A stretch of 64,000 nt of DNA, from the NCBI RefSeq assembly GCF_001683915.1, contig NZ_LXTT01000020.1, positions 62,001-126,000 on the forward strand. The letters run 5' to 3'. Shown here in pieces: positions 1-64,000 of the stretch. Position 1 is the first letter of the stretch, and each line of letters starts with the position of its first letter. The position numbers and the translations under genes are program-made. This stretch comes from Allomuricauda sp. CP2A (GTDB lineage Bacteria > Bacteroidota > Bacteroidia > Flavobacteriales > Flavobacteriaceae). A model generated the notes under the pieces. It was not told the DNA's origin and made no database searches. It saw only the letters and a list, made by a program, of their open reading frames with translations.

Positions 1-2
1 AG

Positions 3-38
3 AAGGACGGCTCTCCCCAAAGCCGTCCTTTTCTTTGT
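3..38 (+). terminator. Intrinsic terminator of a gene left of the window
   Basis: A 10-bp perfect stem (AAGGACGGCT at 3-12 with AGCCGTCCTT at 21-30) and an 8-nt loop are followed by a T-rich run. It lies upstream of ffh and reads on the plus strand, so it should end transcription of an unseen upstream plus-strand gene. Confidence 0.85.
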
Positions 39-81
39 TATTATTCTTAACTTTGTCCTCCTTTTAAAATAAAGAGCACCT

Positions 82-1410
82 ATGTTCGATAATTTAAGCG
101 AAAAACTGGATAAGGCACTCCACTCCCTCAAAGGGCATGGACAGATTACGGAGATCAATGTTGCGGAAACCCTCAAAGAAGTCCGGAGAGCGTTACTGGA
201 TGCCGATGTCAACTTTAAGATAGCCAAGGAATTTACCAATACAGTAAAGGAAAAGGCACTGGGGCAGAACGTATTGACCACCTTGCAGCCGGGCCAGCTT
301 ATGGTCAAGATTGTAAAGGATGAGTTGACGGAACTCATGGGGGGCGAAACAGAAGGCATAGACCTTTCCGGAAACCCCTCGGTGATTTTGATGTCCGGTC
401 TTCAAGGTTCTGGTAAAACCACCTTCTCTGGAAAATTGGCCAATTTCCTTAAAAATAAAAAGAGCAAAAAGCCCCTTTTGGTGGCTTGCGATGTATACCG
501 TCCCGCGGCCATTGACCAATTGCATATCGTTGGAGAGCAAATAGGTGTAGAGGTTTACTCGGACAGGGAGAACAACGACCCTGTCGCCATAGCCAAGGCA
601 GGGATCAAACATGCAAAAAGCTTGGGAAGCAATGTGGTGATCATCGATACCGCAGGTCGGTTGGCCGTGGATGAGCAGATGATGACCGAAATTGCCAATA
701 TTCACAAGGCAATTCAACCTCAGGAAACCCTTTTCGTGGTCGATGCCATGACAGGACAAGATGCTGTAAACACCGCAAAGTCCTTCAACGATGTCCTTAA
801 TTTTGATGGGGTCATACTCACCAAATTGGACGGTGATACCCGAGGTGGTGCGGCCATTTCCATTAAATCTGTGGTGGACAAGCCCATTAAATTCATCGGT
901 ACCGGTGAAAAAATGGAGGCCATTGATGTGTTCCATCCCTCTAGGATGGCGGACCGTATTTTGGGTATGGGTGATGTGGTTTCCTTGGTGGAACGTGCCC
1001 AAGAGCAATTTGATGAAGAGCAGGCCCGAAAAATTCAAAAGAAGATCGCCAAGAACAAGTTTGGTTTTGATGACTTCTTGAGCCAAATTCAACAAATCAA
1101 GAAAATGGGGAACATGAAAGACCTCATGGGCATGATTCCCGGTGCTGGAAAAGCGATGAAAGGCTTGGATATTGATGATGATGCCTTTAAACACATTGAG
1201 GCCATCATTCATTCCATGACCCCCGATGAGCGATCTACCCCCTCCAAATTGAACGCGAGCCGTAAAAAACGAATCGCCGCCGGTAGCGGAACTTCCATCC
1301 AAGAAGTGAACCAGCTCTTGAAGCAATTCGACCAAATGAGCAAGATGATGAAGATGATGCAAGGCGGTGGTGGCAAAAAGATGATGCAGATGATGCAGAA
1401 TATGAGATAA
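82..1410 (+). CDS. ffh: Signal recognition particle GTPase Ffh (SRP54)
   Basis: Ffh binds the SRP RNA and signal sequences of nascent membrane proteins and docks with FtsY at the inner membrane. The 442-residue length is normal for the family. The order is an N-terminal helical domain, the G domain with P-loop GSGKTT near residue 110 and the DTAGR and TKLDGD motifs, then a methionine-rich M domain. The C-terminus is very rich in Met and Gly (MMQ/GGGG/MMQ). It starts at the ATG just after the upstream terminator and so probably has its own promoter. The next gene, a four-helix-bundle cassette, begins 32 bp downstream and looks like an insertion between ffh and folD. Confidence 0.98.
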   Translation: MFDNLSEKLDKALHSLKGHGQITEINVAETLKEVRRALLDADVNFKIAKEFTNTVKEKALGQNVLTTLQPGQLMVKIVKDELTELMGGETEGIDLSGNPSVILMSGLQGSGKTTFSGKLANFLKNKKSKKPLLVACDVYRPAAIDQLHIVGEQIGVEVYSDRENNDPVAIAKAGIKHAKSLGSNVVIIDTAGRLAVDEQMMTEIANIHKAIQPQETLFVVDAMTGQDAVNTAKSFNDVLNFDGVILTKLDGDTRGGAAISIKSVVDKPIKFIGTGEKMEAIDVFHPSRMADRILGMGDVVSLVERAQEQFDEEQARKIQKKIAKNKFGFDDFLSQIQQIKKMGNMKDLMGMIPGAGKAMKGLDIDDDAFKHIEAIIHSMTPDERSTPSKLNASRKKRIAAGSGTSIQEVNQLLKQFDQMSKMMKMMQGGGGKKMMQMMQNMR

Positions 1411-1417
1411 TCCTTTA

Positions 1418-1434
1418 GTTCAAGGTTCAAAGTT
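1418..1434 (+). repeat. Left heptad repeat flanking the four-helix-bundle gene
   Basis: The sequence reads GTTCAAG-GTTCAAA-GTT, two and a half tandem heptads, directly before the start of the four-helix-bundle gene. The mirror-image set lies at its 3' end (1831-1854), so the gene is bracketed by inverted heptad arrays. Confidence 0.6.
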
Positions 1435-1442
1435 TTTGGTTT

Positions 1443-1838
1443 ATGGCGAAAATAGAAAAGTTTGAAGATTTGGAAATATGGACTTTGGCCAGGAATGTCA
1501 ATAAAGAGATCTTTAATTTAATCACAACATCTAATTTAGCAAAGGATTTTGCTCTTCGGGATCAGATGAATCGAAGTTCCGGTTCTATTATGGATAATAT
1601 TGCCGAAGGTTTCGAAAGGAATGGAAATAGGGAGTTTATTCAATTTTTAAGTATTTCCAAGGCCTCTTGCGGGGAATTAAGATCTCAACTTTATCGTTGC
1701 TTGGATCGAGAGTATATTGAAAAAAGTCAATATGAAGATATTCTTGGCCAGCTAGTCACTATAAGTAAAAAAATCAGTGTATTTATTTCATATTTAATTT
1801 CTTCAGACAAAAAAGGTATGAAATACAAAAAACCTTGA
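1443..1838 (+). CDS. Four-helix-bundle protein (S23/IVP-like family)
   Basis: This 131-residue protein is predicted to be all-helical and matches the family first known from intervening sequences in 23S rRNA genes and related to the Avd accessory proteins of diversity-generating retroelements. Typical features are the N-terminal FEDLEIW, a central region with RSSGSIMDNIAEGF, and the FLSISKASCGELRSQL helix. No enzymatic motif is visible and the molecular role is unknown. It sits alone between two housekeeping genes and is flanked by inverted GTTCAAG-type heptads, one set overlapping its stop codon and reaching the folD start. That layout suggests a small mobile or formerly mobile cassette. Family assignment is firm; mobility is inferred. 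Confidence 0.9.
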   Translation: MAKIEKFEDLEIWTLARNVNKEIFNLITTSNLAKDFALRDQMNRSSGSIMDNIAEGFERNGNREFIQFLSISKASCGELRSQLYRCLDREYIEKSQYEDILGQLVTISKKISVFISYLISSDKKGMKYKKP

Positions 1839-1854
1839 ACCATTAACCATGAAC
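1831..1854 (-). repeat. Right heptad repeat flanking the four-helix-bundle gene
   Basis: On the minus strand it reads GTTCATG-GTTAATG-GTTCAAG-GTT, the inverted partner of the array at 1418-1434. It overlaps the last codons of the four-helix-bundle gene and the first codons of folD (ATG at 1849). Confidence 0.55.
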
Positions 1855-2736
1855 ATTTTAGACGGGAAAAAAATATCGAACCAAATCAAAGAAGAAATCA
1901 CCGTTGAGGTGGTCCAAATGAAGGAAAAGGGCGAAAAAGTCCCCCATTTGGCCGCTGTTTTGGTGGGAAACGACGGTGCCAGCCTTACCTATGTGGGCAG
2001 CAAGGTACGTTCCTGTAAAAAAATAGGATTTGAGTCCACATTGATTCATCTTCCAGAAGAAACCACTGAGGAAGAATTGCTAAAACACGTGGCCGACCTC
2101 AATGCCAATCCAGATATTGACGGCTATATCGTGCAATTGCCCCTTCCCAAACACATTGATGAGGAAAAGGTACTCATGGCGGTAGATCCTAATAAGGATG
2201 TGGATGGGTTTCACCCTACCAATTTCGGAAAAATGGCTTTGGAGATGGAATCCTTTATTTCTGCAACGCCCTTTGGCATTATGGAATTGTTGCGCCGATA
2301 TAATGTGGCAACCGAAGGAAAGCACACCGTTGTCATTGGAAGAAGCCATATTGTGGGGAGACCCATCAGCATTTTAATGAGCCAAAAGGGCAAAGCGGCC
2401 AATTCCACCGTGACCCTTACCCATAGCCGGACCAAGGACATTGCATCACTGACCCGCCAAGCCGATATTGTGGTCTCTGCATTGGGAGTTCCCAATTTTT
2501 TAAAGGCGGATATGGTAAAAGAGGGCGCGGTCATCATTGATGTGGGCATTACCCGAGTAGCTGATGAGTCGCGTGAAAAAGGCTATTACATCACCGGGGA
2601 TGTGGATTTTGAAAATGTAAGCAAAAAAGCATCCTACATCACTCCGGTACCTGGAGGTGTGGGGCCCATGACCATAGCCATGTTGTTGAAAAACACGTTA
2701 TTGGCCCGGGAAAGGCACCAAGTAAAAAAAGCTTAG
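1849..2736 (+). CDS. folD: Bifunctional methylene-THF dehydrogenase / methenyl-THF cyclohydrolase FolD
   Basis: FolD interconverts 5,10-methylene-THF and 10-formyl-THF in cytosolic one-carbon metabolism. The 295-residue protein has the usual length, the catalytic YVGSK segment near residue 50, the QLPLPKHI signature, the VIGRSHIVGRP motif of the NADP-binding domain, and the C-terminal PGGVGPMT motif. Its start codon lies inside the right heptad repeat of the upstream cassette, so the native 5' region may have been altered by that insertion. The last four bases overlap the stop of a convergent small lipoprotein gene. Confidence 0.97.
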   Translation: MNILDGKKISNQIKEEITVEVVQMKEKGEKVPHLAAVLVGNDGASLTYVGSKVRSCKKIGFESTLIHLPEETTEEELLKHVADLNANPDIDGYIVQLPLPKHIDEEKVLMAVDPNKDVDGFHPTNFGKMALEMESFISATPFGIMELLRRYNVATEGKHTVVIGRSHIVGRPISILMSQKGKAANSTVTLTHSRTKDIASLTRQADIVVSALGVPNFLKADMVKEGAVIIDVGITRVADESREKGYYITGDVDFENVSKKASYITPVPGGVGPMTIAMLLKNTLLARERHQVKKA

Positions 2737-2891
2737 TTGCTATTGTCCTCGATTTGGGTTTCCTTTAGAACAAATTCTTCTTCATCGTTGGGAGCGAGGT
2801 AATCAAGGTCATTATCACCTTCATCATTGGTGCAGCTGGTTACGGCCATGGATGAAAACAATACCGTGATTAATAGTAGAATAATTTTCAT
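2733..2891 (-). CDS. Small lipoprotein, 52 residues
   Basis: Starting at the CAT at 2889-2891, the minus strand encodes 52 residues. A hydrophobic leader (MKIILLLITVLFSS) leads to a lipobox-like AVTSC with Cys20, followed by a strongly acidic tail (DEGDNDLDYLAPNDEEEF). No domain is recognised. The pattern is that of the many tiny surface or periplasmic lipoproteins of Flavobacteriaceae. Its stop codon overlaps the folD stop by four bases in convergent orientation. Confidence 0.6.
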   Translation of the reverse strand: MKIILLLITVLFSSMAVTSCTNDEGDNDLDYLAPNDEEEFVLKETQIEDNSN

Positions 2892-3010
2892 AATAGTACG
2901 ATTTGGGGGGCACTATTGCCTGTTCAACTTAGTATATAACGATTTAGATTTTCAATTCTTGTTTTTTACCCCAAATATTCGATAACTTACTTATCTGAAA
3001 ATCATGTAGT

Positions 3011-3637
3011 ATGGCTTCTAGGGTAAGAAATAAAGTAGCTTGGGTCGTGTTCGCTTTTTTGGCCATTGGCATTGGACTGTACCCTTTGATGTATTTAACC
3101 ACTTCGAGTGAATTTGGTCTGTTGGCCAGTAAAAGTGACGAAGTATTGTCCAGCAAAGTTTGGAATGTGGCCTTTTACGGGCACATCACCTTTGGAGGAT
3201 TGGCTTTGTTGACCGGATGGTCCCAATTCAGTAAAAAACTTCGCTCCCGAAATTTAAACTTGCACCGAAATCTGGGCAAAGTTTATGTTGTTACCGCTTT
3301 AATTGGAGGTGCCTGTGGTGTGTACCTTGGCTTTTTTGCCACAGGAGGAATTATTCCAGCCTTGGGGTTTATCTGTTTGGGAATCATTTGGTTGTATACG
3401 ACACTAAAGGCCTACATGGCCATACGCAAAAAGGACCTCTCCCTTCATCAGGGCATGATGATCTATAGTTATGCGGCTTGTTTTGCTGCGGTGACCCTCC
3501 GTATTTGGATGCCCATTTTGATTCTGATCACAGGTCAATTTTTGGTGGCCTACAAAATTGTGGCTTGGCTCTGTTGGGTGCCCAATATAATCGTTGCCCA
3601 TCTTTGGGTACGAAAAAAGGGACTTACTATAGACTGA
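3011..3637 (+). CDS. DUF2306-type membrane protein
   Basis: The 208-residue protein has about six hydrophobic segments separated by short basic loops, including two typical DUF2306 stretches (GHITFGGLALLTGWSQF and LNLHRNLGKVYV) and a later SLHQGMMIYSYAACF segment. Histidines in the second and third helices are conserved in the family and could bind a metal or haem, but no reaction is known. It lies in the inner membrane. The gene stands alone and ends one base before a convergent VOC gene. Confidence 0.8.
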   Translation: MASRVRNKVAWVVFAFLAIGIGLYPLMYLTTSSEFGLLASKSDEVLSSKVWNVAFYGHITFGGLALLTGWSQFSKKLRSRNLNLHRNLGKVYVVTALIGGACGVYLGFFATGGIIPALGFICLGIIWLYTTLKAYMAIRKKDLSLHQGMMIYSYAACFAAVTLRIWMPILILITGQFLVAYKIVAWLCWVPNIIVAHLWVRKKGLTID

Positions 3638-3638
3638 T

Positions 3639-4061
3639 TTATTTCGCGAACAATTGCCCCATATCCTTAAATGCCTTGAACTCAAGTGCGTTTCCAGCGG
3701 GGTCTAAAAAGAACATGGTAGCCTGTTCGCCCACTTCCCCTTTAAATCGAACATAGGGTTCAATCACAAAATCAATCCCTTTTTCCTCCAATTTTTTGGA
3801 AAAGGATTGAAACGTATCCCATGGCAAAACCACACCATAGTGGGGCACCGGGACGTTTTTTCCGTCAACGGGATTGGTGTGCAATGCCTCCTCTGACTTG
3901 GGTTTGTAATGAATGACCAATTGATGGCCAAAGAAATTGAAATCAACCCAATGATCACTGCTGCGCCCTTCCTCACATTCCAGGACTTCTCTGTAAAAAA
4001 CGCGGCATTTATCCAAATTATGGACCGGGATGGCAAGGTGAAAGGGGGAAATGTTCTGCAT
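3639..4061 (-). CDS. VOC-superfamily protein (glyoxalase/dioxygenase fold)
   Basis: The 140-residue protein has the two beta-alpha-beta-beta-beta modules of vicinal oxygen chelate proteins. A start of the form [22 protein letters not shown] and an end with [15 protein letters not shown] carry the expected His near the N-terminus and Glu near the C-terminus as metal ligands. VOC proteins include glyoxalases, ring-cleaving dioxygenases and resistance proteins; the substrate is not evident. It follows the alpha/beta hydrolase gene after 33 bp on the same strand, so the two form an operon next to a divergent HxlR regulator. That layout is common for electrophile or aromatic-compound detoxification. 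Confidence 0.85.
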
Positions 4062-4094
4062 GATGGATTTTTCCTGAAAATTAGAACATCTTTT

Positions 4095-4934
4095 TTAAGC
4101 CTCCAAAAAAGAGATGATCTGATTGTTCACATCTTCCTGGTGCATGGAATGCCCCAATCCCTCGGTAGTGACCAATTGGCTCCCGTTCCACTTTTTGTTG
4201 ACCTGAACTGAAGCATGGTAGGGGGTAATGGCATCAAACCGATCATGGAAAAGAAGCCCTTTTTTGGTGTTGGATTCAGCAAATCGTGAGGTGGAAAAAT
4301 CCCGGATTCGGAATCCAAACCTGTTGTGGACATAATCATCCAGAATTTTCATCACCCGATCACTGAATCGCAACAAATCCTGATAATGTTCCATGATTTC
4401 GTGAAACTCCGAAGGAGCTCCGATAATGACCATTTTTTCAACCCCAGGATTTGAATTTTTATATTCGTTGTACATCAAGGTCATCCCCCCAACCGAATGG
4501 CCCACCACGAGTTTAGGGTTGAATTTTTCCACCATAAATCGCACTGTCTTTTCGTAGAGGGGGACATGTAAATATTTCCCTGTGGAATGGCCATGGGCAG
4601 GAGCATCAAACGCAATGATGTTGAAATTGGCCTCCCTGAGTTTTTTGATGAGGTTCCGCCACCGAAACGTATTGCTTTCCCAACCATGTACCAACAATAC
4701 GGTATCTTTTTTACCTTTCCAATGGTAGGTTTGAATCCGAAGTCCCTCAATCAATTCAACGGAATGTTTGGCTTCGTTCAAATAATCTATTTGTTGCGGT
4801 TGAACCTTCCCTTTTCGTACCGTACAAAACAAGTCAAATGCTTTTTGGGCTGCTTTTTTTGGTGCAAAAAGGGTGTAGAAATTAAAATATTGGCCGTAGG
4901 CCAAGGGTATTATTTTGGTCAGGAGTTTTTTCAT
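4095..4934 (-). CDS. Alpha/beta hydrolase
   Basis: This 279-residue serine hydrolase has the oxyanion segment VLLVHGWESNTFRW, the nucleophile elbow GHSVGGM, a later HDRFDAITPYHAS acid region and the catalytic His in GLGHSMHQ near the end. The N-terminal 60 residues are an extension preceding the core. No signal peptide is clear. It is the first gene of a two-gene operon with the VOC protein, transcribed away from hxlR. Tandem palindromes immediately upstream (4938-4979) suggest repression by that regulator. Substrate unknown. Confidence 0.9.
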   Translation of the reverse strand: MKKLLTKIIPLAYGQYFNFYTLFAPKKAAQKAFDLFCTVRKGKVQPQQIDYLNEAKHSVELIEGLRIQTYHWKGKKDTVLLVHGWESNTFRWRNLIKKLREANFNIIAFDAPAHGHSTGKYLHVPLYEKTVRFMVEKFNPKLVVGHSVGGMTLMYNEYKNSNPGVEKMVIIGAPSEFHEIMEHYQDLLRFSDRVMKILDDYVHNRFGFRIRDFSTSRFAESNTKKGLLFHDRFDAITPYHASVQVNKKWNGSQLVTTEGLGHSMHQEDVNNQIISFLEA

Positions 4935-4937
4935 TTG

Positions 4938-4979
4938 GTTACTTTTTGTAACTTACTCTTTAATTGTTACTAAAAGTAC
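4938..4979. promoter_or_regulatory. Candidate HxlR operator: two tandem palindromes
   Basis: GTTAC-N5-GTAAC at 4938-4952 is followed 28 bp downstream by GTTAC-N5-GTAC at 4966-4979. Both core elements are TTAC-N5-GTA inverted repeats of similar size to known HxlR/YodB-family sites. They lie in the gap between the divergent hydrolase and hxlR genes, where a shared operator is expected. The function is inferred. Confidence 0.5.
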
Positions 4980-5031
4980 ATATTCATTTTAGAAGAAAAA
5001 AGAAGTCACTTTACCAAAACCAAGTAAGCGT

Positions 5032-5454
5032 ATGGAAACCGTTACTGAAAATCAGGAAGTTAGAACCGCCAAAAAATTGGAAAAAATGTTTGGCCACATT
5101 GATTTCAGGAACCCACCTGAGCTTTGTCCGGTGCGGGACGTGATGTCCGTGGCCTCGGACCAATGGAGCACATTGATCATTCTTTGGTTGGGGTATTTCC
5201 CGGTACTCCGTTTCAACAAACTGAAAAAGTATGTGTATGGCATTTCCAACAAGGTGTTGAGCCAACGGTTGAAGGTATTGGAAGCGGATGGTTATATTTC
5301 CCGAAACGCTTACGCAGAAGTGCCCATTCGGGTAGAGTACAGCCTTACCGAATTTGGACAATCCTATGTGGAAAAGTTATTGGAGTTGACCGAATGGATG
5401 CAAGAAAACAGTCCAAAGGTATTGGCCAATCGGGAAAAATACGGATTGCTCTAA
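5032..5454 (+). CDS. HxlR-family transcriptional regulator
   Basis: The 140-residue winged-helix protein shows the family signature: an N-terminal Cys-Pro (ELCPVRDVM, Cys32), then SDQWSTLIILWLGYFPVLRFNKLKK, the recognition segment SNKVLSQRLKVLEADGYI and a C-terminal dimerisation helix. In HxlR proteins such as YodB and HypR an N-terminal cysteine senses quinones, diamide or aldehydes; Cys32 occupies the equivalent place. It is divergent from the hydrolase-VOC operon with two palindromes between, so it probably controls both directions. Its stop codon overlaps that of the next, convergent gene. Confidence 0.93.
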   Translation: METVTENQEVRTAKKLEKMFGHIDFRNPPELCPVRDVMSVASDQWSTLIILWLGYFPVLRFNKLKKYVYGISNKVLSQRLKVLEADGYISRNAYAEVPIRVEYSLTEFGQSYVEKLLELTEWMQENSPKVLANREKYGLL

Positions 5455-6410
5455 TCCCGAATGCGATTCCAAATATCCAGATACATTTTCCAATTATCGT
5501 CCTCTTTTTTCCAAACGACTACATACTTTCCCCTCCAATTGGCAATTGAACCGTCTTTGTTCTCTGATTTTCCCTCAAAATATCCATAATCGTGTGCGTA
5601 GTCTCCAAGAAAAGTAATTTCCAAGGGGATTATTTCATGATGTAGGATTTTGGTGCCTGCTCCCAACATCCATCGCTGTTTTATGGCTTCTCTTCCAGCG
5701 ATAATATCCGCATTGTTCGGAAAAATTTTGGCATCTGCGGTGTAGCTATTGGCTATAGTTTCAAAATCATTGGCCATGTAGGCTTTTGAAAATGCTTTTG
5801 TGGCCGCAATAATTTTGTCTTTTTCAGATGCATTGGTGTTTTTCTCTTTGCCATTTGAGCAATCTATTTTCCAGGTAGGAAAAATTACAGAATTGGTTTT
5901 GTCCACCCATTCGCCAACCCATTTGAAACCAGAATCCTCAATATCATAAAAAGTAATTCTGTAGAATCCATCCGTGCCATCGGGTGCCTTTTGTTCTTTG
6001 TATAGTACAATTTTTCCATCTTCGGTCCTGTTGCCTTCCCAAGAGGGCAGCGTTGTTGAAGCTCTCGGAAAACTGTAATAATGTACATACCATCGGGTGC
6101 TATCGGGAATAAATTGACGGATACTTCCAGAATAGGTGCCATCCTCCTTTAGTGTTTCATCCTGTATGGCCATACCGTTCATGATGTACTTGAACCGCCA
6201 AACCATATTCACAGGCTCCGCCCAAGATTGGTCAGCTTTTCTGACTTCTGATTTACAATGGCACTCCCCAATCAATGGGGCAAAATCTATGATTTCCTCG
6301 GGTGCATTGGGATTGGGCAAGCCATAAGGGTGTTCACTGGATGGTTCAAAATTGTATTGTGCACATAGTACCAAGGGAAATAGGGTAAAAATAAACAGCA
6401 GATTTTTCAT
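5451..6410 (-). CDS. Secreted protein with C-terminal NTF2/SnoaL-like (DUF4440-type) domain
   Basis: The 319-residue protein begins with a signal peptide (MKNLLFIFTLFPLVLCAQ). Residues about 45-185 form a beta-rich domain resembling DUF1579-type lipocalin-like modules (GECHCKSEVRKADQSW, FPRASTTLPSWEGNRTEDG). Residues about 200-319 form an NTF2-like domain (ATKAFSKAYMANDFETIANSYT ... WRGKYVVVWKKEDDNWKMYLDIWN). The combination suggests a periplasmic binding or sensing role; no catalytic set is visible. It ends four bases inside hxlR in convergent orientation. Confidence 0.75.
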   Translation of the reverse strand: MKNLLFIFTLFPLVLCAQYNFEPSSEHPYGLPNPNAPEEIIDFAPLIGECHCKSEVRKADQSWAEPVNMVWRFKYIMNGMAIQDETLKEDGTYSGSIRQFIPDSTRWYVHYYSFPRASTTLPSWEGNRTEDGKIVLYKEQKAPDGTDGFYRITFYDIEDSGFKWVGEWVDKTNSVIFPTWKIDCSNGKEKNTNASEKDKIIAATKAFSKAYMANDFETIANSYTADAKIFPNNADIIAGREAIKQRWMLGAGTKILHHEIIPLEITFLGDYAHDYGYFEGKSENKDGSIANWRGKYVVVWKKEDDNWKMYLDIWNRIRD

Positions 6411-6481
6411 TGGAATGGCTTTGGGTCATAAATTAACCAATTGAAAAGGGCTTATACTGCTGTTTAGCAATTAATTAACAT

Positions 6482-7030
6482 CTATTCCCAGCCCAACATC
6501 AAGTATTTTATTTTGGCTTCATCGGGTATTTGAACCGCTTCAATGTTCGATGAAGAAAAACGCAGGTTTGAAGGCAGTTCTTCCTTGTCGATTGTAAAAT
6601 AGAGGTTGCTTTCCTTCGGAAAGATCACAATACTGTTCAAGGTGGTCACTATTTTTTTGATGGTGTACTGTTTTTGAATGTCCCCGAAGGTACTCTGGAG
6701 TCCAATGCCCTTGTCCGTGGTGTAGCGTTTGTCCAAAACCCTCACATTTTCAACAGTAGGAATGCTATCGGTGCCAGAAGTAAGGGTCAACAGGTGTTTT
6801 CCTCCTTTTTCAAAGACTTCTATCTTTTTGGAGGTTGCCCCAATATTAAGATTTGTGGTGTCTCTAACAATGGAATCATTGGCAAAAAGGGTTTCCAATT
6901 CCGAAATGGGAGATGATTTTAATAGTGGTCCCACACTGTCCTCGGTAATTAAAAAAGGAGTGTCTTTTTCACAGGATTGGACAAATGCCAATAGGCATGT
7001 TAAAATAAAAACGGTGGTTTTGCTTTTCAT
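6482..7030 (-). CDS. Hypothetical lipoprotein
   Basis: The 182-residue protein has a leader ending in an LLAFVQSCEKD lipobox with Cys20, so it should be lipid-anchored. The mature part is predicted beta-rich and contains repeated short strands (TSKKIEVFEKGGKHLLTLT); no known domain is recognised. It starts seven bases after the end of the HerA-like gene, on the same strand, so it is probably co-transcribed as the second gene. Function unknown. Confidence 0.7.
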   Translation of the reverse strand: MKSKTTVFILTCLLAFVQSCEKDTPFLITEDSVGPLLKSSPISELETLFANDSIVRDTTNLNIGATSKKIEVFEKGGKHLLTLTSGTDSIPTVENVRVLDKRYTTDKGIGLQSTFGDIQKQYTIKKIVTTLNSIVIFPKESNLYFTIDKEELPSNLRFSSSNIEAVQIPDEAKIKYLMLGWE

Positions 7031-7037
7031 AGGATTT

Positions 7038-8546
7038 TTATCGAATCACTTTTTTTAATACACCAAGAACGCCACGGATAAAGGTTGCACTGGTCAGTAC
7101 CTTTACCACGGGATTCATTCGGGTGCTTCTTCTTGTGGATGTTGATCTTCGGGAACTGGATTGCTCTTTTTCTTTTTCGGCCTCTTTTTCCGCTTTTTCA
7201 ATTTTTTCATTCAAGATTTCATAGGCACTTTCCCTATCAATTTCCTCATTGTATTTTTTGATTAATTTGGATTTTCCAAGGGTTTCCTTGAGTTCGGTTT
7301 CGGAGAGAATATCCATTCGGCTCATGGGAGCGCGCATCAGCGTTGCGGCCAACGGTGTGGGCCGTCCCTTTTCGTCCAATGCGGAAATCAAGGCCTCCCC
7401 GGTTCCCAATGAGGTAAGGATTTCAGCGGTATCATAGAATTCGGTGATGGGGTAGTTTTGCGCCGTGAGTTTTATGGCCTTTCGGTCCTTGGCGGTAAAT
7501 GCCCGTAGGGCATGTTGCACTTTCAATCCCAATTGGGCCAGGACATCATCTGGAACATCCGTAGGATTTTGGGTGACAAAATACACACCGATGCCTTTGG
7601 AGCGAATCAGTTTGACAATACTTTCAATCTGATCCAGCAATGCTTTGGAAGCATTATCAAAAATTAAATGGGCCTCATCTATAAAAAGCACCAATTCGGG
7701 TCGTTCGCTATCACCTTGCTCTGGAAAAGTTGAATAAATTTCAGCCAACAGGCTCAGCATAAAGGTCGAGAAAAGTTTGGGTCGGTCTTGAATGTCTGTC
7801 AATCGGATGATGTTCACATAGCCTCTTCCATTTTCATCAATCCGAACCAAATCCTCCACATCAAAAGACTTTTCCCCAAAGAAAAGCTCGGCACCTTGTT
7901 GCTCCAATTCAATGATTTTTCGCAAAATAGTGCCTGTTGAACTGGTGGAAATTCGCCCGTATGCTTTTTGGAATTCCTCCTTGCCCTCACCGGTGGCATA
8001 TTGCAGTACTTTTTTGAAATCCTTTAGATCAAGAAGCGGAAGTTTGTTGTCATCACAGTACTTGAACACCACGGCTACAATGCCTTCTTGGGTAACGGAA
8101 AGGTCGAGGATTCGCGATAGCAAAACCGGTCCAAATTCGGAGACGGTGGCCCGTAGGCGAACCCCATCTTGTTCAGAAAGGGACAAAATCTCCACGGGGA
8201 ACCCTTTGGCTTCAAAAGGGAGACCTATTTTTTCGTGTCGCTCATCAATCTTGGGATGGCCCGGACTGGGTTGGGCAATACCGCTAAGGTCACCTTTAAG
8301 GTCCATCAGCAATACTGGAATGCCTTTATCCGAAAGGTTTTCGGCCAATACCTGAAGGGTCTTGGTCTTTCCGGTTCCTGTGGCTCCAGCGATCAGGCCG
8401 TGACGGTTAAGGGTCTTTAAAGGAACTTTTACATAGGCATTGGTAACGGTCTCGCCATCCAACATTCCGGCGCCCATAATGATGTAATCCCCTTTTGTGG
8501 CATAGCCCTGCTCTATATGTTCAAAGAATTTTTCTTTGTTGCCCAT
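7038..8546 (-). CDS. HerA/DUF853-type helicase-like ATPase
   Basis: The 502-residue P-loop ATPase has Walker A in AGATGTGKTKTL near residue 37, Walker B in LVLFIDEAHLIF near residue 290, and a YFVTQNPTDVPDDVLAQLG sensor region. This is the YjgR/DUF853 branch of the HerA/FtsK superfamily, single-gene ATPases without NurA and of unclear cellular role. The C-terminus has a charged coiled-coil (about 430-470) and a Ser/Arg-rich stretch. I chose the ATG at 8544-8546 (MGNKEKF) over in-frame GTG and TTG codons just upstream. It is divergent from the RidA gene and precedes the lipoprotein gene. Confidence 0.92.
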   Translation of the reverse strand: MGNKEKFFEHIEQGYATKGDYIIMGAGMLDGETVTNAYVKVPLKTLNRHGLIAGATGTGKTKTLQVLAENLSDKGIPVLLMDLKGDLSGIAQPSPGHPKIDERHEKIGLPFEAKGFPVEILSLSEQDGVRLRATVSEFGPVLLSRILDLSVTQEGIVAVVFKYCDDNKLPLLDLKDFKKVLQYATGEGKEEFQKAYGRISTSSTGTILRKIIELEQQGAELFFGEKSFDVEDLVRIDENGRGYVNIIRLTDIQDRPKLFSTFMLSLLAEIYSTFPEQGDSERPELVLFIDEAHLIFDNASKALLDQIESIVKLIRSKGIGVYFVTQNPTDVPDDVLAQLGLKVQHALRAFTAKDRKAIKLTAQNYPITEFYDTAEILTSLGTGEALISALDEKGRPTPLAATLMRAPMSRMDILSETELKETLGKSKLIKKYNEEIDRESAYEILNEKIEKAEKEAEKEKEQSSSRRSTSTRRSTRMNPVVKVLTSATFIRGVLGVLKKVIR

Positions 8547-8602
8547 CACATTCAATTTCCGATAAAAATAGGGTAATTTTAAGCAAATCTAAAAACCCTG
8601 TC

Positions 8603-9055
8603 ATGAAACCTTTTCAATACGTTTTATTATTGATTTTAACATTGGGAACGATGGTGTCCGCACATGCCCAAGAAGAAACCGAAATCATTTTCCACAAATC
8701 CCACGAAGTCAAAAAACAGGACACTCCATTCAGTGATGTGGTACAGGCCGGGAATTTGTTTTTTCTTGCGGGGCAAATAGGGATGGACCATTCCACCCGT
8801 ATTGTGGTTGAAGGGGGTATAGAGGCCGAAACCAAGCAGGCCATTAAAAATATTGAAGACGTTTTGGCCCAACACAATATGGATTTGTCCAATGTGGTAA
8901 AGTGCACCGTGATTTTGAGTGCCATGGATGATTTTGCGAGTTTTAATTCGGTTTACACCCAATATTTCACCCAAAAACCTGCCCGAACGACTTTTGCGGC
9001 CAGTGGATTGGCAAGGAATGCCAAAATTGAGATTGATGTGATAGCTGTGAGGTAA
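8603..9055 (+). CDS. Exported RidA-family protein
   Basis: The 150-residue protein has an N-terminal signal peptide ending near AHAQ, followed by a RidA/YjgF/UK114 domain (PFSDVVQAGNLFFLAGQIGMD, VVKCTVILSAMDDFASFNSVY, RTTFAASGLARNAKIEIDVIAV). The arginine equivalent to the 2-aminoacrylate-binding residue of RidA lies in the PARTTF segment, but being exported it is unlikely to act on cytosolic enamines. In-frame codons upstream of the ATG at 8603 would remove the signal peptide from the N-terminus, so this start is preferred. Confidence 0.9.
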   Translation: MKPFQYVLLLILTLGTMVSAHAQEETEIIFHKSHEVKKQDTPFSDVVQAGNLFFLAGQIGMDHSTRIVVEGGIEAETKQAIKNIEDVLAQHNMDLSNVVKCTVILSAMDDFASFNSVYTQYFTQKPARTTFAASGLARNAKIEIDVIAVR

Positions 9056-9090
9056 AGTAGTGGTGATTCTAATATTCCACCGATGCAACG

Positions 9091-9098
9091 TATCTTTG
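9091..9098 (+). promoter_or_regulatory. Bacteroidota-type -7 element directly before queE
   Basis: TATCTTTG matches the TAnnTTTG -7 consensus of Bacteroidota promoters. It ends four bases before the queE ATG, so transcription would begin at or next to the start codon, giving a leaderless or near-leaderless mRNA. No clear -33 TTTG is seen. Confidence 0.5.
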
Positions 9099-9102
9099 CA
9101 CC

Positions 9103-9735
9103 ATGGTAAAAGATAATGTGATGGATTTGGTGGACAAGGGCTTGATGCTTCCTTTAATGGAGGAGTTCTACACCATTCAGGGAGAAGGGTATCACAAAGG
9201 AACCGCGGCTTATTTTATTCGAGTGGGCGGTTGTGATGTGGGGTGCCATTGGTGCGATGTAAAGGAAAGCTGGAATGCGGAGACACATCCCCCCACAGCC
9301 ATAGACAGTATCGTTGAAAATGCAGCGAAATATTCAGATACCATTGTGATTACAGGCGGAGAACCCTTGACCTGGGATATGGGCCCTTTGACCACAGGTT
9401 TGAAGGCCAAAAACCTGCAAATCCATATTGAAACCTCGGGGGCATATCCGTTAACGGGAACTTGGGATTGGATTTGTCTTTCCCCAAAGAAAAATAAGCT
9501 TCCCGAGGAAGATATTTACCAGAAAGCCCATGAACTTAAGGTAATTGTCTTTAATAAGCATGACTTTATTTTCGCAGAGGAACAAGCGGCCAAAGTCAAC
9601 AAGGATTGCATTCTTTATCTGCAACCGGAATGGAGCGTTCGGGATAAGATGGTTCCCTTGATTGTGGACTACGTGATGAAGCATCCCAAGTGGAAAGTTT
9701 CATTGCAAACGCATAAATACTTAAATATTCCCTAA
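9103..9735 (+). CDS. queE: 7-carboxy-7-deazaguanine synthase QueE (radical SAM)
   Basis: QueE converts 6-carboxy-tetrahydropterin to 7-carboxy-7-deazaguanine in queuosine biosynthesis. The 210-residue protein carries the radical-SAM cysteines in the motif C-x3-C-x2-C (GGCDVGCHWCDVK), the substrate-binding FYTIQGEG start, the GGEP motif (ITGGEPL) and a C-terminal HKYLNIP characteristic of the family. No other que gene is adjacent, so the pathway is dispersed. The close -7 element suggests a leaderless transcript. Confidence 0.95.
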   Translation: MVKDNVMDLVDKGLMLPLMEEFYTIQGEGYHKGTAAYFIRVGGCDVGCHWCDVKESWNAETHPPTAIDSIVENAAKYSDTIVITGGEPLTWDMGPLTTGLKAKNLQIHIETSGAYPLTGTWDWICLSPKKNKLPEEDIYQKAHELKVIVFNKHDFIFAEEQAAKVNKDCILYLQPEWSVRDKMVPLIVDYVMKHPKWKVSLQTHKYLNIP

Positions 9736-9745
9736 CTTTTTAGGA

Positions 9746-10543
9746 TCATCGACCACCGTTGTCCTGAAGGTCCAAAAGGCACTCTGCATCCAAATTGGGA
9801 ATAGTGCCCAATCCTTTTGAAGCATTATTTTGCATTAGTTTCAACATGGAGCGACCAAATTGTAGTTCGGCCCGCATAAGACAACCTTCGGTTGTGCAGT
9901 GGCTTTCCGCATCTGGGTCCTCATGGTCATTTATGGCCGGAGTGCCTAAGTCTACAAGACCCAATAGATGTCCAAATTCGTGGTTTAGGGTGGCGGCTTC
10001 CACATCGGCGACAGTTACAAACGAGCTATCCCCAACCAAATCACGGATGGTGGCCTCGTAGATGACCATGGACGTATTTTGGTAGACGGCTCCCAAGGTG
10101 ACCAAGTTTTCACTTTCATCATCATTTTCAGTGGGGGCATCAGCAAAATAAATGTACATGGCGAGTGTGGTGCCATCATTATAGGCAGTTCGGTTTTCTT
10201 TTTCCAAATCCACAATTTCATTAAGGGTAAGGGTTTCTTCATTGGGTGAAGGAAGTTGTTTGTAGGTAAACATAATTTCTTCCTTAAAGGTTCTGGCCCT
10301 TATGAACTCTTCAAAGGTTGCAATGGCCTCTGCTGTGGGTTGAAAACCTGATACATAGGCAATTTCTATCACCAATTGGTCAAATTTTGTATTGGCAAGG
10401 AAGTCTTGGGCCGATTTCCCTGTACCCAAAAGATTGGCAGACTTATCTATTTTGACGTTGGTATCCGAGTCGCTAGTGGAATCTTTAGAACAGCCCAAAA
10501 AAAGGACTAGGGCAAATAGGCAATAAAGAGCTTTGTTTTTCAT
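9746..10543 (-). CDS. Zinc metalloprotease lipoprotein (metzincin-like)
   Basis: The 265-residue protein has a lipoprotein leader (LVLFLGCSKD, Cys18). Its zinc motif is HEFGHLLGLVD with His188, Glu189, His192 and Asp198 as the likely third ligand, followed by a cysteine pair and a Met-turn-like CLMRAEL. This resembles the membrane metalloproteases of Flavobacteriaceae and is close to the HExxHxxGxxD snapalysin/metzincin pattern. Activity on extracellular or periplasmic peptides is inferred. It converges on queE with an 10-bp gap. Confidence 0.85.
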   Translation of the reverse strand: MKNKALYCLFALVLFLGCSKDSTSDSDTNVKIDKSANLLGTGKSAQDFLANTKFDQLVIEIAYVSGFQPTAEAIATFEEFIRARTFKEEIMFTYKQLPSPNEETLTLNEIVDLEKENRTAYNDGTTLAMYIYFADAPTENDDESENLVTLGAVYQNTSMVIYEATIRDLVGDSSFVTVADVEAATLNHEFGHLLGLVDLGTPAINDHEDPDAESHCTTEGCLMRAELQFGRSMLKLMQNNASKGLGTIPNLDAECLLDLQDNGGR

Positions 10544-10586
10544 AATAGTTGCTATGAAATAAAACGTTCCATTTTTGAAACTAGTA

Positions 10587-11294
10587 TTATCTTTTTGTCA
10601 CTTTGGCCAAATAATCAAAATGTTCGCCGGAGAAGACAAGTTCGCAATCAAGTTCATTGTCCAAACAAGCATTTTGTAAGGTATTGAAATCGACATAAAG
10701 CCAATCAAAAGGCTCGCTTTTCTCACCTTTATACTCCATGGTAAAGGTAACTTCGCCATAATACCTTCCATTATCGGGAATCCAATAACCGCCATCCTCA
10801 TCCTGATCAAACATATAGATGATATCGCTGGAATCCAACAGAATCTGCCCATTGGGTAACAATAATGAGGCCAAATGTCGCAAAAAAGCACCCAAATTGG
10901 TCAAAGACCCCGCCAGGCCAATGCCATTCATCAATAAAAGCAAGGTATCAAATCTTCCTTTACCATAGCTTAAAATAGAAGTGTTTACTGTTGATTTTAT
11001 GCCTCTTTCCCTACATACGGAAATTGCACCGTTGGAGTTGTCCAAACCTATCACCTCATGTCCCTTGGCTTGAAGATAAAGTGTATGGTTTCCTGCTCCA
11101 CAGCCAATATCCAGCACTTTTCCATGCGCCAGCTCCAACGCTTTTTGCTCTAGTTTGGGCATTTCATCGAAATCCCGGAACAAATAGGGAAGTGGGATGA
11201 CATCCTCTTCATCCAAAGAAGAATAGGTTTTGATGTCTTCCGAATAGTTCCCATGATGATAGTCCACCAGGGCCTTGCCAAGAATATCCGCCAT
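10587..11294 (-). CDS. Class I SAM-dependent methyltransferase
   Basis: The 235-residue protein has the SAM-binding motif I KVLDIGCGAGNHTLYLQAKG near residue 60 and motif II acidic residue in GLDNSNGAI, then FDTLLLLMNGIGLAGSL and a mixed C-terminal half. The start at the ATG of 11292-11294 gives MADILGKALVDYH, a normal beginning. A longer form from 11474 would overlap the divergent gene by about 95 bases and add an improbable N-terminus. Substrate unknown. Confidence 0.88.
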   Translation of the reverse strand: MADILGKALVDYHHGNYSEDIKTYSSLDEEDVIPLPYLFRDFDEMPKLEQKALELAHGKVLDIGCGAGNHTLYLQAKGHEVIGLDNSNGAISVCRERGIKSTVNTSILSYGKGRFDTLLLLMNGIGLAGSLTNLGAFLRHLASLLLPNGQILLDSSDIIYMFDQDEDGGYWIPDNGRYYGEVTFTMEYKGEKSEPFDWLYVDFNTLQNACLDNELDCELVFSGEHFDYLAKVTKR

Positions 11295-11379
11295 GTTTTT
11301 AGCAATAATCAAACACAAAGGTGTGACTTTAATCGCAGACTTAGGTTTAATTGGAATCTCTTTTTTATGTTTGTTCCAT

Positions 11380-11874
11380 ATGGAGTCGGAATTGGAACAA
11401 TTGCCACAAAAGGCGAGGGAGAAACATGCGGAGAACAAAAAGTTCTTTGCCAAGCTCAAAAAGCGTCCGCCCAAGGATTTGGACTACACCATGCAGGAAC
11501 TGCACCTTGCCGAGTTTGAGCGAACCGATTGCCTCAGCTGTGCCAATTGCTGCAAAACCACCGGCCCCTTGTTCACCAATGCGGATATTGAGCGAATTGC
11601 CAAGCATTTTAAGATGAAACCCTCAGAATTCATAGACCGATATCTCAAGGTCGATGAGGATAACGATTATGTGCTGCAACAAGTGCCCTGTACATTTTTG
11701 GGCACTGATAATTATTGCTCCATTTACGAAGTACGGCCCAAGGCTTGCCGCGAATTTCCCCATACAGACCGGAAAAAGTTTCAGCAAATCAGTAGCCTCA
11801 CCTTAAAAAATGTAGCTATTTGCCCAGCGGCTTTCAACATTGTTGAGGAGATGAAAAAACGCATTTTTAAGTGA
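11380..11874 (+). CDS. YkgJ-family cysteine-cluster protein
   Basis: The 164-residue protein has the YkgJ/CxxCxxCC zinc or Fe-S chelating pattern: CLSCANCC followed by PCTFLGTDNYCSIYEVRPKACREFP and a later CPAAF. Such proteins are widespread but uncharacterised; metal chelation is the only safe statement. The start MESELEQLPQ leaves 85 bp to the divergent methyltransferase gene and no overlap. Confidence 0.9.
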   Translation: MESELEQLPQKAREKHAENKKFFAKLKKRPPKDLDYTMQELHLAEFERTDCLSCANCCKTTGPLFTNADIERIAKHFKMKPSEFIDRYLKVDEDNDYVLQQVPCTFLGTDNYCSIYEVRPKACREFPHTDRKKFQQISSLTLKNVAICPAAFNIVEEMKKRIFK

Positions 11875-11942
11875 TTGACGAATGATCATTATTGGGTAAA
11901 AACCTTATGTTTGTAATTTTTTTAAGAAAATCGTCTCAAATC

Positions 11943-13160
11943 ATGAAGATTAATCCTATATTTTTTATTTGTGCTCTTTTACTGTCCTTTTCCGTTCAAG
12001 CCCAGAACATAAAAGTGACACTGAACGATGGCACAGTAACAGAGGGGGAAATTGTGGAATACAGTACTTTGTCAAAAACCCCTGACCAAATTAAGGTGCT
12101 TTCCAATGGAAAAATAGAGATTTATGACCCTTCCCAGGTTTCTGGTTTTGAATTGGATGGGGACAAATACATTTCAAGAGTGGTGGACTTGAACATCAAT
12201 ACCCAAGATGCCCAGAATTTAACTGATTTCTCAGAGTTGGAATGGGTCTTAAAGCAGGTTTTTTTAAAGGTTTTGGTCGAAGGAACGGTAGGATTGTATA
12301 CCTATCATGATTCAAGATTACACTACTTTGCAACCAAGGGGAATACCATTGTTGAGTTGGTCAAGCTTAAAAGATTGAATAAATCAACTGTAAATCAGTA
12401 TGTTGGTCAATTGAATATTTTGTTCTCGGACTGTGAGACCCAACAAAAGACAGATAATATCCAATTCAACACAATAAGCTTAAGACGGGCTGTGATGGAG
12501 TATAACCAATGTGTTTCTGGGGGAAGTGAGTATGTTCAGGAAAATGATCCCGCGGATATTTCCTTTTATATTTTGGGAGGCTATACCATCACATCATATT
12601 CTATCTCCGCGGATGGGGTGTTTTCAGGTTATCAGGTTGATCCCGAATCTGATGGCAGTTTTACTTTTGGTGTAGGTTTTGACGTTAATCTTTTGCGCAA
12701 ATCCAGAAAATTACTGTTCTATAACGAAGTGCTACTGCAAAATTACAAGTTTGGTGGGTTCACAAGGAATCAAATTTCACCTGAACAATATATTGATTAT
12801 CAATTTAATGTTGATTTGGATTATTTGGAGATAACCAATGCCCTGCGATATAATTTTGGAGCAGAACCCTCCAAGGCAAACATTTTTGGAAATATTGGTA
12901 TCAATCATGGTATTCAAGTTTCCAATACAAGTTCAGAGTATTCCGTTAATGTTTTTAGGGATACAGAGACCAGAACAGAAAGAGAGCCTTTGGGCGGCGA
13001 CATTGCAAATTACCGTATATCTTTTTCAGTGGGCCTTGGTCTCCGGTATAAATTTGCAATGGCCGAAGTACGATATGGTTTTAGTCCACGGATTTCCACT
13101 GACCCCATTACCACTACGACAACGCCTCTTAACTTTTTGATGGCTTTTAAAGTCTTTTGA
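11943..13160 (+). CDS. Outer-membrane beta-barrel-like protein with signal peptide
   Basis: The 405-residue protein starts with a clear signal peptide (MKINPIFFICALLLSFSVQAQ). Residues about 22-70 contain a small SH3-like or DUF-type segment (IKVTLNDGTVTEGEIVEY). The C-terminal half has alternating beta strands (ISFYILGGYTIT, FTFGVGFDVNLL, RISFSVGLGLRYKF) and ends in Phe, the usual outer-membrane barrel pattern. No closer family is recognised. Confidence 0.7.
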   Translation: MKINPIFFICALLLSFSVQAQNIKVTLNDGTVTEGEIVEYSTLSKTPDQIKVLSNGKIEIYDPSQVSGFELDGDKYISRVVDLNINTQDAQNLTDFSELEWVLKQVFLKVLVEGTVGLYTYHDSRLHYFATKGNTIVELVKLKRLNKSTVNQYVGQLNILFSDCETQQKTDNIQFNTISLRRAVMEYNQCVSGGSEYVQENDPADISFYILGGYTITSYSISADGVFSGYQVDPESDGSFTFGVGFDVNLLRKSRKLLFYNEVLLQNYKFGGFTRNQISPEQYIDYQFNVDLDYLEITNALRYNFGAEPSKANIFGNIGINHGIQVSNTSSEYSVNVFRDTETRTEREPLGGDIANYRISFSVGLGLRYKFAMAEVRYGFSPRISTDPITTTTTPLNFLMAFKVF

Positions 13161-13237
13161 TGCATGTAAAGCAAACATTGACCTTACCTTTTTTGAATAT
13201 TTTGTTTATTTTAGGTCATCATGAACTATGGACTTGA

Positions 13238-14074
13238 ATGAACATGGAACAGCTCATTACCTACTTTGAAACCATTCCCTCCTGGCACCGAAGTCTTATT
13301 TTGGTCGGAGGAATCACCTTTTTTTGGATTCTGGAGGGGGTAATGCCACTTTTTAGTGTTCCCTATAAGAAATGGAGGCATTCCGTGCCCAACTTTTTCT
13401 TTACCCTGACCACTATCATTATTAATTTTCCGTTGGCCTTTTTGTTGTTGAAAACTTCCGATTGGGCCATGGAAAACCAATTTGGGATCATCAATTGGCT
13501 GCCCGAAATGCCTTTATGGCTTTATGTTTTGCTTGGTGTCCTATTGTTGGACCTTATTGGCGCTTACACGGCGCACTGGGTAGAGCATAAGGTAAAACCA
13601 TTGTGGATGGTACATTTGGTGCATCACTCCGATCATAATGTGGACACCACTACGGCCAACAGGCACCATCCCTTGGAAAGTCTGATTCGCTATACCTTTA
13701 CTTTGATTGGGGTGTTTCTTGTGGGGGCTCCCATTGGAATCATTATGTTGTACCAAAGTTTGTCCGTGGTACTGTCCCAATTCAACCATGCCAACATCCG
13801 ACTGCCCAAGAAAGTGGACACGGCCATAAGCTGGTTCATCGTAAGCCCGGATATGCACAAAGTGCACCATCACTATAAATTGCCCTACACGGATTCCAAC
13901 TACGGTAATATCTTTTCCATTTGGGACCGACTTTTTGGCACGTACATGACCTTGGATGTGGACAAAATTGTGTACGGCGTGGACACATTTCCCGATGAAA
14001 AGGAGAACAGCAGCATTAAAGGTCTTTTAAAACAGCCTTTTCATAAATACAGACGGCCTACCACTGAAGGTTAA
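13238..14074 (+). CDS. Sterol desaturase / fatty acid hydroxylase-family membrane enzyme
   Basis: The 278-residue protein is an integral membrane di-iron oxygenase. It has four hydrophobic segments and the family histidine clusters: HWVEH, HLVHHSDHN, NRHHP, and HKVHHHYKLP followed by NYGNIFSIWDRLFGTY. Bacterial members hydroxylate lipids such as fatty acids, sphingolipids or carotenoids; which one applies here is not evident. The gene overlaps the convergent NamZ gene by four bases. Confidence 0.92.
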   Translation: MNMEQLITYFETIPSWHRSLILVGGITFFWILEGVMPLFSVPYKKWRHSVPNFFFTLTTIIINFPLAFLLLKTSDWAMENQFGIINWLPEMPLWLYVLLGVLLLDLIGAYTAHWVEHKVKPLWMVHLVHHSDHNVDTTTANRHHPLESLIRYTFTLIGVFLVGAPIGIIMLYQSLSVVLSQFNHANIRLPKKVDTAISWFIVSPDMHKVHHHYKLPYTDSNYGNIFSIWDRLFGTYMTLDVDKIVYGVDTFPDEKENSSIKGLLKQPFHKYRRPTTEG

Positions 14075-15297
14075 TCGTAAATCAAATACTTTCCCCTGAT
14101 TTTTTTAAAGGTCTCCAGGTCCTCCTGCCACGTTGCTTTTATGGCTTCTTCAGATAGGCCTGCTTCAATCTGCTGCTGCAAAAGAGGTGTCCCCGCATGC
14201 CTGGTAAACCCACTGGTAAGGAAGAATTTGGATTTATCCACAGTATTTTGGTAAGCATCCATGACCCATTTTAGCGAAACCTCATGCATTCTTTCACTTT
14301 GTGAAAGGTCTTTCCCAAAACAGGTTTTTCCCTCCTCTTTGGGATGCTTAGACCCAAAATTGGGCTCAGGAACATAACTGAAATCGTATTTGGTGCTATC
14401 CATGAATGAGGCCCCATATCGCTGAAACTGGTATTCCGTTCCCCGGCCCGCATTTACGTTGGTGCCCTCAAAAAGTCCCAAACTAGGATAAAGCGCAATG
14501 GAAATAGCATTGGGCAGATTGGGAGAGGGTCGAATAGGAAGGTGATATTCGGAATCGTGGGTATAGTTTTCCAACTCAACCACGGTCAAATCGGCTTGGA
14601 TGCCATTTTCCAACCATCCTTCGCCGTTGAGCATTTGTGCATATTCCCCTATGGTCATCCCATAAACAAGCGGGATGGGAGTCATCCCCAAAAAACTCGC
14701 ATGCTCCCTCATCATGGTAGGGCCATCCACATAATGACCGTTGGGGTTGGGTCGGTCCAAAACAATAATGGGGATATTGTGCTCGGCACAGGCTTCCATG
14801 ACCAATTGTAAGGTAGCGATATAAGTGTAAAAACGAACCCCAACATCTTGGATGTCAAAAATGACCACATCCAGTCCATCCAATGCCTCTTGGGAAGGTT
14901 TCCGGTTTTTTCCATAAAGTGAGATAATGGGCAGTCCCGTTTTAGTGTCCACCCCATCTTTAACATGCTCTCCGGCATCTGCTTGGCCACGGAACCCATG
15001 CTCCGGGGCAAAAACTTTTTTTACATCAACATTCAAGGAAACCAAGGAATCCACCAAATGGGTATATCCATTTTCAGTGAAAATTACACTGGTTGGGTTC
15101 GCCACAATTCCCACCCTTTTTTCTTGTAGCATGGGTAGATACTTTTCGGTTCTATTGGCGGCCACCTTGATTTCTAGAATCGTGTCCTGAGAGGTTTCCA
15201 TCAATAAAGATTTGGCTTCTTTTTGTTGACCCTTGCATGAAGAAATCACCAAAACCAACAATAAAACTGTACTTTTGAATATAGATAAAATGGGCAT
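14071..15297 (-). CDS. NamZ-type exo-beta-N-acetylmuramidase (DUF1343) lipoprotein
   Basis: The 408-residue protein matches the former DUF1343 family, which includes exo-N-acetylmuramidases that cut terminal MurNAc from peptidoglycan fragments. Recognisable parts are VGIVANPTSV, FAPEHGFRGQADAG, VVIFDIQDVGVRFYTYI and VLDRPNPNGHYVDGP, with a C-terminal domain. The leader ends in VLVISSCKG, so it is lipid-anchored, consistent with peptidoglycan recycling in the periplasm. Its start codon lies only three bases from that of the divergent ABC permease. Confidence 0.92.
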   Translation of the reverse strand: MPILSIFKSTVLLLVLVISSCKGQQKEAKSLLMETSQDTILEIKVAANRTEKYLPMLQEKRVGIVANPTSVIFTENGYTHLVDSLVSLNVDVKKVFAPEHGFRGQADAGEHVKDGVDTKTGLPIISLYGKNRKPSQEALDGLDVVIFDIQDVGVRFYTYIATLQLVMEACAEHNIPIIVLDRPNPNGHYVDGPTMMREHASFLGMTPIPLVYGMTIGEYAQMLNGEGWLENGIQADLTVVELENYTHDSEYHLPIRPSPNLPNAISIALYPSLGLFEGTNVNAGRGTEYQFQRYGASFMDSTKYDFSYVPEPNFGSKHPKEEGKTCFGKDLSQSERMHEVSLKWVMDAYQNTVDKSKFFLTSGFTRHAGTPLLQQQIEAGLSEEAIKATWQEDLETFKKIRGKYLIYD

Positions 15298-15300
15298 TCG

Positions 15301-16542
15301 TTGAATTTAGAATTGTTTATTGCCAAACGCCTGATTACAGGGAAGGAGCATAAAATTAGTATTTCCGCCCCTATAATAAAAATTGCCATCGCCGCAATCG
15401 CTATTGGTGTGGTGATGATGCTCATTGCCATAGCCACAGGGGTTGGCCTTAAGCGCAAAATTCGCGAAAAAGTGTCCGCATTCAATGGGGACATCCAAAT
15501 TTCCAATTACGACAACAACACTTCCGACGTTTCCATCTTGCCCATAGCCCTGCACCAAGATTTTTACCCTGAGTTTGCCAATGTGGATGGGGTGAAGCAC
15601 GTTCAAGCGGTGGCCACCAAAGGTGGTATTATCCGTACCGAGGACACTTTTGAAGGTATTTTGGCCAAAGGCGTGGGCAACGACTACGACTGGACCGCTT
15701 TTGGGGAATATATTGTTGATGGTAGATTACCTGATTATTCCGGAAAACTCAATGAGGAAGTTTTGGTTTCCCGTATGATGGCCAATCGACTGCAATTGGG
15801 GGTGGGAGACACCTTTTTTTCCTTTTTCCTGAAGGACGGGGATGCCAATAGGCCTCCAAACACCCGAAGGTTTGATATTGTGGGTATTTACGATAGCGGT
15901 TTTGAGGAGTTTGATGCCACTTATGTTTTTGTGGATATCCGCCACATTCAACGGATGAACCAATGGGAAGAAGACCAAGTGGGCAGTTTTGAGGTTTTTT
16001 TGGACGATTTTGATCAATTGGAGGAAAAAAGTGATGAAATCTATGGAAAAACCGTTTCCAGTTTGGATACGCAGAACATCAAGACCAAATACTATCGCAT
16101 CTTTGAATGGATCGGGCTGTTCGATTTCAACATTGCCCTCATCATTGGGATCATGATCATTGTGGGGGGCATCAACATGATCACGGCCCTTTTGGTATTG
16201 ATTTTGGAACGGACCCAAATGATAGGTATTTTAAAAGCATTGGGCTCGGCCAATTGGAGCATTCGAAAGGTATTTTTGTACAATGCCGCTTATTTGATCG
16301 CCATCGGGTTACTGTGGGGCAATGCTTTGGGGTTGGGGCTTCTTTTTGTTCAGGACACATATCGAGTGTTCAAGTTTCCCAATCCAGAGGAATACTATAT
16401 TGATTACATCCCCGTGTATTTGGATGTTCCTACCGTAGTTGCCCTAAATTTAGGAGTGATGTTACTGTGTTTGTTAATGCTTCTGATTCCCTCGTACATC
16501 ATCACCAAGATAACCCCTGTAAAAGCCATCAAGTTCGAGTAA
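15301..16542 (+). CDS. LolC/LolE-like ABC transporter permease (FtsX family)
   Basis: The 413-residue protein has an N-terminal transmembrane segment (about 20-48), a large periplasmic MacB-PCD-like domain (50-255) and three C-terminal membrane segments (about 270-405), ending in TPVKAIKFE, as in LolC/LolE proteins that extract lipoproteins for outer-membrane delivery. The start is TTG at 15301 (MNLELFIAKRL): a stop codon at 15286 and no intervening ATG leave no other option. Only three bases separate it from the divergent NamZ start, so each promoter must lie inside the other gene. No ATPase is adjacent. Confidence 0.93.
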   Translation: MNLELFIAKRLITGKEHKISISAPIIKIAIAAIAIGVVMMLIAIATGVGLKRKIREKVSAFNGDIQISNYDNNTSDVSILPIALHQDFYPEFANVDGVKHVQAVATKGGIIRTEDTFEGILAKGVGNDYDWTAFGEYIVDGRLPDYSGKLNEEVLVSRMMANRLQLGVGDTFFSFFLKDGDANRPPNTRRFDIVGIYDSGFEEFDATYVFVDIRHIQRMNQWEEDQVGSFEVFLDDFDQLEEKSDEIYGKTVSSLDTQNIKTKYYRIFEWIGLFDFNIALIIGIMIIVGGINMITALLVLILERTQMIGILKALGSANWSIRKVFLYNAAYLIAIGLLWGNALGLGLLFVQDTYRVFKFPNPEEYYIDYIPVYLDVPTVVALNLGVMLLCLLMLLIPSYIITKITPVKAIKFE

Positions 16543-16626
16543 GGATGTAAAACTTGGAATAACTAAGCAAAGAGTTTAACCCATGATGGACGCAATTTAA
16601 CATCCATAAAAGTTATCTTTATAGCA

Positions 16627-17607
16627 ATGGAATATGCAAAAAACATACTCGAAACCATCGGGAACACCCCCTTGGTAAAATTGAACAAATTAACAGCGGA
16701 TTTGCCCTGTTTGGTCTTGGCCAAATACGAAACGTTCAACCCGGGAAATTCCGTAAAGGACCGTATGGCCCTCCAAATGGTTGAAGATGCAGAGGCAGCC
16801 GGAATCTTAAAACCAGGCGGAACCATCATTGAGGGAACTTCTGGAAACACAGGAATGGGTTTGGCCTTGGCTGCCGTGGTGAAAGGCTATAAAATGATCT
16901 GTGTAATTAGTGATAAACAATCCAAGGAAAAAATAGACATTCTCAAAGCCATGGGAAGTGAGGTGCATGTGTGCCCTACCGATGTGGCCCCCGATGACCC
17001 CAGAAGTTATTATTCTACGGCTAAACGCTTGTCAACCGAGATTCCCAATTCCTGGTACGTGAACCAATATGACAATCCAGGAAACACCAAAGCCCATTAT
17101 TTGAGTACCGGTCCCGAAATTTGGAAACAGACTGATGGAAAGATAACCCATTTTGTGGTGGGCGTGGGTACCGGTGGAACCATTTCGGGCGTGGGCAAGT
17201 ACCTAAAAGAGCAAAATCCCAATATCAAGGTTTGGGGAGTTGATACGTATGGTTCTGTTTTCAAAAAATATCACGAAACCGGTATTTTTGATGAAAATGA
17301 AATCTATCCCTATATCACCGAAGGGATAGGAGAGGACATCTTACCCAAGAATGTGGATTTTGGTATCATTGATGGATTTACCAAAGTGACCGATAAGGAT
17401 GCCGCCATCTACACCCGCCGTTTGGCCCGGGAAGAAGGCATGTTTTTGGGAAATTCAGCAGGGGCGGCCATTAAAGGGCTGCTGCAACTGAGGGAACATT
17501 TCACCAAAGACGATGTGGTTGTGGTGCTCTTCCATGATCACGGGAGTCGGTATGTCGGCAAAATATTCAATGATGATTGGATGCGTGAGAAAGGGTTTAT
17601 CGCATAA
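16627..17607 (+). CDS. PLP-dependent cystathionine beta-synthase / cysteine synthase-like enzyme
   Basis: The 326-residue fold-type-II PLP enzyme has the Schiff-base lysine in NPGNSVKDRMA (Lys44), the substrate loop EGTSGNTGMG, the phosphate-binding GVGTGGTISGVG, and the C-terminal GNSAGAA. The end (VVVVLFHDHGSRYVGKIFNDDWMREKGF) resembles cystathionine beta-synthase core rather than CysK or CysM. It lacks the CBS regulatory domains. Likely reaction: condensation of serine or activated serine with homocysteine or sulfide. No other sulphur genes are next to it. Confidence 0.92.
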   Translation: MEYAKNILETIGNTPLVKLNKLTADLPCLVLAKYETFNPGNSVKDRMALQMVEDAEAAGILKPGGTIIEGTSGNTGMGLALAAVVKGYKMICVISDKQSKEKIDILKAMGSEVHVCPTDVAPDDPRSYYSTAKRLSTEIPNSWYVNQYDNPGNTKAHYLSTGPEIWKQTDGKITHFVVGVGTGGTISGVGKYLKEQNPNIKVWGVDTYGSVFKKYHETGIFDENEIYPYITEGIGEDILPKNVDFGIIDGFTKVTDKDAAIYTRRLAREEGMFLGNSAGAAIKGLLQLREHFTKDDVVVVLFHDHGSRYVGKIFNDDWMREKGFIA

Positions 17608-17651
17608 AAATTGATAAATTGATTCCGAAAAAGCACTGAATGTTTGAAACC

Positions 17652-17767
17652 GTCAATTCGAGTGGTTTTTCAGAATGAAATGAGGAAAAATTTTATCGAG
17701 AATAGGTTTAAAATAATATCATAGAGTTCTCGATACAAAATTCCTCCAGAATTTCACTCGAACTGAC
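17652..17767. repeat. Imperfect inverted repeat, Flavobacteriaceae intergenic type
   Basis: Left arm 17652-17702 begins GTCAATTCGAGTGG and ends TATCGAGAA. Right arm 17727-17767 is its imperfect reverse complement (GTCAGTTCGAGTGA ... TATCGAGAA). The pair can fold into a long hairpin with a 24-bp loop and occupies most of the gap between the CBS-like and M20 genes. It shares the GTCA-n-n-TCGAG start and TCGAGA end with the inverted repeat at 61087-61160, so the two look related. Confidence 0.65.
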
Positions 17768-17793
17768 ACTTAAAATTTTAATCCACGTATTAA

Positions 17794-19104
17794 ATGACAA
17801 CTATGCCAATAAAATACCTTTTTACAGCCCTGTCTCTTTTGTTTACAGTTTCAATAACCGCACAGAAACTTTCCAGAACCGAAAAAAAGATTGTTGCTTC
17901 CATTGAAAAAAACAATGCGGAAGCCATCGATTTTTTGAAAGAGGTGGTGAACATCAACAGCGGCACTTTAAATGCAGAAGGGGTCAAGGAAGTTGGGATG
18001 GTCTTCAAAGATGCGTTTGACAATATTGGTTTTGAGACAAAATGGATAGAGATGCCCAACGAAATGGACCGGGCAGGCCATCTATTTGCGGAAACTTCAG
18101 GAACTAAAGGCAAAAAACTGTTGCTCATTGGGCATTTAGATACGGTTTTTGAGGAGGATAGTCCCTTTCAGACCTTTGAAATGGTCAATGATAGCATCGC
18201 CCATGCTCCCGGGGGCAACGATATGAAGGGTGGTGATGTCATTGTCTTGTATGCCCTAAAAGCATTACAAGAGAATGGATTGTTGAAGGATGCCCAGATT
18301 ATTGTGGCATTTACAGGTGATGAGGAAAGTACTGGAAAACCTTTATCAATTAGTAGGAAGGATTTGATTGACGCTGCAAAACGAAGCGATATCGCCTTGG
18401 GTTTTGAGACTTCAACGGGATTCAATTATGCAACGGTGGCCCGAAGGGGCGCTTCTGGTTGGGAATTGGAGGTAGAGGGCAAACGAGCCCATTCTTCCGG
18501 AATTTTTAGCGAGAATACAGGTGCAGGGGCCATTTTTGAAATTTCTAGAATCCTACACCAGTTTTATACCGATGCAAAAGGTGAAGACCTCTTGACCTTC
18601 AACCCCGGAACACTTTTGGGCGGTACCTTCGTCAATTTTGATGCCTCAACCAGTAAAGGGGATGTTTTTGGAAAAACCAATGTAGTTGCACAAAAAGCGA
18701 TGGCCCGGGGTGGACTTCGATTTATTTCCGAAGAGCAAAAAGAAAGGGCCCGGGAGAAAATGCGTGAAATTGTGACCCAAAACCTGCCCAAAACTTCAGC
18801 TTCCATCAGTTTTACGGATAGCTATCCAGCCATGCAGCCCACCGAAGGCAATATGCAATTGCTGGAAACTTTGAACCAAGTGAGTTTGGATTTAGAACAA
18901 GGTGAAGTACTGGCCTACGACCCAGGCAAGAGAGGTGCTGCCGATGTTTCCTTCGTGGCGCAATATGTGGATTGCTTGGACGGGTTGGGAACCATGGGCT
19001 CCAATGCCCATACCCCAGAAGAAACCGTCAATCTAAACACTATTGAAGCCTTGACCAAACGCACCGCTATTCTGATCTATCGATTGATAAACACCAAATC
19101 ATGA
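17794..19104 (+). CDS. Secreted M20-family metallopeptidase (carboxypeptidase G2-like)
   Basis: The 436-residue protein has an N-terminal signal peptide (MTTMPIKYLFTALSLLFTVSITAQ). The di-zinc ligands of the M20 family are visible: LIGHLDTVFE, PGGNDMKGG, FTGDEESTG and FETSTG, with the final His in GSNAHTPEE. A lid domain (about 230-345) sits between. Family members cut C-terminal glutamate or dipeptides; the substrate is not evident. It overlaps the next gene by four bases (ATGA), so the two form an operon. Confidence 0.92.
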   Translation: MTTMPIKYLFTALSLLFTVSITAQKLSRTEKKIVASIEKNNAEAIDFLKEVVNINSGTLNAEGVKEVGMVFKDAFDNIGFETKWIEMPNEMDRAGHLFAETSGTKGKKLLLIGHLDTVFEEDSPFQTFEMVNDSIAHAPGGNDMKGGDVIVLYALKALQENGLLKDAQIIVAFTGDEESTGKPLSISRKDLIDAAKRSDIALGFETSTGFNYATVARRGASGWELEVEGKRAHSSGIFSENTGAGAIFEISRILHQFYTDAKGEDLLTFNPGTLLGGTFVNFDASTSKGDVFGKTNVVAQKAMARGGLRFISEEQKERAREKMREIVTQNLPKTSASISFTDSYPAMQPTEGNMQLLETLNQVSLDLEQGEVLAYDPGKRGAADVSFVAQYVDCLDGLGTMGSNAHTPEETVNLNTIEALTKRTAILIYRLINTKS

Positions 19105-19874
19105 TTGAACTTAAAAATGAACAAGCTACCGTAGGCATTGATGCGGGCGAGTTGGCAAGTTTTGTGGTGAACGGGCATGAGTTTGTCCATCAAAAAGGGA
19201 GCCCGGGTTGGCGGAGTTCGGATACCGAAATGTTTCCCATTATTGGACCGGTGAACGAGGCGGGCTTTAATGTTCAGGTGCCGCGGGGCAATGCGGTTCA
19301 AGATCAACACGGATTGCTTCGGGAATTGGACTATGAACTACGTTCCCAAACCGATGATTCCGCAGTCTTTGCAAAGCAATATCAAGCGGGAACCCCAATA
19401 AAAAACTCAAAATTTCCCGAAAAATCTCCCAAACAATGGCTGATGTGGCCCTACAGTTTCGGTTTCGAGAAGTCATTTTCATTGAAGGACCAAACCTTGG
19501 AAATTACCTTTACCATTTCGGGGGAAAGGGATATGCCTTTTATGTTGGGATACCATCCTGCCTTTAAACTTCACTCAACCAACCCCACAATAATTGCCGA
19601 TCAGCAGAAAATTTCTTTGGATGAGGTTCTGGAAGTGGGCAACAGGGCCTTGCTTGTGGAAAACTGTACCTCCATCACATTGCAAGATGAAAAGGATATT
19701 ACCATAGAGACGGAAGGCTTTGGCCATTTTATGTGCTGGACCGAGGTCAGGAACATGGTCTGTATCGAGCCTATTTCGTTTTACCCTTATGCGGTGAACC
19801 AACGGGATTTATACCTTGGTTTTCAACATTTAAAGGATGAGAATGCCATCTTCAAGGTGAAATTAACGGTCTGA
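19101..19874 (+). CDS. Aldose 1-epimerase-family protein
   Basis: The 257-residue protein belongs to the galactose-mutarotase-like fold: it starts with LKNEQATVGIDAGELASFVVNG, has GYHPAFKL with the active-site His and a CWTEVRNMVCIEPI segment near the end. It is shorter than GalM, like the YeaD/LacX branch that acts on hexose-6-phosphates or unknown sugars. There is no signal peptide. It is co-transcribed with the M20 peptidase gene by four-base overlap, an unexplained pairing. Confidence 0.9.
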   Translation: MIELKNEQATVGIDAGELASFVVNGHEFVHQKGSPGWRSSDTEMFPIIGPVNEAGFNVQVPRGNAVQDQHGLLRELDYELRSQTDDSAVFAKQYQAGTPIKNSKFPEKSPKQWLMWPYSFGFEKSFSLKDQTLEITFTISGERDMPFMLGYHPAFKLHSTNPTIIADQQKISLDEVLEVGNRALLVENCTSITLQDEKDITIETEGFGHFMCWTEVRNMVCIEPISFYPYAVNQRDLYLGFQHLKDENAIFKVKLTV

Positions 19875-20060
19875 TCATCGAAAATGTTCCAAAATTCATG
19901 ATTTTTTAACATTGCGTAAACTTTTTCTTACTAAATTAGGAATGGAAAAGCATTGCTGCTCAGCAGGTTCTGTTTTTCAATGCACTTTTCAAAGGAAATA
20001 ATAGGAATCCTAAAGCTGGGATTCCGGTGTCGGGGCTACATAACCAAAACCAATCCAATT

Positions 20061-20159
20061 ATGGAAATCATACTTCCTTATCTTGTTGTAGTTGCCCTGA
20101 TTATTGTCTTTTGGATAGCCTTTGTGGTAAAAATGTACCGAAAGATAAAAGGACTATAG
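20061..20159 (+). CDS. Small membrane peptide, 32 residues
   Basis: An ATG at 20061 opens a 32-residue peptide: a single hydrophobic helix (PYLVVVALIIVFWIAFVV) followed by a basic tail (KMYRKIKGL). Topology would be N-out, C-in. It ends inside the stop region of the convergent exonuclease gene. Similar tiny membrane peptides occur in Bacteroidota but no family is recognised; expression is unproven. Confidence 0.4.
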   Translation: MEIILPYLVVVALIIVFWIAFVVKMYRKIKGL

Positions 20160-21515
20160 CACAAAAGACTCCAATTTAGGCAAAAGGGCTTCCACTATAC
20201 GTTGGGCTTCCAGCGTGTTTTTTTGAGGAATGATGAAGGACTCAATATCTTCCAAAGTGGATACGTCCATTTCTTGGTCGATGAACCCATATCCTTTGTA
20301 AACCCCTTCCGAAATAAGAATTACGGCCTGCTCGTCTGGGTGTCTGCCTTTTTCCCGAATAATCCGCACCTCAGATTCCAATGCTTTCATCTCTGCGATG
20401 GCGGTTTTCACCTTTTGGTTATAGGTTTCAATAGGTTCATCTGAAGTGCAAATGCCCTCACAGGATGTAATCCGGTGATGCGAACAGGCTGCATTGGTCT
20501 GTTGCAAGTGGCAATATTTGGGACATAGCGCAAAATTTTTGCACATTTCTTCCAAATAGGCCCTACAATCCGTTTGATTGTAAAATACTTTTATGGGATT
20601 GGGGATACCCTTTAGGGTATTGTACGCCAAATGCCTGATGCCGTTTCGGTCCTCATATTCAAAGATGGCATATTGTTTTAAGGTTCGTTTTTGGGCCCGG
20701 TTGTACAGTGGGAACAGTCGTTTGATTTCTGCGGATTCCATCAGCAGTGCCACCAATTCGCTGCCCGAAAGTTTAAAATCAATATCGGCGGTTTCGCTGC
20801 ACATTTGGGTTTCTTTGACACTCTTGTCATAAAAATGGCCCAACACCCTTTTTTTTAAATTGATGGCCTTCCCCACATAAATGATTTCCCCTTGCTGGTT
20901 TTTAAAATAATAAATGCCGGGTTTCGGTGGAATTTTATCAAAAACCGATTTGGGCAGGTGGGGCGGTAGGGTGGCCTCTTGGCTTCGGGCGTTCAAAAAC
21001 TTTTGAAAAATGGGTTCAGCATTGGGCGTACTCAGCAACCTCTGGAACAAGAGGGTCGTGGCATGGGCATCACCACGGGCACGGTGCCTATCTTTTAATG
21101 GAATTTGAACCGCTGAGCATAGTTTGCCCAAACTGTAGGAATGCAGCCCGGGAATCAGTTTTCGGGATAGGCGGACGGTACAGAGTTTTTTTCGGGTGAA
21201 ATCCACACCAATTTGGCGGAATTCCTCTTTTATCACCCCATAATCAAAATTCACGGCGTGTGCCACAAAGACACAACCGTTGGTAATTTCTTGAATTGAT
21301 CTTGAAATCTCTTGGAATGTAGGTGCGTCCTTCACCATGTCGTCGTCAATTCCCGTAAGCCCTGTAATAAAGTAGGGAATGGGACACTGTGGATTCACCA
21401 AAGAGGTAAATTCATCCACAATTTGGTCTCCATCATATTTGAAAATGGCAATTTCGGTGATTTTATTCCCCTTAATGCCATTTCCAGTGGTTTCTATGTC
21501 GATAATGGTGTACAA
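20154..21515 (-). CDS. DEDDh exonuclease fused to a GIY-YIG nuclease domain
   Basis: The 453-residue protein joins two nuclease domains. Residues 1-160 form a DnaQ-like 3'-5' exonuclease (Asp6, Glu8, Asp91, and the HRARGDAHAT motif with Asp149). Residues about 195-275 form a GIY-YIG endonuclease (GIY at 200-202, YVG at 213-215), as in UvrC and Cho, followed by a cysteine-bearing region (ACSHHRITSCEGICTSDEP). A repair role in excising damaged DNA is inferred. The start is TTG at 21513-21515 (MYTIIDIETTG), preceded by GGAAG; a stop four codons upstream leaves no ATG alternative. Confidence 0.93.
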   Translation of the reverse strand: MYTIIDIETTGNGIKGNKITEIAIFKYDGDQIVDEFTSLVNPQCPIPYFITGLTGIDDDMVKDAPTFQEISRSIQEITNGCVFVAHAVNFDYGVIKEEFRQIGVDFTRKKLCTVRLSRKLIPGLHSYSLGKLCSAVQIPLKDRHRARGDAHATTLLFQRLLSTPNAEPIFQKFLNARSQEATLPPHLPKSVFDKIPPKPGIYYFKNQQGEIIYVGKAINLKKRVLGHFYDKSVKETQMCSETADIDFKLSGSELVALLMESAEIKRLFPLYNRAQKRTLKQYAIFEYEDRNGIRHLAYNTLKGIPNPIKVFYNQTDCRAYLEEMCKNFALCPKYCHLQQTNAACSHHRITSCEGICTSDEPIETYNQKVKTAIAEMKALESEVRIIREKGRHPDEQAVILISEGVYKGYGFIDQEMDVSTLEDIESFIIPQKNTLEAQRIVEALLPKLESFVL

Positions 21516-21579
21516 CTTCCAAAAAGTTCAGGGCATTAAAGTTAGAACTTTTTCGAAGCACATCATAGTGCTGGAGCGG

Positions 21580-23997
21580 TTAGCTTTGGTTATTGTTTTC
21601 TTGTCGGGCCCTGTTCATCTCTTCTTGGATTTCGGATTGTCTTCGGCGAACAGGTTGAACGGATTGCTTGCCAAATCGCCATGAGACCGAAAGGGTGGCG
21701 TACCGTGTATCGCGGTAGCTGGTGAAGGTATCATCCAGATTGCCAAATACAGTCCTTCCCGTCGGATATTGGTTCCAGAAAATGTCGTTGACATTAAATC
21801 GCAGGGTCATGGCATCGTTGAACAGGTTTTTTTGGAGTCCCAAGGAAAAGGAAGAAATGGTCCGTGCCTTGGTGATGGTAGCATAATGGGGGAAAAGATA
21901 AAAGGCCCCGGCCTGTAAGCGGTATCCCTTTCCGAGTCCAAAACTGTGGTTGGTGTTCAAGCTCACTATTGGGTTGTTTCGGTCAAAATCAAACCCATTG
22001 ATCTCTCCATCAAAATCGTTTAGGGATGCATTGAGGTTCCAGTTGCTTTGCCACCAATTGGCAAACTTAATGGGCAGACTGGCCACAAAGGAATAGCTCT
22101 TTAAATTGGCAATGTTGATGGGCCTCACAATGACCACCTCTTCATCACCATCACGAACAATGGCCATGGTAAGGACATTTTCCGTATACCCAACATTAAA
22201 GGCAAAGTAATAGCGCTGCTTAAAGGTGTAATTTACCTCGCTCACCCAAGTAAACTGTGGTTGTAGATAAGGATTTCCTTCCCGGTACGTATTGGTGTTC
22301 ACAAAGGTTCGGAAAGGGTTCAACTGTGCATAACCGGGCCGATCTATTCGTCGTCCTGCTGACAGCCCCAAAGTATGGTTTTCATTAAAAGTATAATTGT
22401 ATGAGGCTGTTGGAAAAAGGTTCAAATAATCCAACTCATTGACGGTATTGGTGGTAACCTGATTTCCGGTCACAAAGGTGTTTTCGGCCCGTATTCCAAA
22501 CTGTGCATTCCATTTTTCACGGTTAAGGTTATAACTCACATAAGCCGCATAAATGTCTTCATCGTAGATGAAATGATTGCTCAAATTGGTGTTGGGGGTG
22601 GTGACACCGTTGTTTTCGTTGACATACGCAAGGTCATTATCCGATTTTACCCAGGTGTTTTTCCAGCCCGCTTCAAACTTGTCCCCATTTTCCAGGGTGA
22701 GTTCATAATCCAAAGTAAGTCCGGTGAGGTTCAAAAAGCCATCTATATCCCCCAAAAGGATATCTTGGGCCGTGGTATTGCTATCAAAAAACTCAAAATT
22801 TGAAATAAACCGCTGATCGGACCAATTGCTGTAACGGGCATGGTCAAAATTGAAGGTTAGGATACTTTTCCCGGTAAACGAATGTCTTGCATTAAGGTTG
22901 GCCGTGAGCTGGTTCCATTCTGAGTTGATATTGGTATCTGTGTTTTCTTCCGAAATGAGCTCCCGGCCTGTATTGTAGCCCAATATATTGCTGGTGGATA
23001 TGTTTTTATTGCCATTATTCAGGCCGGTGAAGAGCACGCCAAGGGTGGTTTTTTCGCTTGCGGTGTAATCCAAACCCAACCTTCCGGTGTGTGTTTTGAG
23101 GGGGAGTTCAAAATCATTTTGAAGATCGTAATAGCCCATGGGTTGGTCTCCATCCAAAAAAGTTCGGTCAATGACAATTTCCTGGTATTGATTTCGGTCC
23201 GTGTAGGAATACTGGCCATATAGATTGAACTTTTCGGTCCGGTGGTTAAAATCCACGGAGCTGTTCCAACGAAAATAGCGCCCGTACCCGGGACTCAACG
23301 TCAGACTGCCATTGGTACCGTAAAGTTTTCCTTTTTTGGTAACGATGTTGATAATTCCGGCATTGCCCTGTGCTTCGTACCGCACCGAAGGGTTGGTAAT
23401 GATTTCCACTTTTTCAATATTGGAAGAGGGCAGACTCCGTAAAAGGTTGGCCAATTGCTCCCCTTGTAGCCGGGTATCTTTTCCATCAATATAAATGCGA
23501 ACCCCGGTTCGGCCACTGAGCGATATGACATCATCTTGATCTACGATCACACCCGGTGCTTTCTCCAAAATTTCCATGGTGGAATTGCCGGTGTTCACGA
23601 TACTGTTTTCAATATTGAGGACGAGTTTATCCTGCTCTTTTTGGATGAAGGGTTTTTGGGCCACCACGGCGACCTCTTGCAATTCTTGCGCTTGGTCTTC
23701 CAAACTGATGTCACCCAGATTTGTTACGCTTAAATCAGAAAGCACCTTGGTTTTGTACCCCACATACGAAATGGACAAAAAGGAATCGTCCGGTTGTTTT
23801 ATGTCGATGTTGAACAAGCCATCCGCATCAGTGATGGCACCTTTGATTAGGGTGGAGTCGGTTTGACTCATGACCACCACATTGGCAAAGGCGATTGCCG
23901 AACCATTGGAGTCCACAATTTTACCTTTAAACGCATTTTGTGCATGTACTTGGCTTACCATTAGAATGAAGAGTAGCCCTAGAATTTTTTTGATCAT
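21580..23997 (-). CDS. TonB-dependent receptor-like outer-membrane protein (OMP_b-brl_3)
   Basis: The 805-residue protein has a signal peptide (MIKKILGLLFILMVSQVHAQ), a carboxypeptidase-regulatory-like domain (FKGKIVDSNGSAIAFANVVV), a plug region with the INIVTKKG segment near residue 215, and a beta-barrel of the OMP_b-brl_3 type ending in a Ser/Arg/Gln-rich tail (VRRRQSEIQEEMNRARQENNNQS). Substrate is unknown. It lies 64 bp upstream of the exonuclease gene on the same strand and downstream of a LytS/LytTR pair also on that strand, which may regulate it. Confidence 0.9.
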   Translation of the reverse strand: MIKKILGLLFILMVSQVHAQNAFKGKIVDSNGSAIAFANVVVMSQTDSTLIKGAITDADGLFNIDIKQPDDSFLSISYVGYKTKVLSDLSVTNLGDISLEDQAQELQEVAVVAQKPFIQKEQDKLVLNIENSIVNTGNSTMEILEKAPGVIVDQDDVISLSGRTGVRIYIDGKDTRLQGEQLANLLRSLPSSNIEKVEIITNPSVRYEAQGNAGIINIVTKKGKLYGTNGSLTLSPGYGRYFRWNSSVDFNHRTEKFNLYGQYSYTDRNQYQEIVIDRTFLDGDQPMGYYDLQNDFELPLKTHTGRLGLDYTASEKTTLGVLFTGLNNGNKNISTSNILGYNTGRELISEENTDTNINSEWNQLTANLNARHSFTGKSILTFNFDHARYSNWSDQRFISNFEFFDSNTTAQDILLGDIDGFLNLTGLTLDYELTLENGDKFEAGWKNTWVKSDNDLAYVNENNGVTTPNTNLSNHFIYDEDIYAAYVSYNLNREKWNAQFGIRAENTFVTGNQVTTNTVNELDYLNLFPTASYNYTFNENHTLGLSAGRRIDRPGYAQLNPFRTFVNTNTYREGNPYLQPQFTWVSEVNYTFKQRYYFAFNVGYTENVLTMAIVRDGDEEVVIVRPINIANLKSYSFVASLPIKFANWWQSNWNLNASLNDFDGEINGFDFDRNNPIVSLNTNHSFGLGKGYRLQAGAFYLFPHYATITKARTISSFSLGLQKNLFNDAMTLRFNVNDIFWNQYPTGRTVFGNLDDTFTSYRDTRYATLSVSWRFGKQSVQPVRRRQSEIQEEMNRARQENNNQS

Positions 23998-24181
23998 AAG
24001 TTGGTATAAATAAGAACTAAAGCCAACTAAAAAGTTGGCTTAAGCATAAATCATCAAACAAAACCATCGTTTTGAAAACAATGCTAAAATCAGATTTTAT
24101 ACCTCATCTTGACCAGAATTGATTTGGTTGTCCATGGATTTGATGTGAACCCCTAGTATGCTGCAACGGATGTTTTGTAGT

Positions 24182-25267
24182 TTAGTTATAGGGAATGGTA
24201 ATGACGGTCCGCACCCCGTTGGGCATGTTCTCAAAATGGAAATCGGAATTTCCGTGATACAGTGCCTGTAAACGTTCTTTAATGTTGATGATGCCAATGC
24301 CGCTGTTGGAATAAATGGGGTATTTGGGCAATTTTTTGCCGTTGTTCTCCACGGAAAGTTCTATGGAGCCCTCATTTTTTGTGATGGATAAATGGATACG
24401 AAGCTTCTTGTTTTTCTGGGAAAATCCATGCTTGATGGAGTTTTCAATAATGGGCTGGATCAACAATCGTGGAATCTGTTTGTGCAGCAAGGATTCCTCC
24501 ACTTGTTTGGTAATGACCAAATCTTCCTGAAACCGCTGTTTTAGAATATTGGTGTAGTAATCCAAAATTTCCAGCTCCTCACTAAGGGTAATAAAATTTT
24601 TGTCGTCTATGCTCAGGAACTTCCGTAACAGAAAACTGATATCGGCCACCATGTCCTGTGCCGCATCCGGGTTGTTGGGGATAAGACTGGAGATGCTGTT
24701 GAGCGTGTTGAACAGAAAATGGGGATTGAGCTGACTTTCCAGTGTTTTTAATTTGAACTTGATCAAACTGTTTTCCAATACCTTGTTTCGGATTTCCTGA
24801 TCTTTTATTTGCTGAAGATAGAAATAGGCATAGATGATCAGCGTCATGGAGCTGTACAGTAAAATGTTGGTGGTAACATTGAAGAAAAAGGTGTGGGTCA
24901 CTTTATCAAGAAAGGCAAAATCGGCATTGATTATGGAATAATCCAAAAGCAAGGGAGAGATAAAGCCCACCAGATAACTTATAATGATGCTCAGCACAAT
25001 ATGCAAGGGAATGATCTTGATCCAAGCCACCCGTTTCAACAGCAAATATTTAGTGAGCAGCGAAACGGAGCACATAAACAGCAAAACAAAGGCCCAATCG
25101 ATCAAACTGACCAATGCAAGCCCCATGAGGTCGTCCGTGACCCTTTGCGGGCCACTGTACAAAAAGTAGAAACCGCGTAAAAATTCAACCAGGGCAATGA
25201 AGGTATAGAAGATCACCAAATAGATGATCAAACGTTTCTCACTATATTTTTTCAAGGTATTCCACAT
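24182..25267 (-). CDS. LytS/YehU-type sensor histidine kinase
   Basis: The 361-residue protein has four N-terminal membrane helices (about 13-150), a helical linker and a His_kinase domain with the phospho-accepting motif LESQLNPHFLFNTLNSI near residue 185. The ATPase domain has N-box PIIENSIKHGF and G-box GIGIINIKERLQALY. It lacks a typical periplasmic sensor domain, so the stimulus is probably membrane-borne. The start overlaps the stop of the response-regulator gene (TAATG), so the two are translationally coupled. Confidence 0.93.
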   Translation of the reverse strand: MWNTLKKYSEKRLIIYLVIFYTFIALVEFLRGFYFLYSGPQRVTDDLMGLALVSLIDWAFVLLFMCSVSLLTKYLLLKRVAWIKIIPLHIVLSIIISYLVGFISPLLLDYSIINADFAFLDKVTHTFFFNVTTNILLYSSMTLIIYAYFYLQQIKDQEIRNKVLENSLIKFKLKTLESQLNPHFLFNTLNSISSLIPNNPDAAQDMVADISFLLRKFLSIDDKNFITLSEELEILDYYTNILKQRFQEDLVITKQVEESLLHKQIPRLLIQPIIENSIKHGFSQKNKKLRIHLSITKNEGSIELSVENNGKKLPKYPIYSNSGIGIINIKERLQALYHGNSDFHFENMPNGVRTVITIPYN

Positions 25268-26028
25268 TAGCCCAACCCCAATTTTTGGAGAAACTCCTTT
25301 TTATACGATTTACTGATTCGGAACAGCTCCTGATCCTGCATGCGCACATCCATTTCATTGTAATCTGAATGCACCAATTCCAGCATATAGTCTATATTGA
25401 TAATGGTAGATCTATGGATCCTCACAAACTTGTGGGCATTCAATTGGGGCATTAGGTTTTTTAGCGATTCGCGAACCGTATACTTCTTTTCCAAGCTGTA
25501 AATATCTGAATAATAGCTGGAGGCACAGATGTATTTGATACGGTCCTTGTTCACAAAAACGGTTCTGTTGTTTTCGCGAATGGGCAAGCGGGATGCCAAC
25601 GGATTGGGGATCCTTCCCTGAACCTCCATCAAAAACTTTCTAATGTCGGTTCCATTGGAATTCAGTTTTATCCGTTCCTCTATACGATTCAGGGTTTCAA
25701 AAAAACGATTGTTCTTAAAAGGTTTGAGGAGGAAATCCAGCGCATAATTGTTAAAGGCTTGTATGGCATAATTGTCGTAGGCCGTAATGAATACGATCAG
25801 GGGCATTTTTTGGAGTGTGAGTTGTTGGAGCACATCAAAACCCGTAAGGTCTTTGAGTTCAACATCCAAAAAGAGGACATCTGGAGCGAGTTGGTTGATT
25901 TGCACAATGGCCTCTTCGCCATTGGCACATTCCGCTTCAATTTTAAACTCCGGTCTTGACCCCAATAGTTCGGAAATGCGTTTCCGTGCCAGTAATTCGT
26001 CGTCTACAATAATTACGCTGTGAGCCAT
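25267..26028 (-). CDS. LytTR-family response regulator
   Basis: The 253-residue protein has a receiver domain with acidic pocket (VDDELLARK), phospho-acceptor Asp in VLFLDVELKDL near residue 57 and Lys in FLLKPFKNNRF, then a LytTR DNA-binding domain (RTVFVNKDRIKYICASSYYSDIYS ... KFVRIHRSTIINIDYM). It is the first gene of a two-gene operon with the LytS-type kinase. Likely targets are the adjacent TonB-type barrel gene downstream and the DUF5916 gene divergent upstream, but this is inference from position only. Confidence 0.95.
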   Translation of the reverse strand: MAHSVIIVDDELLARKRISELLGSRPEFKIEAECANGEEAIVQINQLAPDVLFLDVELKDLTGFDVLQQLTLQKMPLIVFITAYDNYAIQAFNNYALDFLLKPFKNNRFFETLNRIEERIKLNSNGTDIRKFLMEVQGRIPNPLASRLPIRENNRTVFVNKDRIKYICASSYYSDIYSLEKKYTVRESLKNLMPQLNAHKFVRIHRSTIINIDYMLELVHSDYNEMDVRMQDQELFRISKSYKKEFLQKLGLG

Positions 26029-26337
26029 CGTTGCAATTTAAGCGAAAATACTAAACAATTGTTTTTTTATAAATGTAGGTTGAACCCCATATTTCAGGAT
26101 GAAAGGGTTTCAAATCAGATACTTGGGCATTCACATCAAAATAAGGGTCATTCAATTCATTCTTGGCAACCTGCCATGGGCATCACCTAAATTTAGCCTG
26201 AAAACGTAAGGTTTTCTATCAATCAAAAAACGCAATCAATCACCATAAAGGTAGCCCAAGCTGCCAATAGGTTTCCTGTTATCCAAAAAGGTGGGTTTTG
26301 GGAAACCTAAGTGGTGTTGATGTTCAACCACACTTGG

Positions 26338-28962
26338 ATGAGAAAGATTTTTTTGTTGCCGGTCATTGTGTCCCTGGCACCAATATATGATTTGGAAGCA
26401 CAGATCATTGAAAAAAAGAAATACATGACCACATCAATTGTTCATGAACAATCTCCGGTGATAGATGGGAACATTGATGAACCCGTGTGGGAAATGGTGG
26501 AATGGGGCGGAGATTTCATCGAATACAGCCCTGAAGAGAACACACCTCCAAGTTTTCAGACTAAATTCAAGGTAATCTATGATGCCAAGTACCTGTATTT
26601 TGCGATACGTGCTTTTGATGCAGCACCCAATAGTATCGTAAAACGCATGGGCAGGCGCGATACGTTTGATGGGGATTGGGTGGAGGTGAACATAGACAGT
26701 TATCATGACCTTCGTACCGCATTTTCTTTTACCGCAACCGTGGCAGGGGTTCGGGGCGATGAACTCATTTCCAATAATGGAAGCAGTTGGGATGCCAGTT
26801 GGAACCCTATCTGGATGACAAAGACCCAAATAGATGATGAAGGATGGACAGCCGAGATAAAGATTCCCCTAAGTCAGCTACGGTTCAATGGCGATGCGGA
26901 ACAGGTTTGGGGGCTACAGGTTCACCGAAGGTTTTTTAGAAGTGAGGAACGTTCCGTTTGGCAGCGGATTCCCCAAGATGCGCCCGGTTGGGTCAGCGAA
27001 TTTGGGGAGCTTCACGGCCTAAAAAACCTTATCCCGCAAAACCAATTGGAAATACAGCCCTTTACAGTGACCCAATTAAAAACCTATGAAGCGGAGGAAG
27101 GCAATCCGTTTATGGATGGCAGCGATGTTAGACTGAATGGCGGGGTTGATGCCAAAATTGGGATTACGAATGACCTTACTTTGGACCTCACCGTGAATCC
27201 GGACTTTGGCCAGGTAGAGGCAGACCCATCGGCTATTGCGTTGGACGGTTTCCAGATATTTTTTCGGGAGCAGCGTCCCTTCTTTGTGGAGAACAAGAAT
27301 ATTTTTGATTTCCAATTTTCCCATGCTTCGGACAATCTGTTTTACTCGAGGCGAATCGGAAGAAATCCGCAGGGATACCCGAATACTCCAGAAAATGCCT
27401 ATGTGGACCAGCCCAGCAAGACCACAATTTTGGGTGCGGCCAAATTTTCTGGTAAAACCAAAAACGGATGGTCCATTGGGGTTATGGAAAGTCTTACCGC
27501 CAAAGAATTTGCCCAGATTGATGATAACGGAAACCGGAGCAAGGAATTGGTGGAACCGCTCACCAATTATGTTGTGGGACGGTTGCAAAAGGATTTCAAC
27601 AATAACAATTCCTATCTGGGAGGGGTGGTAACGGCCACAAACCGATTTGATATTCCGGAATCCTTGAATTTTTTGCATACCGATGCCTATTCGGGAGGGC
27701 TGGACTTTAAACACCAGTGGAGCAATCGAAATTATTACCTCACAGGGTATTCCGTTTTTAGTCAAGTAAAAGGAAGTCCCGAGGCCATTGCAGCTACCCA
27801 GAATTCATTGACCCATTTATTCCAACGGACCGATGCCGGTCATGTTAGCGTGGATTCCACCAGAACCTCTCTGGTCGGTACCGGCGGAAAATTGGAATAT
27901 GGCAAGGTGGGCGGAGGCAATTTGCGCTATACCATCGGTGCCTTTTGGAAATCCCCGGAATTGGAAATCAATGATATTGGATTTTTACGGCAGACCGATG
28001 AATTTAGACAATACAATACGGTGGCATATCAATCTACACGACAGATGGGAAACTTCAGAAGGATTGGGGCCAGTTTTTCTTATTTTAACAGCTTTGACTT
28101 TGATGGGAACCGCAACCGGACCCAATACCAGTTTGGAGCCGATGCCACATTTTTGAACAATTGGAGTTTTGATATTGGCGGGGGACATATCCCGGCCAAT
28201 TATCGGAATGCATGGCTGCAGGGTGGACCTCGATTTAGATTATCCAGAGAGAATTTTGTTTGGTTCATTGCCAATACCGATCTCCGAAAAAAATTGCGCT
28301 TTAGTGCGGATGTATTATATTCCGAAGGAAAACAGAGCCATTTTACCATCATGGAGTTTACAGGTGGCATTACCTATCAACCTTCCAATGCGTTGACGGT
28401 GTCATTGAGTCCACAGTTTGCCAGATACCCCAACAAGACGCAATATGTCACCGAAACTGATTTCAACGGGGTGCCGAGATATATTACATCAGAAATAGAC
28501 AACAAGAGTTTGAGTGCTGCTTTTCGGATCAATTATACCATCAACCCCAACCTCACCATTCAATATTATGGACAACCCTTTATTGCCAGGGGCCGATATA
28601 CCAAATTCAATTATATCACCAATCCTACGGCGGACAACCTATTTGATCGGTATCGGTTGCTCAATGAAAATCAAATTACCATGCAACAGGATTCCGGGAT
28701 TTATCAGGTGGATGAGAATTTGGATGGAAATGTGGACTATGGTTTTGACAATCCGGATTTTTCCTTGGTGGAGTTCCGTTCCAATCTGGTATTACGATGG
28801 GAATACATTCCAGGTTCCGAATTGTTTTTGGTTTGGTCGCAGGGCATATCAAATTTTATGGATCCCGCATCAAGTTTGACCCGTGGTTTGGAATCGGGAA
28901 TTTTTGGACAAAAGCCAGAGAATATTTTTTTGATGAAGCTGACCTATCGATTGGTGCTTTAA
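26338..28962 (+). CDS. DUF5916 outer-membrane protein with CBM9-like N-terminal domain
   Basis: The 874-residue protein has a signal peptide (MRKIFLLPVIVSLAP), a carbohydrate-binding CBM9-like domain (about 30-215; IDGNIDEPVWEMVEWGGDFIEYSPEENT, AFDAAPNSIVKRMGRRD) and a DUF5916 beta-barrel to the C-terminus ending in LTYRLVL. An ATG at 26320 and GTG codons before it are alternatives, but 26338 gives a clean signal peptide. The family is common in Bacteroidota next to peptidase genes; the function is not known. It begins a plus-strand run leading to the M13 peptidase. Confidence 0.88.
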   Translation: MRKIFLLPVIVSLAPIYDLEAQIIEKKKYMTTSIVHEQSPVIDGNIDEPVWEMVEWGGDFIEYSPEENTPPSFQTKFKVIYDAKYLYFAIRAFDAAPNSIVKRMGRRDTFDGDWVEVNIDSYHDLRTAFSFTATVAGVRGDELISNNGSSWDASWNPIWMTKTQIDDEGWTAEIKIPLSQLRFNGDAEQVWGLQVHRRFFRSEERSVWQRIPQDAPGWVSEFGELHGLKNLIPQNQLEIQPFTVTQLKTYEAEEGNPFMDGSDVRLNGGVDAKIGITNDLTLDLTVNPDFGQVEADPSAIALDGFQIFFREQRPFFVENKNIFDFQFSHASDNLFYSRRIGRNPQGYPNTPENAYVDQPSKTTILGAAKFSGKTKNGWSIGVMESLTAKEFAQIDDNGNRSKELVEPLTNYVVGRLQKDFNNNNSYLGGVVTATNRFDIPESLNFLHTDAYSGGLDFKHQWSNRNYYLTGYSVFSQVKGSPEAIAATQNSLTHLFQRTDAGHVSVDSTRTSLVGTGGKLEYGKVGGGNLRYTIGAFWKSPELEINDIGFLRQTDEFRQYNTVAYQSTRQMGNFRRIGASFSYFNSFDFDGNRNRTQYQFGADATFLNNWSFDIGGGHIPANYRNAWLQGGPRFRLSRENFVWFIANTDLRKKLRFSADVLYSEGKQSHFTIMEFTGGITYQPSNALTVSLSPQFARYPNKTQYVTETDFNGVPRYITSEIDNKSLSAAFRINYTINPNLTIQYYGQPFIARGRYTKFNYITNPTADNLFDRYRLLNENQITMQQDSGIYQVDENLDGNVDYGFDNPDFSLVEFRSNLVLRWEYIPGSELFLVWSQGISNFMDPASSLTRGLESGIFGQKPENIFLMKLTYRLVL

Positions 28963-29030
28963 AGAGAGATTTGAAAATAGTGACAATGGATATCGAAAAA
29001 TCAGCAAGACAATTTTAAAACCAATCAAAT

Positions 29031-29483
29031 ATGAAAAACATTACAATTATTGGTGTGTTGATGGCAGTGGTGCTGTTCACGTCCTGCACCAAAAAAGAAA
29101 AGGAACCTTCCGATGAAATGATGGCGGCTTGGAAACAGGAAATTACAGATGCCGAGGCTGCTTTTGCCCAAATGGCCAAGGAAGAAGGCATGAACAAGGC
29201 GTTTTTGGCCTTTGCGGCAGATAATGCCGTATTGATGCGGGGCAACCAGCTTATTGAAAAGAAAACCGGAATCGCGGAGTACATGAAGAATCAGAACTCG
29301 AAAGGGCTGGCATGGTCACCTGAGTTTGTGGATGTGGCCAAGTCTGGGGATTTGGGGTATACCTATGGCTATTACACCTTTAATTATGAAGATCAAGAAG
29401 GCAATCCGGCAGAGGCCAAAGGGGTGTTCCATACGGTTTGGAAACGTCAGCAGGATGGTTCCTGGAAATTTGTTTGGGATTGA
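29031..29483 (+). CDS. NTF2-like (DUF4440-type) lipoprotein
   Basis: The 150-residue protein has a lipobox (VVLFTSCTK, Cys19) and an NTF2-like domain with the typical alternation EAAFAQMAKEEGMNKAFLAF, GYTYGYYTFNYED and a final VWKRQQDGSWKFVWD. Such proteins bind small hydrophobic molecules or act as hydrolase-like periplasmic factors; no catalytic residues are clear. It lies between the DUF5916 gene and the M13 peptidase, with short gaps on both sides, so it is probably co-transcribed. Confidence 0.85.
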   Translation: MKNITIIGVLMAVVLFTSCTKKEKEPSDEMMAAWKQEITDAEAAFAQMAKEEGMNKAFLAFAADNAVLMRGNQLIEKKTGIAEYMKNQNSKGLAWSPEFVDVAKSGDLGYTYGYYTFNYEDQEGNPAEAKGVFHTVWKRQQDGSWKFVWD

Positions 29484-29526
29484 TTCTGGAATACAAAGAA
29501 CACAAAGGATAACTAAAACAACAGAT

Positions 29527-31512
29527 ATGAAAAACAAGATTATGTTGACCCTGGCCTTGGCCAGCATGGTCATGGTAAATGCGCAGGACAAACAGTTGCT
29601 TCAGGATGATTTTTACACCTATGTAAACCAGCAATGGATGGATAGCGTGGAAATTCCTGCGGCATATGGTTCTTGGGGAAGCTTCCATGAAGTATTCTTT
29701 GAAAACCAAGATCGTATCAAGGGAATATTTGAGGAGCTTACAGCCCAAGGAAAATCCTATCCAAAAAACTCCACAGAACAAATGGTGACGGATTTTTATA
29801 TCAGTTGCCTGGATACCGTTACGTTGGAAGCTAAGGGATTGGAACCCTTAAAGCCTATTTTGGATGAGGTGGACCAGGTTGAATCTGTTGAGGATTATCT
29901 ATCCTTAACGGCCAAGCTATATGCCAAGGGAATCCCAGCTCCCATCAGTGTTTATGAAAGTGTCGACGCCAAGAACAGTACGGTGTATGCCCTGCACCTG
30001 AATCAATCTGGATTGAGCTTGGGCAACCGGGCGTATTACTTGGAGGACAATCCCCAATACCAAGATTTTAGGGATAAATACCAAGATCTGATCACGGACC
30101 TATTTAAAATGGTGGGTCTGCAAGTAGATAAAGAACGTAAAGCAGCTGAAAAAGTTTTTGAAATGGAAACCCTAATGGCCCGCATCCACAGGACTCCGGT
30201 TCAGCTTCGGGATTCTGAAAGGAATTACAACAAAAAGACCGTCCAGGAACTAAATCAACTCACTTTTGCCATTGATTGGGCCAAATACTTTACGGATTTG
30301 GGACTGGAGAAGGAAGTGGAATACGTCGTCGTTAATCAGCCAGAGTATGTATCGATGTTTGATAGGATGCTCGTGGATTTCTCTATAGAGGATTGGAAAA
30401 CCTATATGCAATGGAAGGTCATTGTGGGCACAGCATCCCTTCTCAACAAAGCAGTCAGGGACCGCAGCTTTGAATTTTATGGAACAACCTTACAGGGGAC
30501 CGAAGAACAATTGCCCAGATGGCGAACTGCCCAAAACGCAGTCAATTCCAATTTGGGTCAGCCCTTGGGCAAATTGTATGTTGAGAAATATTTTCCGAAA
30601 CGGAACAAGGACAAAATGATCGGATTGATCGACAATCTAAAGCAGGCATTCCATAAAAGGATCAATGGCTATACATGGATGTCAGAAAAAACCAAGGAGC
30701 AGGCCCATCATAAGTTGAATGAAATGGGTGTGAAGATAGGATACCCTGATGAATGGTTGGATTATACTGCAGTGGATATATCGGCAGAGGATTATTTTGG
30801 AAATGTGATCAGGGTAACCGAGTTTGATTATTTACGTGACCTGAACAGGGTTGGCGAACCCATAGATCCCAATTATTGGGGTATGACCCCGCCAACGGTG
30901 AATGCATATTATTCTCCAACACGCAATGAAATAGTTTTCCCTGCGGGAATTTTAAACCCTCCCTTTTTTGATTATGAAGCGGACGATGCCACCAATTACG
31001 GTTCGGCCGGTGTTATTATTGGGCATGAGATCACCCATGGTTTTGATGACAATGGAAGTTTGTATGATGCGGATGGCAATTTAAAATCGTGGTGGACGCC
31101 AGAAGATCGAGAAAAGTTTGAAGCCAGGGCCCAAAAAATAGAAGAGCAGTATGATGCGTATGTGGTACTGGATTCCATCCATTTAAATGGAAAACTTACG
31201 CTGGGTGAGAATATTGGTGATTTGGGGGGTATGGCCATTGCTTTTGAGGCCATGAAGATCAATCAGGAAGAAAAAGGAAGGAAAACCGTTGATGGGTTGA
31301 CAGATGAACAACGTTTTTTTCTGGCCTATGCCAAAATGTGGCGTATCAAGTTTCGGGATAAGACTTTGGAGAACCAAGTGAAGACAGATACCCATTCCCC
31401 AGGATATTATAGGGCCAATGGAGTATTGTCCAATTTCGAGGAGTTCCATAAGGCGTTTGATGTCCCAAAAGGTGCCAAAATGCGCCGTGATGAAATTAAT
31501 TCAATCTGGTAA
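29527..31512 (+). CDS. Secreted M13-family zinc endopeptidase (neprilysin-like)
   Basis: The 661-residue protein has a signal peptide (MKNKIMLTLALASMVMVNAQ). The catalytic motif HEITH is at 500-504 (His500, Glu501, His504) and the third zinc ligand is Glu561 in GENIGDLGG. The NAYYSPTRNEIVFPAGIL substrate segment and the C-terminal CxxW-like end are family-typical. Members cut peptide bonds before hydrophobic residues in short peptides, outside the cytosol. A longer in-frame start upstream lies inside the NTF2-like gene and is rejected. It is followed by a strong terminator at 31610. Confidence 0.95.
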   Translation: MKNKIMLTLALASMVMVNAQDKQLLQDDFYTYVNQQWMDSVEIPAAYGSWGSFHEVFFENQDRIKGIFEELTAQGKSYPKNSTEQMVTDFYISCLDTVTLEAKGLEPLKPILDEVDQVESVEDYLSLTAKLYAKGIPAPISVYESVDAKNSTVYALHLNQSGLSLGNRAYYLEDNPQYQDFRDKYQDLITDLFKMVGLQVDKERKAAEKVFEMETLMARIHRTPVQLRDSERNYNKKTVQELNQLTFAIDWAKYFTDLGLEKEVEYVVVNQPEYVSMFDRMLVDFSIEDWKTYMQWKVIVGTASLLNKAVRDRSFEFYGTTLQGTEEQLPRWRTAQNAVNSNLGQPLGKLYVEKYFPKRNKDKMIGLIDNLKQAFHKRINGYTWMSEKTKEQAHHKLNEMGVKIGYPDEWLDYTAVDISAEDYFGNVIRVTEFDYLRDLNRVGEPIDPNYWGMTPPTVNAYYSPTRNEIVFPAGILNPPFFDYEADDATNYGSAGVIIGHEITHGFDDNGSLYDADGNLKSWWTPEDREKFEARAQKIEEQYDAYVVLDSIHLNGKLTLGENIGDLGGMAIAFEAMKINQEEKGRKTVDGLTDEQRFFLAYAKMWRIKFRDKTLENQVKTDTHSPGYYRANGVLSNFEEFHKAFDVPKGAKMRRDEINSIW

Positions 31513-31609
31513 AATAGCATCATCATAGTATATGTAAGGCAATAACATTTCGTAATACTATAAGGATAGGGATAATCCTAATTTTTCAGACTTTGCCTTG
31601 CATTTTAAA

Positions 31610-31640
31610 GGGCCGCTTAACAAGCGGTCCTTTTTCTTTT
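31610..31640 (+). terminator. Intrinsic terminator after the M13 peptidase
   Basis: A 9-bp stem with one G-U pair (GGGCCGCTT at 31610-31618, AAGCGGTCC at 31622-31630) closes a three-base loop and is followed by TTTTTCTTTT. It separates region 2 from the SusCD locus. Confidence 0.9.
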
Positions 31641-31974
31641 CCAATGGCGGGCAAAAAGATTTCCAAACCGGCATCAGGTGACATCATTTAAACCCATTGA
31701 GAAAGGTTTCAAGAAGCAATAAGCGCCATCTTCCATAAATATAAAAACACACTTTTTTGTATCAATAGATCCGATTTCATTGGCTATAAATGTCAAAAAA
31801 CAACGTATTGGATAATATAATATCAAAACAGGATAATAATCCCTGAAGTGTTGATCTACATAATTTTACTTTTACAACTGTTAATATAACACTTATTAAT
31901 CTTTAATAAATCTTAAAGACCAAAATGATAAGTTTTATGAGAAAAAAAACGAACAAAACTAACTAAAATGTATT
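31641..31974 (+). other. AT-rich intergenic region before SusC
   Basis: These 334 bases hold no gene. The last 150 are very AT-rich and should contain the promoter of the SusC/SusD pair; I could not fix a convincing -33/-7 pair (nearest match TACTTTTA near 31868). The start is preceded by an A-rich stretch rather than a Shine-Dalgarno site, as usual in this group. Confidence 0.5.
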
Positions 31975-34971
31975 ATGAAATTGGCTAATTTTTTATCTAA
32001 GGCATTTTTGGAAATCAATGGGTTCAAGAAGCAATTCTTCTTCTCCGTTGTTTGTCTAGTATTTGCGCAAACAGCATTTTCACAACAGCAAGTTACAGGT
32101 ACAATTACCGATAAAAGCGGGATCCCCATTGCAGGGGCGTCTGTTGTTGAAAAAAGTACGACCAACGGTACCGTTACGGATTTCGATGGTAATTTTGAAA
32201 TCACTACCTCAGATTCCAATGCAATATTGGTTTTCTCGTATTTAGGTTTTGCAACCCAGGAAGTTCCTGCAACATCAAACATGAGTGTGGTGTTGGAGGA
32301 GGATTTGGAACAACTCTCTGAAGTTGTGGTGATAGGTTATGGTACCCAAAAGCGTGCCGATGTAACAAGCTCGGTGGCAACCGTAAAAGCTGAAGATTTT
32401 GTTCAGGGTAATGTTAAGGATGCCGCACAACTTATTCAAGGTAAAGTGGCAGGTCTTTCCGTTTCCGCTCCTTCCGGAGACCCAACTGAAGGAACCCAAA
32501 TCAGTTTAAGGGGTATGTCATCTTTGTCGGCAGACTCTGCGCCCTTGGTCTTGGTGGACGGTGTTCCAGGTAGTTTGAATACAGTGGCTCCTGAGGACAT
32601 TGAGTCTGTCGACGTATTGAAGGATGGTTCTGCTACCGCTATTTATGGTACCCGAGGCACCAATGGTGTGATCATCATAACTACCAAAAAAGGGACCAAT
32701 GATATGAAGTCTACCATTGAGTACAATGGGTACGCTTCCTTGGCCACCATTGCAGATAGGATGAATTTTTTGAATGCCTCTGAACTTCGACAGAAATTTA
32801 ATGAGGGCTACACTTTTACCGGGGCCAACCTTCAAGATTTTGGAGCTGATACGGATTGGGTGGATGAAATCACAAGGGACGCTTTCAGTCAAGTGCACAA
32901 TATTATTTTTAGGGGAGGGAACTCCACCTCAAATATGACAGCTTCTGTCAACTATAGGGACATTGAGGGTATCTTCCTAAAATCCAACAATGAGAAATAT
33001 ACAGGCAGGATCAATGTAAACCATGCCATGTTCGATAATAAATTGAAAACCAATGTTGGTGTAATTTTAAGCGAGCAAGTGTATAATGCATTGGGTGATG
33101 GCCAGAGCTTTAACCCAACCATTTACCGTCAGGCGATTATCCATAACCCAACTGAACCAATCTATAATGAAGATGGCAGCTATTTTGAAAGGGCAGTTTA
33201 TTTTTATGACAACCCAGTTTCAATGATTCAGGAAACCATTGGGGAGAATCGATACAGAACCAGCAGGATAGATTTTTCCATGAGCTATGATTTTGGTGAT
33301 CATCTTACCGTAAAAGGATTGTACACCCGAAAAGGGGAAACCAATATCAGGGGGTTCTATCAAACAAAAAACCACGTTTCCACCACTGAAAGTGGACAGG
33401 ACGGATTTGCCTCAAGAGGTACGGATAACTACGTTGGGAATTATGGTCAGTTTACAGTAGATTATGACAATAACTTTGGTGACCACAGGGTAACCGCACT
33501 TGCTGGCTACAACTACGAGGATAATATGAACGAAGGGTTCTGGGCCAACAACCGTAGGTTTCCAACCGATGGATTTACCTATAACAACATTGGTAGTGGA
33601 CAAGGTTTGCAGCTAGGTGAAGCCGGTATGGGAAGCTTCAAGAATGCGGATAAACTGATTGCATTCTTCTCAAGGGTCACCTACAACTATGATAATCGTT
33701 ACCTTTTAATGGCCAGTTTGCGTCGTGAAGGTTCCACCCGTTTCGGTGAAGATTACAAATGGGGTAATTTCCCTGGAATTTCTTTGGGATGGCGTGTTGA
33801 TCAAGAGTCTTTTGCTGAAAATTGGGACTGGTTGTCCAACTTAAAACTACGGACTGGTTTTGGGGTTACCGGTACCAATGCTGGAGAAAGATACCAATCC
33901 TTGAGCGGTCTTTCTTATGGGGATTATTTTTTCAACAACGGCCAATGGGTGAGACAGTTGGTGCCATCTCGTAATGCCAACTCCAATTTGCGCTGGGAAA
34001 AGAAAGAAGAATTTAACGTAGGTTTGGATTTTGGAGTATTGGGCGGACGTATCAATGGATCTGTGGATTACTATAACAGAACCACGAAAGATGCCTTGTT
34101 TGACTATAGTGTACCTACACCTCCTTATTTTTATGGTAGTATTGCGGCAAACGTTGCAGAGATCAAGAACACCGGTCTGGAATTCTTGTTGAATGTGACT
34201 CCATTTCAAACGGATAACTTCCAGTGGACCGCGAATTTGACCTATTCCACCAATACCAACGAGATTGTGTCTTTGTCAAACGATGAATTTCAGTTGACCA
34301 ATGATTTCTTTGATGAAGGATATACCGGAGAGCCTATTCAGATTTCCACGCACAGGGTACAGGAAGGACAACCCATTGGTAATTTCTTTGGATTGAAGAG
34401 TGTTGATATCACTGATGATGGTATTTGGATCATTGAAAGACCTGATGGTTCCAGAGTCCCTGCCACCGAAGCTACCAACGATGACCGTCAGGTACTCGGT
34501 AATGGTCTTCCAAAGGCATATTACAGCTGGAACAACACCGTAAAATACAAGAACTGGGACCTTATGTTCAATTTAAGGGGTGCATTGGATTATCAAATCC
34601 TAAACTTTTCCCGTATGTTCTATGAGAACCCAACCATTGGTTATAACACCTTGGATTCTGCCTACGATTTGGTGTACGGTAAAGCCGTGCTACAAGATGT
34701 GCAACGTTATGTAAGCCACTATATTGAGGATGGTGATTTCCTTAAAATTGACAACGTTACTTTGGGATACACCCTTCCTAAGGATGCCATTAAGTTTGCC
34801 CAGACTTTCCGGATTTATGCCTCCGGTCTAAACTTGGCAACCTTTTCAAAATACAAGGGAATCGACCCAGAAATTAACAACAGGGATAATCCGTTGTCGC
34901 CAGGTAATGATAACAGGGATAAATATCCTACAATCAGAACCTTTACGTTGGGCATCAACTTTACATTTTAA
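31975..34971 (+). CDS. SusC/RagA-family TonB-linked outer-membrane transporter
   Basis: The 998-residue protein has a signal peptide (AQTAFSQ), a carboxypeptidase-regulatory-like domain (VTGTITDKSGIPIAGASVVEK), the TonB-box region and plug with the SusC signature YGTRGTNGVIIITTKKG near residue 225, and a 22-strand barrel to the C-terminal FTLGINFTF. SusC proteins import oligosaccharides or peptides with the SusD lid. The substrate is not encoded in the sequence; its neighbours (hydroxyproline catabolism, prolyl peptidase, arabinofuranosidases) point to hydroxyproline-containing glycopeptides. It is 11 bp upstream of susD-like gene. Confidence 0.96.
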   Translation: MKLANFLSKAFLEINGFKKQFFFSVVCLVFAQTAFSQQQVTGTITDKSGIPIAGASVVEKSTTNGTVTDFDGNFEITTSDSNAILVFSYLGFATQEVPATSNMSVVLEEDLEQLSEVVVIGYGTQKRADVTSSVATVKAEDFVQGNVKDAAQLIQGKVAGLSVSAPSGDPTEGTQISLRGMSSLSADSAPLVLVDGVPGSLNTVAPEDIESVDVLKDGSATAIYGTRGTNGVIIITTKKGTNDMKSTIEYNGYASLATIADRMNFLNASELRQKFNEGYTFTGANLQDFGADTDWVDEITRDAFSQVHNIIFRGGNSTSNMTASVNYRDIEGIFLKSNNEKYTGRINVNHAMFDNKLKTNVGVILSEQVYNALGDGQSFNPTIYRQAIIHNPTEPIYNEDGSYFERAVYFYDNPVSMIQETIGENRYRTSRIDFSMSYDFGDHLTVKGLYTRKGETNIRGFYQTKNHVSTTESGQDGFASRGTDNYVGNYGQFTVDYDNNFGDHRVTALAGYNYEDNMNEGFWANNRRFPTDGFTYNNIGSGQGLQLGEAGMGSFKNADKLIAFFSRVTYNYDNRYLLMASLRREGSTRFGEDYKWGNFPGISLGWRVDQESFAENWDWLSNLKLRTGFGVTGTNAGERYQSLSGLSYGDYFFNNGQWVRQLVPSRNANSNLRWEKKEEFNVGLDFGVLGGRINGSVDYYNRTTKDALFDYSVPTPPYFYGSIAANVAEIKNTGLEFLLNVTPFQTDNFQWTANLTYSTNTNEIVSLSNDEFQLTNDFFDEGYTGEPIQISTHRVQEGQPIGNFFGLKSVDITDDGIWIIERPDGSRVPATEATNDDRQVLGNGLPKAYYSWNNTVKYKNWDLMFNLRGALDYQILNFSRMFYENPTIGYNTLDSAYDLVYGKAVLQDVQRYVSHYIEDGDFLKIDNVTLGYTLPKDAIKFAQTFRIYASGLNLATFSKYKGIDPEINNRDNPLSPGNDNRDKYPTIRTFTLGINFTF

Positions 34972-34982
34972 AATAAAGAACT

Positions 34983-36581
34983 ATGAAAAATATACGAAAC
35001 AAAGTGACTACACTTAGACTAAGATTTTTGATACTGTCGGTCAGTGTGCTACTATTGCCAATAAGCTGTACCGACCTTGAGGAGGAAGTTTTTTCCGAAG
35101 TGACCGAATCATCCTTCGTCCCAGCGGAGTCAGATATTATTGCTGTAATGGCCTCGGCCTATACACCCATGCGATATGTAATGGGATGGCAGGGATACTT
35201 TGATGTTCAGGAAGAACCAGCTGATATGTTTGTGACACCAACAAGACCTAACGGTTGGGATGATGGGGGAACCTATAAGAGAATGCACTTCCACGAATGG
35301 ACCGAGACCCAATGGCAGCCCAGAAATACTTGGATCACTTGCTTCAACGGTATTAACAGTGCCAACAGGGTTATTCTTCAAATTGAATCTGGAGAACTTC
35401 CGGTAAGTGAAGCACAAGCCACATCAATCATTGCAGAAATGAGGGCCTTGAGGGCATTGTACTACTCTATGTTGGTGGATACACATGGAAATGTGCCGAT
35501 CATTGCAAGCTATAGCGATGAACTTCCAGTTCAGAGCAGCCGTTCCGAAGTATACGATTTTATCGTTTCCGAATTGAACGAGGTAATTCCAAACCTAACT
35601 GAAACTGTAGACCAGTCAACCTATGGGCGTATGACCAAATGGGCAGCCTACCATGTTTTGGCGCGCGTGTATTTAAACGCTGAAGTGTATACAGGTACCG
35701 CACAATGGGACAACGTTATCGCTGCTTGTGATGAAATCATCGATAGTGGGGCTTTTGAACTTTCGTCCAACTATTCCGATATTTTTGCTACTGAAAACCA
35801 AGGTAACTCTGAAATGGTTTTTGCCATCCCTTACGATCAAATTTTTGCCGGTCAGTGGAATGCCCATATGAAAATGATGAATCCCGAACACAGATTGGTG
35901 TTTGGCATGCAGGCACAACCTTGGGGAGGATCTAGCTGTAACCCTCAATTTATTGATAGTTATGAGCCAACCGATAATCGTTTGGCTGATACATGGTTGA
36001 TGGGCGATCAATTGAGCTATACCGACGGAAGTGTTGTATTTACTTTGGTAAAAGAAATGCCAAGTATATATGGATGTGATTTCACCCAAGGATTCAAATG
36101 TGGTAAATATGAAATTGAACCAGGTGCCACCGGTGGTCTTAGTGTGGATTTCCCATTTTTGCGCTATACCGATGTTCTTATGATGAAGGCCGAAGCCCTG
36201 CTCAGAACCGATAGGAGCGATGAAGCTGCCACTATTGTGACCCAAGTGCGTATGCGTTCTTTTGACGATCCTGCTGATGCTGCCGTTACCGGTGCTGAGT
36301 TGGAAGGTGATACCACTGTGGAATACGGAACTTTGGCCGAAGACGGAACCATTGATGAACCCGGCGATCAATCTGTAGTGCCTTACGGACGCTTCTTGGA
36401 TGAATTGGGTTGGGAGTTTGCTGCAGAGGCCAGAAGAAGAACCGACCTTATCAGGTTTGGCGTTTACCAGACCAAAAATTGGTACAACCATACACCTAAG
36501 GGAGATTATACAACATTGTTCCCTATAGGTTTGGAAGAATTGAATACGAACACCAATCTAAACCAGAACCCTGGCTACTAA
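34983..36581 (+). CDS. SusD/RagB-family nutrient-binding lipoprotein
   Basis: The 532-residue protein has a lipobox (LLLPISCTD, Cys29) and the all-helical SusD fold with TPR-like repeats (AEMRALRALYYSMLVDTHGNVPI, RMTKWAAYHVLARVYLNAEVYTG, YTDVLMMKAEALLRTDRSDEA). The terminal RFGV...LFPIGLEELNTNTNLNQNPGY is the family ending. It is the surface lid of the SusC transporter. Between residues about 430 and 470 there is a Thr/Gly/Glu-rich insertion. A terminator follows at 36641. Confidence 0.96.
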   Translation: MKNIRNKVTTLRLRFLILSVSVLLLPISCTDLEEEVFSEVTESSFVPAESDIIAVMASAYTPMRYVMGWQGYFDVQEEPADMFVTPTRPNGWDDGGTYKRMHFHEWTETQWQPRNTWITCFNGINSANRVILQIESGELPVSEAQATSIIAEMRALRALYYSMLVDTHGNVPIIASYSDELPVQSSRSEVYDFIVSELNEVIPNLTETVDQSTYGRMTKWAAYHVLARVYLNAEVYTGTAQWDNVIAACDEIIDSGAFELSSNYSDIFATENQGNSEMVFAIPYDQIFAGQWNAHMKMMNPEHRLVFGMQAQPWGGSSCNPQFIDSYEPTDNRLADTWLMGDQLSYTDGSVVFTLVKEMPSIYGCDFTQGFKCGKYEIEPGATGGLSVDFPFLRYTDVLMMKAEALLRTDRSDEAATIVTQVRMRSFDDPADAAVTGAELEGDTTVEYGTLAEDGTIDEPGDQSVVPYGRFLDELGWEFAAEARRRTDLIRFGVYQTKNWYNHTPKGDYTTLFPIGLEELNTNTNLNQNPGY

Positions 36582-36640
36582 GATTTCGGATTTGTACTCA
36601 AGTGTTTTTTAATAATTGTTTGAGTTTGTTGTTAGTGAAG

Positions 36641-36674
36641 AAGCGGATGGTTTGCCATCCGCTTTTTCTTTTTT
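36641..36674 (+). terminator. Intrinsic terminator after SusD
   Basis: A 10-bp stem (AAGCGGATGG at 36641-36650, CCATCCGCTT at 36655-36664) closes a TTTG loop and runs into a T-rich tract. It limits the SusCD transcript and faces the end of the AraC-family gene. Confidence 0.9.
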
Positions 36675-36739
36675 GGGCAATTTCTAAAACCCTTTGTGGG
36701 CCAAATCATATTGTTGGTGGTATGGTAATGGCACCTAGT

Positions 36740-37639
36740 TTAAAATTGAGAGCGATATTTGGAGGGGGTACAGCCCTTTAATTCCTTAAACTTTCTATTA
36801 AAGTTGGGAATGTTGGTAAAACCACATTGTTCAGATATCAACGAAATGGAAAGTTCGGGTTTGTGGACAATGAGCTTGCAGGCATTTTCAATTCGTATTT
36901 CAATTAAAAATTGAAAAAAGGTCTTGTTGGTACGTTTTTTAAAGTACCTGCAAAAGGCATTCTTGCTCATGCTGGCCTTTTCAGAAATTTGCTCCAAGGT
37001 GATCTGTTCATGGTAATGTTCCATGGCAAATTTTAAAACGTCGCTCATGCGCTTCCCCTCATCATCAGAATAAATTTTTCGATACACAAAAGAGGAAAGT
37101 GGTTGGGTCTCGGATTGTGCTATTTGGCTTATCACCATCAAGAGTGAAGCAATCTGTTCAACCTTGTTTTGCTGTGGCAGACCGTTGAAAAGTGCTATGA
37201 CCTTGTCCTTGTTCGTGAGCACTTTCATCCCATATTCCGACAGTTTAAAAAAATCATGGGTCAGGGTAAGGTCCGTCAAACGAAAAAAATCCTTTCCAAA
37301 GGAATTATAGTCAAAGAAAAGGGTATACATAACAGATTCCTCAGATGCGTTCACATCACTCCGGAAAACGTGTGGAACATACCCTCCAATAACCAGAATG
37401 TCGCCCTCATTATACTCATTTATGGAGTCACCCACGATCAATGAACCAGAGCCTTTCTCAATATAACTTATCTGTATTTCCGAGTGTTGGTGAAGCTGGC
37501 CATAGAAAATTTTTTCCCTGTCTACCTGGTAAACGAGGGCCTCATCCTTGGGTTTGGGAATTTTAAAAGGGAGAACTCTCAAAGTTTTTAAGCAAATATT
37601 ACTAATAAAGTTAAACGAAATCAAATTATGGGTCAACAT
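36740..37639 (-). CDS. AraC-family transcriptional regulator
   Basis: The 299-residue protein has an N-terminal cupin-type sensing domain (about 40-130; GQLHQHSEIQISYIEKGSGSLIVGD, GDILVIGGYVPHVFRSD) and a C-terminal pair of HTH motifs (EQISEKASMSKNAFCRYFKKRTNKTFFQFLIEIRI, SLISEQCGFTNIPNFNRKFKELKGCTPSKYR). It is divergent from the deaminase gene with 77 bp between, so it most likely activates or represses the hydroxyproline set. The annotated ATG gives a 19-residue extension; a TTG at 37582 (LRVLPFKIPK) is an alternative start, closer to the usual beginning of such proteins. Confidence 0.92.
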   Translation of the reverse strand: MLTHNLISFNFISNICLKTLRVLPFKIPKPKDEALVYQVDREKIFYGQLHQHSEIQISYIEKGSGSLIVGDSINEYNEGDILVIGGYVPHVFRSDVNASEESVMYTLFFDYNSFGKDFFRLTDLTLTHDFFKLSEYGMKVLTNKDKVIALFNGLPQQNKVEQIASLLMVISQIAQSETQPLSSFVYRKIYSDDEGKRMSDVLKFAMEHYHEQITLEQISEKASMSKNAFCRYFKKRTNKTFFQFLIEIRIENACKLIVHKPELSISLISEQCGFTNIPNFNRKFKELKGCTPSKYRSQF

Positions 37640-37688
37640 AGTATTACAAGCGGCTAATAATCAAACAAACTGTTGGGGCCATGTAATT

Positions 37689-37696
37689 TATTTTTG
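37689..37696 (+). promoter_or_regulatory. Possible -7 element for the hydroxyproline genes
   Basis: TATTTTTG matches TAnnTTTG and lies 20 bp before the deaminase start. A TTG at 37673 is only 13 bp upstream of it, shorter than the usual spacing, so this is a weak call. Confidence 0.25.
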
Positions 37697-37716
37697 TATC
37701 AAAATATTTTAGTATT

Positions 37717-38640
37717 ATGATAAATTGGGAAGGCGTAATGCCAGCTGTGACCACAAAGTTTACCAGCGAGGATCAATTGGACCTTGCGATGTTTGAAAAG
37801 AATATTAAAGCACAAATTGATGCTGGGGTCCATGGGATCATTTTAGGAGGAACGTTGGGTGAGGCCAGTACACTGGAGCATGAGGAAAAAGAAACACTGA
37901 TCAAGACCTCTCTCTCCTTGGTGGACGGGAAAATACCAGTTATCATCAATATTGCGGAGCAAAGTACAAAAGATGCCATTGCAGTGGCACAACATGCCGA
38001 GAAGGTAGGGGCGCAAGGCTTGATGATCCTGCCTCCCATGAGGTACAAGGCAACGGATTTTGAGACTGTGACCTATTTTAAGAGCATAGCCAAAAGCACA
38101 TCTTTGCCCATCATGATCTACAACAATCCAATAGATTATAAGATTGAAGTGACCTTGGATATGTTGGAAGATTTGTTGGAATGCGAGAATATCCAAGCCG
38201 TAAAGGAGTCCACAAGGGACATTACCAATGTACTCCGAATCAAAAGTAGATTTGGAGACCGTATAAAAGTATTTACCGGGGTGGATACCCTTGGTCTGGA
38301 AAGTTTGGTCATTGGAGCCGATGGATGGGTGGCCGGTTTGGTCTGTGCTTTCCCGGCAGAAACTGTTGCTATCTACGAATTGGTAAAAGCAGGAAAAATA
38401 AATGAGGCCCTTGAAATTTACAAATGGTTCATGCCATTGTTGGAATTGGACATCAGTCCCCAATTGGTTCAGAACATAAAGTTGGCAGAGGTGGCCACCG
38501 GAATAGGCACAGAAAATGTACGGGCTCCAAGATTGCCTTTGCAAGGTGCTGAAAGAGAGCGTGTATTGGAGGTGATAAACAAGGCAATGGCCAGCAGGCC
38601 CGCACTTCCCGAATATAAAGATCTCAGCAGCGTGGCCTAA
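37717..38640 (+). CDS. DapA-family lyase, probable 1-pyrroline-4-hydroxy-2-carboxylate deaminase
   Basis: The 307-residue protein is a class I aldolase-like TIM barrel of the dihydrodipicolinate synthase family, with GGTLGEAS near residue 44, Tyr135 in MIYNNP and Schiff-base Lys163 in IQAVKEST. Its direct neighbours are a 4-hydroxyproline epimerase and a D-amino-acid oxidase, so it most likely deaminates and dehydrates 1-pyrroline-4-hydroxy-2-carboxylate to 2-ketoglutarate semialdehyde. DapA paralogues also include sialic acid and KDG lyases, which the sequence alone does not exclude. It is the first gene after the divergent AraC regulator. Confidence 0.87.
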   Translation: MINWEGVMPAVTTKFTSEDQLDLAMFEKNIKAQIDAGVHGIILGGTLGEASTLEHEEKETLIKTSLSLVDGKIPVIINIAEQSTKDAIAVAQHAEKVGAQGLMILPPMRYKATDFETVTYFKSIAKSTSLPIMIYNNPIDYKIEVTLDMLEDLLECENIQAVKESTRDITNVLRIKSRFGDRIKVFTGVDTLGLESLVIGADGWVAGLVCAFPAETVAIYELVKAGKINEALEIYKWFMPLLELDISPQLVQNIKLAEVATGIGTENVRAPRLPLQGAERERVLEVINKAMASRPALPEYKDLSSVA

Positions 38641-38682
38641 TTGATTACTGGGTAAAACTATATTGGAAACAAACTTAGGGGA

Positions 38683-38717
38683 ATTGGGGGTAGGGTTCAA
38701 GACCATAAACCCCCAAT
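38683..38717. repeat. Perfect 9-bp inverted repeat between two hydroxyproline genes
   Basis: ATTGGGGGT at 38683-38691 and ACCCCCAAT at 38709-38717 are exact reverse complements with 17 bases between. There is no T-run after it, so it is not a usual terminator. It may be an operator or mRNA-processing structure before the epimerase gene. Confidence 0.4.
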
Positions 38718-38803
38718 CAACTATTGCCCAATTCTTTAAAAGGATAGTGCATTTTTAACTTACTTTGCGCATTAAGTCATAATACTGTTTTAACAACCAA
38801 CGC

Positions 38804-39811
38804 GTGGCAAGAAAGACTTTTTTTTGTGTTGATGCCCACACTTGCGGTAACCCCGTTCGTGTAGTGGCAGGAGGAGGCCCCAACCTTTTGGGCAAGAACA
38901 TGAGCGAAAAGAGACAACACTTTCTCAAGGAATTTGATTGGATCCGCACGGGCTTGATGTTTGAGCCTAGGGGGCATGATATGATGAGTGGAAGCATTTT
39001 GTTTCCACCCCACCAGCCCGAAAACGATTTTTCCATTCTGTTCATTGAGACCTCTGGTTGTCTGCCCATGTGCGGGCATGGGACCATCGGCACAATTACC
39101 GTAGCCATAGAAGAAGGGCTGATCGTACCCAAGACACCGGGGAAAATTAGAATGGAAGCCCCAGCAGGGTTAGTGGAAATAGAGTATCAGCAATCTGGCA
39201 AGAAGGTGGATTGGGTCCGCTTGGTCAATGTTAAGTCGTACCTCGCCGCTGAAAACTTAACGGTGGAATGTCCAGAACTTGGTGAGCTAACGTTTGATGT
39301 GGCCTACGGTGGAAATTATTACGCCATTGTGGATCCCCAAAAGAATTTTGGCGGTGTCCATAATTTTACGGCAGCCCAGATTATCCAATATTCCAAAGTG
39401 GTTCGGGAACGGATCAATAAAAAGTATCCCGATATGTTCATTCACCCCGAGGATCCCACCATTAGGGATGTAAGCCATATGCAATGGACAGGCGACCCCA
39501 TTGACCCAACCTCATCTGGAAGGAATGCAGTGTTTTATGGCGACAAGGCCATAGACCGTTCTCCATGTGGTACGGGTACTTCGGCCCGTATGGCCCAGTT
39601 GAGCGCAAAAGGCAAGCTGAAAATGGGAGAGGATTTTATCCATGAAAGCTTTATCGGAAGCAAATTCATTGGAAGGGTAGTGGAGGAAACTACCTTGGCC
39701 GGCAAAAAGGCTATTGTTCCCAGCATACAGGGTTGGGCACAGGTTACGGGCTACAACAATATCATTATAGACGATGACGACCCCTATGCCCACGGGTTTC
39801 AAGTGTTGTAA
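38804..39811 (+). CDS. 4-hydroxyproline 2-epimerase (proline racemase family)
   Basis: The 335-residue enzyme converts trans-4-hydroxy-L-proline to cis-4-hydroxy-D-proline. Both catalytic cysteines are present, Cys90 in MCGHGT and Cys255 in DRSPCGTGT, which separates it from trans-3-hydroxyproline dehydratases (Cys/Thr pair). The start is GTG at 38804 (MARKTFFCVDAHTCGNPVRVV); no in-frame ATG precedes the conserved N-terminus. It lies between the deaminase and the FAD oxidase, which provide the following steps. A true proline racemase is unlikely given this setting. Confidence 0.93.
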   Translation: MARKTFFCVDAHTCGNPVRVVAGGGPNLLGKNMSEKRQHFLKEFDWIRTGLMFEPRGHDMMSGSILFPPHQPENDFSILFIETSGCLPMCGHGTIGTITVAIEEGLIVPKTPGKIRMEAPAGLVEIEYQQSGKKVDWVRLVNVKSYLAAENLTVECPELGELTFDVAYGGNYYAIVDPQKNFGGVHNFTAAQIIQYSKVVRERINKKYPDMFIHPEDPTIRDVSHMQWTGDPIDPTSSGRNAVFYGDKAIDRSPCGTGTSARMAQLSAKGKLKMGEDFIHESFIGSKFIGRVVEETTLAGKKAIVPSIQGWAQVTGYNNIIIDDDDPYAHGFQVL

Positions 39812-39833
39812 AATCCATTTTCAGGAGTTTTAG

Positions 39834-41078
39834 ATGAAGAGAGTAGTAGTAGTTGGGGGAGGTGTTTCAGGGCTTTTCAGTGCCTATTATTTGGTGCAGG
39901 AAGGCTATCAGGTTACCATTTTGGACAAAACAGATGTGTCCTCGGGCGCCTCGTTCATAAATGCAGGATACATAACCCCAAGCCATTTTATCCCATTGGC
40001 AGCTCCGGGGATTATCACGCAAGGGTTAAAATGGATGCTGGACAGTTCCAGTCCATTCTACATAAAGCCCAGATGGGATATCGATTTTTTTAAATGGACA
40101 TTGCTCTTTAAAAAGTCAGCAAAGAAATCACAAGTGCAAAAAGCCATTCCGATCATAAAGGAACTCAACCTGAAGAGCCGGGATTTGTACGAAGAAATGC
40201 ATTCCAATGCCAATTTTCAATTTCAATATGAACGAAAGGGGCTTTTGATGGCCTATCGCACTGAAAAAAGTGAAGAAGAGGAGCTTGAAGTTGCGGAAAT
40301 GGCGGTAAAGGAAGGATTGGACGCTTCAGTTCTTTCCAAAGAAGAAGTCCATAAAATGCAACCCGTTTTTTCGGATGATGTGATCGGTGCAGTGCATTAC
40401 AAATGTGATGCGCACATGACCCCCAACCATTTTATGGAACAGATGAAAACCTGGTTATCATCCCAAGGAGTCGTTTTTGAGTTCAACCAAACCGCTGAGG
40501 AATTTTTGGTCAAGGACAATAAGATTACAGCTGTAAAAACAAAGGATGCGGTCTTTGGAGCCGACGAATTTGTTTTGGCCAGTGGCACATGGACCTCAAA
40601 ATTGGTCAGATCCCTCAATCTGTATGTTCCAGTACAGGGGGGGAAGGGATACAGTATGGACGTCCGTAGGGATACCGGAATAACCATGCCCGCCATTTTG
40701 GTGGATGCCAAGGTGGCCGTGACCCCAATGGAAGGATTTACGAGGTTTGCCGGAACCATGGAATTTTCCGGGAACAATGCCATTGTTCGCAAGGAGCGTG
40801 TCGAAGCATTGGCCACTGCCGTAAAAAGGTATTATGCCGATTTTGAGATCAATAAAGAAGAAAAAGACAAGGCAACTTCTGGCTTAAGGCCCGTATCTCC
40901 TGATGGATTGCCCTATATTGGAAAGACTTCCAAATATGGGAACCTGACCATTGCAGCAGGCCATGCCATGATGGGATGGAGTTTGGGCCCCATTACAGGT
41001 AAATTGGTTGCGGAAGGGATAACCAAAACAGTCCCATCCGTAGACTTAAAACCTCTTTCCCCGGAAAGGTTCAGATAG
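39834..41078 (+). CDS. FAD-dependent D-amino-acid oxidoreductase (probable D-hydroxyproline oxidase)
   Basis: The 414-residue protein has an N-terminal dinucleotide-binding motif (VVVGGGVSGLFSAYYLVQEGYQV), a DadA/DAO-type substrate domain and a C-terminal FAD-contact segment (GLRPVSPDGLPYIGKTS, AAGHAMMGWSLGP). In context it should oxidise cis-4-hydroxy-D-proline to 1-pyrroline-4-hydroxy-2-carboxylate. It begins 22 bp after the epimerase, with a CAGGAG ribosome-binding-like site eight bases ahead. Whether electrons go to oxygen or a quinone is not readable. Confidence 0.9.
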   Translation: MKRVVVVGGGVSGLFSAYYLVQEGYQVTILDKTDVSSGASFINAGYITPSHFIPLAAPGIITQGLKWMLDSSSPFYIKPRWDIDFFKWTLLFKKSAKKSQVQKAIPIIKELNLKSRDLYEEMHSNANFQFQYERKGLLMAYRTEKSEEEELEVAEMAVKEGLDASVLSKEEVHKMQPVFSDDVIGAVHYKCDAHMTPNHFMEQMKTWLSSQGVVFEFNQTAEEFLVKDNKITAVKTKDAVFGADEFVLASGTWTSKLVRSLNLYVPVQGGKGYSMDVRRDTGITMPAILVDAKVAVTPMEGFTRFAGTMEFSGNNAIVRKERVEALATAVKRYYADFEINKEEKDKATSGLRPVSPDGLPYIGKTSKYGNLTIAAGHAMMGWSLGPITGKLVAEGITKTVPSVDLKPLSPERFR

Positions 41079-41264
41079 GCTTTCGCACAACATTTTCAAA
41101 ATTGTAAATTGATTGGTTTTTGATCCAATTTTTGGGTCAATTTCTAATTTACACACACTTTTTTTCTGTAAATAATGTGTTAAGGGCAATATAGTATCAG
41201 TATCAGTTAATAATGACTGAATGGCCATAAGAGATTATCAATAGTTTTAGGCATATTTTTAAGT

Positions 41265-43514
41265 ATGGAATCTTTTGTGAAAAAAATAAGTGTATTTTTT
41301 ATACTTATAACTTGTGGAACTACACTTGCCCAAGGGACTTTAAGGGAATATAAAAAGGCGATTATATTGGATTCGCTCTTTAGAGACAAAGTGTTCAATT
41401 CCCCATCTTCTTTTCATTGGTTGGACACGGATTTATTGTGGTACGTGAACAATTCTTCCGAAGGAAAAAAGTATTTGTTGGTCAATCCAGAGGAGAAGAC
41501 CCAAAAGCAATGTTTTGACCACAATGCATTGGCTTCCCTGCTTTCCGAGGAATTCGATTCAGATGTGGACCCAACAGACATCGATATCAGTAAATTGGCG
41601 TTTAATGATGATCTATCCGAGCTCACTTTTATCCATGGCGATGCCAAGGTTTTGTTCAACCTAAAAGCCAATACCTTGGAAGTAATTGACCCGGAAGGCG
41701 GCAAAAGAGATTCCAACAGGAGGTATTGGGGCAGTAGATTTGATGAAAAGACCAATCCTCCTGTAGTTTCTCCAGATTCTACCATGACGGCCTTTATCAA
41801 GAACGACAATCTTTATATCAAGGACAATGCCACTGAAGAGGAAACCCGATTGAGCTATGACGGTGCTCCCGGTTTTTTCTATTCAACCTATATAAAATGG
41901 TCGCCAGATGGTAAAAAGATCATGGCGTACAAAGTGCGTCCAGGGGATGACCGCAAAATCTATTTTGTGGAATCCAGCCCCGAAGATCAATTCCAACCCA
42001 AGCTGCAATCCCGGGATTACCTAAAACCTGGCGATGAGCTGCCCTTTAAGAGCCCACAATTGTTCTTGGTGGATTCAAAAAAACACATCCAAGTGCCTAC
42101 GGATGAGTTTAACCACCAATTTGGCCTGAACCGTATTGATTGGAGAGAGGACAGCCGCGCATTTACATTTGAATACAATCAGCGAGGGCACCAGGCCTAC
42201 AAGGTCATTGAAGTGGATGCTTCAACGGGAAAAGTGAAGGTGTTGGTGAATGAGACCAGCGAAACTTTTATTGATTACAGCAGTAAAAAATACAGATACG
42301 ATGTAAACGACGGCAAAGAGATCATTTGGACCTCGGAGCGGGACGGTTGGAACCATATTTACTTGTATGATGGTAACGGGCAGGTGAAGAAACAACTGAC
42401 CAAAGGCGAATGGGTGGTGCGTGAGGTCATTCATGTGGACGAGGAAAACAGGGAGGTCTATTTTACGGCCAGTGGAATGGACAAAAATCAAGATCCTTAT
42501 TTCCTTCATTATGCCAAGGTGGATTTTGATGGGAAGAACTTCACCCGTTTCACCAAGGAAGATGGCAACCACAGTGTCACCTTTTCAGACGATTACACCT
42601 ATTACGTGGATCAATATTCCAAAGTGGATACCCCTCCGGTCACTGTCTTGAAATCTGCCAAGAACAGCAAAAAAATAATGGATCTGCAGCAAGCGGATCA
42701 CTCTGAATTATTAAAAGAAGGCTGGGTTGCCCCTGAAGTCTTTACGGCAAAAGGGCGTGATGGCGTTACCGATATTTGGGGAGTCATTATTCGGCCTACC
42801 TCTTTTGATCCAAACAAAACGTATCCGGTCATTGAATATATCTACGCCGGACCCCACAGTTCTTTTGTTCCTAAAGATTTTCGTTCCTATTATTGGTCCA
42901 TGTCCTCCTTGGCGGAGTTGGGCTTTATTGTGGTTCAGATTGATGGGATGGGAACCTCCAATAGATCTAAGGCCTTCCATGATGTATGCTGGCAAAATTT
43001 GAAGGATGCCGGTTTCCCTGATAGAAAATTATGGATCAAGGCCGCTGCAAAGAAATACCCCTACATGAATGCTGACAAAGTGGGTATCTTTGGCACATCG
43101 GCCGGAGGCCAGAATTCGGCGGCAGCCTTGGTGTTCAATTCCGATTTTTATGATGTGGCGGTTTCTTCCTGTGGATGCCATGATAACCGAATGGACAAAA
43201 TTTGGTGGAACGAGCAATTTATGGGATATCCCATTGGCCCCCACTATGCGGCATCTTCCAATATTGAGAATGCGGCCCAAATGGGCGGCGATTTAATGCT
43301 CATTTTAGGTGAAGTGGATGACAATGTAGATCCATCTACCACCATGCAATTTGCCAATGCGCTTATCAAGGCCAATAAGAATTTTGAATTGGTGACAATA
43401 CCCGGTATGGGCCATTCATCCGGTGGCGATTTTGGTGAACGCAAGCGCAAAGACTTTTTTGTGAAGCATTTAATGGGAGTTGATCCACCTTCTTGGGAAG
43501 AAATTTATAATTAG
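41265..43514 (+). CDS. Secreted S9-family prolyl peptidase (DPP IV-like)
   Basis: The 749-residue serine peptidase has a signal peptide (about 1-24), an N-terminal beta-propeller (about 60-480; WSPDGKKIMAYKVRPGDDRKIYFV) and an alpha/beta-hydrolase C-terminal domain. The catalytic triad is Ser612 (GTSAGGQ), Asp685 (GEVDDNVDP) and His717 (GMGHSSGG). The nucleophile elbow GTSAGG differs from the GWSYGG of most DPP IV proteins. DPP IV-type enzymes release dipeptides after proline or hydroxyproline. Its place between hydroxyproline genes and arabinofuranosidases fits release of Hyp-containing peptides. Confidence 0.92.
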   Translation: MESFVKKISVFFILITCGTTLAQGTLREYKKAIILDSLFRDKVFNSPSSFHWLDTDLLWYVNNSSEGKKYLLVNPEEKTQKQCFDHNALASLLSEEFDSDVDPTDIDISKLAFNDDLSELTFIHGDAKVLFNLKANTLEVIDPEGGKRDSNRRYWGSRFDEKTNPPVVSPDSTMTAFIKNDNLYIKDNATEEETRLSYDGAPGFFYSTYIKWSPDGKKIMAYKVRPGDDRKIYFVESSPEDQFQPKLQSRDYLKPGDELPFKSPQLFLVDSKKHIQVPTDEFNHQFGLNRIDWREDSRAFTFEYNQRGHQAYKVIEVDASTGKVKVLVNETSETFIDYSSKKYRYDVNDGKEIIWTSERDGWNHIYLYDGNGQVKKQLTKGEWVVREVIHVDEENREVYFTASGMDKNQDPYFLHYAKVDFDGKNFTRFTKEDGNHSVTFSDDYTYYVDQYSKVDTPPVTVLKSAKNSKKIMDLQQADHSELLKEGWVAPEVFTAKGRDGVTDIWGVIIRPTSFDPNKTYPVIEYIYAGPHSSFVPKDFRSYYWSMSSLAELGFIVVQIDGMGTSNRSKAFHDVCWQNLKDAGFPDRKLWIKAAAKKYPYMNADKVGIFGTSAGGQNSAAALVFNSDFYDVAVSSCGCHDNRMDKIWWNEQFMGYPIGPHYAASSNIENAAQMGGDLMLILGEVDDNVDPSTTMQFANALIKANKNFELVTIPGMGHSSGGDFGERKRKDFFVKHLMGVDPPSWEEIYN

Positions 43515-43562
43515 AAAAGAAAAAAAGTGAAAAGTATCAGTTGTAAAAATAAGAGTGTAATT

Positions 43563-46500
43563 ATGGGAGTATATAAGTTGTTCGTTGGTGTAGTGTTGGC
43601 ATTTTGTGCTTTGGGCACAACTGCTGTAAGGGCACAGGAAGGTGATCAAATCTTGGACGGTATTGGTGAAACAGGATTGATTGCCAGATATGTTTTTGAT
43701 GGCGATACCAAGGATTGGTCGCGAAACAATTTACATGCTACCATTGAAGGTGCGGAGGCCAAATTTGTTGATGATGAATTTTTTGAAAGAGTAATTTCAC
43801 TTGCAAAAGATGGTAATGCCTTTATTACGATTCCTGGTGAAGCGGTCACCAACGAGGAATCCATTAGTATAACAAGTTGGGTGCATATAGATTCCCAACA
43901 ACCGGGGGCACGACTTTTTGATTTTGGAAAAAACGCTACATCCCATTTTTCTGTTGCCCCAACCGGAACCCCGGATAAAAAAGGCGTTCAGGTGGGACTA
44001 TCTTCAGGAAATGGAGACTCCTACAATACAAGTTCGACTGCCATAGAAACCGGTAGATGGAATCATTTTGCCGTAGTTGTCAATATCCCTTCCAAAACTG
44101 TGAGCACCTATGTAAATGGCAAGTTGGCAGGGGAAGCTAAGGATGTAGAACTGATTTTGGAGCAGGTCTTTGATTTTGAAGCTGGAGACAACAACAAGCT
44201 TTATATTGGAAAATCATTAGAGGCCAATGCTCCCTACCTCACCGCCAAATTGCATGATTTCAGAATCTATAGAATTCCATTGAGTGAAGGACAAGTGGTT
44301 CGTATTCTTCGAGGTTCATTTAAGGGTAATGGAGATGATGGAGAAAGAAGAAAGGAAGAATTGAATCTTCCACAATTTGCCCCCGAAACAGCCCAACTTT
44401 ACAATGAATATCTTACGGGCGTCTCGGGTGTAGAGGTGGAAACCGTAGTGGGCTTTTTGCCAAGATTGCCTCGATTTGTACAAGGAACTTATGGCAATGG
44501 AGTAAAAGGACCTAAAGAAGTACGGGTACTGTGGCCAGCACCAATCGATAATTCCCAAGTGCTTCAGCCAGGTAAATATACCATTACTGGTAGTATTTCT
44601 GGAACAGACTTAAAACCCAAAGCAACAGTGACAGTAAAAGCGGCTTCAGCGGCTGCAACGCCTAGCCGAACCTTGGAAGGTTTTGAACTAAATCAGGTAA
44701 CATTGAATTCCGACGGCCATGGACACCAAACAAAATTTATTGAAAACCGGGATAAGTTCATCAATACATTGGCCGAGACCAATCCCGACTCCTTCTTGTA
44801 TATGTTCCGTAACGCATTTGGGCAGGAACAGCCCGAAGGCGCAACGCCATTACGTAGTTGGGATAGTCAAGAAACCAAGCTGCGCGGTCATGCCACGGGT
44901 CACTACCTAACGGCCATTGCACAGGCGTATGCCAGCACCGATTACAACAAATCCCTACAATCCAATTTTGCGGATAAGATGGACTATATGGTGAATGTGC
45001 TGTATGGGCTGTCACAGATGGCAGGTAGGCCAAAAGAAGCCGGTGGCCCCTATGTGTCCGACCCAACTGCTGTGCCTCCTGGTCCTGGTAAAACGGGTTA
45101 TGACTCTGATTTGAGCGAAGCGGGAATCCGCACGGATTATTGGAACTGGGGAGAAGGGTTTATCAGCGCCTATCCTCCGGATCAGTTCATCATGCTGGAA
45201 AACGGGGCCTCCTACGGAGGGCAACCCACCCAAGTGTGGGCACCGTACTACACCTTGCACAAAATTTTGGCCGGTTTGATGGATATTTATGATGTCAGTG
45301 GCAACGAAAAAGCCTTGGAAATTGCCAAAGATATGGGGACTTGGGTGCATGCTCGTTTAAGCCAAGTGCCAACCGATACCCTGATCAGCATGTGGAACAC
45401 CTACATTGCCGGTGAATTTGGAGGTATGAACGAGGCCATGGCACGTTTGTACAGAATGACAGACAATCGTCAATATCTTGAAGTGGCCCAATTGTTCGAC
45501 AATATTAAAATGTTTTTTGGCGATGCCGACCATTCCCATGGATTGGCCAAAAATGTGGACACCTTCCGTGGCCTACATGCCAACCAACATATCCCCCAAA
45601 TTATGGGAGCTTTGGAAATCTATCGCGATTCCAACGAACCTGAATATTACCACGTGGCCGATAATTTCTGGTACAAGGCCAAAAATGATTATATGTACAG
45701 CATTGGTGGAGTAGCGGGAGCCCGTAATCCCACAAATGCAGAGTGTTTCATCAGTCAACCAGCAACACTTTACGAAAATGGATTTTCCGCAGGAGGGCAA
45801 AATGAGACCTGTGCCACATACAATATGTTGAAATTGTCCAGAAATCTGTTCCTCTTTGATCAGCGAACAGAATTGATGGATTACTATGAGCGCGGACTTT
45901 ACAACCATATCCTTGCCTCCGTGGCTGAGGATAGCCCGGCCAACACCTATCACGTGCCATTACGGCCCGGTTCCGTGAAGCGTTTTGGAAACGCCAACAT
46001 GACTGGGTTTACCTGTTGTAACGGTACGGCATTGGAAAGTAGTACCAAACTTCAGAATTCAATCTATTTCAAAAGTCAGGACAACAAGGCGCTGTATGTA
46101 AACCTTTTTATTCCTTCCACATTGAAATGGACTGAGAAAAACATCATTGTTGAGCAAAAAACTTCTTTTCCAAAGGAAGACAACACCCAATTGACCATCA
46201 AGGGCAAAGGAAAATTTGACTTGAACATTCGTGTGCCCCATTGGGCCACCAAAGGATTTTTTGTGATGATCAATGGGAAGACCCAAAAGATAAACGCAAC
46301 ACCAGGCACCTATCTTACCTTGTCCCGTAAATGGAAGGATGGCGATACGGTGGATATACAAATGCCATTTGAATTTCATTTAGATCCTGTAATGGATCAG
46401 CAGAATATTGCCAGCCTTTTCTATGGACCTGTTTTGTTGGTTGCCCAAGAACCAGAGCCACGGGATGATTGGCGTAAGGTGACATTTGATGCGGAAGATA

Positions 46501-46622
46501 TCGGTAAAACCATTCAGGGCGACCCAAAAAACTTGGAATTCACCATAGACGGAGTGGTGTTTAAGCCCTTTTATGAAACCTATGGGCGTCATTCCGTGTA
46601 TTTGGATGTTACCTTGGAATAA
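43563..46622 (+). CDS. LamG-fused beta-L-arabinofuranosidase (DUF1680; GH127/GH146 type)
   Basis: The 1019-residue secreted enzyme has a signal peptide (MGVYKLFVGVVLAFCALGTTAVRAQ), a LamG/concanavalin-like domain (about 25-260; LIARYVFDGDTKDWSRNNLHATI) and a C-terminal DUF1680 (alpha/alpha)6 barrel (about 370-1015). The zinc and catalytic residues of the clan are present: Glu748 and Cys750 (NETCATYN), and Cys818-Cys819 (FTCCNGT). The GGMNEAMARLYRMT stretch is closer to GH146 than to HypBA1. I chose the ATG at 43563 over a GTG at 43527. Gap to the S9 gene is short, suggesting a common transcript. Confidence 0.9.
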   Translation: MGVYKLFVGVVLAFCALGTTAVRAQEGDQILDGIGETGLIARYVFDGDTKDWSRNNLHATIEGAEAKFVDDEFFERVISLAKDGNAFITIPGEAVTNEESISITSWVHIDSQQPGARLFDFGKNATSHFSVAPTGTPDKKGVQVGLSSGNGDSYNTSSTAIETGRWNHFAVVVNIPSKTVSTYVNGKLAGEAKDVELILEQVFDFEAGDNNKLYIGKSLEANAPYLTAKLHDFRIYRIPLSEGQVVRILRGSFKGNGDDGERRKEELNLPQFAPETAQLYNEYLTGVSGVEVETVVGFLPRLPRFVQGTYGNGVKGPKEVRVLWPAPIDNSQVLQPGKYTITGSISGTDLKPKATVTVKAASAAATPSRTLEGFELNQVTLNSDGHGHQTKFIENRDKFINTLAETNPDSFLYMFRNAFGQEQPEGATPLRSWDSQETKLRGHATGHYLTAIAQAYASTDYNKSLQSNFADKMDYMVNVLYGLSQMAGRPKEAGGPYVSDPTAVPPGPGKTGYDSDLSEAGIRTDYWNWGEGFISAYPPDQFIMLENGASYGGQPTQVWAPYYTLHKILAGLMDIYDVSGNEKALEIAKDMGTWVHARLSQVPTDTLISMWNTYIAGEFGGMNEAMARLYRMTDNRQYLEVAQLFDNIKMFFGDADHSHGLAKNVDTFRGLHANQHIPQIMGALEIYRDSNEPEYYHVADNFWYKAKNDYMYSIGGVAGARNPTNAECFISQPATLYENGFSAGGQNETCATYNMLKLSRNLFLFDQRTELMDYYERGLYNHILASVAEDSPANTYHVPLRPGSVKRFGNANMTGFTCCNGTALESSTKLQNSIYFKSQDNKALYVNLFIPSTLKWTEKNIIVEQKTSFPKEDNTQLTIKGKGKFDLNIRVPHWATKGFFVMINGKTQKINATPGTYLTLSRKWKDGDTVDIQMPFEFHLDPVMDQQNIASLFYGPVLLVAQEPEPRDDWRKVTFDAEDIGKTIQGDPKNLEFTIDGVVFKPFYETYGRHSVYLDVTLE

Positions 46623-46701
46623 GCACAAGTTTGGATTATGATGTACGGGAATATAAAAATAACATTCAAGCAATCAAGGAAATTATTCCAGTGTTCCCAA
46701 C

Positions 46702-46803
46702 ATGAACAGGATTTCAATACAGGTAGAAGACATTGCATGGGACGGTGAGAACCTAGTGGTTCCCAAGGAAAGTGCCAATAGCTACACACTTAAACTAAAC
46801 TAA
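46702..46803 (+). pseudogene. Orphan 33-residue fragment, probable remnant of a glycosidase C-terminus
   Basis: A short open frame reads MNRISIQVEDIAWDGENLVV and continues to end in ANSYTLKLN. The pattern of a final beta-sandwich strand with a stop is like the C-terminus of a secreted glycosidase or carbohydrate-binding domain. It has no proper start region, and the frame upstream carries stops at about 46639 and 46657. It probably marks a deletion or decay event between the two long genes. A genuine small peptide is not excluded. Confidence 0.3.
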
Positions 46804-46816
46804 TAAGCAACTACAG

Positions 46817-49528
46817 ATGACGAATAGACTAGTATGGATAGGATTGGTATTGTTTTTCAGCACCATTTTTAGAATGGAGGCCCAAGGATATTGGGGCAGG
46901 ATTGAGCATAGGGAACCCACTTTGGGCATTGCAGAGGTCTATCAAAAATTCAACACCCCAGATTTTCAATTGAAATTGGTCAAGGCGTCCCAGACGGTAG
47001 CGGCACTTCGTCCTTCCAAAGCGTTACATTTTGATTTTACTCCCGGGGATCGATTGGAACTTCGGGACAAGGATAGTCTGTATCATCTAGGGGACATCAA
47101 CCTCAGAATAAAGGATGCCAATGGCAACTGGGTGGATTTTTCCACGGCGACCACTCGGGCAGAGGTGACACCGTTGGAAGTCAGCGGTAGTGTTTTGGCC
47201 GCTGCTGATTTGGCCAATACCTTGCCCAAGGACATTCCCGTGTCCATAAAACGATACTACGAATTGGATAATGATCAACTGGTCATGCGTTTTGAAATCA
47301 CAAACACCCAAAACACGCCTGTGGAAATTGGTGCATTGGGAATCCCCATGATCTTTAACAACATTTTGGAAGGAAAGTCATTGACGGAGACCCATGCGCA
47401 AAATGTCTTTTTTGATCCCTATATTGGAAAGGATGCCGGCTATTTGGAGGTGAAACGCCTCAGCGGTAGAGGACCTGCACTATTGGTGTTGCCCAAGGAA
47501 AACATGTCTTTTGAGGCCTATAGACCTCTCTTGGATGACCCTACGCCCAGAAGTATTGTCTTTGAAGGATTCCATGAGTGGATGGTACACAGCAAGGCCT
47601 ATGCCGATAACGAATGGAAGGGTGTGGAGCAGTGGAATACACCCACCTCTTTGATGCTTCAACCCAACGAAACCAAAAATTTTGCAGTAAAGTTCGTCCT
47701 GTCTGAAGGGATAAAAGATATTCAGGGGACCTTGGTGAAAGAGGAGCGTCCGGTGGCAACCGGGGTTCCGGGCTATGTGGTGCCCCAAGATGTGAATGCC
47801 CAGTTGTTCCTCAACTATAAAAGTGCGGTAGGCTCCATCATCGTAGAACCCAAAGGTGCTCTGGAGATCAAAGAAGAGGGTGCTACGGCATCAGGATTGA
47901 AAAAATATAGGGTCTCAGGAAAAAAATGGGGTAGGGCCCGTGTCACCGTTACCTATGCTGATGGATTGCAACAGACCATCAATTACAAGGTTATCAAGTC
48001 TGAAGAAGAAGTAATTGCTGATTTTGGTAGTTTTTTGACCAACGAACAATGGTTTGATGATCCCAACGACCCTTTTGGAAGAAATCCGTCGGCCATAACC
48101 TACGATTATGACAAGAAAGAACAAGTGACCCAAGACAGCAGGGTGTGGATCAGTGGTTTAAGTGATGAAGGTGGGGCCGGTAGTTGGTTGGCCGCTGTTA
48201 TGAAACAATTGGTGCAGCCCAATCGGGAGGAAATCGTAAAACTTCAAAAGTTTGTGGACAACACCCTTTGGGGAGGGATTCAATATGATGATGGGCCTCT
48301 AAAATATGGAGTGAAGAAAAGCCTTTATTACTACGAGCCGGATTCATTGCCCAAAGGAACCTATAGCGATAAGATCAATTATGGCACTTGGGCGGCTTGG
48401 GATCGCAAGCATGCCAATGACCCGGGTAGGTCGTACAATTATCCCCATGTGGCCGCGGCCTATTGGGTACTCTACCGTTTGGCCCGCTACCATGAAGGCT
48501 TGGTGGACAACAGGTCATGGCAGTGGTATTTGGAGAATGCCTACCATACCAGCGTGGCCATGGTGGAAAAAGCGCCGTATTATGCACAATTCGGGCAAAT
48601 GGAAGGTTCTGTTTTCCTACTGATTCTGGAAGACCTTAAAAATGAGGATTTAGCCGATATGGCCACAGATTTGGAAGCGCGAATGAAGGAGCGGGCAGAC
48701 CATTGGAAGGCATTGGACTATCCGTTTGGTAGTGAAATGCCATGGGATTCAACAGGGCAGGAAGAAGTGTATATGTGGTCCGATTATTTTGGATATGACC
48801 GTAAGGCATGGGTCACTTTGAATGCTATTTTGGCCTACATGCCTACCATGCCCCATTGGGCCTACAATGGTAATGCCCGAAGGTATTGGGATTTCTTGTA
48901 CGGGGGCAAAGCAGGGGAAACGTCTCGCGTGGAACGTCAAATCCATCATTATGGCTCCTCCTTGAATGCCATTCCCGTATTAAAACACTTCAGAAAGAAC
49001 CCCGATGATCTATATCTTTTAAAAGTAGGGTATGGCGGTCTTTTGGGCGGGATTTCCAACATTACCCAAGATGGTTTTGGCCCAGCAGCCTTTCATTCCT
49101 TTCCATCAACCTTAAAAATAGATGGGATTACTGGGGATTATGGTTCCGGGTTTTATGGCTATGCGGTGAATTCGGCAACTTACATTACCCAAGATGAGGA
49201 TTTGGGGTGGTTGGCGTTTGGTGGTAACCTGACCCAGAGAGGAGATATTGTTGAGGTGGACATTACCACGGCGGCAAAATCCAGGGTGTACATCGCTCCC
49301 CAAAAAGTATGGTTGACTTTGGATGCCGGAACTTTTGATAAGGTGGGCTACAACACCAAAACCGGGGAAGTTGAAATTACGCTGGCCGGGAAAGATGACT
49401 TTACCCCAAATGCTTTTTTACGGGTGGATGCTGAAAATATCAGTTTGCCCTATGAAAAGATTCGGGGAGCTTACAAAATCCCGTTGGACAGGAAAAATCT
49501 AAAAATAGGAATACGGATTAAATCTTAA
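46817..49528 (+). CDS. DUF5695 protein, candidate glycoside hydrolase
   Basis: The 903-residue secreted protein has a signal peptide (about 1-22), a beta-rich N-terminal part (about 23-400) and a helical C-terminal part (about 430-850) that looks like an (alpha/alpha) toroid (YNYPHVAAAYWVLYRLARYHEG, WQWYLENAYHTSVAMVEKAPYYAQFGQMEG, EEVYMWSDYFGYDRKAW). It matches the DUF5695 family, repeatedly found with arabinose genes in Bacteroidota. Conserved Asp/Glu pairs such as DYPFGSEMPWDSTGQEEV are candidates for the active site. The glycosidase role is inferred. It overlaps the end of the convergent Nudix gene by 11 bases. Confidence 0.85.
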   Translation: MTNRLVWIGLVLFFSTIFRMEAQGYWGRIEHREPTLGIAEVYQKFNTPDFQLKLVKASQTVAALRPSKALHFDFTPGDRLELRDKDSLYHLGDINLRIKDANGNWVDFSTATTRAEVTPLEVSGSVLAAADLANTLPKDIPVSIKRYYELDNDQLVMRFEITNTQNTPVEIGALGIPMIFNNILEGKSLTETHAQNVFFDPYIGKDAGYLEVKRLSGRGPALLVLPKENMSFEAYRPLLDDPTPRSIVFEGFHEWMVHSKAYADNEWKGVEQWNTPTSLMLQPNETKNFAVKFVLSEGIKDIQGTLVKEERPVATGVPGYVVPQDVNAQLFLNYKSAVGSIIVEPKGALEIKEEGATASGLKKYRVSGKKWGRARVTVTYADGLQQTINYKVIKSEEEVIADFGSFLTNEQWFDDPNDPFGRNPSAITYDYDKKEQVTQDSRVWISGLSDEGGAGSWLAAVMKQLVQPNREEIVKLQKFVDNTLWGGIQYDDGPLKYGVKKSLYYYEPDSLPKGTYSDKINYGTWAAWDRKHANDPGRSYNYPHVAAAYWVLYRLARYHEGLVDNRSWQWYLENAYHTSVAMVEKAPYYAQFGQMEGSVFLLILEDLKNEDLADMATDLEARMKERADHWKALDYPFGSEMPWDSTGQEEVYMWSDYFGYDRKAWVTLNAILAYMPTMPHWAYNGNARRYWDFLYGGKAGETSRVERQIHHYGSSLNAIPVLKHFRKNPDDLYLLKVGYGGLLGGISNITQDGFGPAAFHSFPSTLKIDGITGDYGSGFYGYAVNSATYITQDEDLGWLAFGGNLTQRGDIVEVDITTAAKSRVYIAPQKVWLTLDAGTFDKVGYNTKTGEVEITLAGKDDFTPNAFLRVDAENISLPYEKIRGAYKIPLDRKNLKIGIRIKS

Positions 49529-50255
49529 AGATGAATCCGTCTTCCTCTACTTTCTTCTTGTATTTTTCCTTGTCAAAAACGTAGAGGTATGCCCCTTTGC
49601 GAGAAACGCTCATGTCCTTTTCATCCAGTTTGATGAGAACATCCAATGAATTGATCTTGTTGATGAAGTTCCTTTTGTCCAACTTCTTGTCCAAAATGGA
49701 TTCATAGAGATTTTGGAGCTGACGCATGGTGAATTTTTCGGGAAGTAATTCAAAACCAATGGGCTTGGTCATTGCCCTTCTCCGGAGTCTGGCTATAGCT
49801 CTTTGGACCATTTCGTTATGGTCAAAAATCAAATCGGGAGCTTCGTTTAGTTCAAACCAACGGGCCGAATCGATTTGAATACCGTCAAATTTGTGTGATT
49901 CAACATCAATGAGCGCATAATAAGAAACGGAAATCGTTCGCTGACCCGGATCCCGGTCTATTTTACTGTGGGTATACAGCTGCTCCATATAAATGTCACT
50001 GAGCCCGGTAAGCGTATGGAGCACCCGGACGGCAGCCTGATCTAAATTTTCGGTCTTTTTAAGGAAACCGCCAATGAGCGACCACTTTCCTTTTTCTGGT
50101 TCAAAATTCCGTTTTATGAGCAGTATCTTCAGGTTTTCCTTATCAAAGCCAAAAATGATGCAGTCAACGGCCAAAAGGACCTGGTCTTCTTTATCGTAGT
50201 AATTGAGTTGCATTTTTAAATCTTCGGCTTCTTCTAGGTTGTTGGTTATTTTCAT
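49518..50255 (-). CDS. AraR-like Nudix/wHTH transcriptional regulator (NrtR family)
   Basis: The 245-residue protein has an N-terminal Nudix domain (about 25-145) and a C-terminal winged-helix domain (ELLPEKFTMRQLQNLYESILDKKLDKRNFINKINSL). The Nudix box is degenerate: where active enzymes have REVxEE, this has RVLHTLTG, so catalysis is unlikely and ligand sensing is expected. NrtR-family Nudix proteins known as AraR control L-arabinose genes in Bacteroides, and this gene lies inside the arabinose locus. The start MKITNNLEEA at 50253-50255 removes an odd basic N-terminus (from 50312). Confidence 0.88.
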   Translation of the reverse strand: MKITNNLEEAEDLKMQLNYYDKEDQVLLAVDCIIFGFDKENLKILLIKRNFEPEKGKWSLIGGFLKKTENLDQAAVRVLHTLTGLSDIYMEQLYTHSKIDRDPGQRTISVSYYALIDVESHKFDGIQIDSARWFELNEAPDLIFDHNEMVQRAIARLRRRAMTKPIGFELLPEKFTMRQLQNLYESILDKKLDKRNFINKINSLDVLIKLDEKDMSVSRKGAYLYVFDKEKYKKKVEEDGFIFKI

Positions 50256-50389
50256 GAGGACTAAAATCCTAAATCTAATTCTGTTAAACAAATGTTTGTA
50301 AGGTAAACACAAAAAATAATCTAAGCAGATTCATAACACTTTTTTAACGCTAATTCTTGCAAAATCCAAAATTCTTTACGTTCTTTACT

Positions 50390-50441
50390 AGTGTGGATGA
50401 TACACTTTAAAATCGTTGAATCGATAATTCGCGTGGCGAAT
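50390..50441. promoter_or_regulatory. Inverted repeats in the AraR-GH51 intergenic region
   Basis: AGTGT-N7-ACACT at 50390-50406 and ATTCGC-GTG-GCGAAT at 50427-50441 are short inverted repeats in the gap between the divergent araR-like and GH51 genes. They are candidate operator or leader-RNA structures; neither is proven. Confidence 0.35.
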
Positions 50442-50477
50442 CCTATTTGAGTTAGTTTTAAGCTTAGTAATTTTAGT

Positions 50478-50507
50478 AAGGCCATGGTCTTGCCATGGCC
50501 TTTTTTT
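50478..50507 (+). terminator. Strong terminator hairpin immediately before the GH51 gene
   Basis: AAGGCCATGG at 50478-50487 and CCATGGCCTT at 50493-50502 form a perfect 10-bp stem with a TCTTG loop, followed by TTTTTTT. It ends only 14 bases before the GH51 ATG. It reads on the plus strand, where no gene lies between 49528 and 50522. It is therefore either an attenuator in the GH51 leader or the end of a small RNA. Confidence 0.75.
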
Positions 50508-50521
50508 AAACCCTTCCGAGT

Positions 50522-52075
50522 ATGAAAATTAATATGCATGTTTTAAAATATGCAGTGGTCTCTTTGGCCATTGTATTGCCTTCTGTGCTTTCGGCGCAAC
50601 AAGCGGTAACTGTTCAAATCAATAAGAATGCTGATTCAATTCAGATCAGCAGACATATTTATGGCCATTTTGCCGAACATTTGGGTCGATGTATTTATGA
50701 CGGTCTTTATGTAGGCGAAGAAAATAAGGTCATTCCCAATACCGAAGGTGTTCGAAACGACATCATCGCGGCCTTAAAAGAACTGAACATTCCCAATCTG
50801 CGTTGGCCCGGAGGCTGTTTTGCAGATACCTATCATTGGAAAGATGGGGTTGGGCCCCAAGAAGATCGGCCAACCATCGTGAACCGTTGGTGGGGAGGTA
50901 CCACAGAGGACAATAGTTTTGGCACCCATAATTTCTTGAACCTATGTGAAGTATTGGATGCAGAGCCTTACTTATCGGCCAATGTAGGCAGTGGAACCGT
51001 GCAAGAACTTATAGATTGGGTACAGTACACCAACCATGACGGCGTGAGCCCAATGGCAGATTGGAGACGTGAAAATGGGCGCGAAAACCCCTGGAAAGTT
51101 AAATATTGGGGCGTGGGCAATGAAACTTGGGGCTGCGGGGGCAATATGACCGCCGAATACTATGCAGATATTTATCGCCAGTATGCCACTTTTCTACCAG
51201 GGTGGTCAGGTGAGACAGAAATTTACCGCATTGCCTCGGGAGCTTCCGAAGATGATTATCACTGGACGGAAACCTTAATGAAAAATGTGCCACATGAATT
51301 GATGGAAGCGGTTGCATTGCATGACTATGCCGTATTTAATTGGGATGCCAAAGGGCCCTCGGTCAACTTTGATGAGGAAATCTATTTTAAGAGCATGGAG
51401 CAGGCCTTGAATATGGAAGAATATGTCACCAAGCATATCGCCATTATGGACAAATATGACCCGGAGGGCAATGTTGACCTGTTTGTGGATGAATGGGGCG
51501 GTTGGTACGATGCAGAACCTGAAGTAAAAAACGGGGTGCTCTACCAACAGAACACCATTCGCGATGTGATGATTGCAGGTACCGTATTGAACACTTTCAA
51601 CAACCATGCAAAACGGGTGAAAATGGCCAATTTGGCCCAAATGGTAAATGTGCTTCAGGCCGTTATCCTCACCGATGAGGAAAAAATGATCAAGACGCCC
51701 ACCTACCATGTTATGAATATGTACAAGGTGCACCAAGATGCCCTATTGCTTCCTTCAAAAATTGATAACAATGCCCAGTTTAGGGGGCTTCCGGCCATAT
51801 CCGTATCGGCTTCAAAAGATAAAGGGGGTGCCGTTCATATCTCCTTGGTCAATATTGATCCCAAAGAAGCAATGACGGTTGAGGTAAATGTCTCCGATTT
51901 GGATGTCAAGAACCTACAGGCTGAAATACTTACCTCGGAAAAACTTCAGGATCACAATTCATTCAGCGATCCAGAGAAGGTAGTGCCAAGTGAATTCAAA
52001 GATTTTAAACTCAGAAAAGGAGTGCTTTCCATTGAAGTACCTGCGCACTCACTTATCGTGTTTGAAGGAAAATAA
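50522..52075 (+). CDS. GH51 alpha-L-arabinofuranosidase
   Basis: The 517-residue enzyme has a signal peptide (about 1-26), the GH51 barrel with acid/base Glu201 in GVGNETWGCGG and nucleophile Glu324 in LFVDEWGGWYD, and a C-terminal beta-sandwich. HIYGHFAEHLGRCIYDG and LRWPGGCFADTYHWKDG are family-typical. It removes terminal alpha-L-arabinofuranose from arabino-oligosaccharides in the periplasm. It is the first gene of the run GH51-GH127-araB-araD-araA-galM-symporter, with short gaps throughout. A terminator-like hairpin sits in its leader. Confidence 0.96.
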   Translation: MKINMHVLKYAVVSLAIVLPSVLSAQQAVTVQINKNADSIQISRHIYGHFAEHLGRCIYDGLYVGEENKVIPNTEGVRNDIIAALKELNIPNLRWPGGCFADTYHWKDGVGPQEDRPTIVNRWWGGTTEDNSFGTHNFLNLCEVLDAEPYLSANVGSGTVQELIDWVQYTNHDGVSPMADWRRENGRENPWKVKYWGVGNETWGCGGNMTAEYYADIYRQYATFLPGWSGETEIYRIASGASEDDYHWTETLMKNVPHELMEAVALHDYAVFNWDAKGPSVNFDEEIYFKSMEQALNMEEYVTKHIAIMDKYDPEGNVDLFVDEWGGWYDAEPEVKNGVLYQQNTIRDVMIAGTVLNTFNNHAKRVKMANLAQMVNVLQAVILTDEEKMIKTPTYHVMNMYKVHQDALLLPSKIDNNAQFRGLPAISVSASKDKGGAVHISLVNIDPKEAMTVEVNVSDLDVKNLQAEILTSEKLQDHNSFSDPEKVVPSEFKDFKLRKGVLSIEVPAHSLIVFEGK

Positions 52076-52082
52076 AGAATTA

Positions 52083-54056
52083 ATGAAGAAAGGATTACTA
52101 ATGACAATGGGCCTAGTGGCCCTAGTGGTGTCGTGTAAGAGCAATACCCAGAAACAGCCGGATGATGCAGCGTTGGATGTAAAAGAAGGATATCCCATTG
52201 AAGCGGTAAACATCAGAAATGTAAAATTAAAGGATGATTTCTGGTTGCCCATTATAGAAAGGGTTCAGGAAAAAACCATTGAATTTGCCCTTGAGAAATG
52301 CGAAGAAGAGGGGCGGTTTGACAATTTCCTGATTGCCGGGGGTGAAATGGAAGGACCTGTCAAAGGGGTCATGCCTTTTGATGACACCGATGTCTACAAG
52401 ATTATTGAAGGGGCATCCAACTCCTTGATCAGTGCGCCAAACCCCCAATTGGAGACCTTATTGGATTCCTTGGTGTCCATCATAAAAGTGGGACAGGAAG
52501 CAGATGGTTATTTGACAACATGGAGAACCATAAATCCGGCCAAACCACCTGCATCTTGGGTTGAGGTGAATGAAGGAAAACGTTGGGAATCTTTGGCCGC
52601 GAGCCATGAACTCTACAATGCAGGTCATTTGTTTGAAGCCGCTGCCGTACACTATAAAGCCACCGGAAAACGAAATTTCTTGGACATCGCCCTTAAAAAT
52701 GCAGATCTTATGGTGGAGACATTTGGTGATGGAGAGGGAAAGATAGCTGCGGTACCCGGGCATCAAATTATTGAGACGGGACTCATTAAATTATATGAGG
52801 TCACTGGAAAGAAAGAATATTTTGATCTTGCCAAATACTTTTTGGATCATAGGGGAGACCCAGAAAACCATGAACTTTTTGGAGCATATTCACAAGATCA
52901 TTTGCCGGTTATCCAACAAGATGAGGTGGTGGGCCATGCCGTTAGAGCGGTATATATGTACGCTGGTATGACGGACATTGCCGCTATTGAAAAGGATACT
53001 GCGTATTTGAAGGCAGTGAATGCCCTTTGGGATAATATGGTCACCAAGAAAATGTACATTACCGGAGGTATTGGTGCAAAACATGAAGGAGAGTCTTTTG
53101 GTGAAAATTATGAACTGCCCAACTTAACCGCTTATAATGAAACCTGTGCTTCCATTGGGGATGTCTACTGGAACCACAGACTGCACAATCTTACTGGGGA
53201 CGTGAAATATTTTGATGTTATTGAGCGGACCTTGTACAATGGATTGATTTCTGGACTTTCCTTGGACGGAGAGAAATTTTTCTACCCCAATGCCTTGGAA
53301 TCCGATGGGGTTTACAAGTTCAACCAAGGCGCATGTACCCGAAAAGATTGGTTTGATTGCTCTTGCTGCCCCACCAATGTGATCCGTTTTATTCCCGCCA
53401 TGCCCGGTTTGATCTATTCCAAAACCGATGATACCATATTTGTGAATCTGTATGCTGCCAACGATGCCACGGTTGATCTTAAAGATCAAGCCGTTCAAGT
53501 ATCGCAGGAAACCACATATCCGTGGAATGGAAAAGTAAAACTTACCTTAGATCCAGAAGAAACTGGTGAGTTTACCATGAAGTTCAGGGTTCCCGGATGG
53601 ATCAGAAATCAGGTTTTGCCCAGTGATTTGTATCACTATGCCAACCCGGTGGACCAAAACAGCACCATAACCATCAATGGAGAAGCCATTGATGCGGTTG
53701 CTGAGAACGGTTACTATACCCTATCCCGGGAGTGGAAAGCAGGAGATGTGGTCAACTTGGAATTTCCCATGGAAGTGCGAAAAGTCATTGCAAACCCATT
53801 GGTTGAAGAGAATAAGGACAAAATGTCCTTGGAATACGGCCCCATTGTGTATGCCGTGGAAGAGGTTGACAATAAAGGAGATTTTGACAACATTAAATTG
53901 GCGTCAAACGACCAATTTCAAGTTGAAATGCAGCCTGACTTATTGGGAGGTGTAAGCACTATTTCCAACGATAATCTAACCGCCATACCCTATTATGCTT
54001 GGTCCAATAGGGGGGTAGGGAAAATGAAAGTGTGGTTGCCCATTGAAAAGAACTAA
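52083..54056 (+). CDS. GH127 beta-L-arabinofuranosidase (HypBA1-like) lipoprotein
   Basis: The 657-residue protein has a lipobox (LVALVVSCKSN, Cys18) and a full GH127 domain. Glu353 and Cys355 (YNETCAS), Cys428 and Cys429 (SCCPT) match the zinc ligands Glu338, Cys340, Cys417 and Cys418 of Bifidobacterium HypBA1, and Glu337 (HEGES) matches acid/base Glu322 with the same spacing. HypBA1 releases beta-linked L-arabinofuranose from hydroxyproline-linked arabinosides. The gene begins eight bases after GH51. A second DUF1680 enzyme lies upstream at 43563. Confidence 0.95.
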   Translation: MKKGLLMTMGLVALVVSCKSNTQKQPDDAALDVKEGYPIEAVNIRNVKLKDDFWLPIIERVQEKTIEFALEKCEEEGRFDNFLIAGGEMEGPVKGVMPFDDTDVYKIIEGASNSLISAPNPQLETLLDSLVSIIKVGQEADGYLTTWRTINPAKPPASWVEVNEGKRWESLAASHELYNAGHLFEAAAVHYKATGKRNFLDIALKNADLMVETFGDGEGKIAAVPGHQIIETGLIKLYEVTGKKEYFDLAKYFLDHRGDPENHELFGAYSQDHLPVIQQDEVVGHAVRAVYMYAGMTDIAAIEKDTAYLKAVNALWDNMVTKKMYITGGIGAKHEGESFGENYELPNLTAYNETCASIGDVYWNHRLHNLTGDVKYFDVIERTLYNGLISGLSLDGEKFFYPNALESDGVYKFNQGACTRKDWFDCSCCPTNVIRFIPAMPGLIYSKTDDTIFVNLYAANDATVDLKDQAVQVSQETTYPWNGKVKLTLDPEETGEFTMKFRVPGWIRNQVLPSDLYHYANPVDQNSTITINGEAIDAVAENGYYTLSREWKAGDVVNLEFPMEVRKVIANPLVEENKDKMSLEYGPIVYAVEEVDNKGDFDNIKLASNDQFQVEMQPDLLGGVSTISNDNLTAIPYYAWSNRGVGKMKVWLPIEKN

Positions 54057-54111
54057 ACGGGAATGTTACCCACAAATAAATTAGAAAACCCAAAAAGATA
54101 AATTGGTGTTT

Positions 54112-54130
54112 TAGGTATAAGGTATACCTA
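54112..54130. promoter_or_regulatory. Perfect palindrome before araB
   Basis: TAGGTATA-AGG-TATACCTA is an 8-bp inverted repeat with a three-base centre, 17 bp before the araB start. It is the best operator candidate for the AraR-like Nudix protein in this locus, although the same sequence was not found before the other genes. Confidence 0.5.
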
Positions 54131-54147
54131 GTTTATCAACGCATAGA

Positions 54148-55824
54148 ATGAAAAAGTACGTAATAGGATTGGATTATGGTTCCGACTCGGTTAGAGCGGT
54201 TTTGATTGATACGGAAAATGGAGCGGAGTTGTCCTCGGAGGTCTTTTGGTACCCCCGCTGGAAAGAACAGAAATACTGCAAACCTGAAATTAATCAGTTT
54301 AGGCAGCATCCCTTAGATCATATTGAAGGTTTGGAGCATACCATAAAAGCTGTGGTTACCCAAAGTGGAGTGAACCCCGAAACCATTGTGGGAATTTGTA
54401 TTGACACCACCGGTTCGTCGCCCATGCCACTTACAAAAGAAGGAACCCCCTTGGCCTTGGTGGAAGGATTTGAAGAAAACCCCAATGCCATGATGGTGTT
54501 GTGGAAAGACCACACCGCTGTAAAAGAAGCCAACGAAATCAATGAATTGGCGAGAAGCTGGGGCGGTGAAGACTATACAAAATACGAAGGCGGCATCTAT
54601 TCCTCCGAATGGTTTTGGGCCAAGATACTTCATGTTGCCCGGGAAGATAAAAAGGTTGTTGAGGCTACGCATACGTGGATGGAGCATTGTGATTACATCA
54701 CGTATCTATTGGCCGACCAGAAAGATTTAGAAACATTCAAACGAAGCAGATGTGCCGCTGGTCATAAGGCCATGTGGCATGAAAGCTGGGGAGGATTGCC
54801 ATCCCAAGAGTTTCTCTCCAAGTTGGATCCCTATTTGGCATCCCTTCGGGATAAGCTTTATGACGAGACCTATACCTCCAACGAAATTGCAGGCCATTTG
54901 AATGAAGAATGGGCAACCAAATTGGGACTTACCACCAATACGGTGCTGGCAGTGGGAACATTTGATGCCCATGCCGGAGCGGTAGGGGCCAAAGTGGACC
55001 ACCATGTGCTGGTTCGGGTGATGGGCACTTCCACCTGCGATATCATGGTATCCACCCACGATGCCGTTGGCGATAAGACCGTAAAAGGCATTTGTGGTCA
55101 AGTTGACGGCTCCGTAATCCCTGGTTTGATGGGATTGGAAGCAGGTCAATCCGCTTTTGGGGATGTGTTGGCCTGGTTCAAGAATGTATTGGCCTGGCCT
55201 GTGGATAATTTGGTGATGAAGTCATCAATCCTATCCGAAGAACAAAAACAACAGTTGAGCGAAGAAGTTGAAGCCAAATTTATACGGACTTTGGCCGAAC
55301 AGGCCGAGGCAATCCCACTTTCGGAAGTGGTGCCCATGGCTTTGGATTGGGTCAACGGAAGAAGAACTCCAGATGCCAATCAAGAACTGAAGAGTGCCAT
55401 AACCGGAATCTCATTGGGGACAAAAGCACCCCATATTTTCAAAGCTTTGGTAAATTCCATCTGTTTTGGTTCCAAAATGATTGTAGACCGATTTGAGGAA
55501 GAAGGCGTTAAGATAGAGTCGGTTATCGGTATTGGTGGTGTGGCACGGAAATCGCCTTTCATCATGCAAACGTTGGCCAATGTCTTGAACATGCCCATAA
55601 AAGTTGCCGAATCGGATCAGGCACCTGCCTTGGGTGCGGCCATTTACGCAGCCACCGCAGCTGGGGTTTATGAATCCGTTATTGAGGCAAGCAAGGTGAT
55701 GGGCAGTAGTTTTGAAGCTGAATATTTTCCGCAGGCTTCTCAAGTGGAGACCTATGCCAAATTGATGGAATCTTATAAAGAGCTTGGTCAATTTGTGGAA
55801 GAACAAACAAACAAAAAGAGTTAA
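54148..55824 (+). CDS. araB: Ribulokinase AraB
   Basis: The 558-residue FGGY-family kinase phosphorylates L-ribulose to L-ribulose-5-phosphate. It has the N-terminal phosphate motif GLDYGSDSVRAVLIDT, the sugar-contact WMEHCDYITYLLA, VGTFDAHAGAVGA near residue 270, and the C-terminal nucleotide motif IGIGGVARKSPFIMQ. Length and motif order are those of cytosolic AraB. It is the first of three consecutive ara genes; araD starts one base after its stop. Confidence 0.97.
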   Translation: MKKYVIGLDYGSDSVRAVLIDTENGAELSSEVFWYPRWKEQKYCKPEINQFRQHPLDHIEGLEHTIKAVVTQSGVNPETIVGICIDTTGSSPMPLTKEGTPLALVEGFEENPNAMMVLWKDHTAVKEANEINELARSWGGEDYTKYEGGIYSSEWFWAKILHVAREDKKVVEATHTWMEHCDYITYLLADQKDLETFKRSRCAAGHKAMWHESWGGLPSQEFLSKLDPYLASLRDKLYDETYTSNEIAGHLNEEWATKLGLTTNTVLAVGTFDAHAGAVGAKVDHHVLVRVMGTSTCDIMVSTHDAVGDKTVKGICGQVDGSVIPGLMGLEAGQSAFGDVLAWFKNVLAWPVDNLVMKSSILSEEQKQQLSEEVEAKFIRTLAEQAEAIPLSEVVPMALDWVNGRRTPDANQELKSAITGISLGTKAPHIFKALVNSICFGSKMIVDRFEEEGVKIESVIGIGGVARKSPFIMQTLANVLNMPIKVAESDQAPALGAAIYAATAAGVYESVIEASKVMGSSFEAEYFPQASQVETYAKLMESYKELGQFVEEQTNKKS

Positions 55825-55825
55825 A

Positions 55826-56524
55826 ATGTCAACATATAAATCGCTTAAGGAAGAATGTTATGAGGCCAATATGGAGCTCAATGCCCTGGGGCTGGTCATA
55901 TACACTTTTGGCAATGTAAGTGCAGTGGATAGACAGAATGGTGTTTTTGCCATTAAGCCCAGTGGGGTGCCCTACGAGAAACTGAAACCATCGGACATGG
56001 TGATTTTGGACTATGACAATACCGTGGTTGAGGGTGATTTACGCCCTTCTTCGGATACCAAGACCCATAGCTATCTCTATAAAAATTGGGAAAACATTGG
56101 AGGAGTGGCCCATACCCATGCCATGTACTCTGTCTCTTGGGCCCAGGCCCAACGTGATATTCCCATTTTTGGGACCACACATGCAGACCACCTGACACAA
56201 GATATTCCTTGTGCCCCACCAATGGCCGATGATTTGATTGAAGGCAATTATGAGCACAACACCGGAATACAGATTTTGGATTGTTTTTCATCCCGAAACT
56301 TGGATTACAATGAAGTGGAAATGGTGCTCATAGGGAACCACGGTCCTTTTGCCTGGGGCAAAAACGCGGCCAAGGCCGTGTACAATACTAAAGTATTGGA
56401 GACCGTGGCGCAGATGGCCTACCTAACCCTTCAAATCAACCCCGACGCCCCTAGATTAAAAGACTCTTTAATAAAAAAACATTATGAGCGTAAGCATGGC
56501 AAAAATGCCTATTACGGTCAATGA
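55826..56524 (+). CDS. araD: L-ribulose-5-phosphate 4-epimerase AraD
   Basis: The 232-residue class II aldolase-fold enzyme makes D-xylulose-5-phosphate. Zinc ligands are in VAHTHAMYS and GTTHADH, the phosphate contact is in GNVSAVD and SRNLDYN, and the catalytic region has NHGPFAWGK. The start MSTYKSLKEECYEANMEL at 55826 is the usual beginning; an in-frame longer start would overlap araB by 40 bases. It lies between araB and araA. Confidence 0.96.
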   Translation: MSTYKSLKEECYEANMELNALGLVIYTFGNVSAVDRQNGVFAIKPSGVPYEKLKPSDMVILDYDNTVVEGDLRPSSDTKTHSYLYKNWENIGGVAHTHAMYSVSWAQAQRDIPIFGTTHADHLTQDIPCAPPMADDLIEGNYEHNTGIQILDCFSSRNLDYNEVEMVLIGNHGPFAWGKNAAKAVYNTKVLETVAQMAYLTLQINPDAPRLKDSLIKKHYERKHGKNAYYGQ

Positions 56525-56544
56525 CGAATCAATAATTAAAATAA

Positions 56545-58050
56545 ATGAAAATAGCTGAAAAGGAGATTTGGTTTGTAACAGGAAGCCAACATTTGTACGG
56601 CCCTGAAACACTAAAGCAAGTGGCCGCAAACTCAAAAAATATTGTGGATGGATTGAATGCATCGGGCAATTTGCCCATTTCTTTGGTATTTAAACCAGTG
56701 GTGACCACTCCAGATGAAATTACCGCTGTATGCAGGGAGGCAAGCAATGATGTCAAATGTATTGGTGTTGTGGCGTGGATGCATACCTTCTCGCCATCTA
56801 AAATGTGGATAGCCGGACTTACCGTGTTGAGCAAGCCATTGTGCCATCTTCATACCCAGTTCAATGCCGAAATCCCATGGGACAGCATTGATATGGACTT
56901 TATGAACCTGAACCAATCCGCCCACGGGGATCGTGAGTTTGGTTTTATGATGACCCGTATGCGCAAAAAGCGCAAGGTTGTGGTTGGGCATTGGAAAGAT
57001 GCACGCGTTCAGCAAAAACTGGCCGTTTGGTCAAGGGTAGCTTTGGGCTCCCATGAACTGCAAAATATGAAAGTGGCCCGGATTGGGGACAACATGCGCG
57101 AGGTGGCCGTTACCGAAGGAGACAAAGTAGCTGCCCAAATGCGGTTTGGGGTCGCTGTGAATGCATACGACTCGTCTGACATCACTAAAATCATCGATAC
57201 GTTAGATCAAAAGTCAATTGACCAACTGCTTGAAGAATACGAATCAAGCTATAATTTGACCGACGCCCTTAAAAAAGGAGGCGCCCAACGGGAATCCCTA
57301 GTCGAGGCCGCCAAGATTGAATTGGGGCTTCGCACCTTTTTGGATAACGGAGGTTTTAAAGCCTTTACCGATACCTTTGAGAACTTGGGAACTTTACGTC
57401 AGCTACCTGGATTAGCCGTTCAGCGGTTAATGGCAGACGGTTATGGTTTTGGTGGCGAAGGCGATTGGAAGACGGCAGCCATGGTCCGTGCCATGAAAGT
57501 TATGGCCACCGGATTGGAAGGAGGCACTTCTTTTATGGAAGATTATACCTATCACTTCACCCCGGAAAAGGATTATGTCTTGGGATCCCATATGTTGGAG
57601 ATTTGCCCATCCATTGCCAAAGGAAAAGTATCCTGTGAAGTGCATCCATTGGGTATCGGTGGCAAGGAAGACCCTGTGCGGTTGGTGTTCAATTCACCCG
57701 CTGGCGAAGCACTCAATGCTTCTTTGGTGGATATGGGAAATAGATTCCGTTTGATCGTGAATGAAGTTGAAGCCGTGGAACCTATGGCGGATTTACCTAA
57801 ATTGCCGGTTGCCAGGGTTCTTTGGGATGCCAAACCCAATTTAGATGTGGCTGCAACAGCTTGGATATTGGCTGGAGGAGCACACCATACGGTCTATACA
57901 CAAGCGTTGACCACCGAATACATGGAAGATTTTGCCGATATTTTCGGCATTGAACTTTTGGTAATTGATGCTGATACGCGAATTAGAAGTTTCAAAGACC
58001 AGATACATGCCAATGAAGCCTATTACCATTTGTTTCAACATAATATGTAG
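56545..58050 (+). CDS. araA: L-arabinose isomerase AraA
   Basis: The 501-residue enzyme isomerises L-arabinose to L-ribulose. It shows [17 protein letters not shown] at the start, [39 protein letters not shown], and the metal-binding region [13 protein letters not shown] and [12 protein letters not shown] with the expected Glu and His ligands. Length matches AraA of Bacteria. It completes the araB-D-A set, 20 bp after araD. Confidence 0.98.
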
Positions 58051-58087
58051 ATATAAAAATCAGTAATTAATCGAACAAACTAAAATC

Positions 58088-59272
58088 ATGAGAACAATAC
58101 AAGCTTCTTTTCTATATTTTGTTTTTCTTGCAGCACTCTTACATTTGGGGTGTAAGGAAAATAAAAAAGAGAACCAATCGGAGAATCAAATGGTGAAGAC
58201 GGAATCAGGGAAAAGCCATGTTGGGAAAAGCACTTTTGGCGAAATGCCCAATGGAGAACAAGTGGATAAGTATACCCTCAGCAACGAAAATGGCATGGAG
58301 GTAGACGTCATCACCTACGGTGGTATCATTACGCGTTGGACCGCTCCTGATAAAAATGGAAATTATCAAGATGTGGTTCTGGGATTCAATGATCTGGAAT
58401 CTTATTTTGGAGATGTACCGTATTTTGGAGCATTGGTTGGTCGGTATGGCAACCGTATCGCCAAAGGCCAGTTCTCTTTGGATGGCGAAACCTATACCTT
58501 GGCCAAAAACAATGGACCAAACCATTTGCACGGGGGAAACAAAGGATTTGATAAAGTGGTGTGGAATGCAGAGGCGGAAAACACTGATGATGGAGCTTCT
58601 TTGGTGCTTACCTATACCAGTGCCGATGGTGAAGAAGGCTATCCCGGAAAGCTTGATGTAAAAGTGACCTATACCTTAACAGGTGACGACCAATTGGATA
58701 TTCACTATGAAGCAGTGACGGATAAACCAACGGTGGTAAACCTTACCCAGCACAGCTATTTCAATCTTTCTGGGGATTTTTCCCAAGATATTCTGGATCA
58801 TGAAGTCACGTTGAATGCACCGGCCTATTTGCCTGTGGATGCGGGATTGATTCCAACAGGGGAACTTCGCCCCGTTGAGGGAACACCTTTTGATTTCACC
58901 GAACCCAAAGCAGTTGGGAAGGAAATCAATGCCGATAATGAACAAATCAAAAGAGGTGGGGGTTACGATCACTGCTGGGTGTTGGATGAAACAAACGGGG
59001 ATTTTGGTTTGGCAGCATCAGCCTATCATCCAGAAACGGGACGATTATTGGAAGTCTATACCGATGAACCTGCAATACAATTCTATACCGGAAATTTCTT
59101 GAATGGAGCTTTGGTCTCCAAAACTGGGGGAACCTATGGAAAGCGTTCTGGGCTTTGTTTGGAAACACAGCACTATCCTGACTCACCCAATCAGGAAGCA
59201 TTCCCAAGCACAAGGTTAAATCCAGGTGAAACCTATAGTTCGCGCACCAGTTTTAAATTCTCAACCAAATAA
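58088..59272 (+). CDS. galM: Lipoprotein aldose 1-epimerase (mutarotase)
   Basis: The 394-residue protein has a lipobox (LLHLGCKE, Cys22) and a GalM domain: VDVITYGGIITRW, GRYGNRIAKGQF, GPNHLHGGNKGFDKVVW with the catalytic His, LTQHSYFNLSGD with the second His, and the catalytic Glu in LCLETQHYPDSPNQ. It should interconvert anomers of L-arabinose (released as beta from GH127 and alpha from GH51) in the periplasm before uptake. It directly precedes the symporter gene by nine bases. Confidence 0.95.
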   Translation: MRTIQASFLYFVFLAALLHLGCKENKKENQSENQMVKTESGKSHVGKSTFGEMPNGEQVDKYTLSNENGMEVDVITYGGIITRWTAPDKNGNYQDVVLGFNDLESYFGDVPYFGALVGRYGNRIAKGQFSLDGETYTLAKNNGPNHLHGGNKGFDKVVWNAEAENTDDGASLVLTYTSADGEEGYPGKLDVKVTYTLTGDDQLDIHYEAVTDKPTVVNLTQHSYFNLSGDFSQDILDHEVTLNAPAYLPVDAGLIPTGELRPVEGTPFDFTEPKAVGKEINADNEQIKRGGGYDHCWVLDETNGDFGLAASAYHPETGRLLEVYTDEPAIQFYTGNFLNGALVSKTGGTYGKRSGLCLETQHYPDSPNQEAFPSTRLNPGETYSSRTSFKFSTK

Positions 59273-59281
59273 GCTACCATA

Positions 59282-60901
59282 ATGCAGAGATTGGATACGA
59301 TTGATTGGATTACCATATCCATTTATTTTGTGGTGCTCTTGGGGATAGCAGTTTGGGTTATCCGAAAAAAGAAAGAAAATACCGAGGACTACTTCCTTGC
59401 TGGCAGAAATGTGGGATGGTTTGTGGTCGGAGCATCCATTTTTGCCTCCAACATAGGGTCGGAACACGTAGTGGGGCTCGCTGGAGCAGGCGCTGGTGAC
59501 CGATTGCCCATGTTGATCTATGAAATCCAAGCTTGGGTTGTATTGATTCTGGGTTGGGTCTTCCTACCGTTCTACGCAAGGGCAGGAGTGTTTACCATGC
59601 CGGAATTCTTGGAAAAACGTTTTGATGCCCGCTCGCGCTGGATACTTTCCGTATTCTCCATTGTAGCTTATGTATTGACCAAGATTTCGGTAACCATTTA
59701 TGCCGGTGGTGTTGTGGTCTCCGCTTTATTGGGCATCGATTTTTGGACCGGCGCCATTGCCACAGTAGTATTGACTGGGGTGTATACGGTCCTTGGAGGA
59801 ATGCGTGCAGTGGTCTATACCGAAACGTTACAAGCCATAATATTGATCATTGGGGCGGCAGCCCTAACAGTTATTGGATTAGAACATGTAGGAGGTTGGG
59901 AAAGTATGAAGGAGACCGTGACCCCGGAATATCTGAATATGTGGCGTTCCGCTTCTGATCCTGATTTTCCTTGGCCATCGCTATTGATAACCAGTACAAT
60001 TGTTGGAATTTGGTATTGGTGTACGGACCAGTACATCGTTCAGCGAGCATTGACCGCAAAGAATATCAAGGAAGGAAGACGGGGAACCATTTTTGGCGCA
60101 TTGTTGAAATTGATGCCAGTTTTCTTGTTCTTGATTCCAGGAGTCATTGCATTGACCTTAAAAATGAGAGGGGAGTTGCAATGGGATTCACCTGATGAGG
60201 CATTCCCTGTTTTGATGAGTAATTTACTGCCTTCAGGATTAAGGGGATTGGTGGCCGCAGGTCTCTTGGCAGCCTTGATGAGTTCGTTGGCCTCTGTGTT
60301 CAATTCGTGTTCAACATTGTTCACGGTGGATATTTACAAAAAGCTACGGCCCAATACTCCCGAGAAAAAACTGGTGAGAACAGGTCAGATTGCTACGGTG
60401 ATCGTGGTGATCATCGGTATTATCTGGATTCCTATCATGGCCAATATTTCTGGAGTGCTCTATGAATACCTTCAGAGTGTACAATCCTATATAGCACCTC
60501 CCATCACCGCAGTATTTTTGTTGGGAATTTTCCACAAACGAATCAATGCCCAAGGGGCTTATGTGACCTTGATTGTTGGATTTGTGGTGGGTGCCCTTCG
60601 TATTGTTCTCGAACTTGTCAAGGATTCACTTGACCCGAGCAGTTTCTGGTTCACTTTGGGAGATATGAACTTTTTATCTTTCGCAGCATGGTTTTTCCTA
60701 TTCTGTATCATTTTGATCTTGGTGGTGAGCTATGCCACGGCCGCACCATCTGAGGAAAAACTGAAGAACTTGACGTATGCCACCATTTCTGAGGAAGAAA
60801 AACAAGAAAACAAGAACAGCTACAACTGGAAAGATATAGTCATATCCATTTTAATTGTGGCCATTGTAATCTATGTGATGGTTTGGTTCAACGGAAAGTA
60901 A
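59282..60901 (+). CDS. Sodium/sugar symporter (SGLT-like, SSS family)
   Basis: The 539-residue inner-membrane protein has about 14 transmembrane helices and the SSS-family segments GRNVGWFVVGASIFASNIGSEHVVGLAGAG, MPEFLEKRFDARSRWILS and TGVYTVLGGMRAVVYTE. The last helix ends in VIYVMVWFNG. SGLT-type symporters import monosaccharides with Na+; the position after the mutarotase points to L-arabinose. It is the last gene of the arabinose run and is followed by a strong terminator. Confidence 0.95.
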   Translation: MQRLDTIDWITISIYFVVLLGIAVWVIRKKKENTEDYFLAGRNVGWFVVGASIFASNIGSEHVVGLAGAGAGDRLPMLIYEIQAWVVLILGWVFLPFYARAGVFTMPEFLEKRFDARSRWILSVFSIVAYVLTKISVTIYAGGVVVSALLGIDFWTGAIATVVLTGVYTVLGGMRAVVYTETLQAIILIIGAAALTVIGLEHVGGWESMKETVTPEYLNMWRSASDPDFPWPSLLITSTIVGIWYWCTDQYIVQRALTAKNIKEGRRGTIFGALLKLMPVFLFLIPGVIALTLKMRGELQWDSPDEAFPVLMSNLLPSGLRGLVAAGLLAALMSSLASVFNSCSTLFTVDIYKKLRPNTPEKKLVRTGQIATVIVVIIGIIWIPIMANISGVLYEYLQSVQSYIAPPITAVFLLGIFHKRINAQGAYVTLIVGFVVGALRIVLELVKDSLDPSSFWFTLGDMNFLSFAAWFFLFCIILILVVSYATAAPSEEKLKNLTYATISEEEKQENKNSYNWKDIVISILIVAIVIYVMVWFNGK

Positions 60902-60922
60902 AGACAAATCTTTGATTGGAAG

Positions 60923-60955
60923 AAAAGGCTGTAAGAGATTCTTACAGCCTTTTTT
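60923..60955 (+). terminator. Intrinsic terminator after the symporter
   Basis: A 13-bp stem (AAAAGGCTGTAAG at 60923-60935, CTTACAGCCTTTT at 60941-60953) closes an AGATT loop and continues into T's. It ends the arabinose transcript. Confidence 0.9.
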
Positions 60956-61323
60956 ATATCCAGATACATTAGACAATGTGTGCAGAGCTGTTCAGGATGC
61001 TTGAAATTGCATTGATGAAAAACAATAATGTTCTAACCTGAGTTCGATTGTTAATGAAAAGTAAATCAGAGTTTTAACTCCAAAGTGTCAGGTCGAGCGC
61101 AGTCGAGACCTATTTAACAGTTGAAAATTTAAAAGACTTCTCGACTGCGCTCGAAGTGACGTAGTCTTTGACTGTGTACATTACTGATTTTCAATATATT
61201 TAATTTCAAAGCAATAATCGAACTCAGGTTTCTATTATTTCCTATGTATGGAAATAGGTGGGCACTCAATGGGATTGATAGTGTATTAACCCTCACCCCT
61301 TGATAAAACCGGTGCTCCCTAAG
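60956..61323. other. Gene-free interval holding a MITE-like element
   Basis: These 368 bases contain no gene. Most are occupied by the nested inverted-repeat element at 61035-61230; the rest shows no recognisable structure. Confidence 0.6.
61035..61230. repeat. Nested inverted-repeat element, MITE-like
   Basis: The outer arms are 15-bp perfect reverse complements (AACCTGAGTTCGATT at 61035-61049; AATCGAACTCAGGTT at 61216-61230). Inside, a near-perfect 22-bp pair (61087-61108 and 61139-61160) has the core TCGAGCGCAGTCGAGA, a repeat known to me from many Flavobacteriaceae intergenic regions. A three-base TCT flanks both ends. Size, terminal inverted repeats and lack of an ORF fit a miniature inverted-repeat element. 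Confidence 0.55.
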
Positions 61324-64000
61324 TTATTTATCCGTTGGAATGGGACTGTCCGTTACATTGACTTCCTTAACGGTTCGTCCTTTGGCCAATAAAAGTCTCA
61401 AATCTTCCAAAATCAAATACAGACAGGGCACAATCACCAAAATGATGGTGGTGGCAAATACAATCCCAAACCCCAAGGAAATGGCCATGGGAATTAGATA
61501 GAAAGCTTGGCTGGAAGTTTCCAGGATAATTGGGGCGAGTCCTCCAAAAGTGGTCATAGTGGTCAAGATAATGGGTCGAAATCTACGTAGCCCGGCTTCA
61601 TGGATGGATTTATAAATGGGATTACCTTCTTTTCTGCGTTTGTTGGCGTAGTCTATCATGATCAAGGAGTCGTTGACCACAACTCCGGACAGGGCAATTA
61701 CCCCCATTAAACTTACCAGGGATAGATCATACCCCAACAAGATATGGCCAATAACGGCACCAACAATCCCGAAGGGAATGGCAAACATAACAATTAAAGG
61801 CTGTACATAACTGCTAAATGCAACGGCGAGCAATACATAGATCAAGAGCATGGCAATTACAAATCCAGCCCGAAGCACACTTGTACTTTCCCGCATATCG
61901 GCTTGGCTACCTTCAAAACTCCATGTAATTCCCGGGAAATCGGCCCTTAACTGGGGCAGTGTTTCTTCTTGGACCCTGGCTATGACCCTGTTTACGGAAT
62001 TGGCCGGTTCCACGTCCATGCCCACATTAACCACTCTTCTGCCATCGCGGCGATTGATATTGGTGAAGGCTTCCTCTTCTTCAATTTCCACAACATCCAT
62101 TAAGGGAACTTCCACGCCATCAGGGGTACGAATTAAAAAGTTTTCCAGATTATTGATGTCCTTACGCTCATGTAAGGGCAGTTTTACCCGTACCTCTATC
62201 TCGTCCATTCCACGTAACTGTCGCATGGCCAAAGCGCCGAAGAAAGCATCCCTGACCTGCCTTCCGATGTCATCTGAAGTGAGTCCAAGATTTCTGCCTT
62301 GGGGCAACAACTTAAAATTGTACTGTGTTTTTCCCTTGTTGTAATTATCGGTGACATCTCGGGTGTTGGAAAAGGCCTGCATCCTATTTACAAAAGCCGT
62401 ACTGGCTTTTTCCAGTACATCAATATTGGAATGGCTAAGATCAATGCTGATGGCCTGCCGGGCGCCCCCGGGACCCCGTTCGGCCTCAAAAGTGATTTGG
62501 TCCACGCCCTCAATATCCCCAATATTGTCACGCCAAAGGGCTATGACCTCAGCAGCAGTAACATCTCTTTGGTCTGGGGGGAGCATCACAATTTCAACAT
62601 CGATAAAATTCTGGCCCCGAACATTGGTCTTTATGCCTTCGGCCACTTCATAGAGATTGTGTTCCTCGAACATGCGTTGTGTGGCTTCAGAAATGTCATG
62701 CGCCACCTTGGCGGCTTGGTCCGGAGTGGTACCCACTGGCAAACGAACCCCGGCTTCAATTTCATCTGCCGCAACTTCGGGCATCATAATCATGCCCATG
62801 TGACCACTGTAGCCGTATCCGCCCACAATCAATAAAAGGGCAACAGCAATACTCAGAGTAATGTATCGATGTTTTAGACACATATCCAGCATTGGACGAT
62901 ATCGTTTTTCCACAAAATTGTCAAACCTCTGGGCAAAGCGCTTTTGCCATCCTTCAAGTTTCAATACCCATTTACTTTTGTTTTTCTTCTCTTTTAAATG
63001 GCCCAAGTGTGAAGGGAGTATGAATAAAGCTTCAAGTAGCGAAACAGCCAAAATTACAATGACCACAGCGGGCAGGGGCTGCCAGAATTTTCCGGTTTCA
63101 CCGGGCATGAAGAGCAGGGGCACAAAGGCAATAATGGTGGTAACAATGCTAAAAGTTACGGGCAAAGAAACATCTTTGGTGCCTGCAATTGCCGCTTTCA
63201 TGGGGCTCAGGCCTTTTTGGCGGTATTCGTATACATTTTCACCCACAACAATGGCATCATCCACCACAATTCCCAGCACCACCAAAAAACCAAACATGGA
63301 GATCATGTTTATGCTCACTCCGATCAGGGGTAGAACGATCATACCCCCGATAAAGGAAATGGTCATACCTATCATCACCCAAAAGGCCAGTCTGTATTCC
63401 AAGAACAAGGTCAGTATGATCAATACAATGACAATGGCGAGGATTCCATTTTCTGTAAGAAGGGACAATCGTTCTTGGTAATCTGCTGCACGGTTGCTAT
63501 CGGTGCGGAAGTTGATCCCCGGAGGCAATTGGTAATCTTTTAAAATGTTTTCCACCACCTCGGCAATCTCCAAGGGGGATTGGTCACCAATTCGGAAAAT
63601 TTGAAGTTCCACATAATTGGCTTGGTTGAATTGACCATGAAATCCGGTCTCTTCAAAACCGTCGGTGATGGTGGCGATATCCTTTAAACTTACTTTTGCA
63701 CCTGAGGGTGATGACACAATGGTGATATTTCCAAATTCTTCGGCCCATTGTTTACGCTCCTGCATGCGCAATAAAATTTCGCCACTTTGCGTCTGAACGG
63801 CACCTGCTGGCACATCATTGCTACTTTGTTGAATAATATCGGCCACCTGGCCCAGTGTAAGGTTATATTTTTGAAGGTTGTTTCTGGGGATTTCCACCCG
63901 CGTCTCAAAATCGGGCACATTGTTCAGTTCCACTTGTGTGATTTCGGGATTACTGAGCAAAATGGTCCGTAAACGTTCCGCAATATTTCGCAAGGTCCAG
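61324..64000 (-). CDS. RND-family efflux permease (HAE1/AcrB-like), 5' end outside window
   Basis: About 891 residues are visible, and the start lies beyond the right edge. It shows the RND porter and docking regions, many membrane helices ([43 protein letters not shown] with the proton-relay Asp pair, [16 protein letters not shown]) and a second repeat with [23 protein letters not shown] and [14 protein letters not shown]. It exports drugs or other compounds with a membrane-fusion partner, expected upstream outside the window. The stop is at 61324. Substrate unknown. Confidence 0.93.

Follow-up and report, generated by a model that had tools for sequence, protein, structure and literature searches.

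A polysaccharide-utilisation locus of Allomuricauda sp. CP2A carries both arabinose and hydroxyproline genes and may serve arabinosylated hydroxyproline-rich glycoproteins

Within the 64 kb stretch of Allomuricauda sp. CP2A DNA analysed here (the window), positions 31975–60901 hold a locus of 17 annotated genes, 15 of them on the plus strand. It opens with a SusC/RagA TonB-dependent transporter (31975–34971, +; TIGR04056, 751.6 bits) and a SusD-like lipoprotein (34983–36581, +; PF07980, PF14322), and this adjoining pair with co-located carbohydrate-active enzymes and a regulator marks a SusCD polysaccharide-utilisation locus (PUL). An AraC-family regulator (36740–37639, −; PF12833) is divergent from the hydroxyproline (Hyp) genes: HypD, a DapA-family protein and presumed pyrroline-hydroxycarboxylate deaminase (37717–38640, +; PF00701, dapA equivalog cut-off not reached), the 4-hydroxyproline 2-epimerase HypE (38804–39811, +), and HypO, an FAD oxidoreductase and presumed D-hydroxyproline oxidase/dehydrogenase (39834–41078, +; PF01266, at family level only). 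There follow an S9 dipeptidyl-peptidase-IV-like peptidase (41265–43514, +; PF00930, PF00326; signal peptide judged by eye), whose nearest solved chains are bacterial DPP4, and GH127a, in which LamG and Big_4 domains accompany a GH146-like beta-L-arabinofuranosidase domain (43527–46622, +; PF07944) and which may start at an internal ATG.

The remainder of the locus is devoted to carbohydrate. A DUF5695 protein (46817–49528, +; PF18951, 1334.7 bits) precedes AraR, an NrtR/Nudix-type regulator and presumed L-arabinose repressor (49518–50312, −; PF21906, PF00293 and PF19368, AraR_C). Beyond it lie a GH51 alpha-L-arabinofuranosidase (50522–52075, +; PF06964) and GH127b (51990–54056, +; PF07944/20736/20737), whose true start is probably downstream of GH51. 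Ribulokinase AraB (54148–55824, +; TIGR01234, over cut-off), L-ribulose-5-phosphate 4-epimerase AraD (55784–56524, +; NF006047, 357 bits; start probably overcalled) and L-arabinose isomerase AraA (56545–58050, +; NF002795, 839.5 bits; the single match in the whole genome) are followed by an aldose 1-epimerase (mutarotase, galM; 58088–59272, +; PF01263) and an SSS sodium:solute symporter, the presumed arabinose importer (59282–60901, +; TIGR00813; far under the PutP cut-off). Each gene named in the original prediction, from SusC/SusD, AraC, the DapA-family protein, epimerase, FAD oxidase and S9 peptidase to the two DUF1680 proteins, GH51, araBDA, mutarotase and symporter, was confirmed in place by a family match, as was its near-single-strand arrangement; its list had omitted DUF5695, the Nudix-type AraR and a decayed aldehyde dehydrogenase gene.

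Aerobic Hyp catabolism employs an epimerase, an oxidase, a deaminase and the dehydrogenase KGSADH. HypE is recognised by NF010578 at 595 bits (cut-off 376) and has both predicted catalytic cysteines, Cys90 and Cys255. HypO and HypD belong to the right superfamilies and are recurrent neighbours of HypE; specific models were not passed, and the solved chains nearest to the DapA-type HypD carry dihydrodipicolinate-synthase names. A KGSADH gene within the Hyp cluster is represented by terminal remnants only. In the HypD–HypE gap (38641–38747, +), blastn matches just the two extremities of a 1.5-kb aldehyde dehydrogenase gene, the presumed KGSADH gene, that is intact in the relative L083: approximately 75 bp at the 5' end and 29 bp at the 3' end, some 1.4 kb having been lost. 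The gene is likewise missing, with different leftovers, from relatives G283 and G306, which makes an assembly artefact unlikely. With the cluster dehydrogenase deleted, the last Hyp step in this species must come from an unlinked enzyme, for which an aldehyde dehydrogenase elsewhere in the genome (C165) is a candidate that passes no specific NCBIfam or KGSADH model. The proposal that one system burns both sugar and Hyp thus holds for the presence of Hyp genes, but the pathway is incomplete in the window.

These losses, together with the disappearance of the DUF885 and DUF6055 genes found in L083, could indicate that the Hyp half is decaying in this species, with sugar use kept and Hyp use lost. 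We regard such decay, which would be compatible with our preferred reading below, as unlikely, since HypD, HypE, HypO and the S9 gene remain open and are 88–96% identical in G283 and G306. Moreover, the four closest genomes retain, at 94–100%, an intact aldehyde dehydrogenase that shares 52% identity with the L035 type and adjoins IlvD/Edd, FAA-hydrolase and GntP genes. We also inspected 40 HypE stretches of 20 kb each, drawn from 137 genomes with a HypE match and mostly the most similar ones. An AraC relative lies beside the Hyp genes in 37, and AraC probably controls them; a frame of 503–545 aa adjoins HypD/HypE in 36, identified by length, with that of L034 alone checked further.

The original prediction called both DUF1680 proteins GH127-type and pointed to HypBA1-type GH127, an assignment that stands for GH127b and fails for GH127a. 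GH127b matches 6ex6 at 676 bits and HypBA1 at 325 bits, and falls in GH127 proper. GH127a, by comparison, matches 5opj at 215 bits and HypBA1 at 38 bits. It has the E-x-C and CC motifs (ETC and CC are invariant in 19 sequences), and its catalytic domain appears closest to BT0349/Bll3HypBA1, the proteins we take 5opj and 8k7x/8k7y to be, with the Cys and Glu motifs; by sequence it is therefore closer to GH146. The GH146 members XeHypBA1 and Bll4HypBA1 are described as acting on Araf-beta-Hyp, with arabinan and AGP beta-1,3-Araf as further substrates of the family (PMC10850190).

For DUF5695, a structure model (pTM 0.82) displays the beta-sandwich and (alpha/alpha)6 barrel of the PL27 fold. Its top Foldseek matches are 5no8/5nok (E 2.8e-20; TM 0.72 by target for 5no8, over 784 columns), the PL27 L-rhamnose-alpha-1,4-D-glucuronate lyase BACCELL_00875 that acts on gum-arabic arabinogalactan protein. 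The likeness is one of fold: identity is 16%, and a profile search up to E 10 gave no PDB sequence match that would place DUF5695 in PL27. On the strength of the model we consider it a putative polysaccharide lyase. It was also considered as a GH121 substitute, and this was rejected, as no GH121 appears by description among the 50 fold matches listed and PL27 is far ahead.

Operator-like sites connect parts of the locus. While blind palindrome counting yielded nothing useful, inspection of the gaps revealed a box, for which a 19-bp AraR matrix was learned solely from relatives' araR/GH51 gaps (the window's own GH51 was dropped by the overlap filter; its L083 orthologue was included). Three predicted boxes exceed 15.5 bits in the 64 kb, all within the locus: upstream of susC (31876–31894, at −99; 17.0 bits, the best), inside the signal-peptide codons of the S9 gene (41288–41306, at +23; 16.1 bits) and in the araR/GH51 gap (50389–50407; 15.9 bits, the L083 orthologue being in the training set). 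None of 100 shuffles, a control that ignores relatedness, gave three such sites. Two published BtAraR sites reach 21.0 and 15.2 bits with this matrix, and an AraR beside ara genes with matching operator sequences suggests a Nudix-type AraR regulon. The box pattern alone is unspecific, as shown by 27 matches genome-wide versus 22 for the control; among these pattern matches, scored by the matrix, the three locus sites ranked 1, 2 (tie) and 4, and two further matches (C24, C11) lay near SusC-like genes.

The boxes recur in relatives. Fifteen of 16 susC orthologues, the window's own included, carry the susC box, in a set that excludes genes with <150 bp upstream (L190, L194, L134, L180, L044) or <65% identity. 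Among the excluded <65% genes with upstream DNA, boxes occur in L200 (19.3 bits) and L202 (14.6 bits), L138 and one L122 gene reach 12.3 bits, and those of L128, L155, L174, L176 and the second L122 gene are without a box; distant SusC genes directly after AraR in L098, L166 and L183 have a 19.3-bit box too. The S9 box scores at least 12 bits in 30 of 47 S9 rows (at most 46 genes, because one genome figures as both L034 and L135), with varying codons. We hand-picked 31 genomes outside the genus among those contributing an S9 row, leaving out L115; in these, an AraR at least 64% identical accompanies the S9 box in 16 of 16, versus 8 of 15 genomes without the box, kinship being ignored. By contrast, the AraC/HypD gap has no AraR box, which lends no support to AraR control of the Hyp genes; in relatives, no box of at least 12 bits precedes HypD, GH127a, DUF885, DUF5695, GH43 or GH127b (best 10.9 bits, L176 GH127a). 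A 20.7-bit match before AraC in L180 proved to be that locus's S9 box seen from the other side. The idea of a single system is thus partly supported by predicted operators common to both halves, though not at the Hyp genes themselves.

The original prediction had counted separation of the halves in most relatives against itself, and it withstood the gene-order comparison that it suggested: most genus members with GH127a have the halves linked. Of 71 genus genomes, 30 carry GH127a, and in 29 of these the gene follows HypE on the same strand at a distance of <10 kb; araA occurs in 27 of the 30, of which 24 have it no more than 50 kb away in the same orientation. HypE itself is found in 69 of 71, and Hyp catabolism is therefore general in the genus. 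GH127a starts 39–212 bp after HypE in 11 genus genomes, and the nine stretches read from these contain DUF5695 in four, and S9 and HypO in none. A family sample has GH127a in 12 of 249 genomes, all 12 with HypE, eight within 10 kb on one strand. We further fetched 80 GH127a loci (13 of them <20 kb long), a subset of 358 relatives biased toward close ones. HypE is in the flank of 31, upstream on the same strand in 29, and absent from the flank in 49; some relatives are without S9, HypO or DUF5695. On the recurrent linkage in the genus and the arrangement of the 80 loci, we reject a chance neighbourhood.

The linkage has limits. No araA lies within the 10-kb flanks of the 80 GH127a loci, AraR is in 14 flanks, all from Muricauda/Flagellimonas/Allomuricauda, and araA close to the locus was shown in 2 of 26 genomes outside the genus. 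These counts, and the commonness of Hyp clusters without GH127a (37 of 40 of the 20-kb HypE stretches), would suit two independent neighbours, a general Hyp-peptide cluster (for example for collagen-derived peptides) and an arabinan/arabinose cluster, which history would have placed side by side in one genus. We find this quite improbable given that, across several genera, the 'Hyp' half has predicted AraR boxes before susC and within S9, that HypE and GH127a directly adjoin in the 11 genomes above, and that a Gelidibacter MAG has the arabinose half upstream rather than downstream, so that the link occurs in two orders.

Maribacter, Galbibacter, the Gelidibacter MAG and G030 retain susCD-S9-GH127a-DUF5695 with no Hyp genes nearby. 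Such a core, and the fact that GH51, GH127, GH146 and AraR are reported to serve arabinan and AGP as well (PMC4666351; PMC10850190), would be expected of an arabinan/pectin or arabinogalactan-polysaccharide PUL with Hyp genes as passengers for other peptides. This too seems quite improbable: in several genera the Hyp genes are flanked by AraC on one side and by S9 or GH127a on the other, and DUF5695 is present in 27 of 31 GH127a loci with HypE versus 16 of 49 without. An S9 peptidase also occurs in 10 of the 49 loci lacking HypE, which suggests that peptide use is part of the core, and Wenyingzhuangia carries two additional M24 peptidases of Xaa-Pro type.

We therefore favour, with a probability of about 0.62, a PUL for arabinosylated Hyp-rich glycoproteins (HRGPs) of extensin- or arabinogalactan-protein-like type, from algae or plants, with a single repressor that senses arabinose. 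The genes, their conserved neighbourhood and the operator-like sites are computational observations, and from them we infer substrate, enzyme specificities, control and order of steps. SusC/D would import glycopeptides, from which DUF5695, GH127a (perhaps for Araf-beta-Hyp), GH127b and GH51 would strip arabinose, and the S9 peptidase would release Pro/Hyp dipeptides. Arabinose would enter through mutarotase and symporter for conversion by AraA, AraB and AraD, while Hyp would be epimerised by HypE, oxidised by HypO and deaminated by HypD, the resulting semialdehyde being oxidised to 2-oxoglutarate. Free arabinose would release AraR from its operators at araR/GH51, susC and S9, with the Hyp genes probably under AraC. 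More tentatively, and at somewhat less than even odds, the PUL may consume the glycoprotein whole, one arabinose-sensing regulon freeing Hyp-linked arabinose and feeding sugar and amino acid to metabolism, with DUF5695 as a new HRGP lyase family and an operator inside peptidase signal-peptide codons.

In green algae and plants, HRGPs form part of the cell wall. A bacterial system described in B. longum removes arabinose; a locus that also consumes Hyp would explain use of the whole HRGP pool by Bacteroidota, points to functions for DUF5695 and GH146-like enzymes, and offers a testable case of amino-acid use under sugar control. Among the open-licence papers listed in a literature search, none was recognisable as describing a locus combining both halves.

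The B. longum cluster for HRGP arabinosides comprises HypAA (GH43), HypBA2 (GH121), HypBA1 (GH127) and an ABC importer (PMC7263609). It targets Hyp-linked beta-arabinosides and shares with our locus a GH127 enzyme and an importer, although the latter is SusC/D here; a GH43 bearing LamG and F5/F8 domains is also present in relatives of the window. DUF5695, the S9 peptidase and the GH146-like enzyme set our locus apart from its three enzymes and transporter, alongside which the available portion of PMC7263609 mentions no Hyp catabolism; nor does that of PMC4454575, where HRGP use by Latescibacteria is predicted from GH127. As in the aerobic Hyp clusters of many family members, HypE, HypO, HypD and an AraC regulator occur together, but here they sit within a PUL and the dehydrogenase gene is deleted in this species. 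Finally, the Bacteroides AraR regulon (BtAraR, araMPRDAB, abf, susCD), with sites AAGTGT-N7-ACACTT and control of SusCD (PMC4666351), likewise has an NrtR-type AraR beside ara genes, whereas in our locus its predicted reach extends to a peptidase and a Hyp-catabolic locus, with one box inside codons.

All the genes named in the original prediction, which proposed one system that strips arabinose from hydroxyproline-rich glycoproteins (HRGPs) and burns both the sugar and the hydroxyproline (Hyp), were found in the window by family matches; the genome comprises 4.27 Mb in 173 contigs. The gene order is susC, susD, araC (minus strand), hypD, a dehydrogenase remnant, hypE, hypO, S9 (a DPP4-like peptidase, 41265..43514), GH127a (43527..46622), DUF5695, araR (a presumed L-arabinose repressor of NrtR/Nudix type, minus strand, 49518..50312), GH51, GH127b (51990..54056), araB, araD, araA, galM and SSS, with araA the sole AraA match genome-wide. 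Judged by eye, S9, GH127a, DUF5695 and GH51 have hydrophobic, signal-like N-termini. By GH127a, the nearest named relatives are Muricauda/Flagellimonas/Allomuricauda species, one Gelidibacter MAG being the exception.

Within the genus, most GH127a carriers keep both halves together. Of its 71 genomes, 69 have HypE, 30 have GH127a and 29 have AraA; the latter two co-occur in 27, an association with Fisher p 5e-14 when relatedness is not taken into account. In 29/30 carriers, HypE and GH127a share a strand and are at most 10 kb apart, and GH127a and AraA share a strand at a distance of up to 50 kb in 24/27 (up to 30 kb in 23). The locus takes at least three forms. In the first, susCD lies upstream, and HypO and S9 separate HypE from GH127a; the second differs in having several DUF885 genes in place of susCD; in the third, GH127a comes straight after HypE (11 genomes), and the nine read have neither S9 nor HypO (0/9) and DUF5695 in 4/9. 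AraR mostly comes next in the relatives' loci, but the sequence read from G305, G317 and G256 does not contain it. DUF885 genes, perhaps encoding peptidases, recur in the locus (L083:13109-14803, L086:2-1627, L185, L188, L196, L197), with three consecutive copies in four genomes.

In a family sample of 249 genomes, 137 have HypE-type matches at E 1e-50 (a few being paralogues only) and 12 have GH127a; all 12 carry HypE, and coordinates place the two genes on one strand and at most 10 kb apart in eight (not G075, G144, G154 and G030). Phylum-wide, 80 of 358 GH127a relatives were fetched, and HypE lies within the flank of 31, upstream on the same strand in 29. DUF5695 accompanies 27/31 of the loci with HypE and 16/49 without, and S9 26/31 and 10/49, respectively. 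Two loci, L133 and L154, have HypE and a DUF5695 match (weak in L154) near GH127a in another arrangement. Hyp genes are nevertheless a frequent, non-universal component of the locus, since several relatives keep susCD, GH127a and DUF5695 without them: Maribacter (L106), Galbibacter (L112), the Gelidibacter MAG (L085) and G030 retain these together with S9 and have no Hyp genes nearby, and in the stretch read of G075 (L177) neither Hyp genes nor S9 were found. The arabinose half lies downstream in Galbibacter (araA ~21 kb after GH127a by coordinates) and upstream of susC in the Gelidibacter MAG, the only two carriers outside the genus where it is shown nearby; AraA is somewhere in the genome in 25/26 of those tested.

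Control of the locus was addressed with a symmetric matrix built from 12 distinct 19-bp sites in relatives' araR/GH51 gaps, the window excluded. It gives 21.0 bits for the BT0365 site, to which BtAraR binds, and 15.2 bits for the BT0356 site, which has been crystallised (site sequences from PMC4666351). Three predicted AraR boxes exceed 15.5 bits in the 64-kb window, the next best scoring 9.9: at 31876 (susC -99), at 41288-41306 (S9 +23, within signal-peptide codons) and at 50389 in the araR/GH51 gap, whose L083 orthologue is a training site. Shuffled windows gave a mean of 0.1 such hits and never three (0/100), and HypE stretches that lack GH127a, 740 kb in all (L036-L073 except L044), gave four. 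Of the 16 susC orthologues (the window's included) that are at least 65% identical and have sufficient sequence upstream, 15 show a box scoring 15.7 bits or more between -37 and -99, L173 being the exception. In S9, 30/47 rows have a box of 12 bits or more, located 20 to 83 bp past the start of the called frame, frequently at 23 or 32; it is conserved while the encoded residues vary (SVFFIL, SVFLTL, SVLFTF). AraR of at least 64% identity is present in 16/16 genomes with the S9 box and 8/15 without (31 tested; Fisher p 0.002). S9 genes with the predicted in-codon box include those of the window, L095, L099-L103, L106, L107, L109, L112, L175 and L180. The matrix found no AraR box in the araC/hypD gap, and the Hyp genes are therefore probably under AraC control. 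Two more box-like sites, by SusC-like genes on other contigs (C24:16834, 16.1 bits; C11:40161, 15.8 bits), are possible further regulon members.

The two DUF1680 proteins differ in family. GH127b is GH127 proper (6ex6, 676 bits; HypBA1, 325 bits). GH127a, with LamG and Big_4 domains N-terminal of its catalytic domain, has its closest matches in 5opj at 215 bits and 8k7y/8k7x at 138/137 bits, which from chain names and PMC10850190 we infer to be BT0349 and Bll3HypBA1 (GH146); it scores only 38 bits to HypBA1, and a HypBA1-type assignment fails for it. Its Glu-Thr-Cys and Cys-Cys motifs, alignable to GH127 and GH146 alike, are unchanged across 19 orthologues. The GH146 placement would suit a Hyp-glycoprotein target no less well, because XeHypBA1 and Bll4HypBA1 (GH146) act on Araf-beta1-Hyp; Bll3HypBA1 prefers beta1,3 links of AGP and arabinan (both from PMC10850190). 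The Pedobacter antarcticus GH127a range (L133:10001-13081) contains one stop codon in translation.

For DUF5695, PDB searches with the single sequence (one weak unrelated match, E 0.095) and a 25-sequence profile gave no convincing relative. In Foldseek, its AlphaFold2 model (mean pLDDT 75, pTM 0.82) matches PL27 best, namely BACCELL_00875 at 15-16% identity (5no8, E 2.8e-20; 5nok, E 8.9e-20; next 7e-6). PL27, a beta-sandwich plus (alpha/alpha)6 barrel, takes rhamnose off glucuronate on gum arabic by beta-elimination, according to PMC8377490. From the model, we propose DUF5695 as a putative lyase on HRGP side chains. In Wenyingzhuangia, the AraC/Hyp cluster is immediately preceded by a gene of the RhaT family and one for a desaturase-Rieske-reductase fusion (L034:16140-19548); RhaT would be in keeping with a PL27-like enzyme that frees rhamnose.

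The presumed last-step dehydrogenase (KGSADH) is missing from the cluster. In 36/40 HypE stretches read, a 503-545 aa frame lies between HypD or AraC and HypE; the one checked, in L034, is an aldehyde dehydrogenase. Compared with L083 (genome G292, with G283 and G306 the closest to the window's), the window lacks 1418 bp (L083 3738-5155), both gene ends persisting at 38641-38747. The gene is also gone in G283 and G306, with other leftovers. By coordinates, a match adjoins HypE or, in G256, GH127a in the genus's other 27/30 GH127a carriers; those of G299 and G303 are truncated by contig ends, and several matches are listed with one internal stop. L083's DUF885 and DUF6055 genes are likewise missing without visible remnants, the DUF885 loss being common to the window and G306. 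The genome's only dehydrogenase match, on contig C165, is 52% identical to the L035 type and adjoins FAA-hydrolase, GntP permease and IlvD/Edd dehydratase genes (L082:9889-15393). Together these genes look like an oxidative sugar-acid route of Weimberg type, in which 2-oxoglutarate semialdehyde is formed last. For the dehydrogenase itself, no specific NCBIfam model passed; two KGSADH models were best, far below cut-off. We infer that it serves both the sugar-acid and Hyp pathways.

The original observation thus stands, and its one-system interpretation mostly holds with corrections, among them that GH127a is GH146-like and not HypBA1-type. In the open-licence literature searched, we found no recognisable description of a locus joining HRGP arabinose removal with Hyp catabolism. 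The most economical account, its substrate, specificities and control being predicted, is one arabinose-controlled locus for arabinosylated HRGPs.
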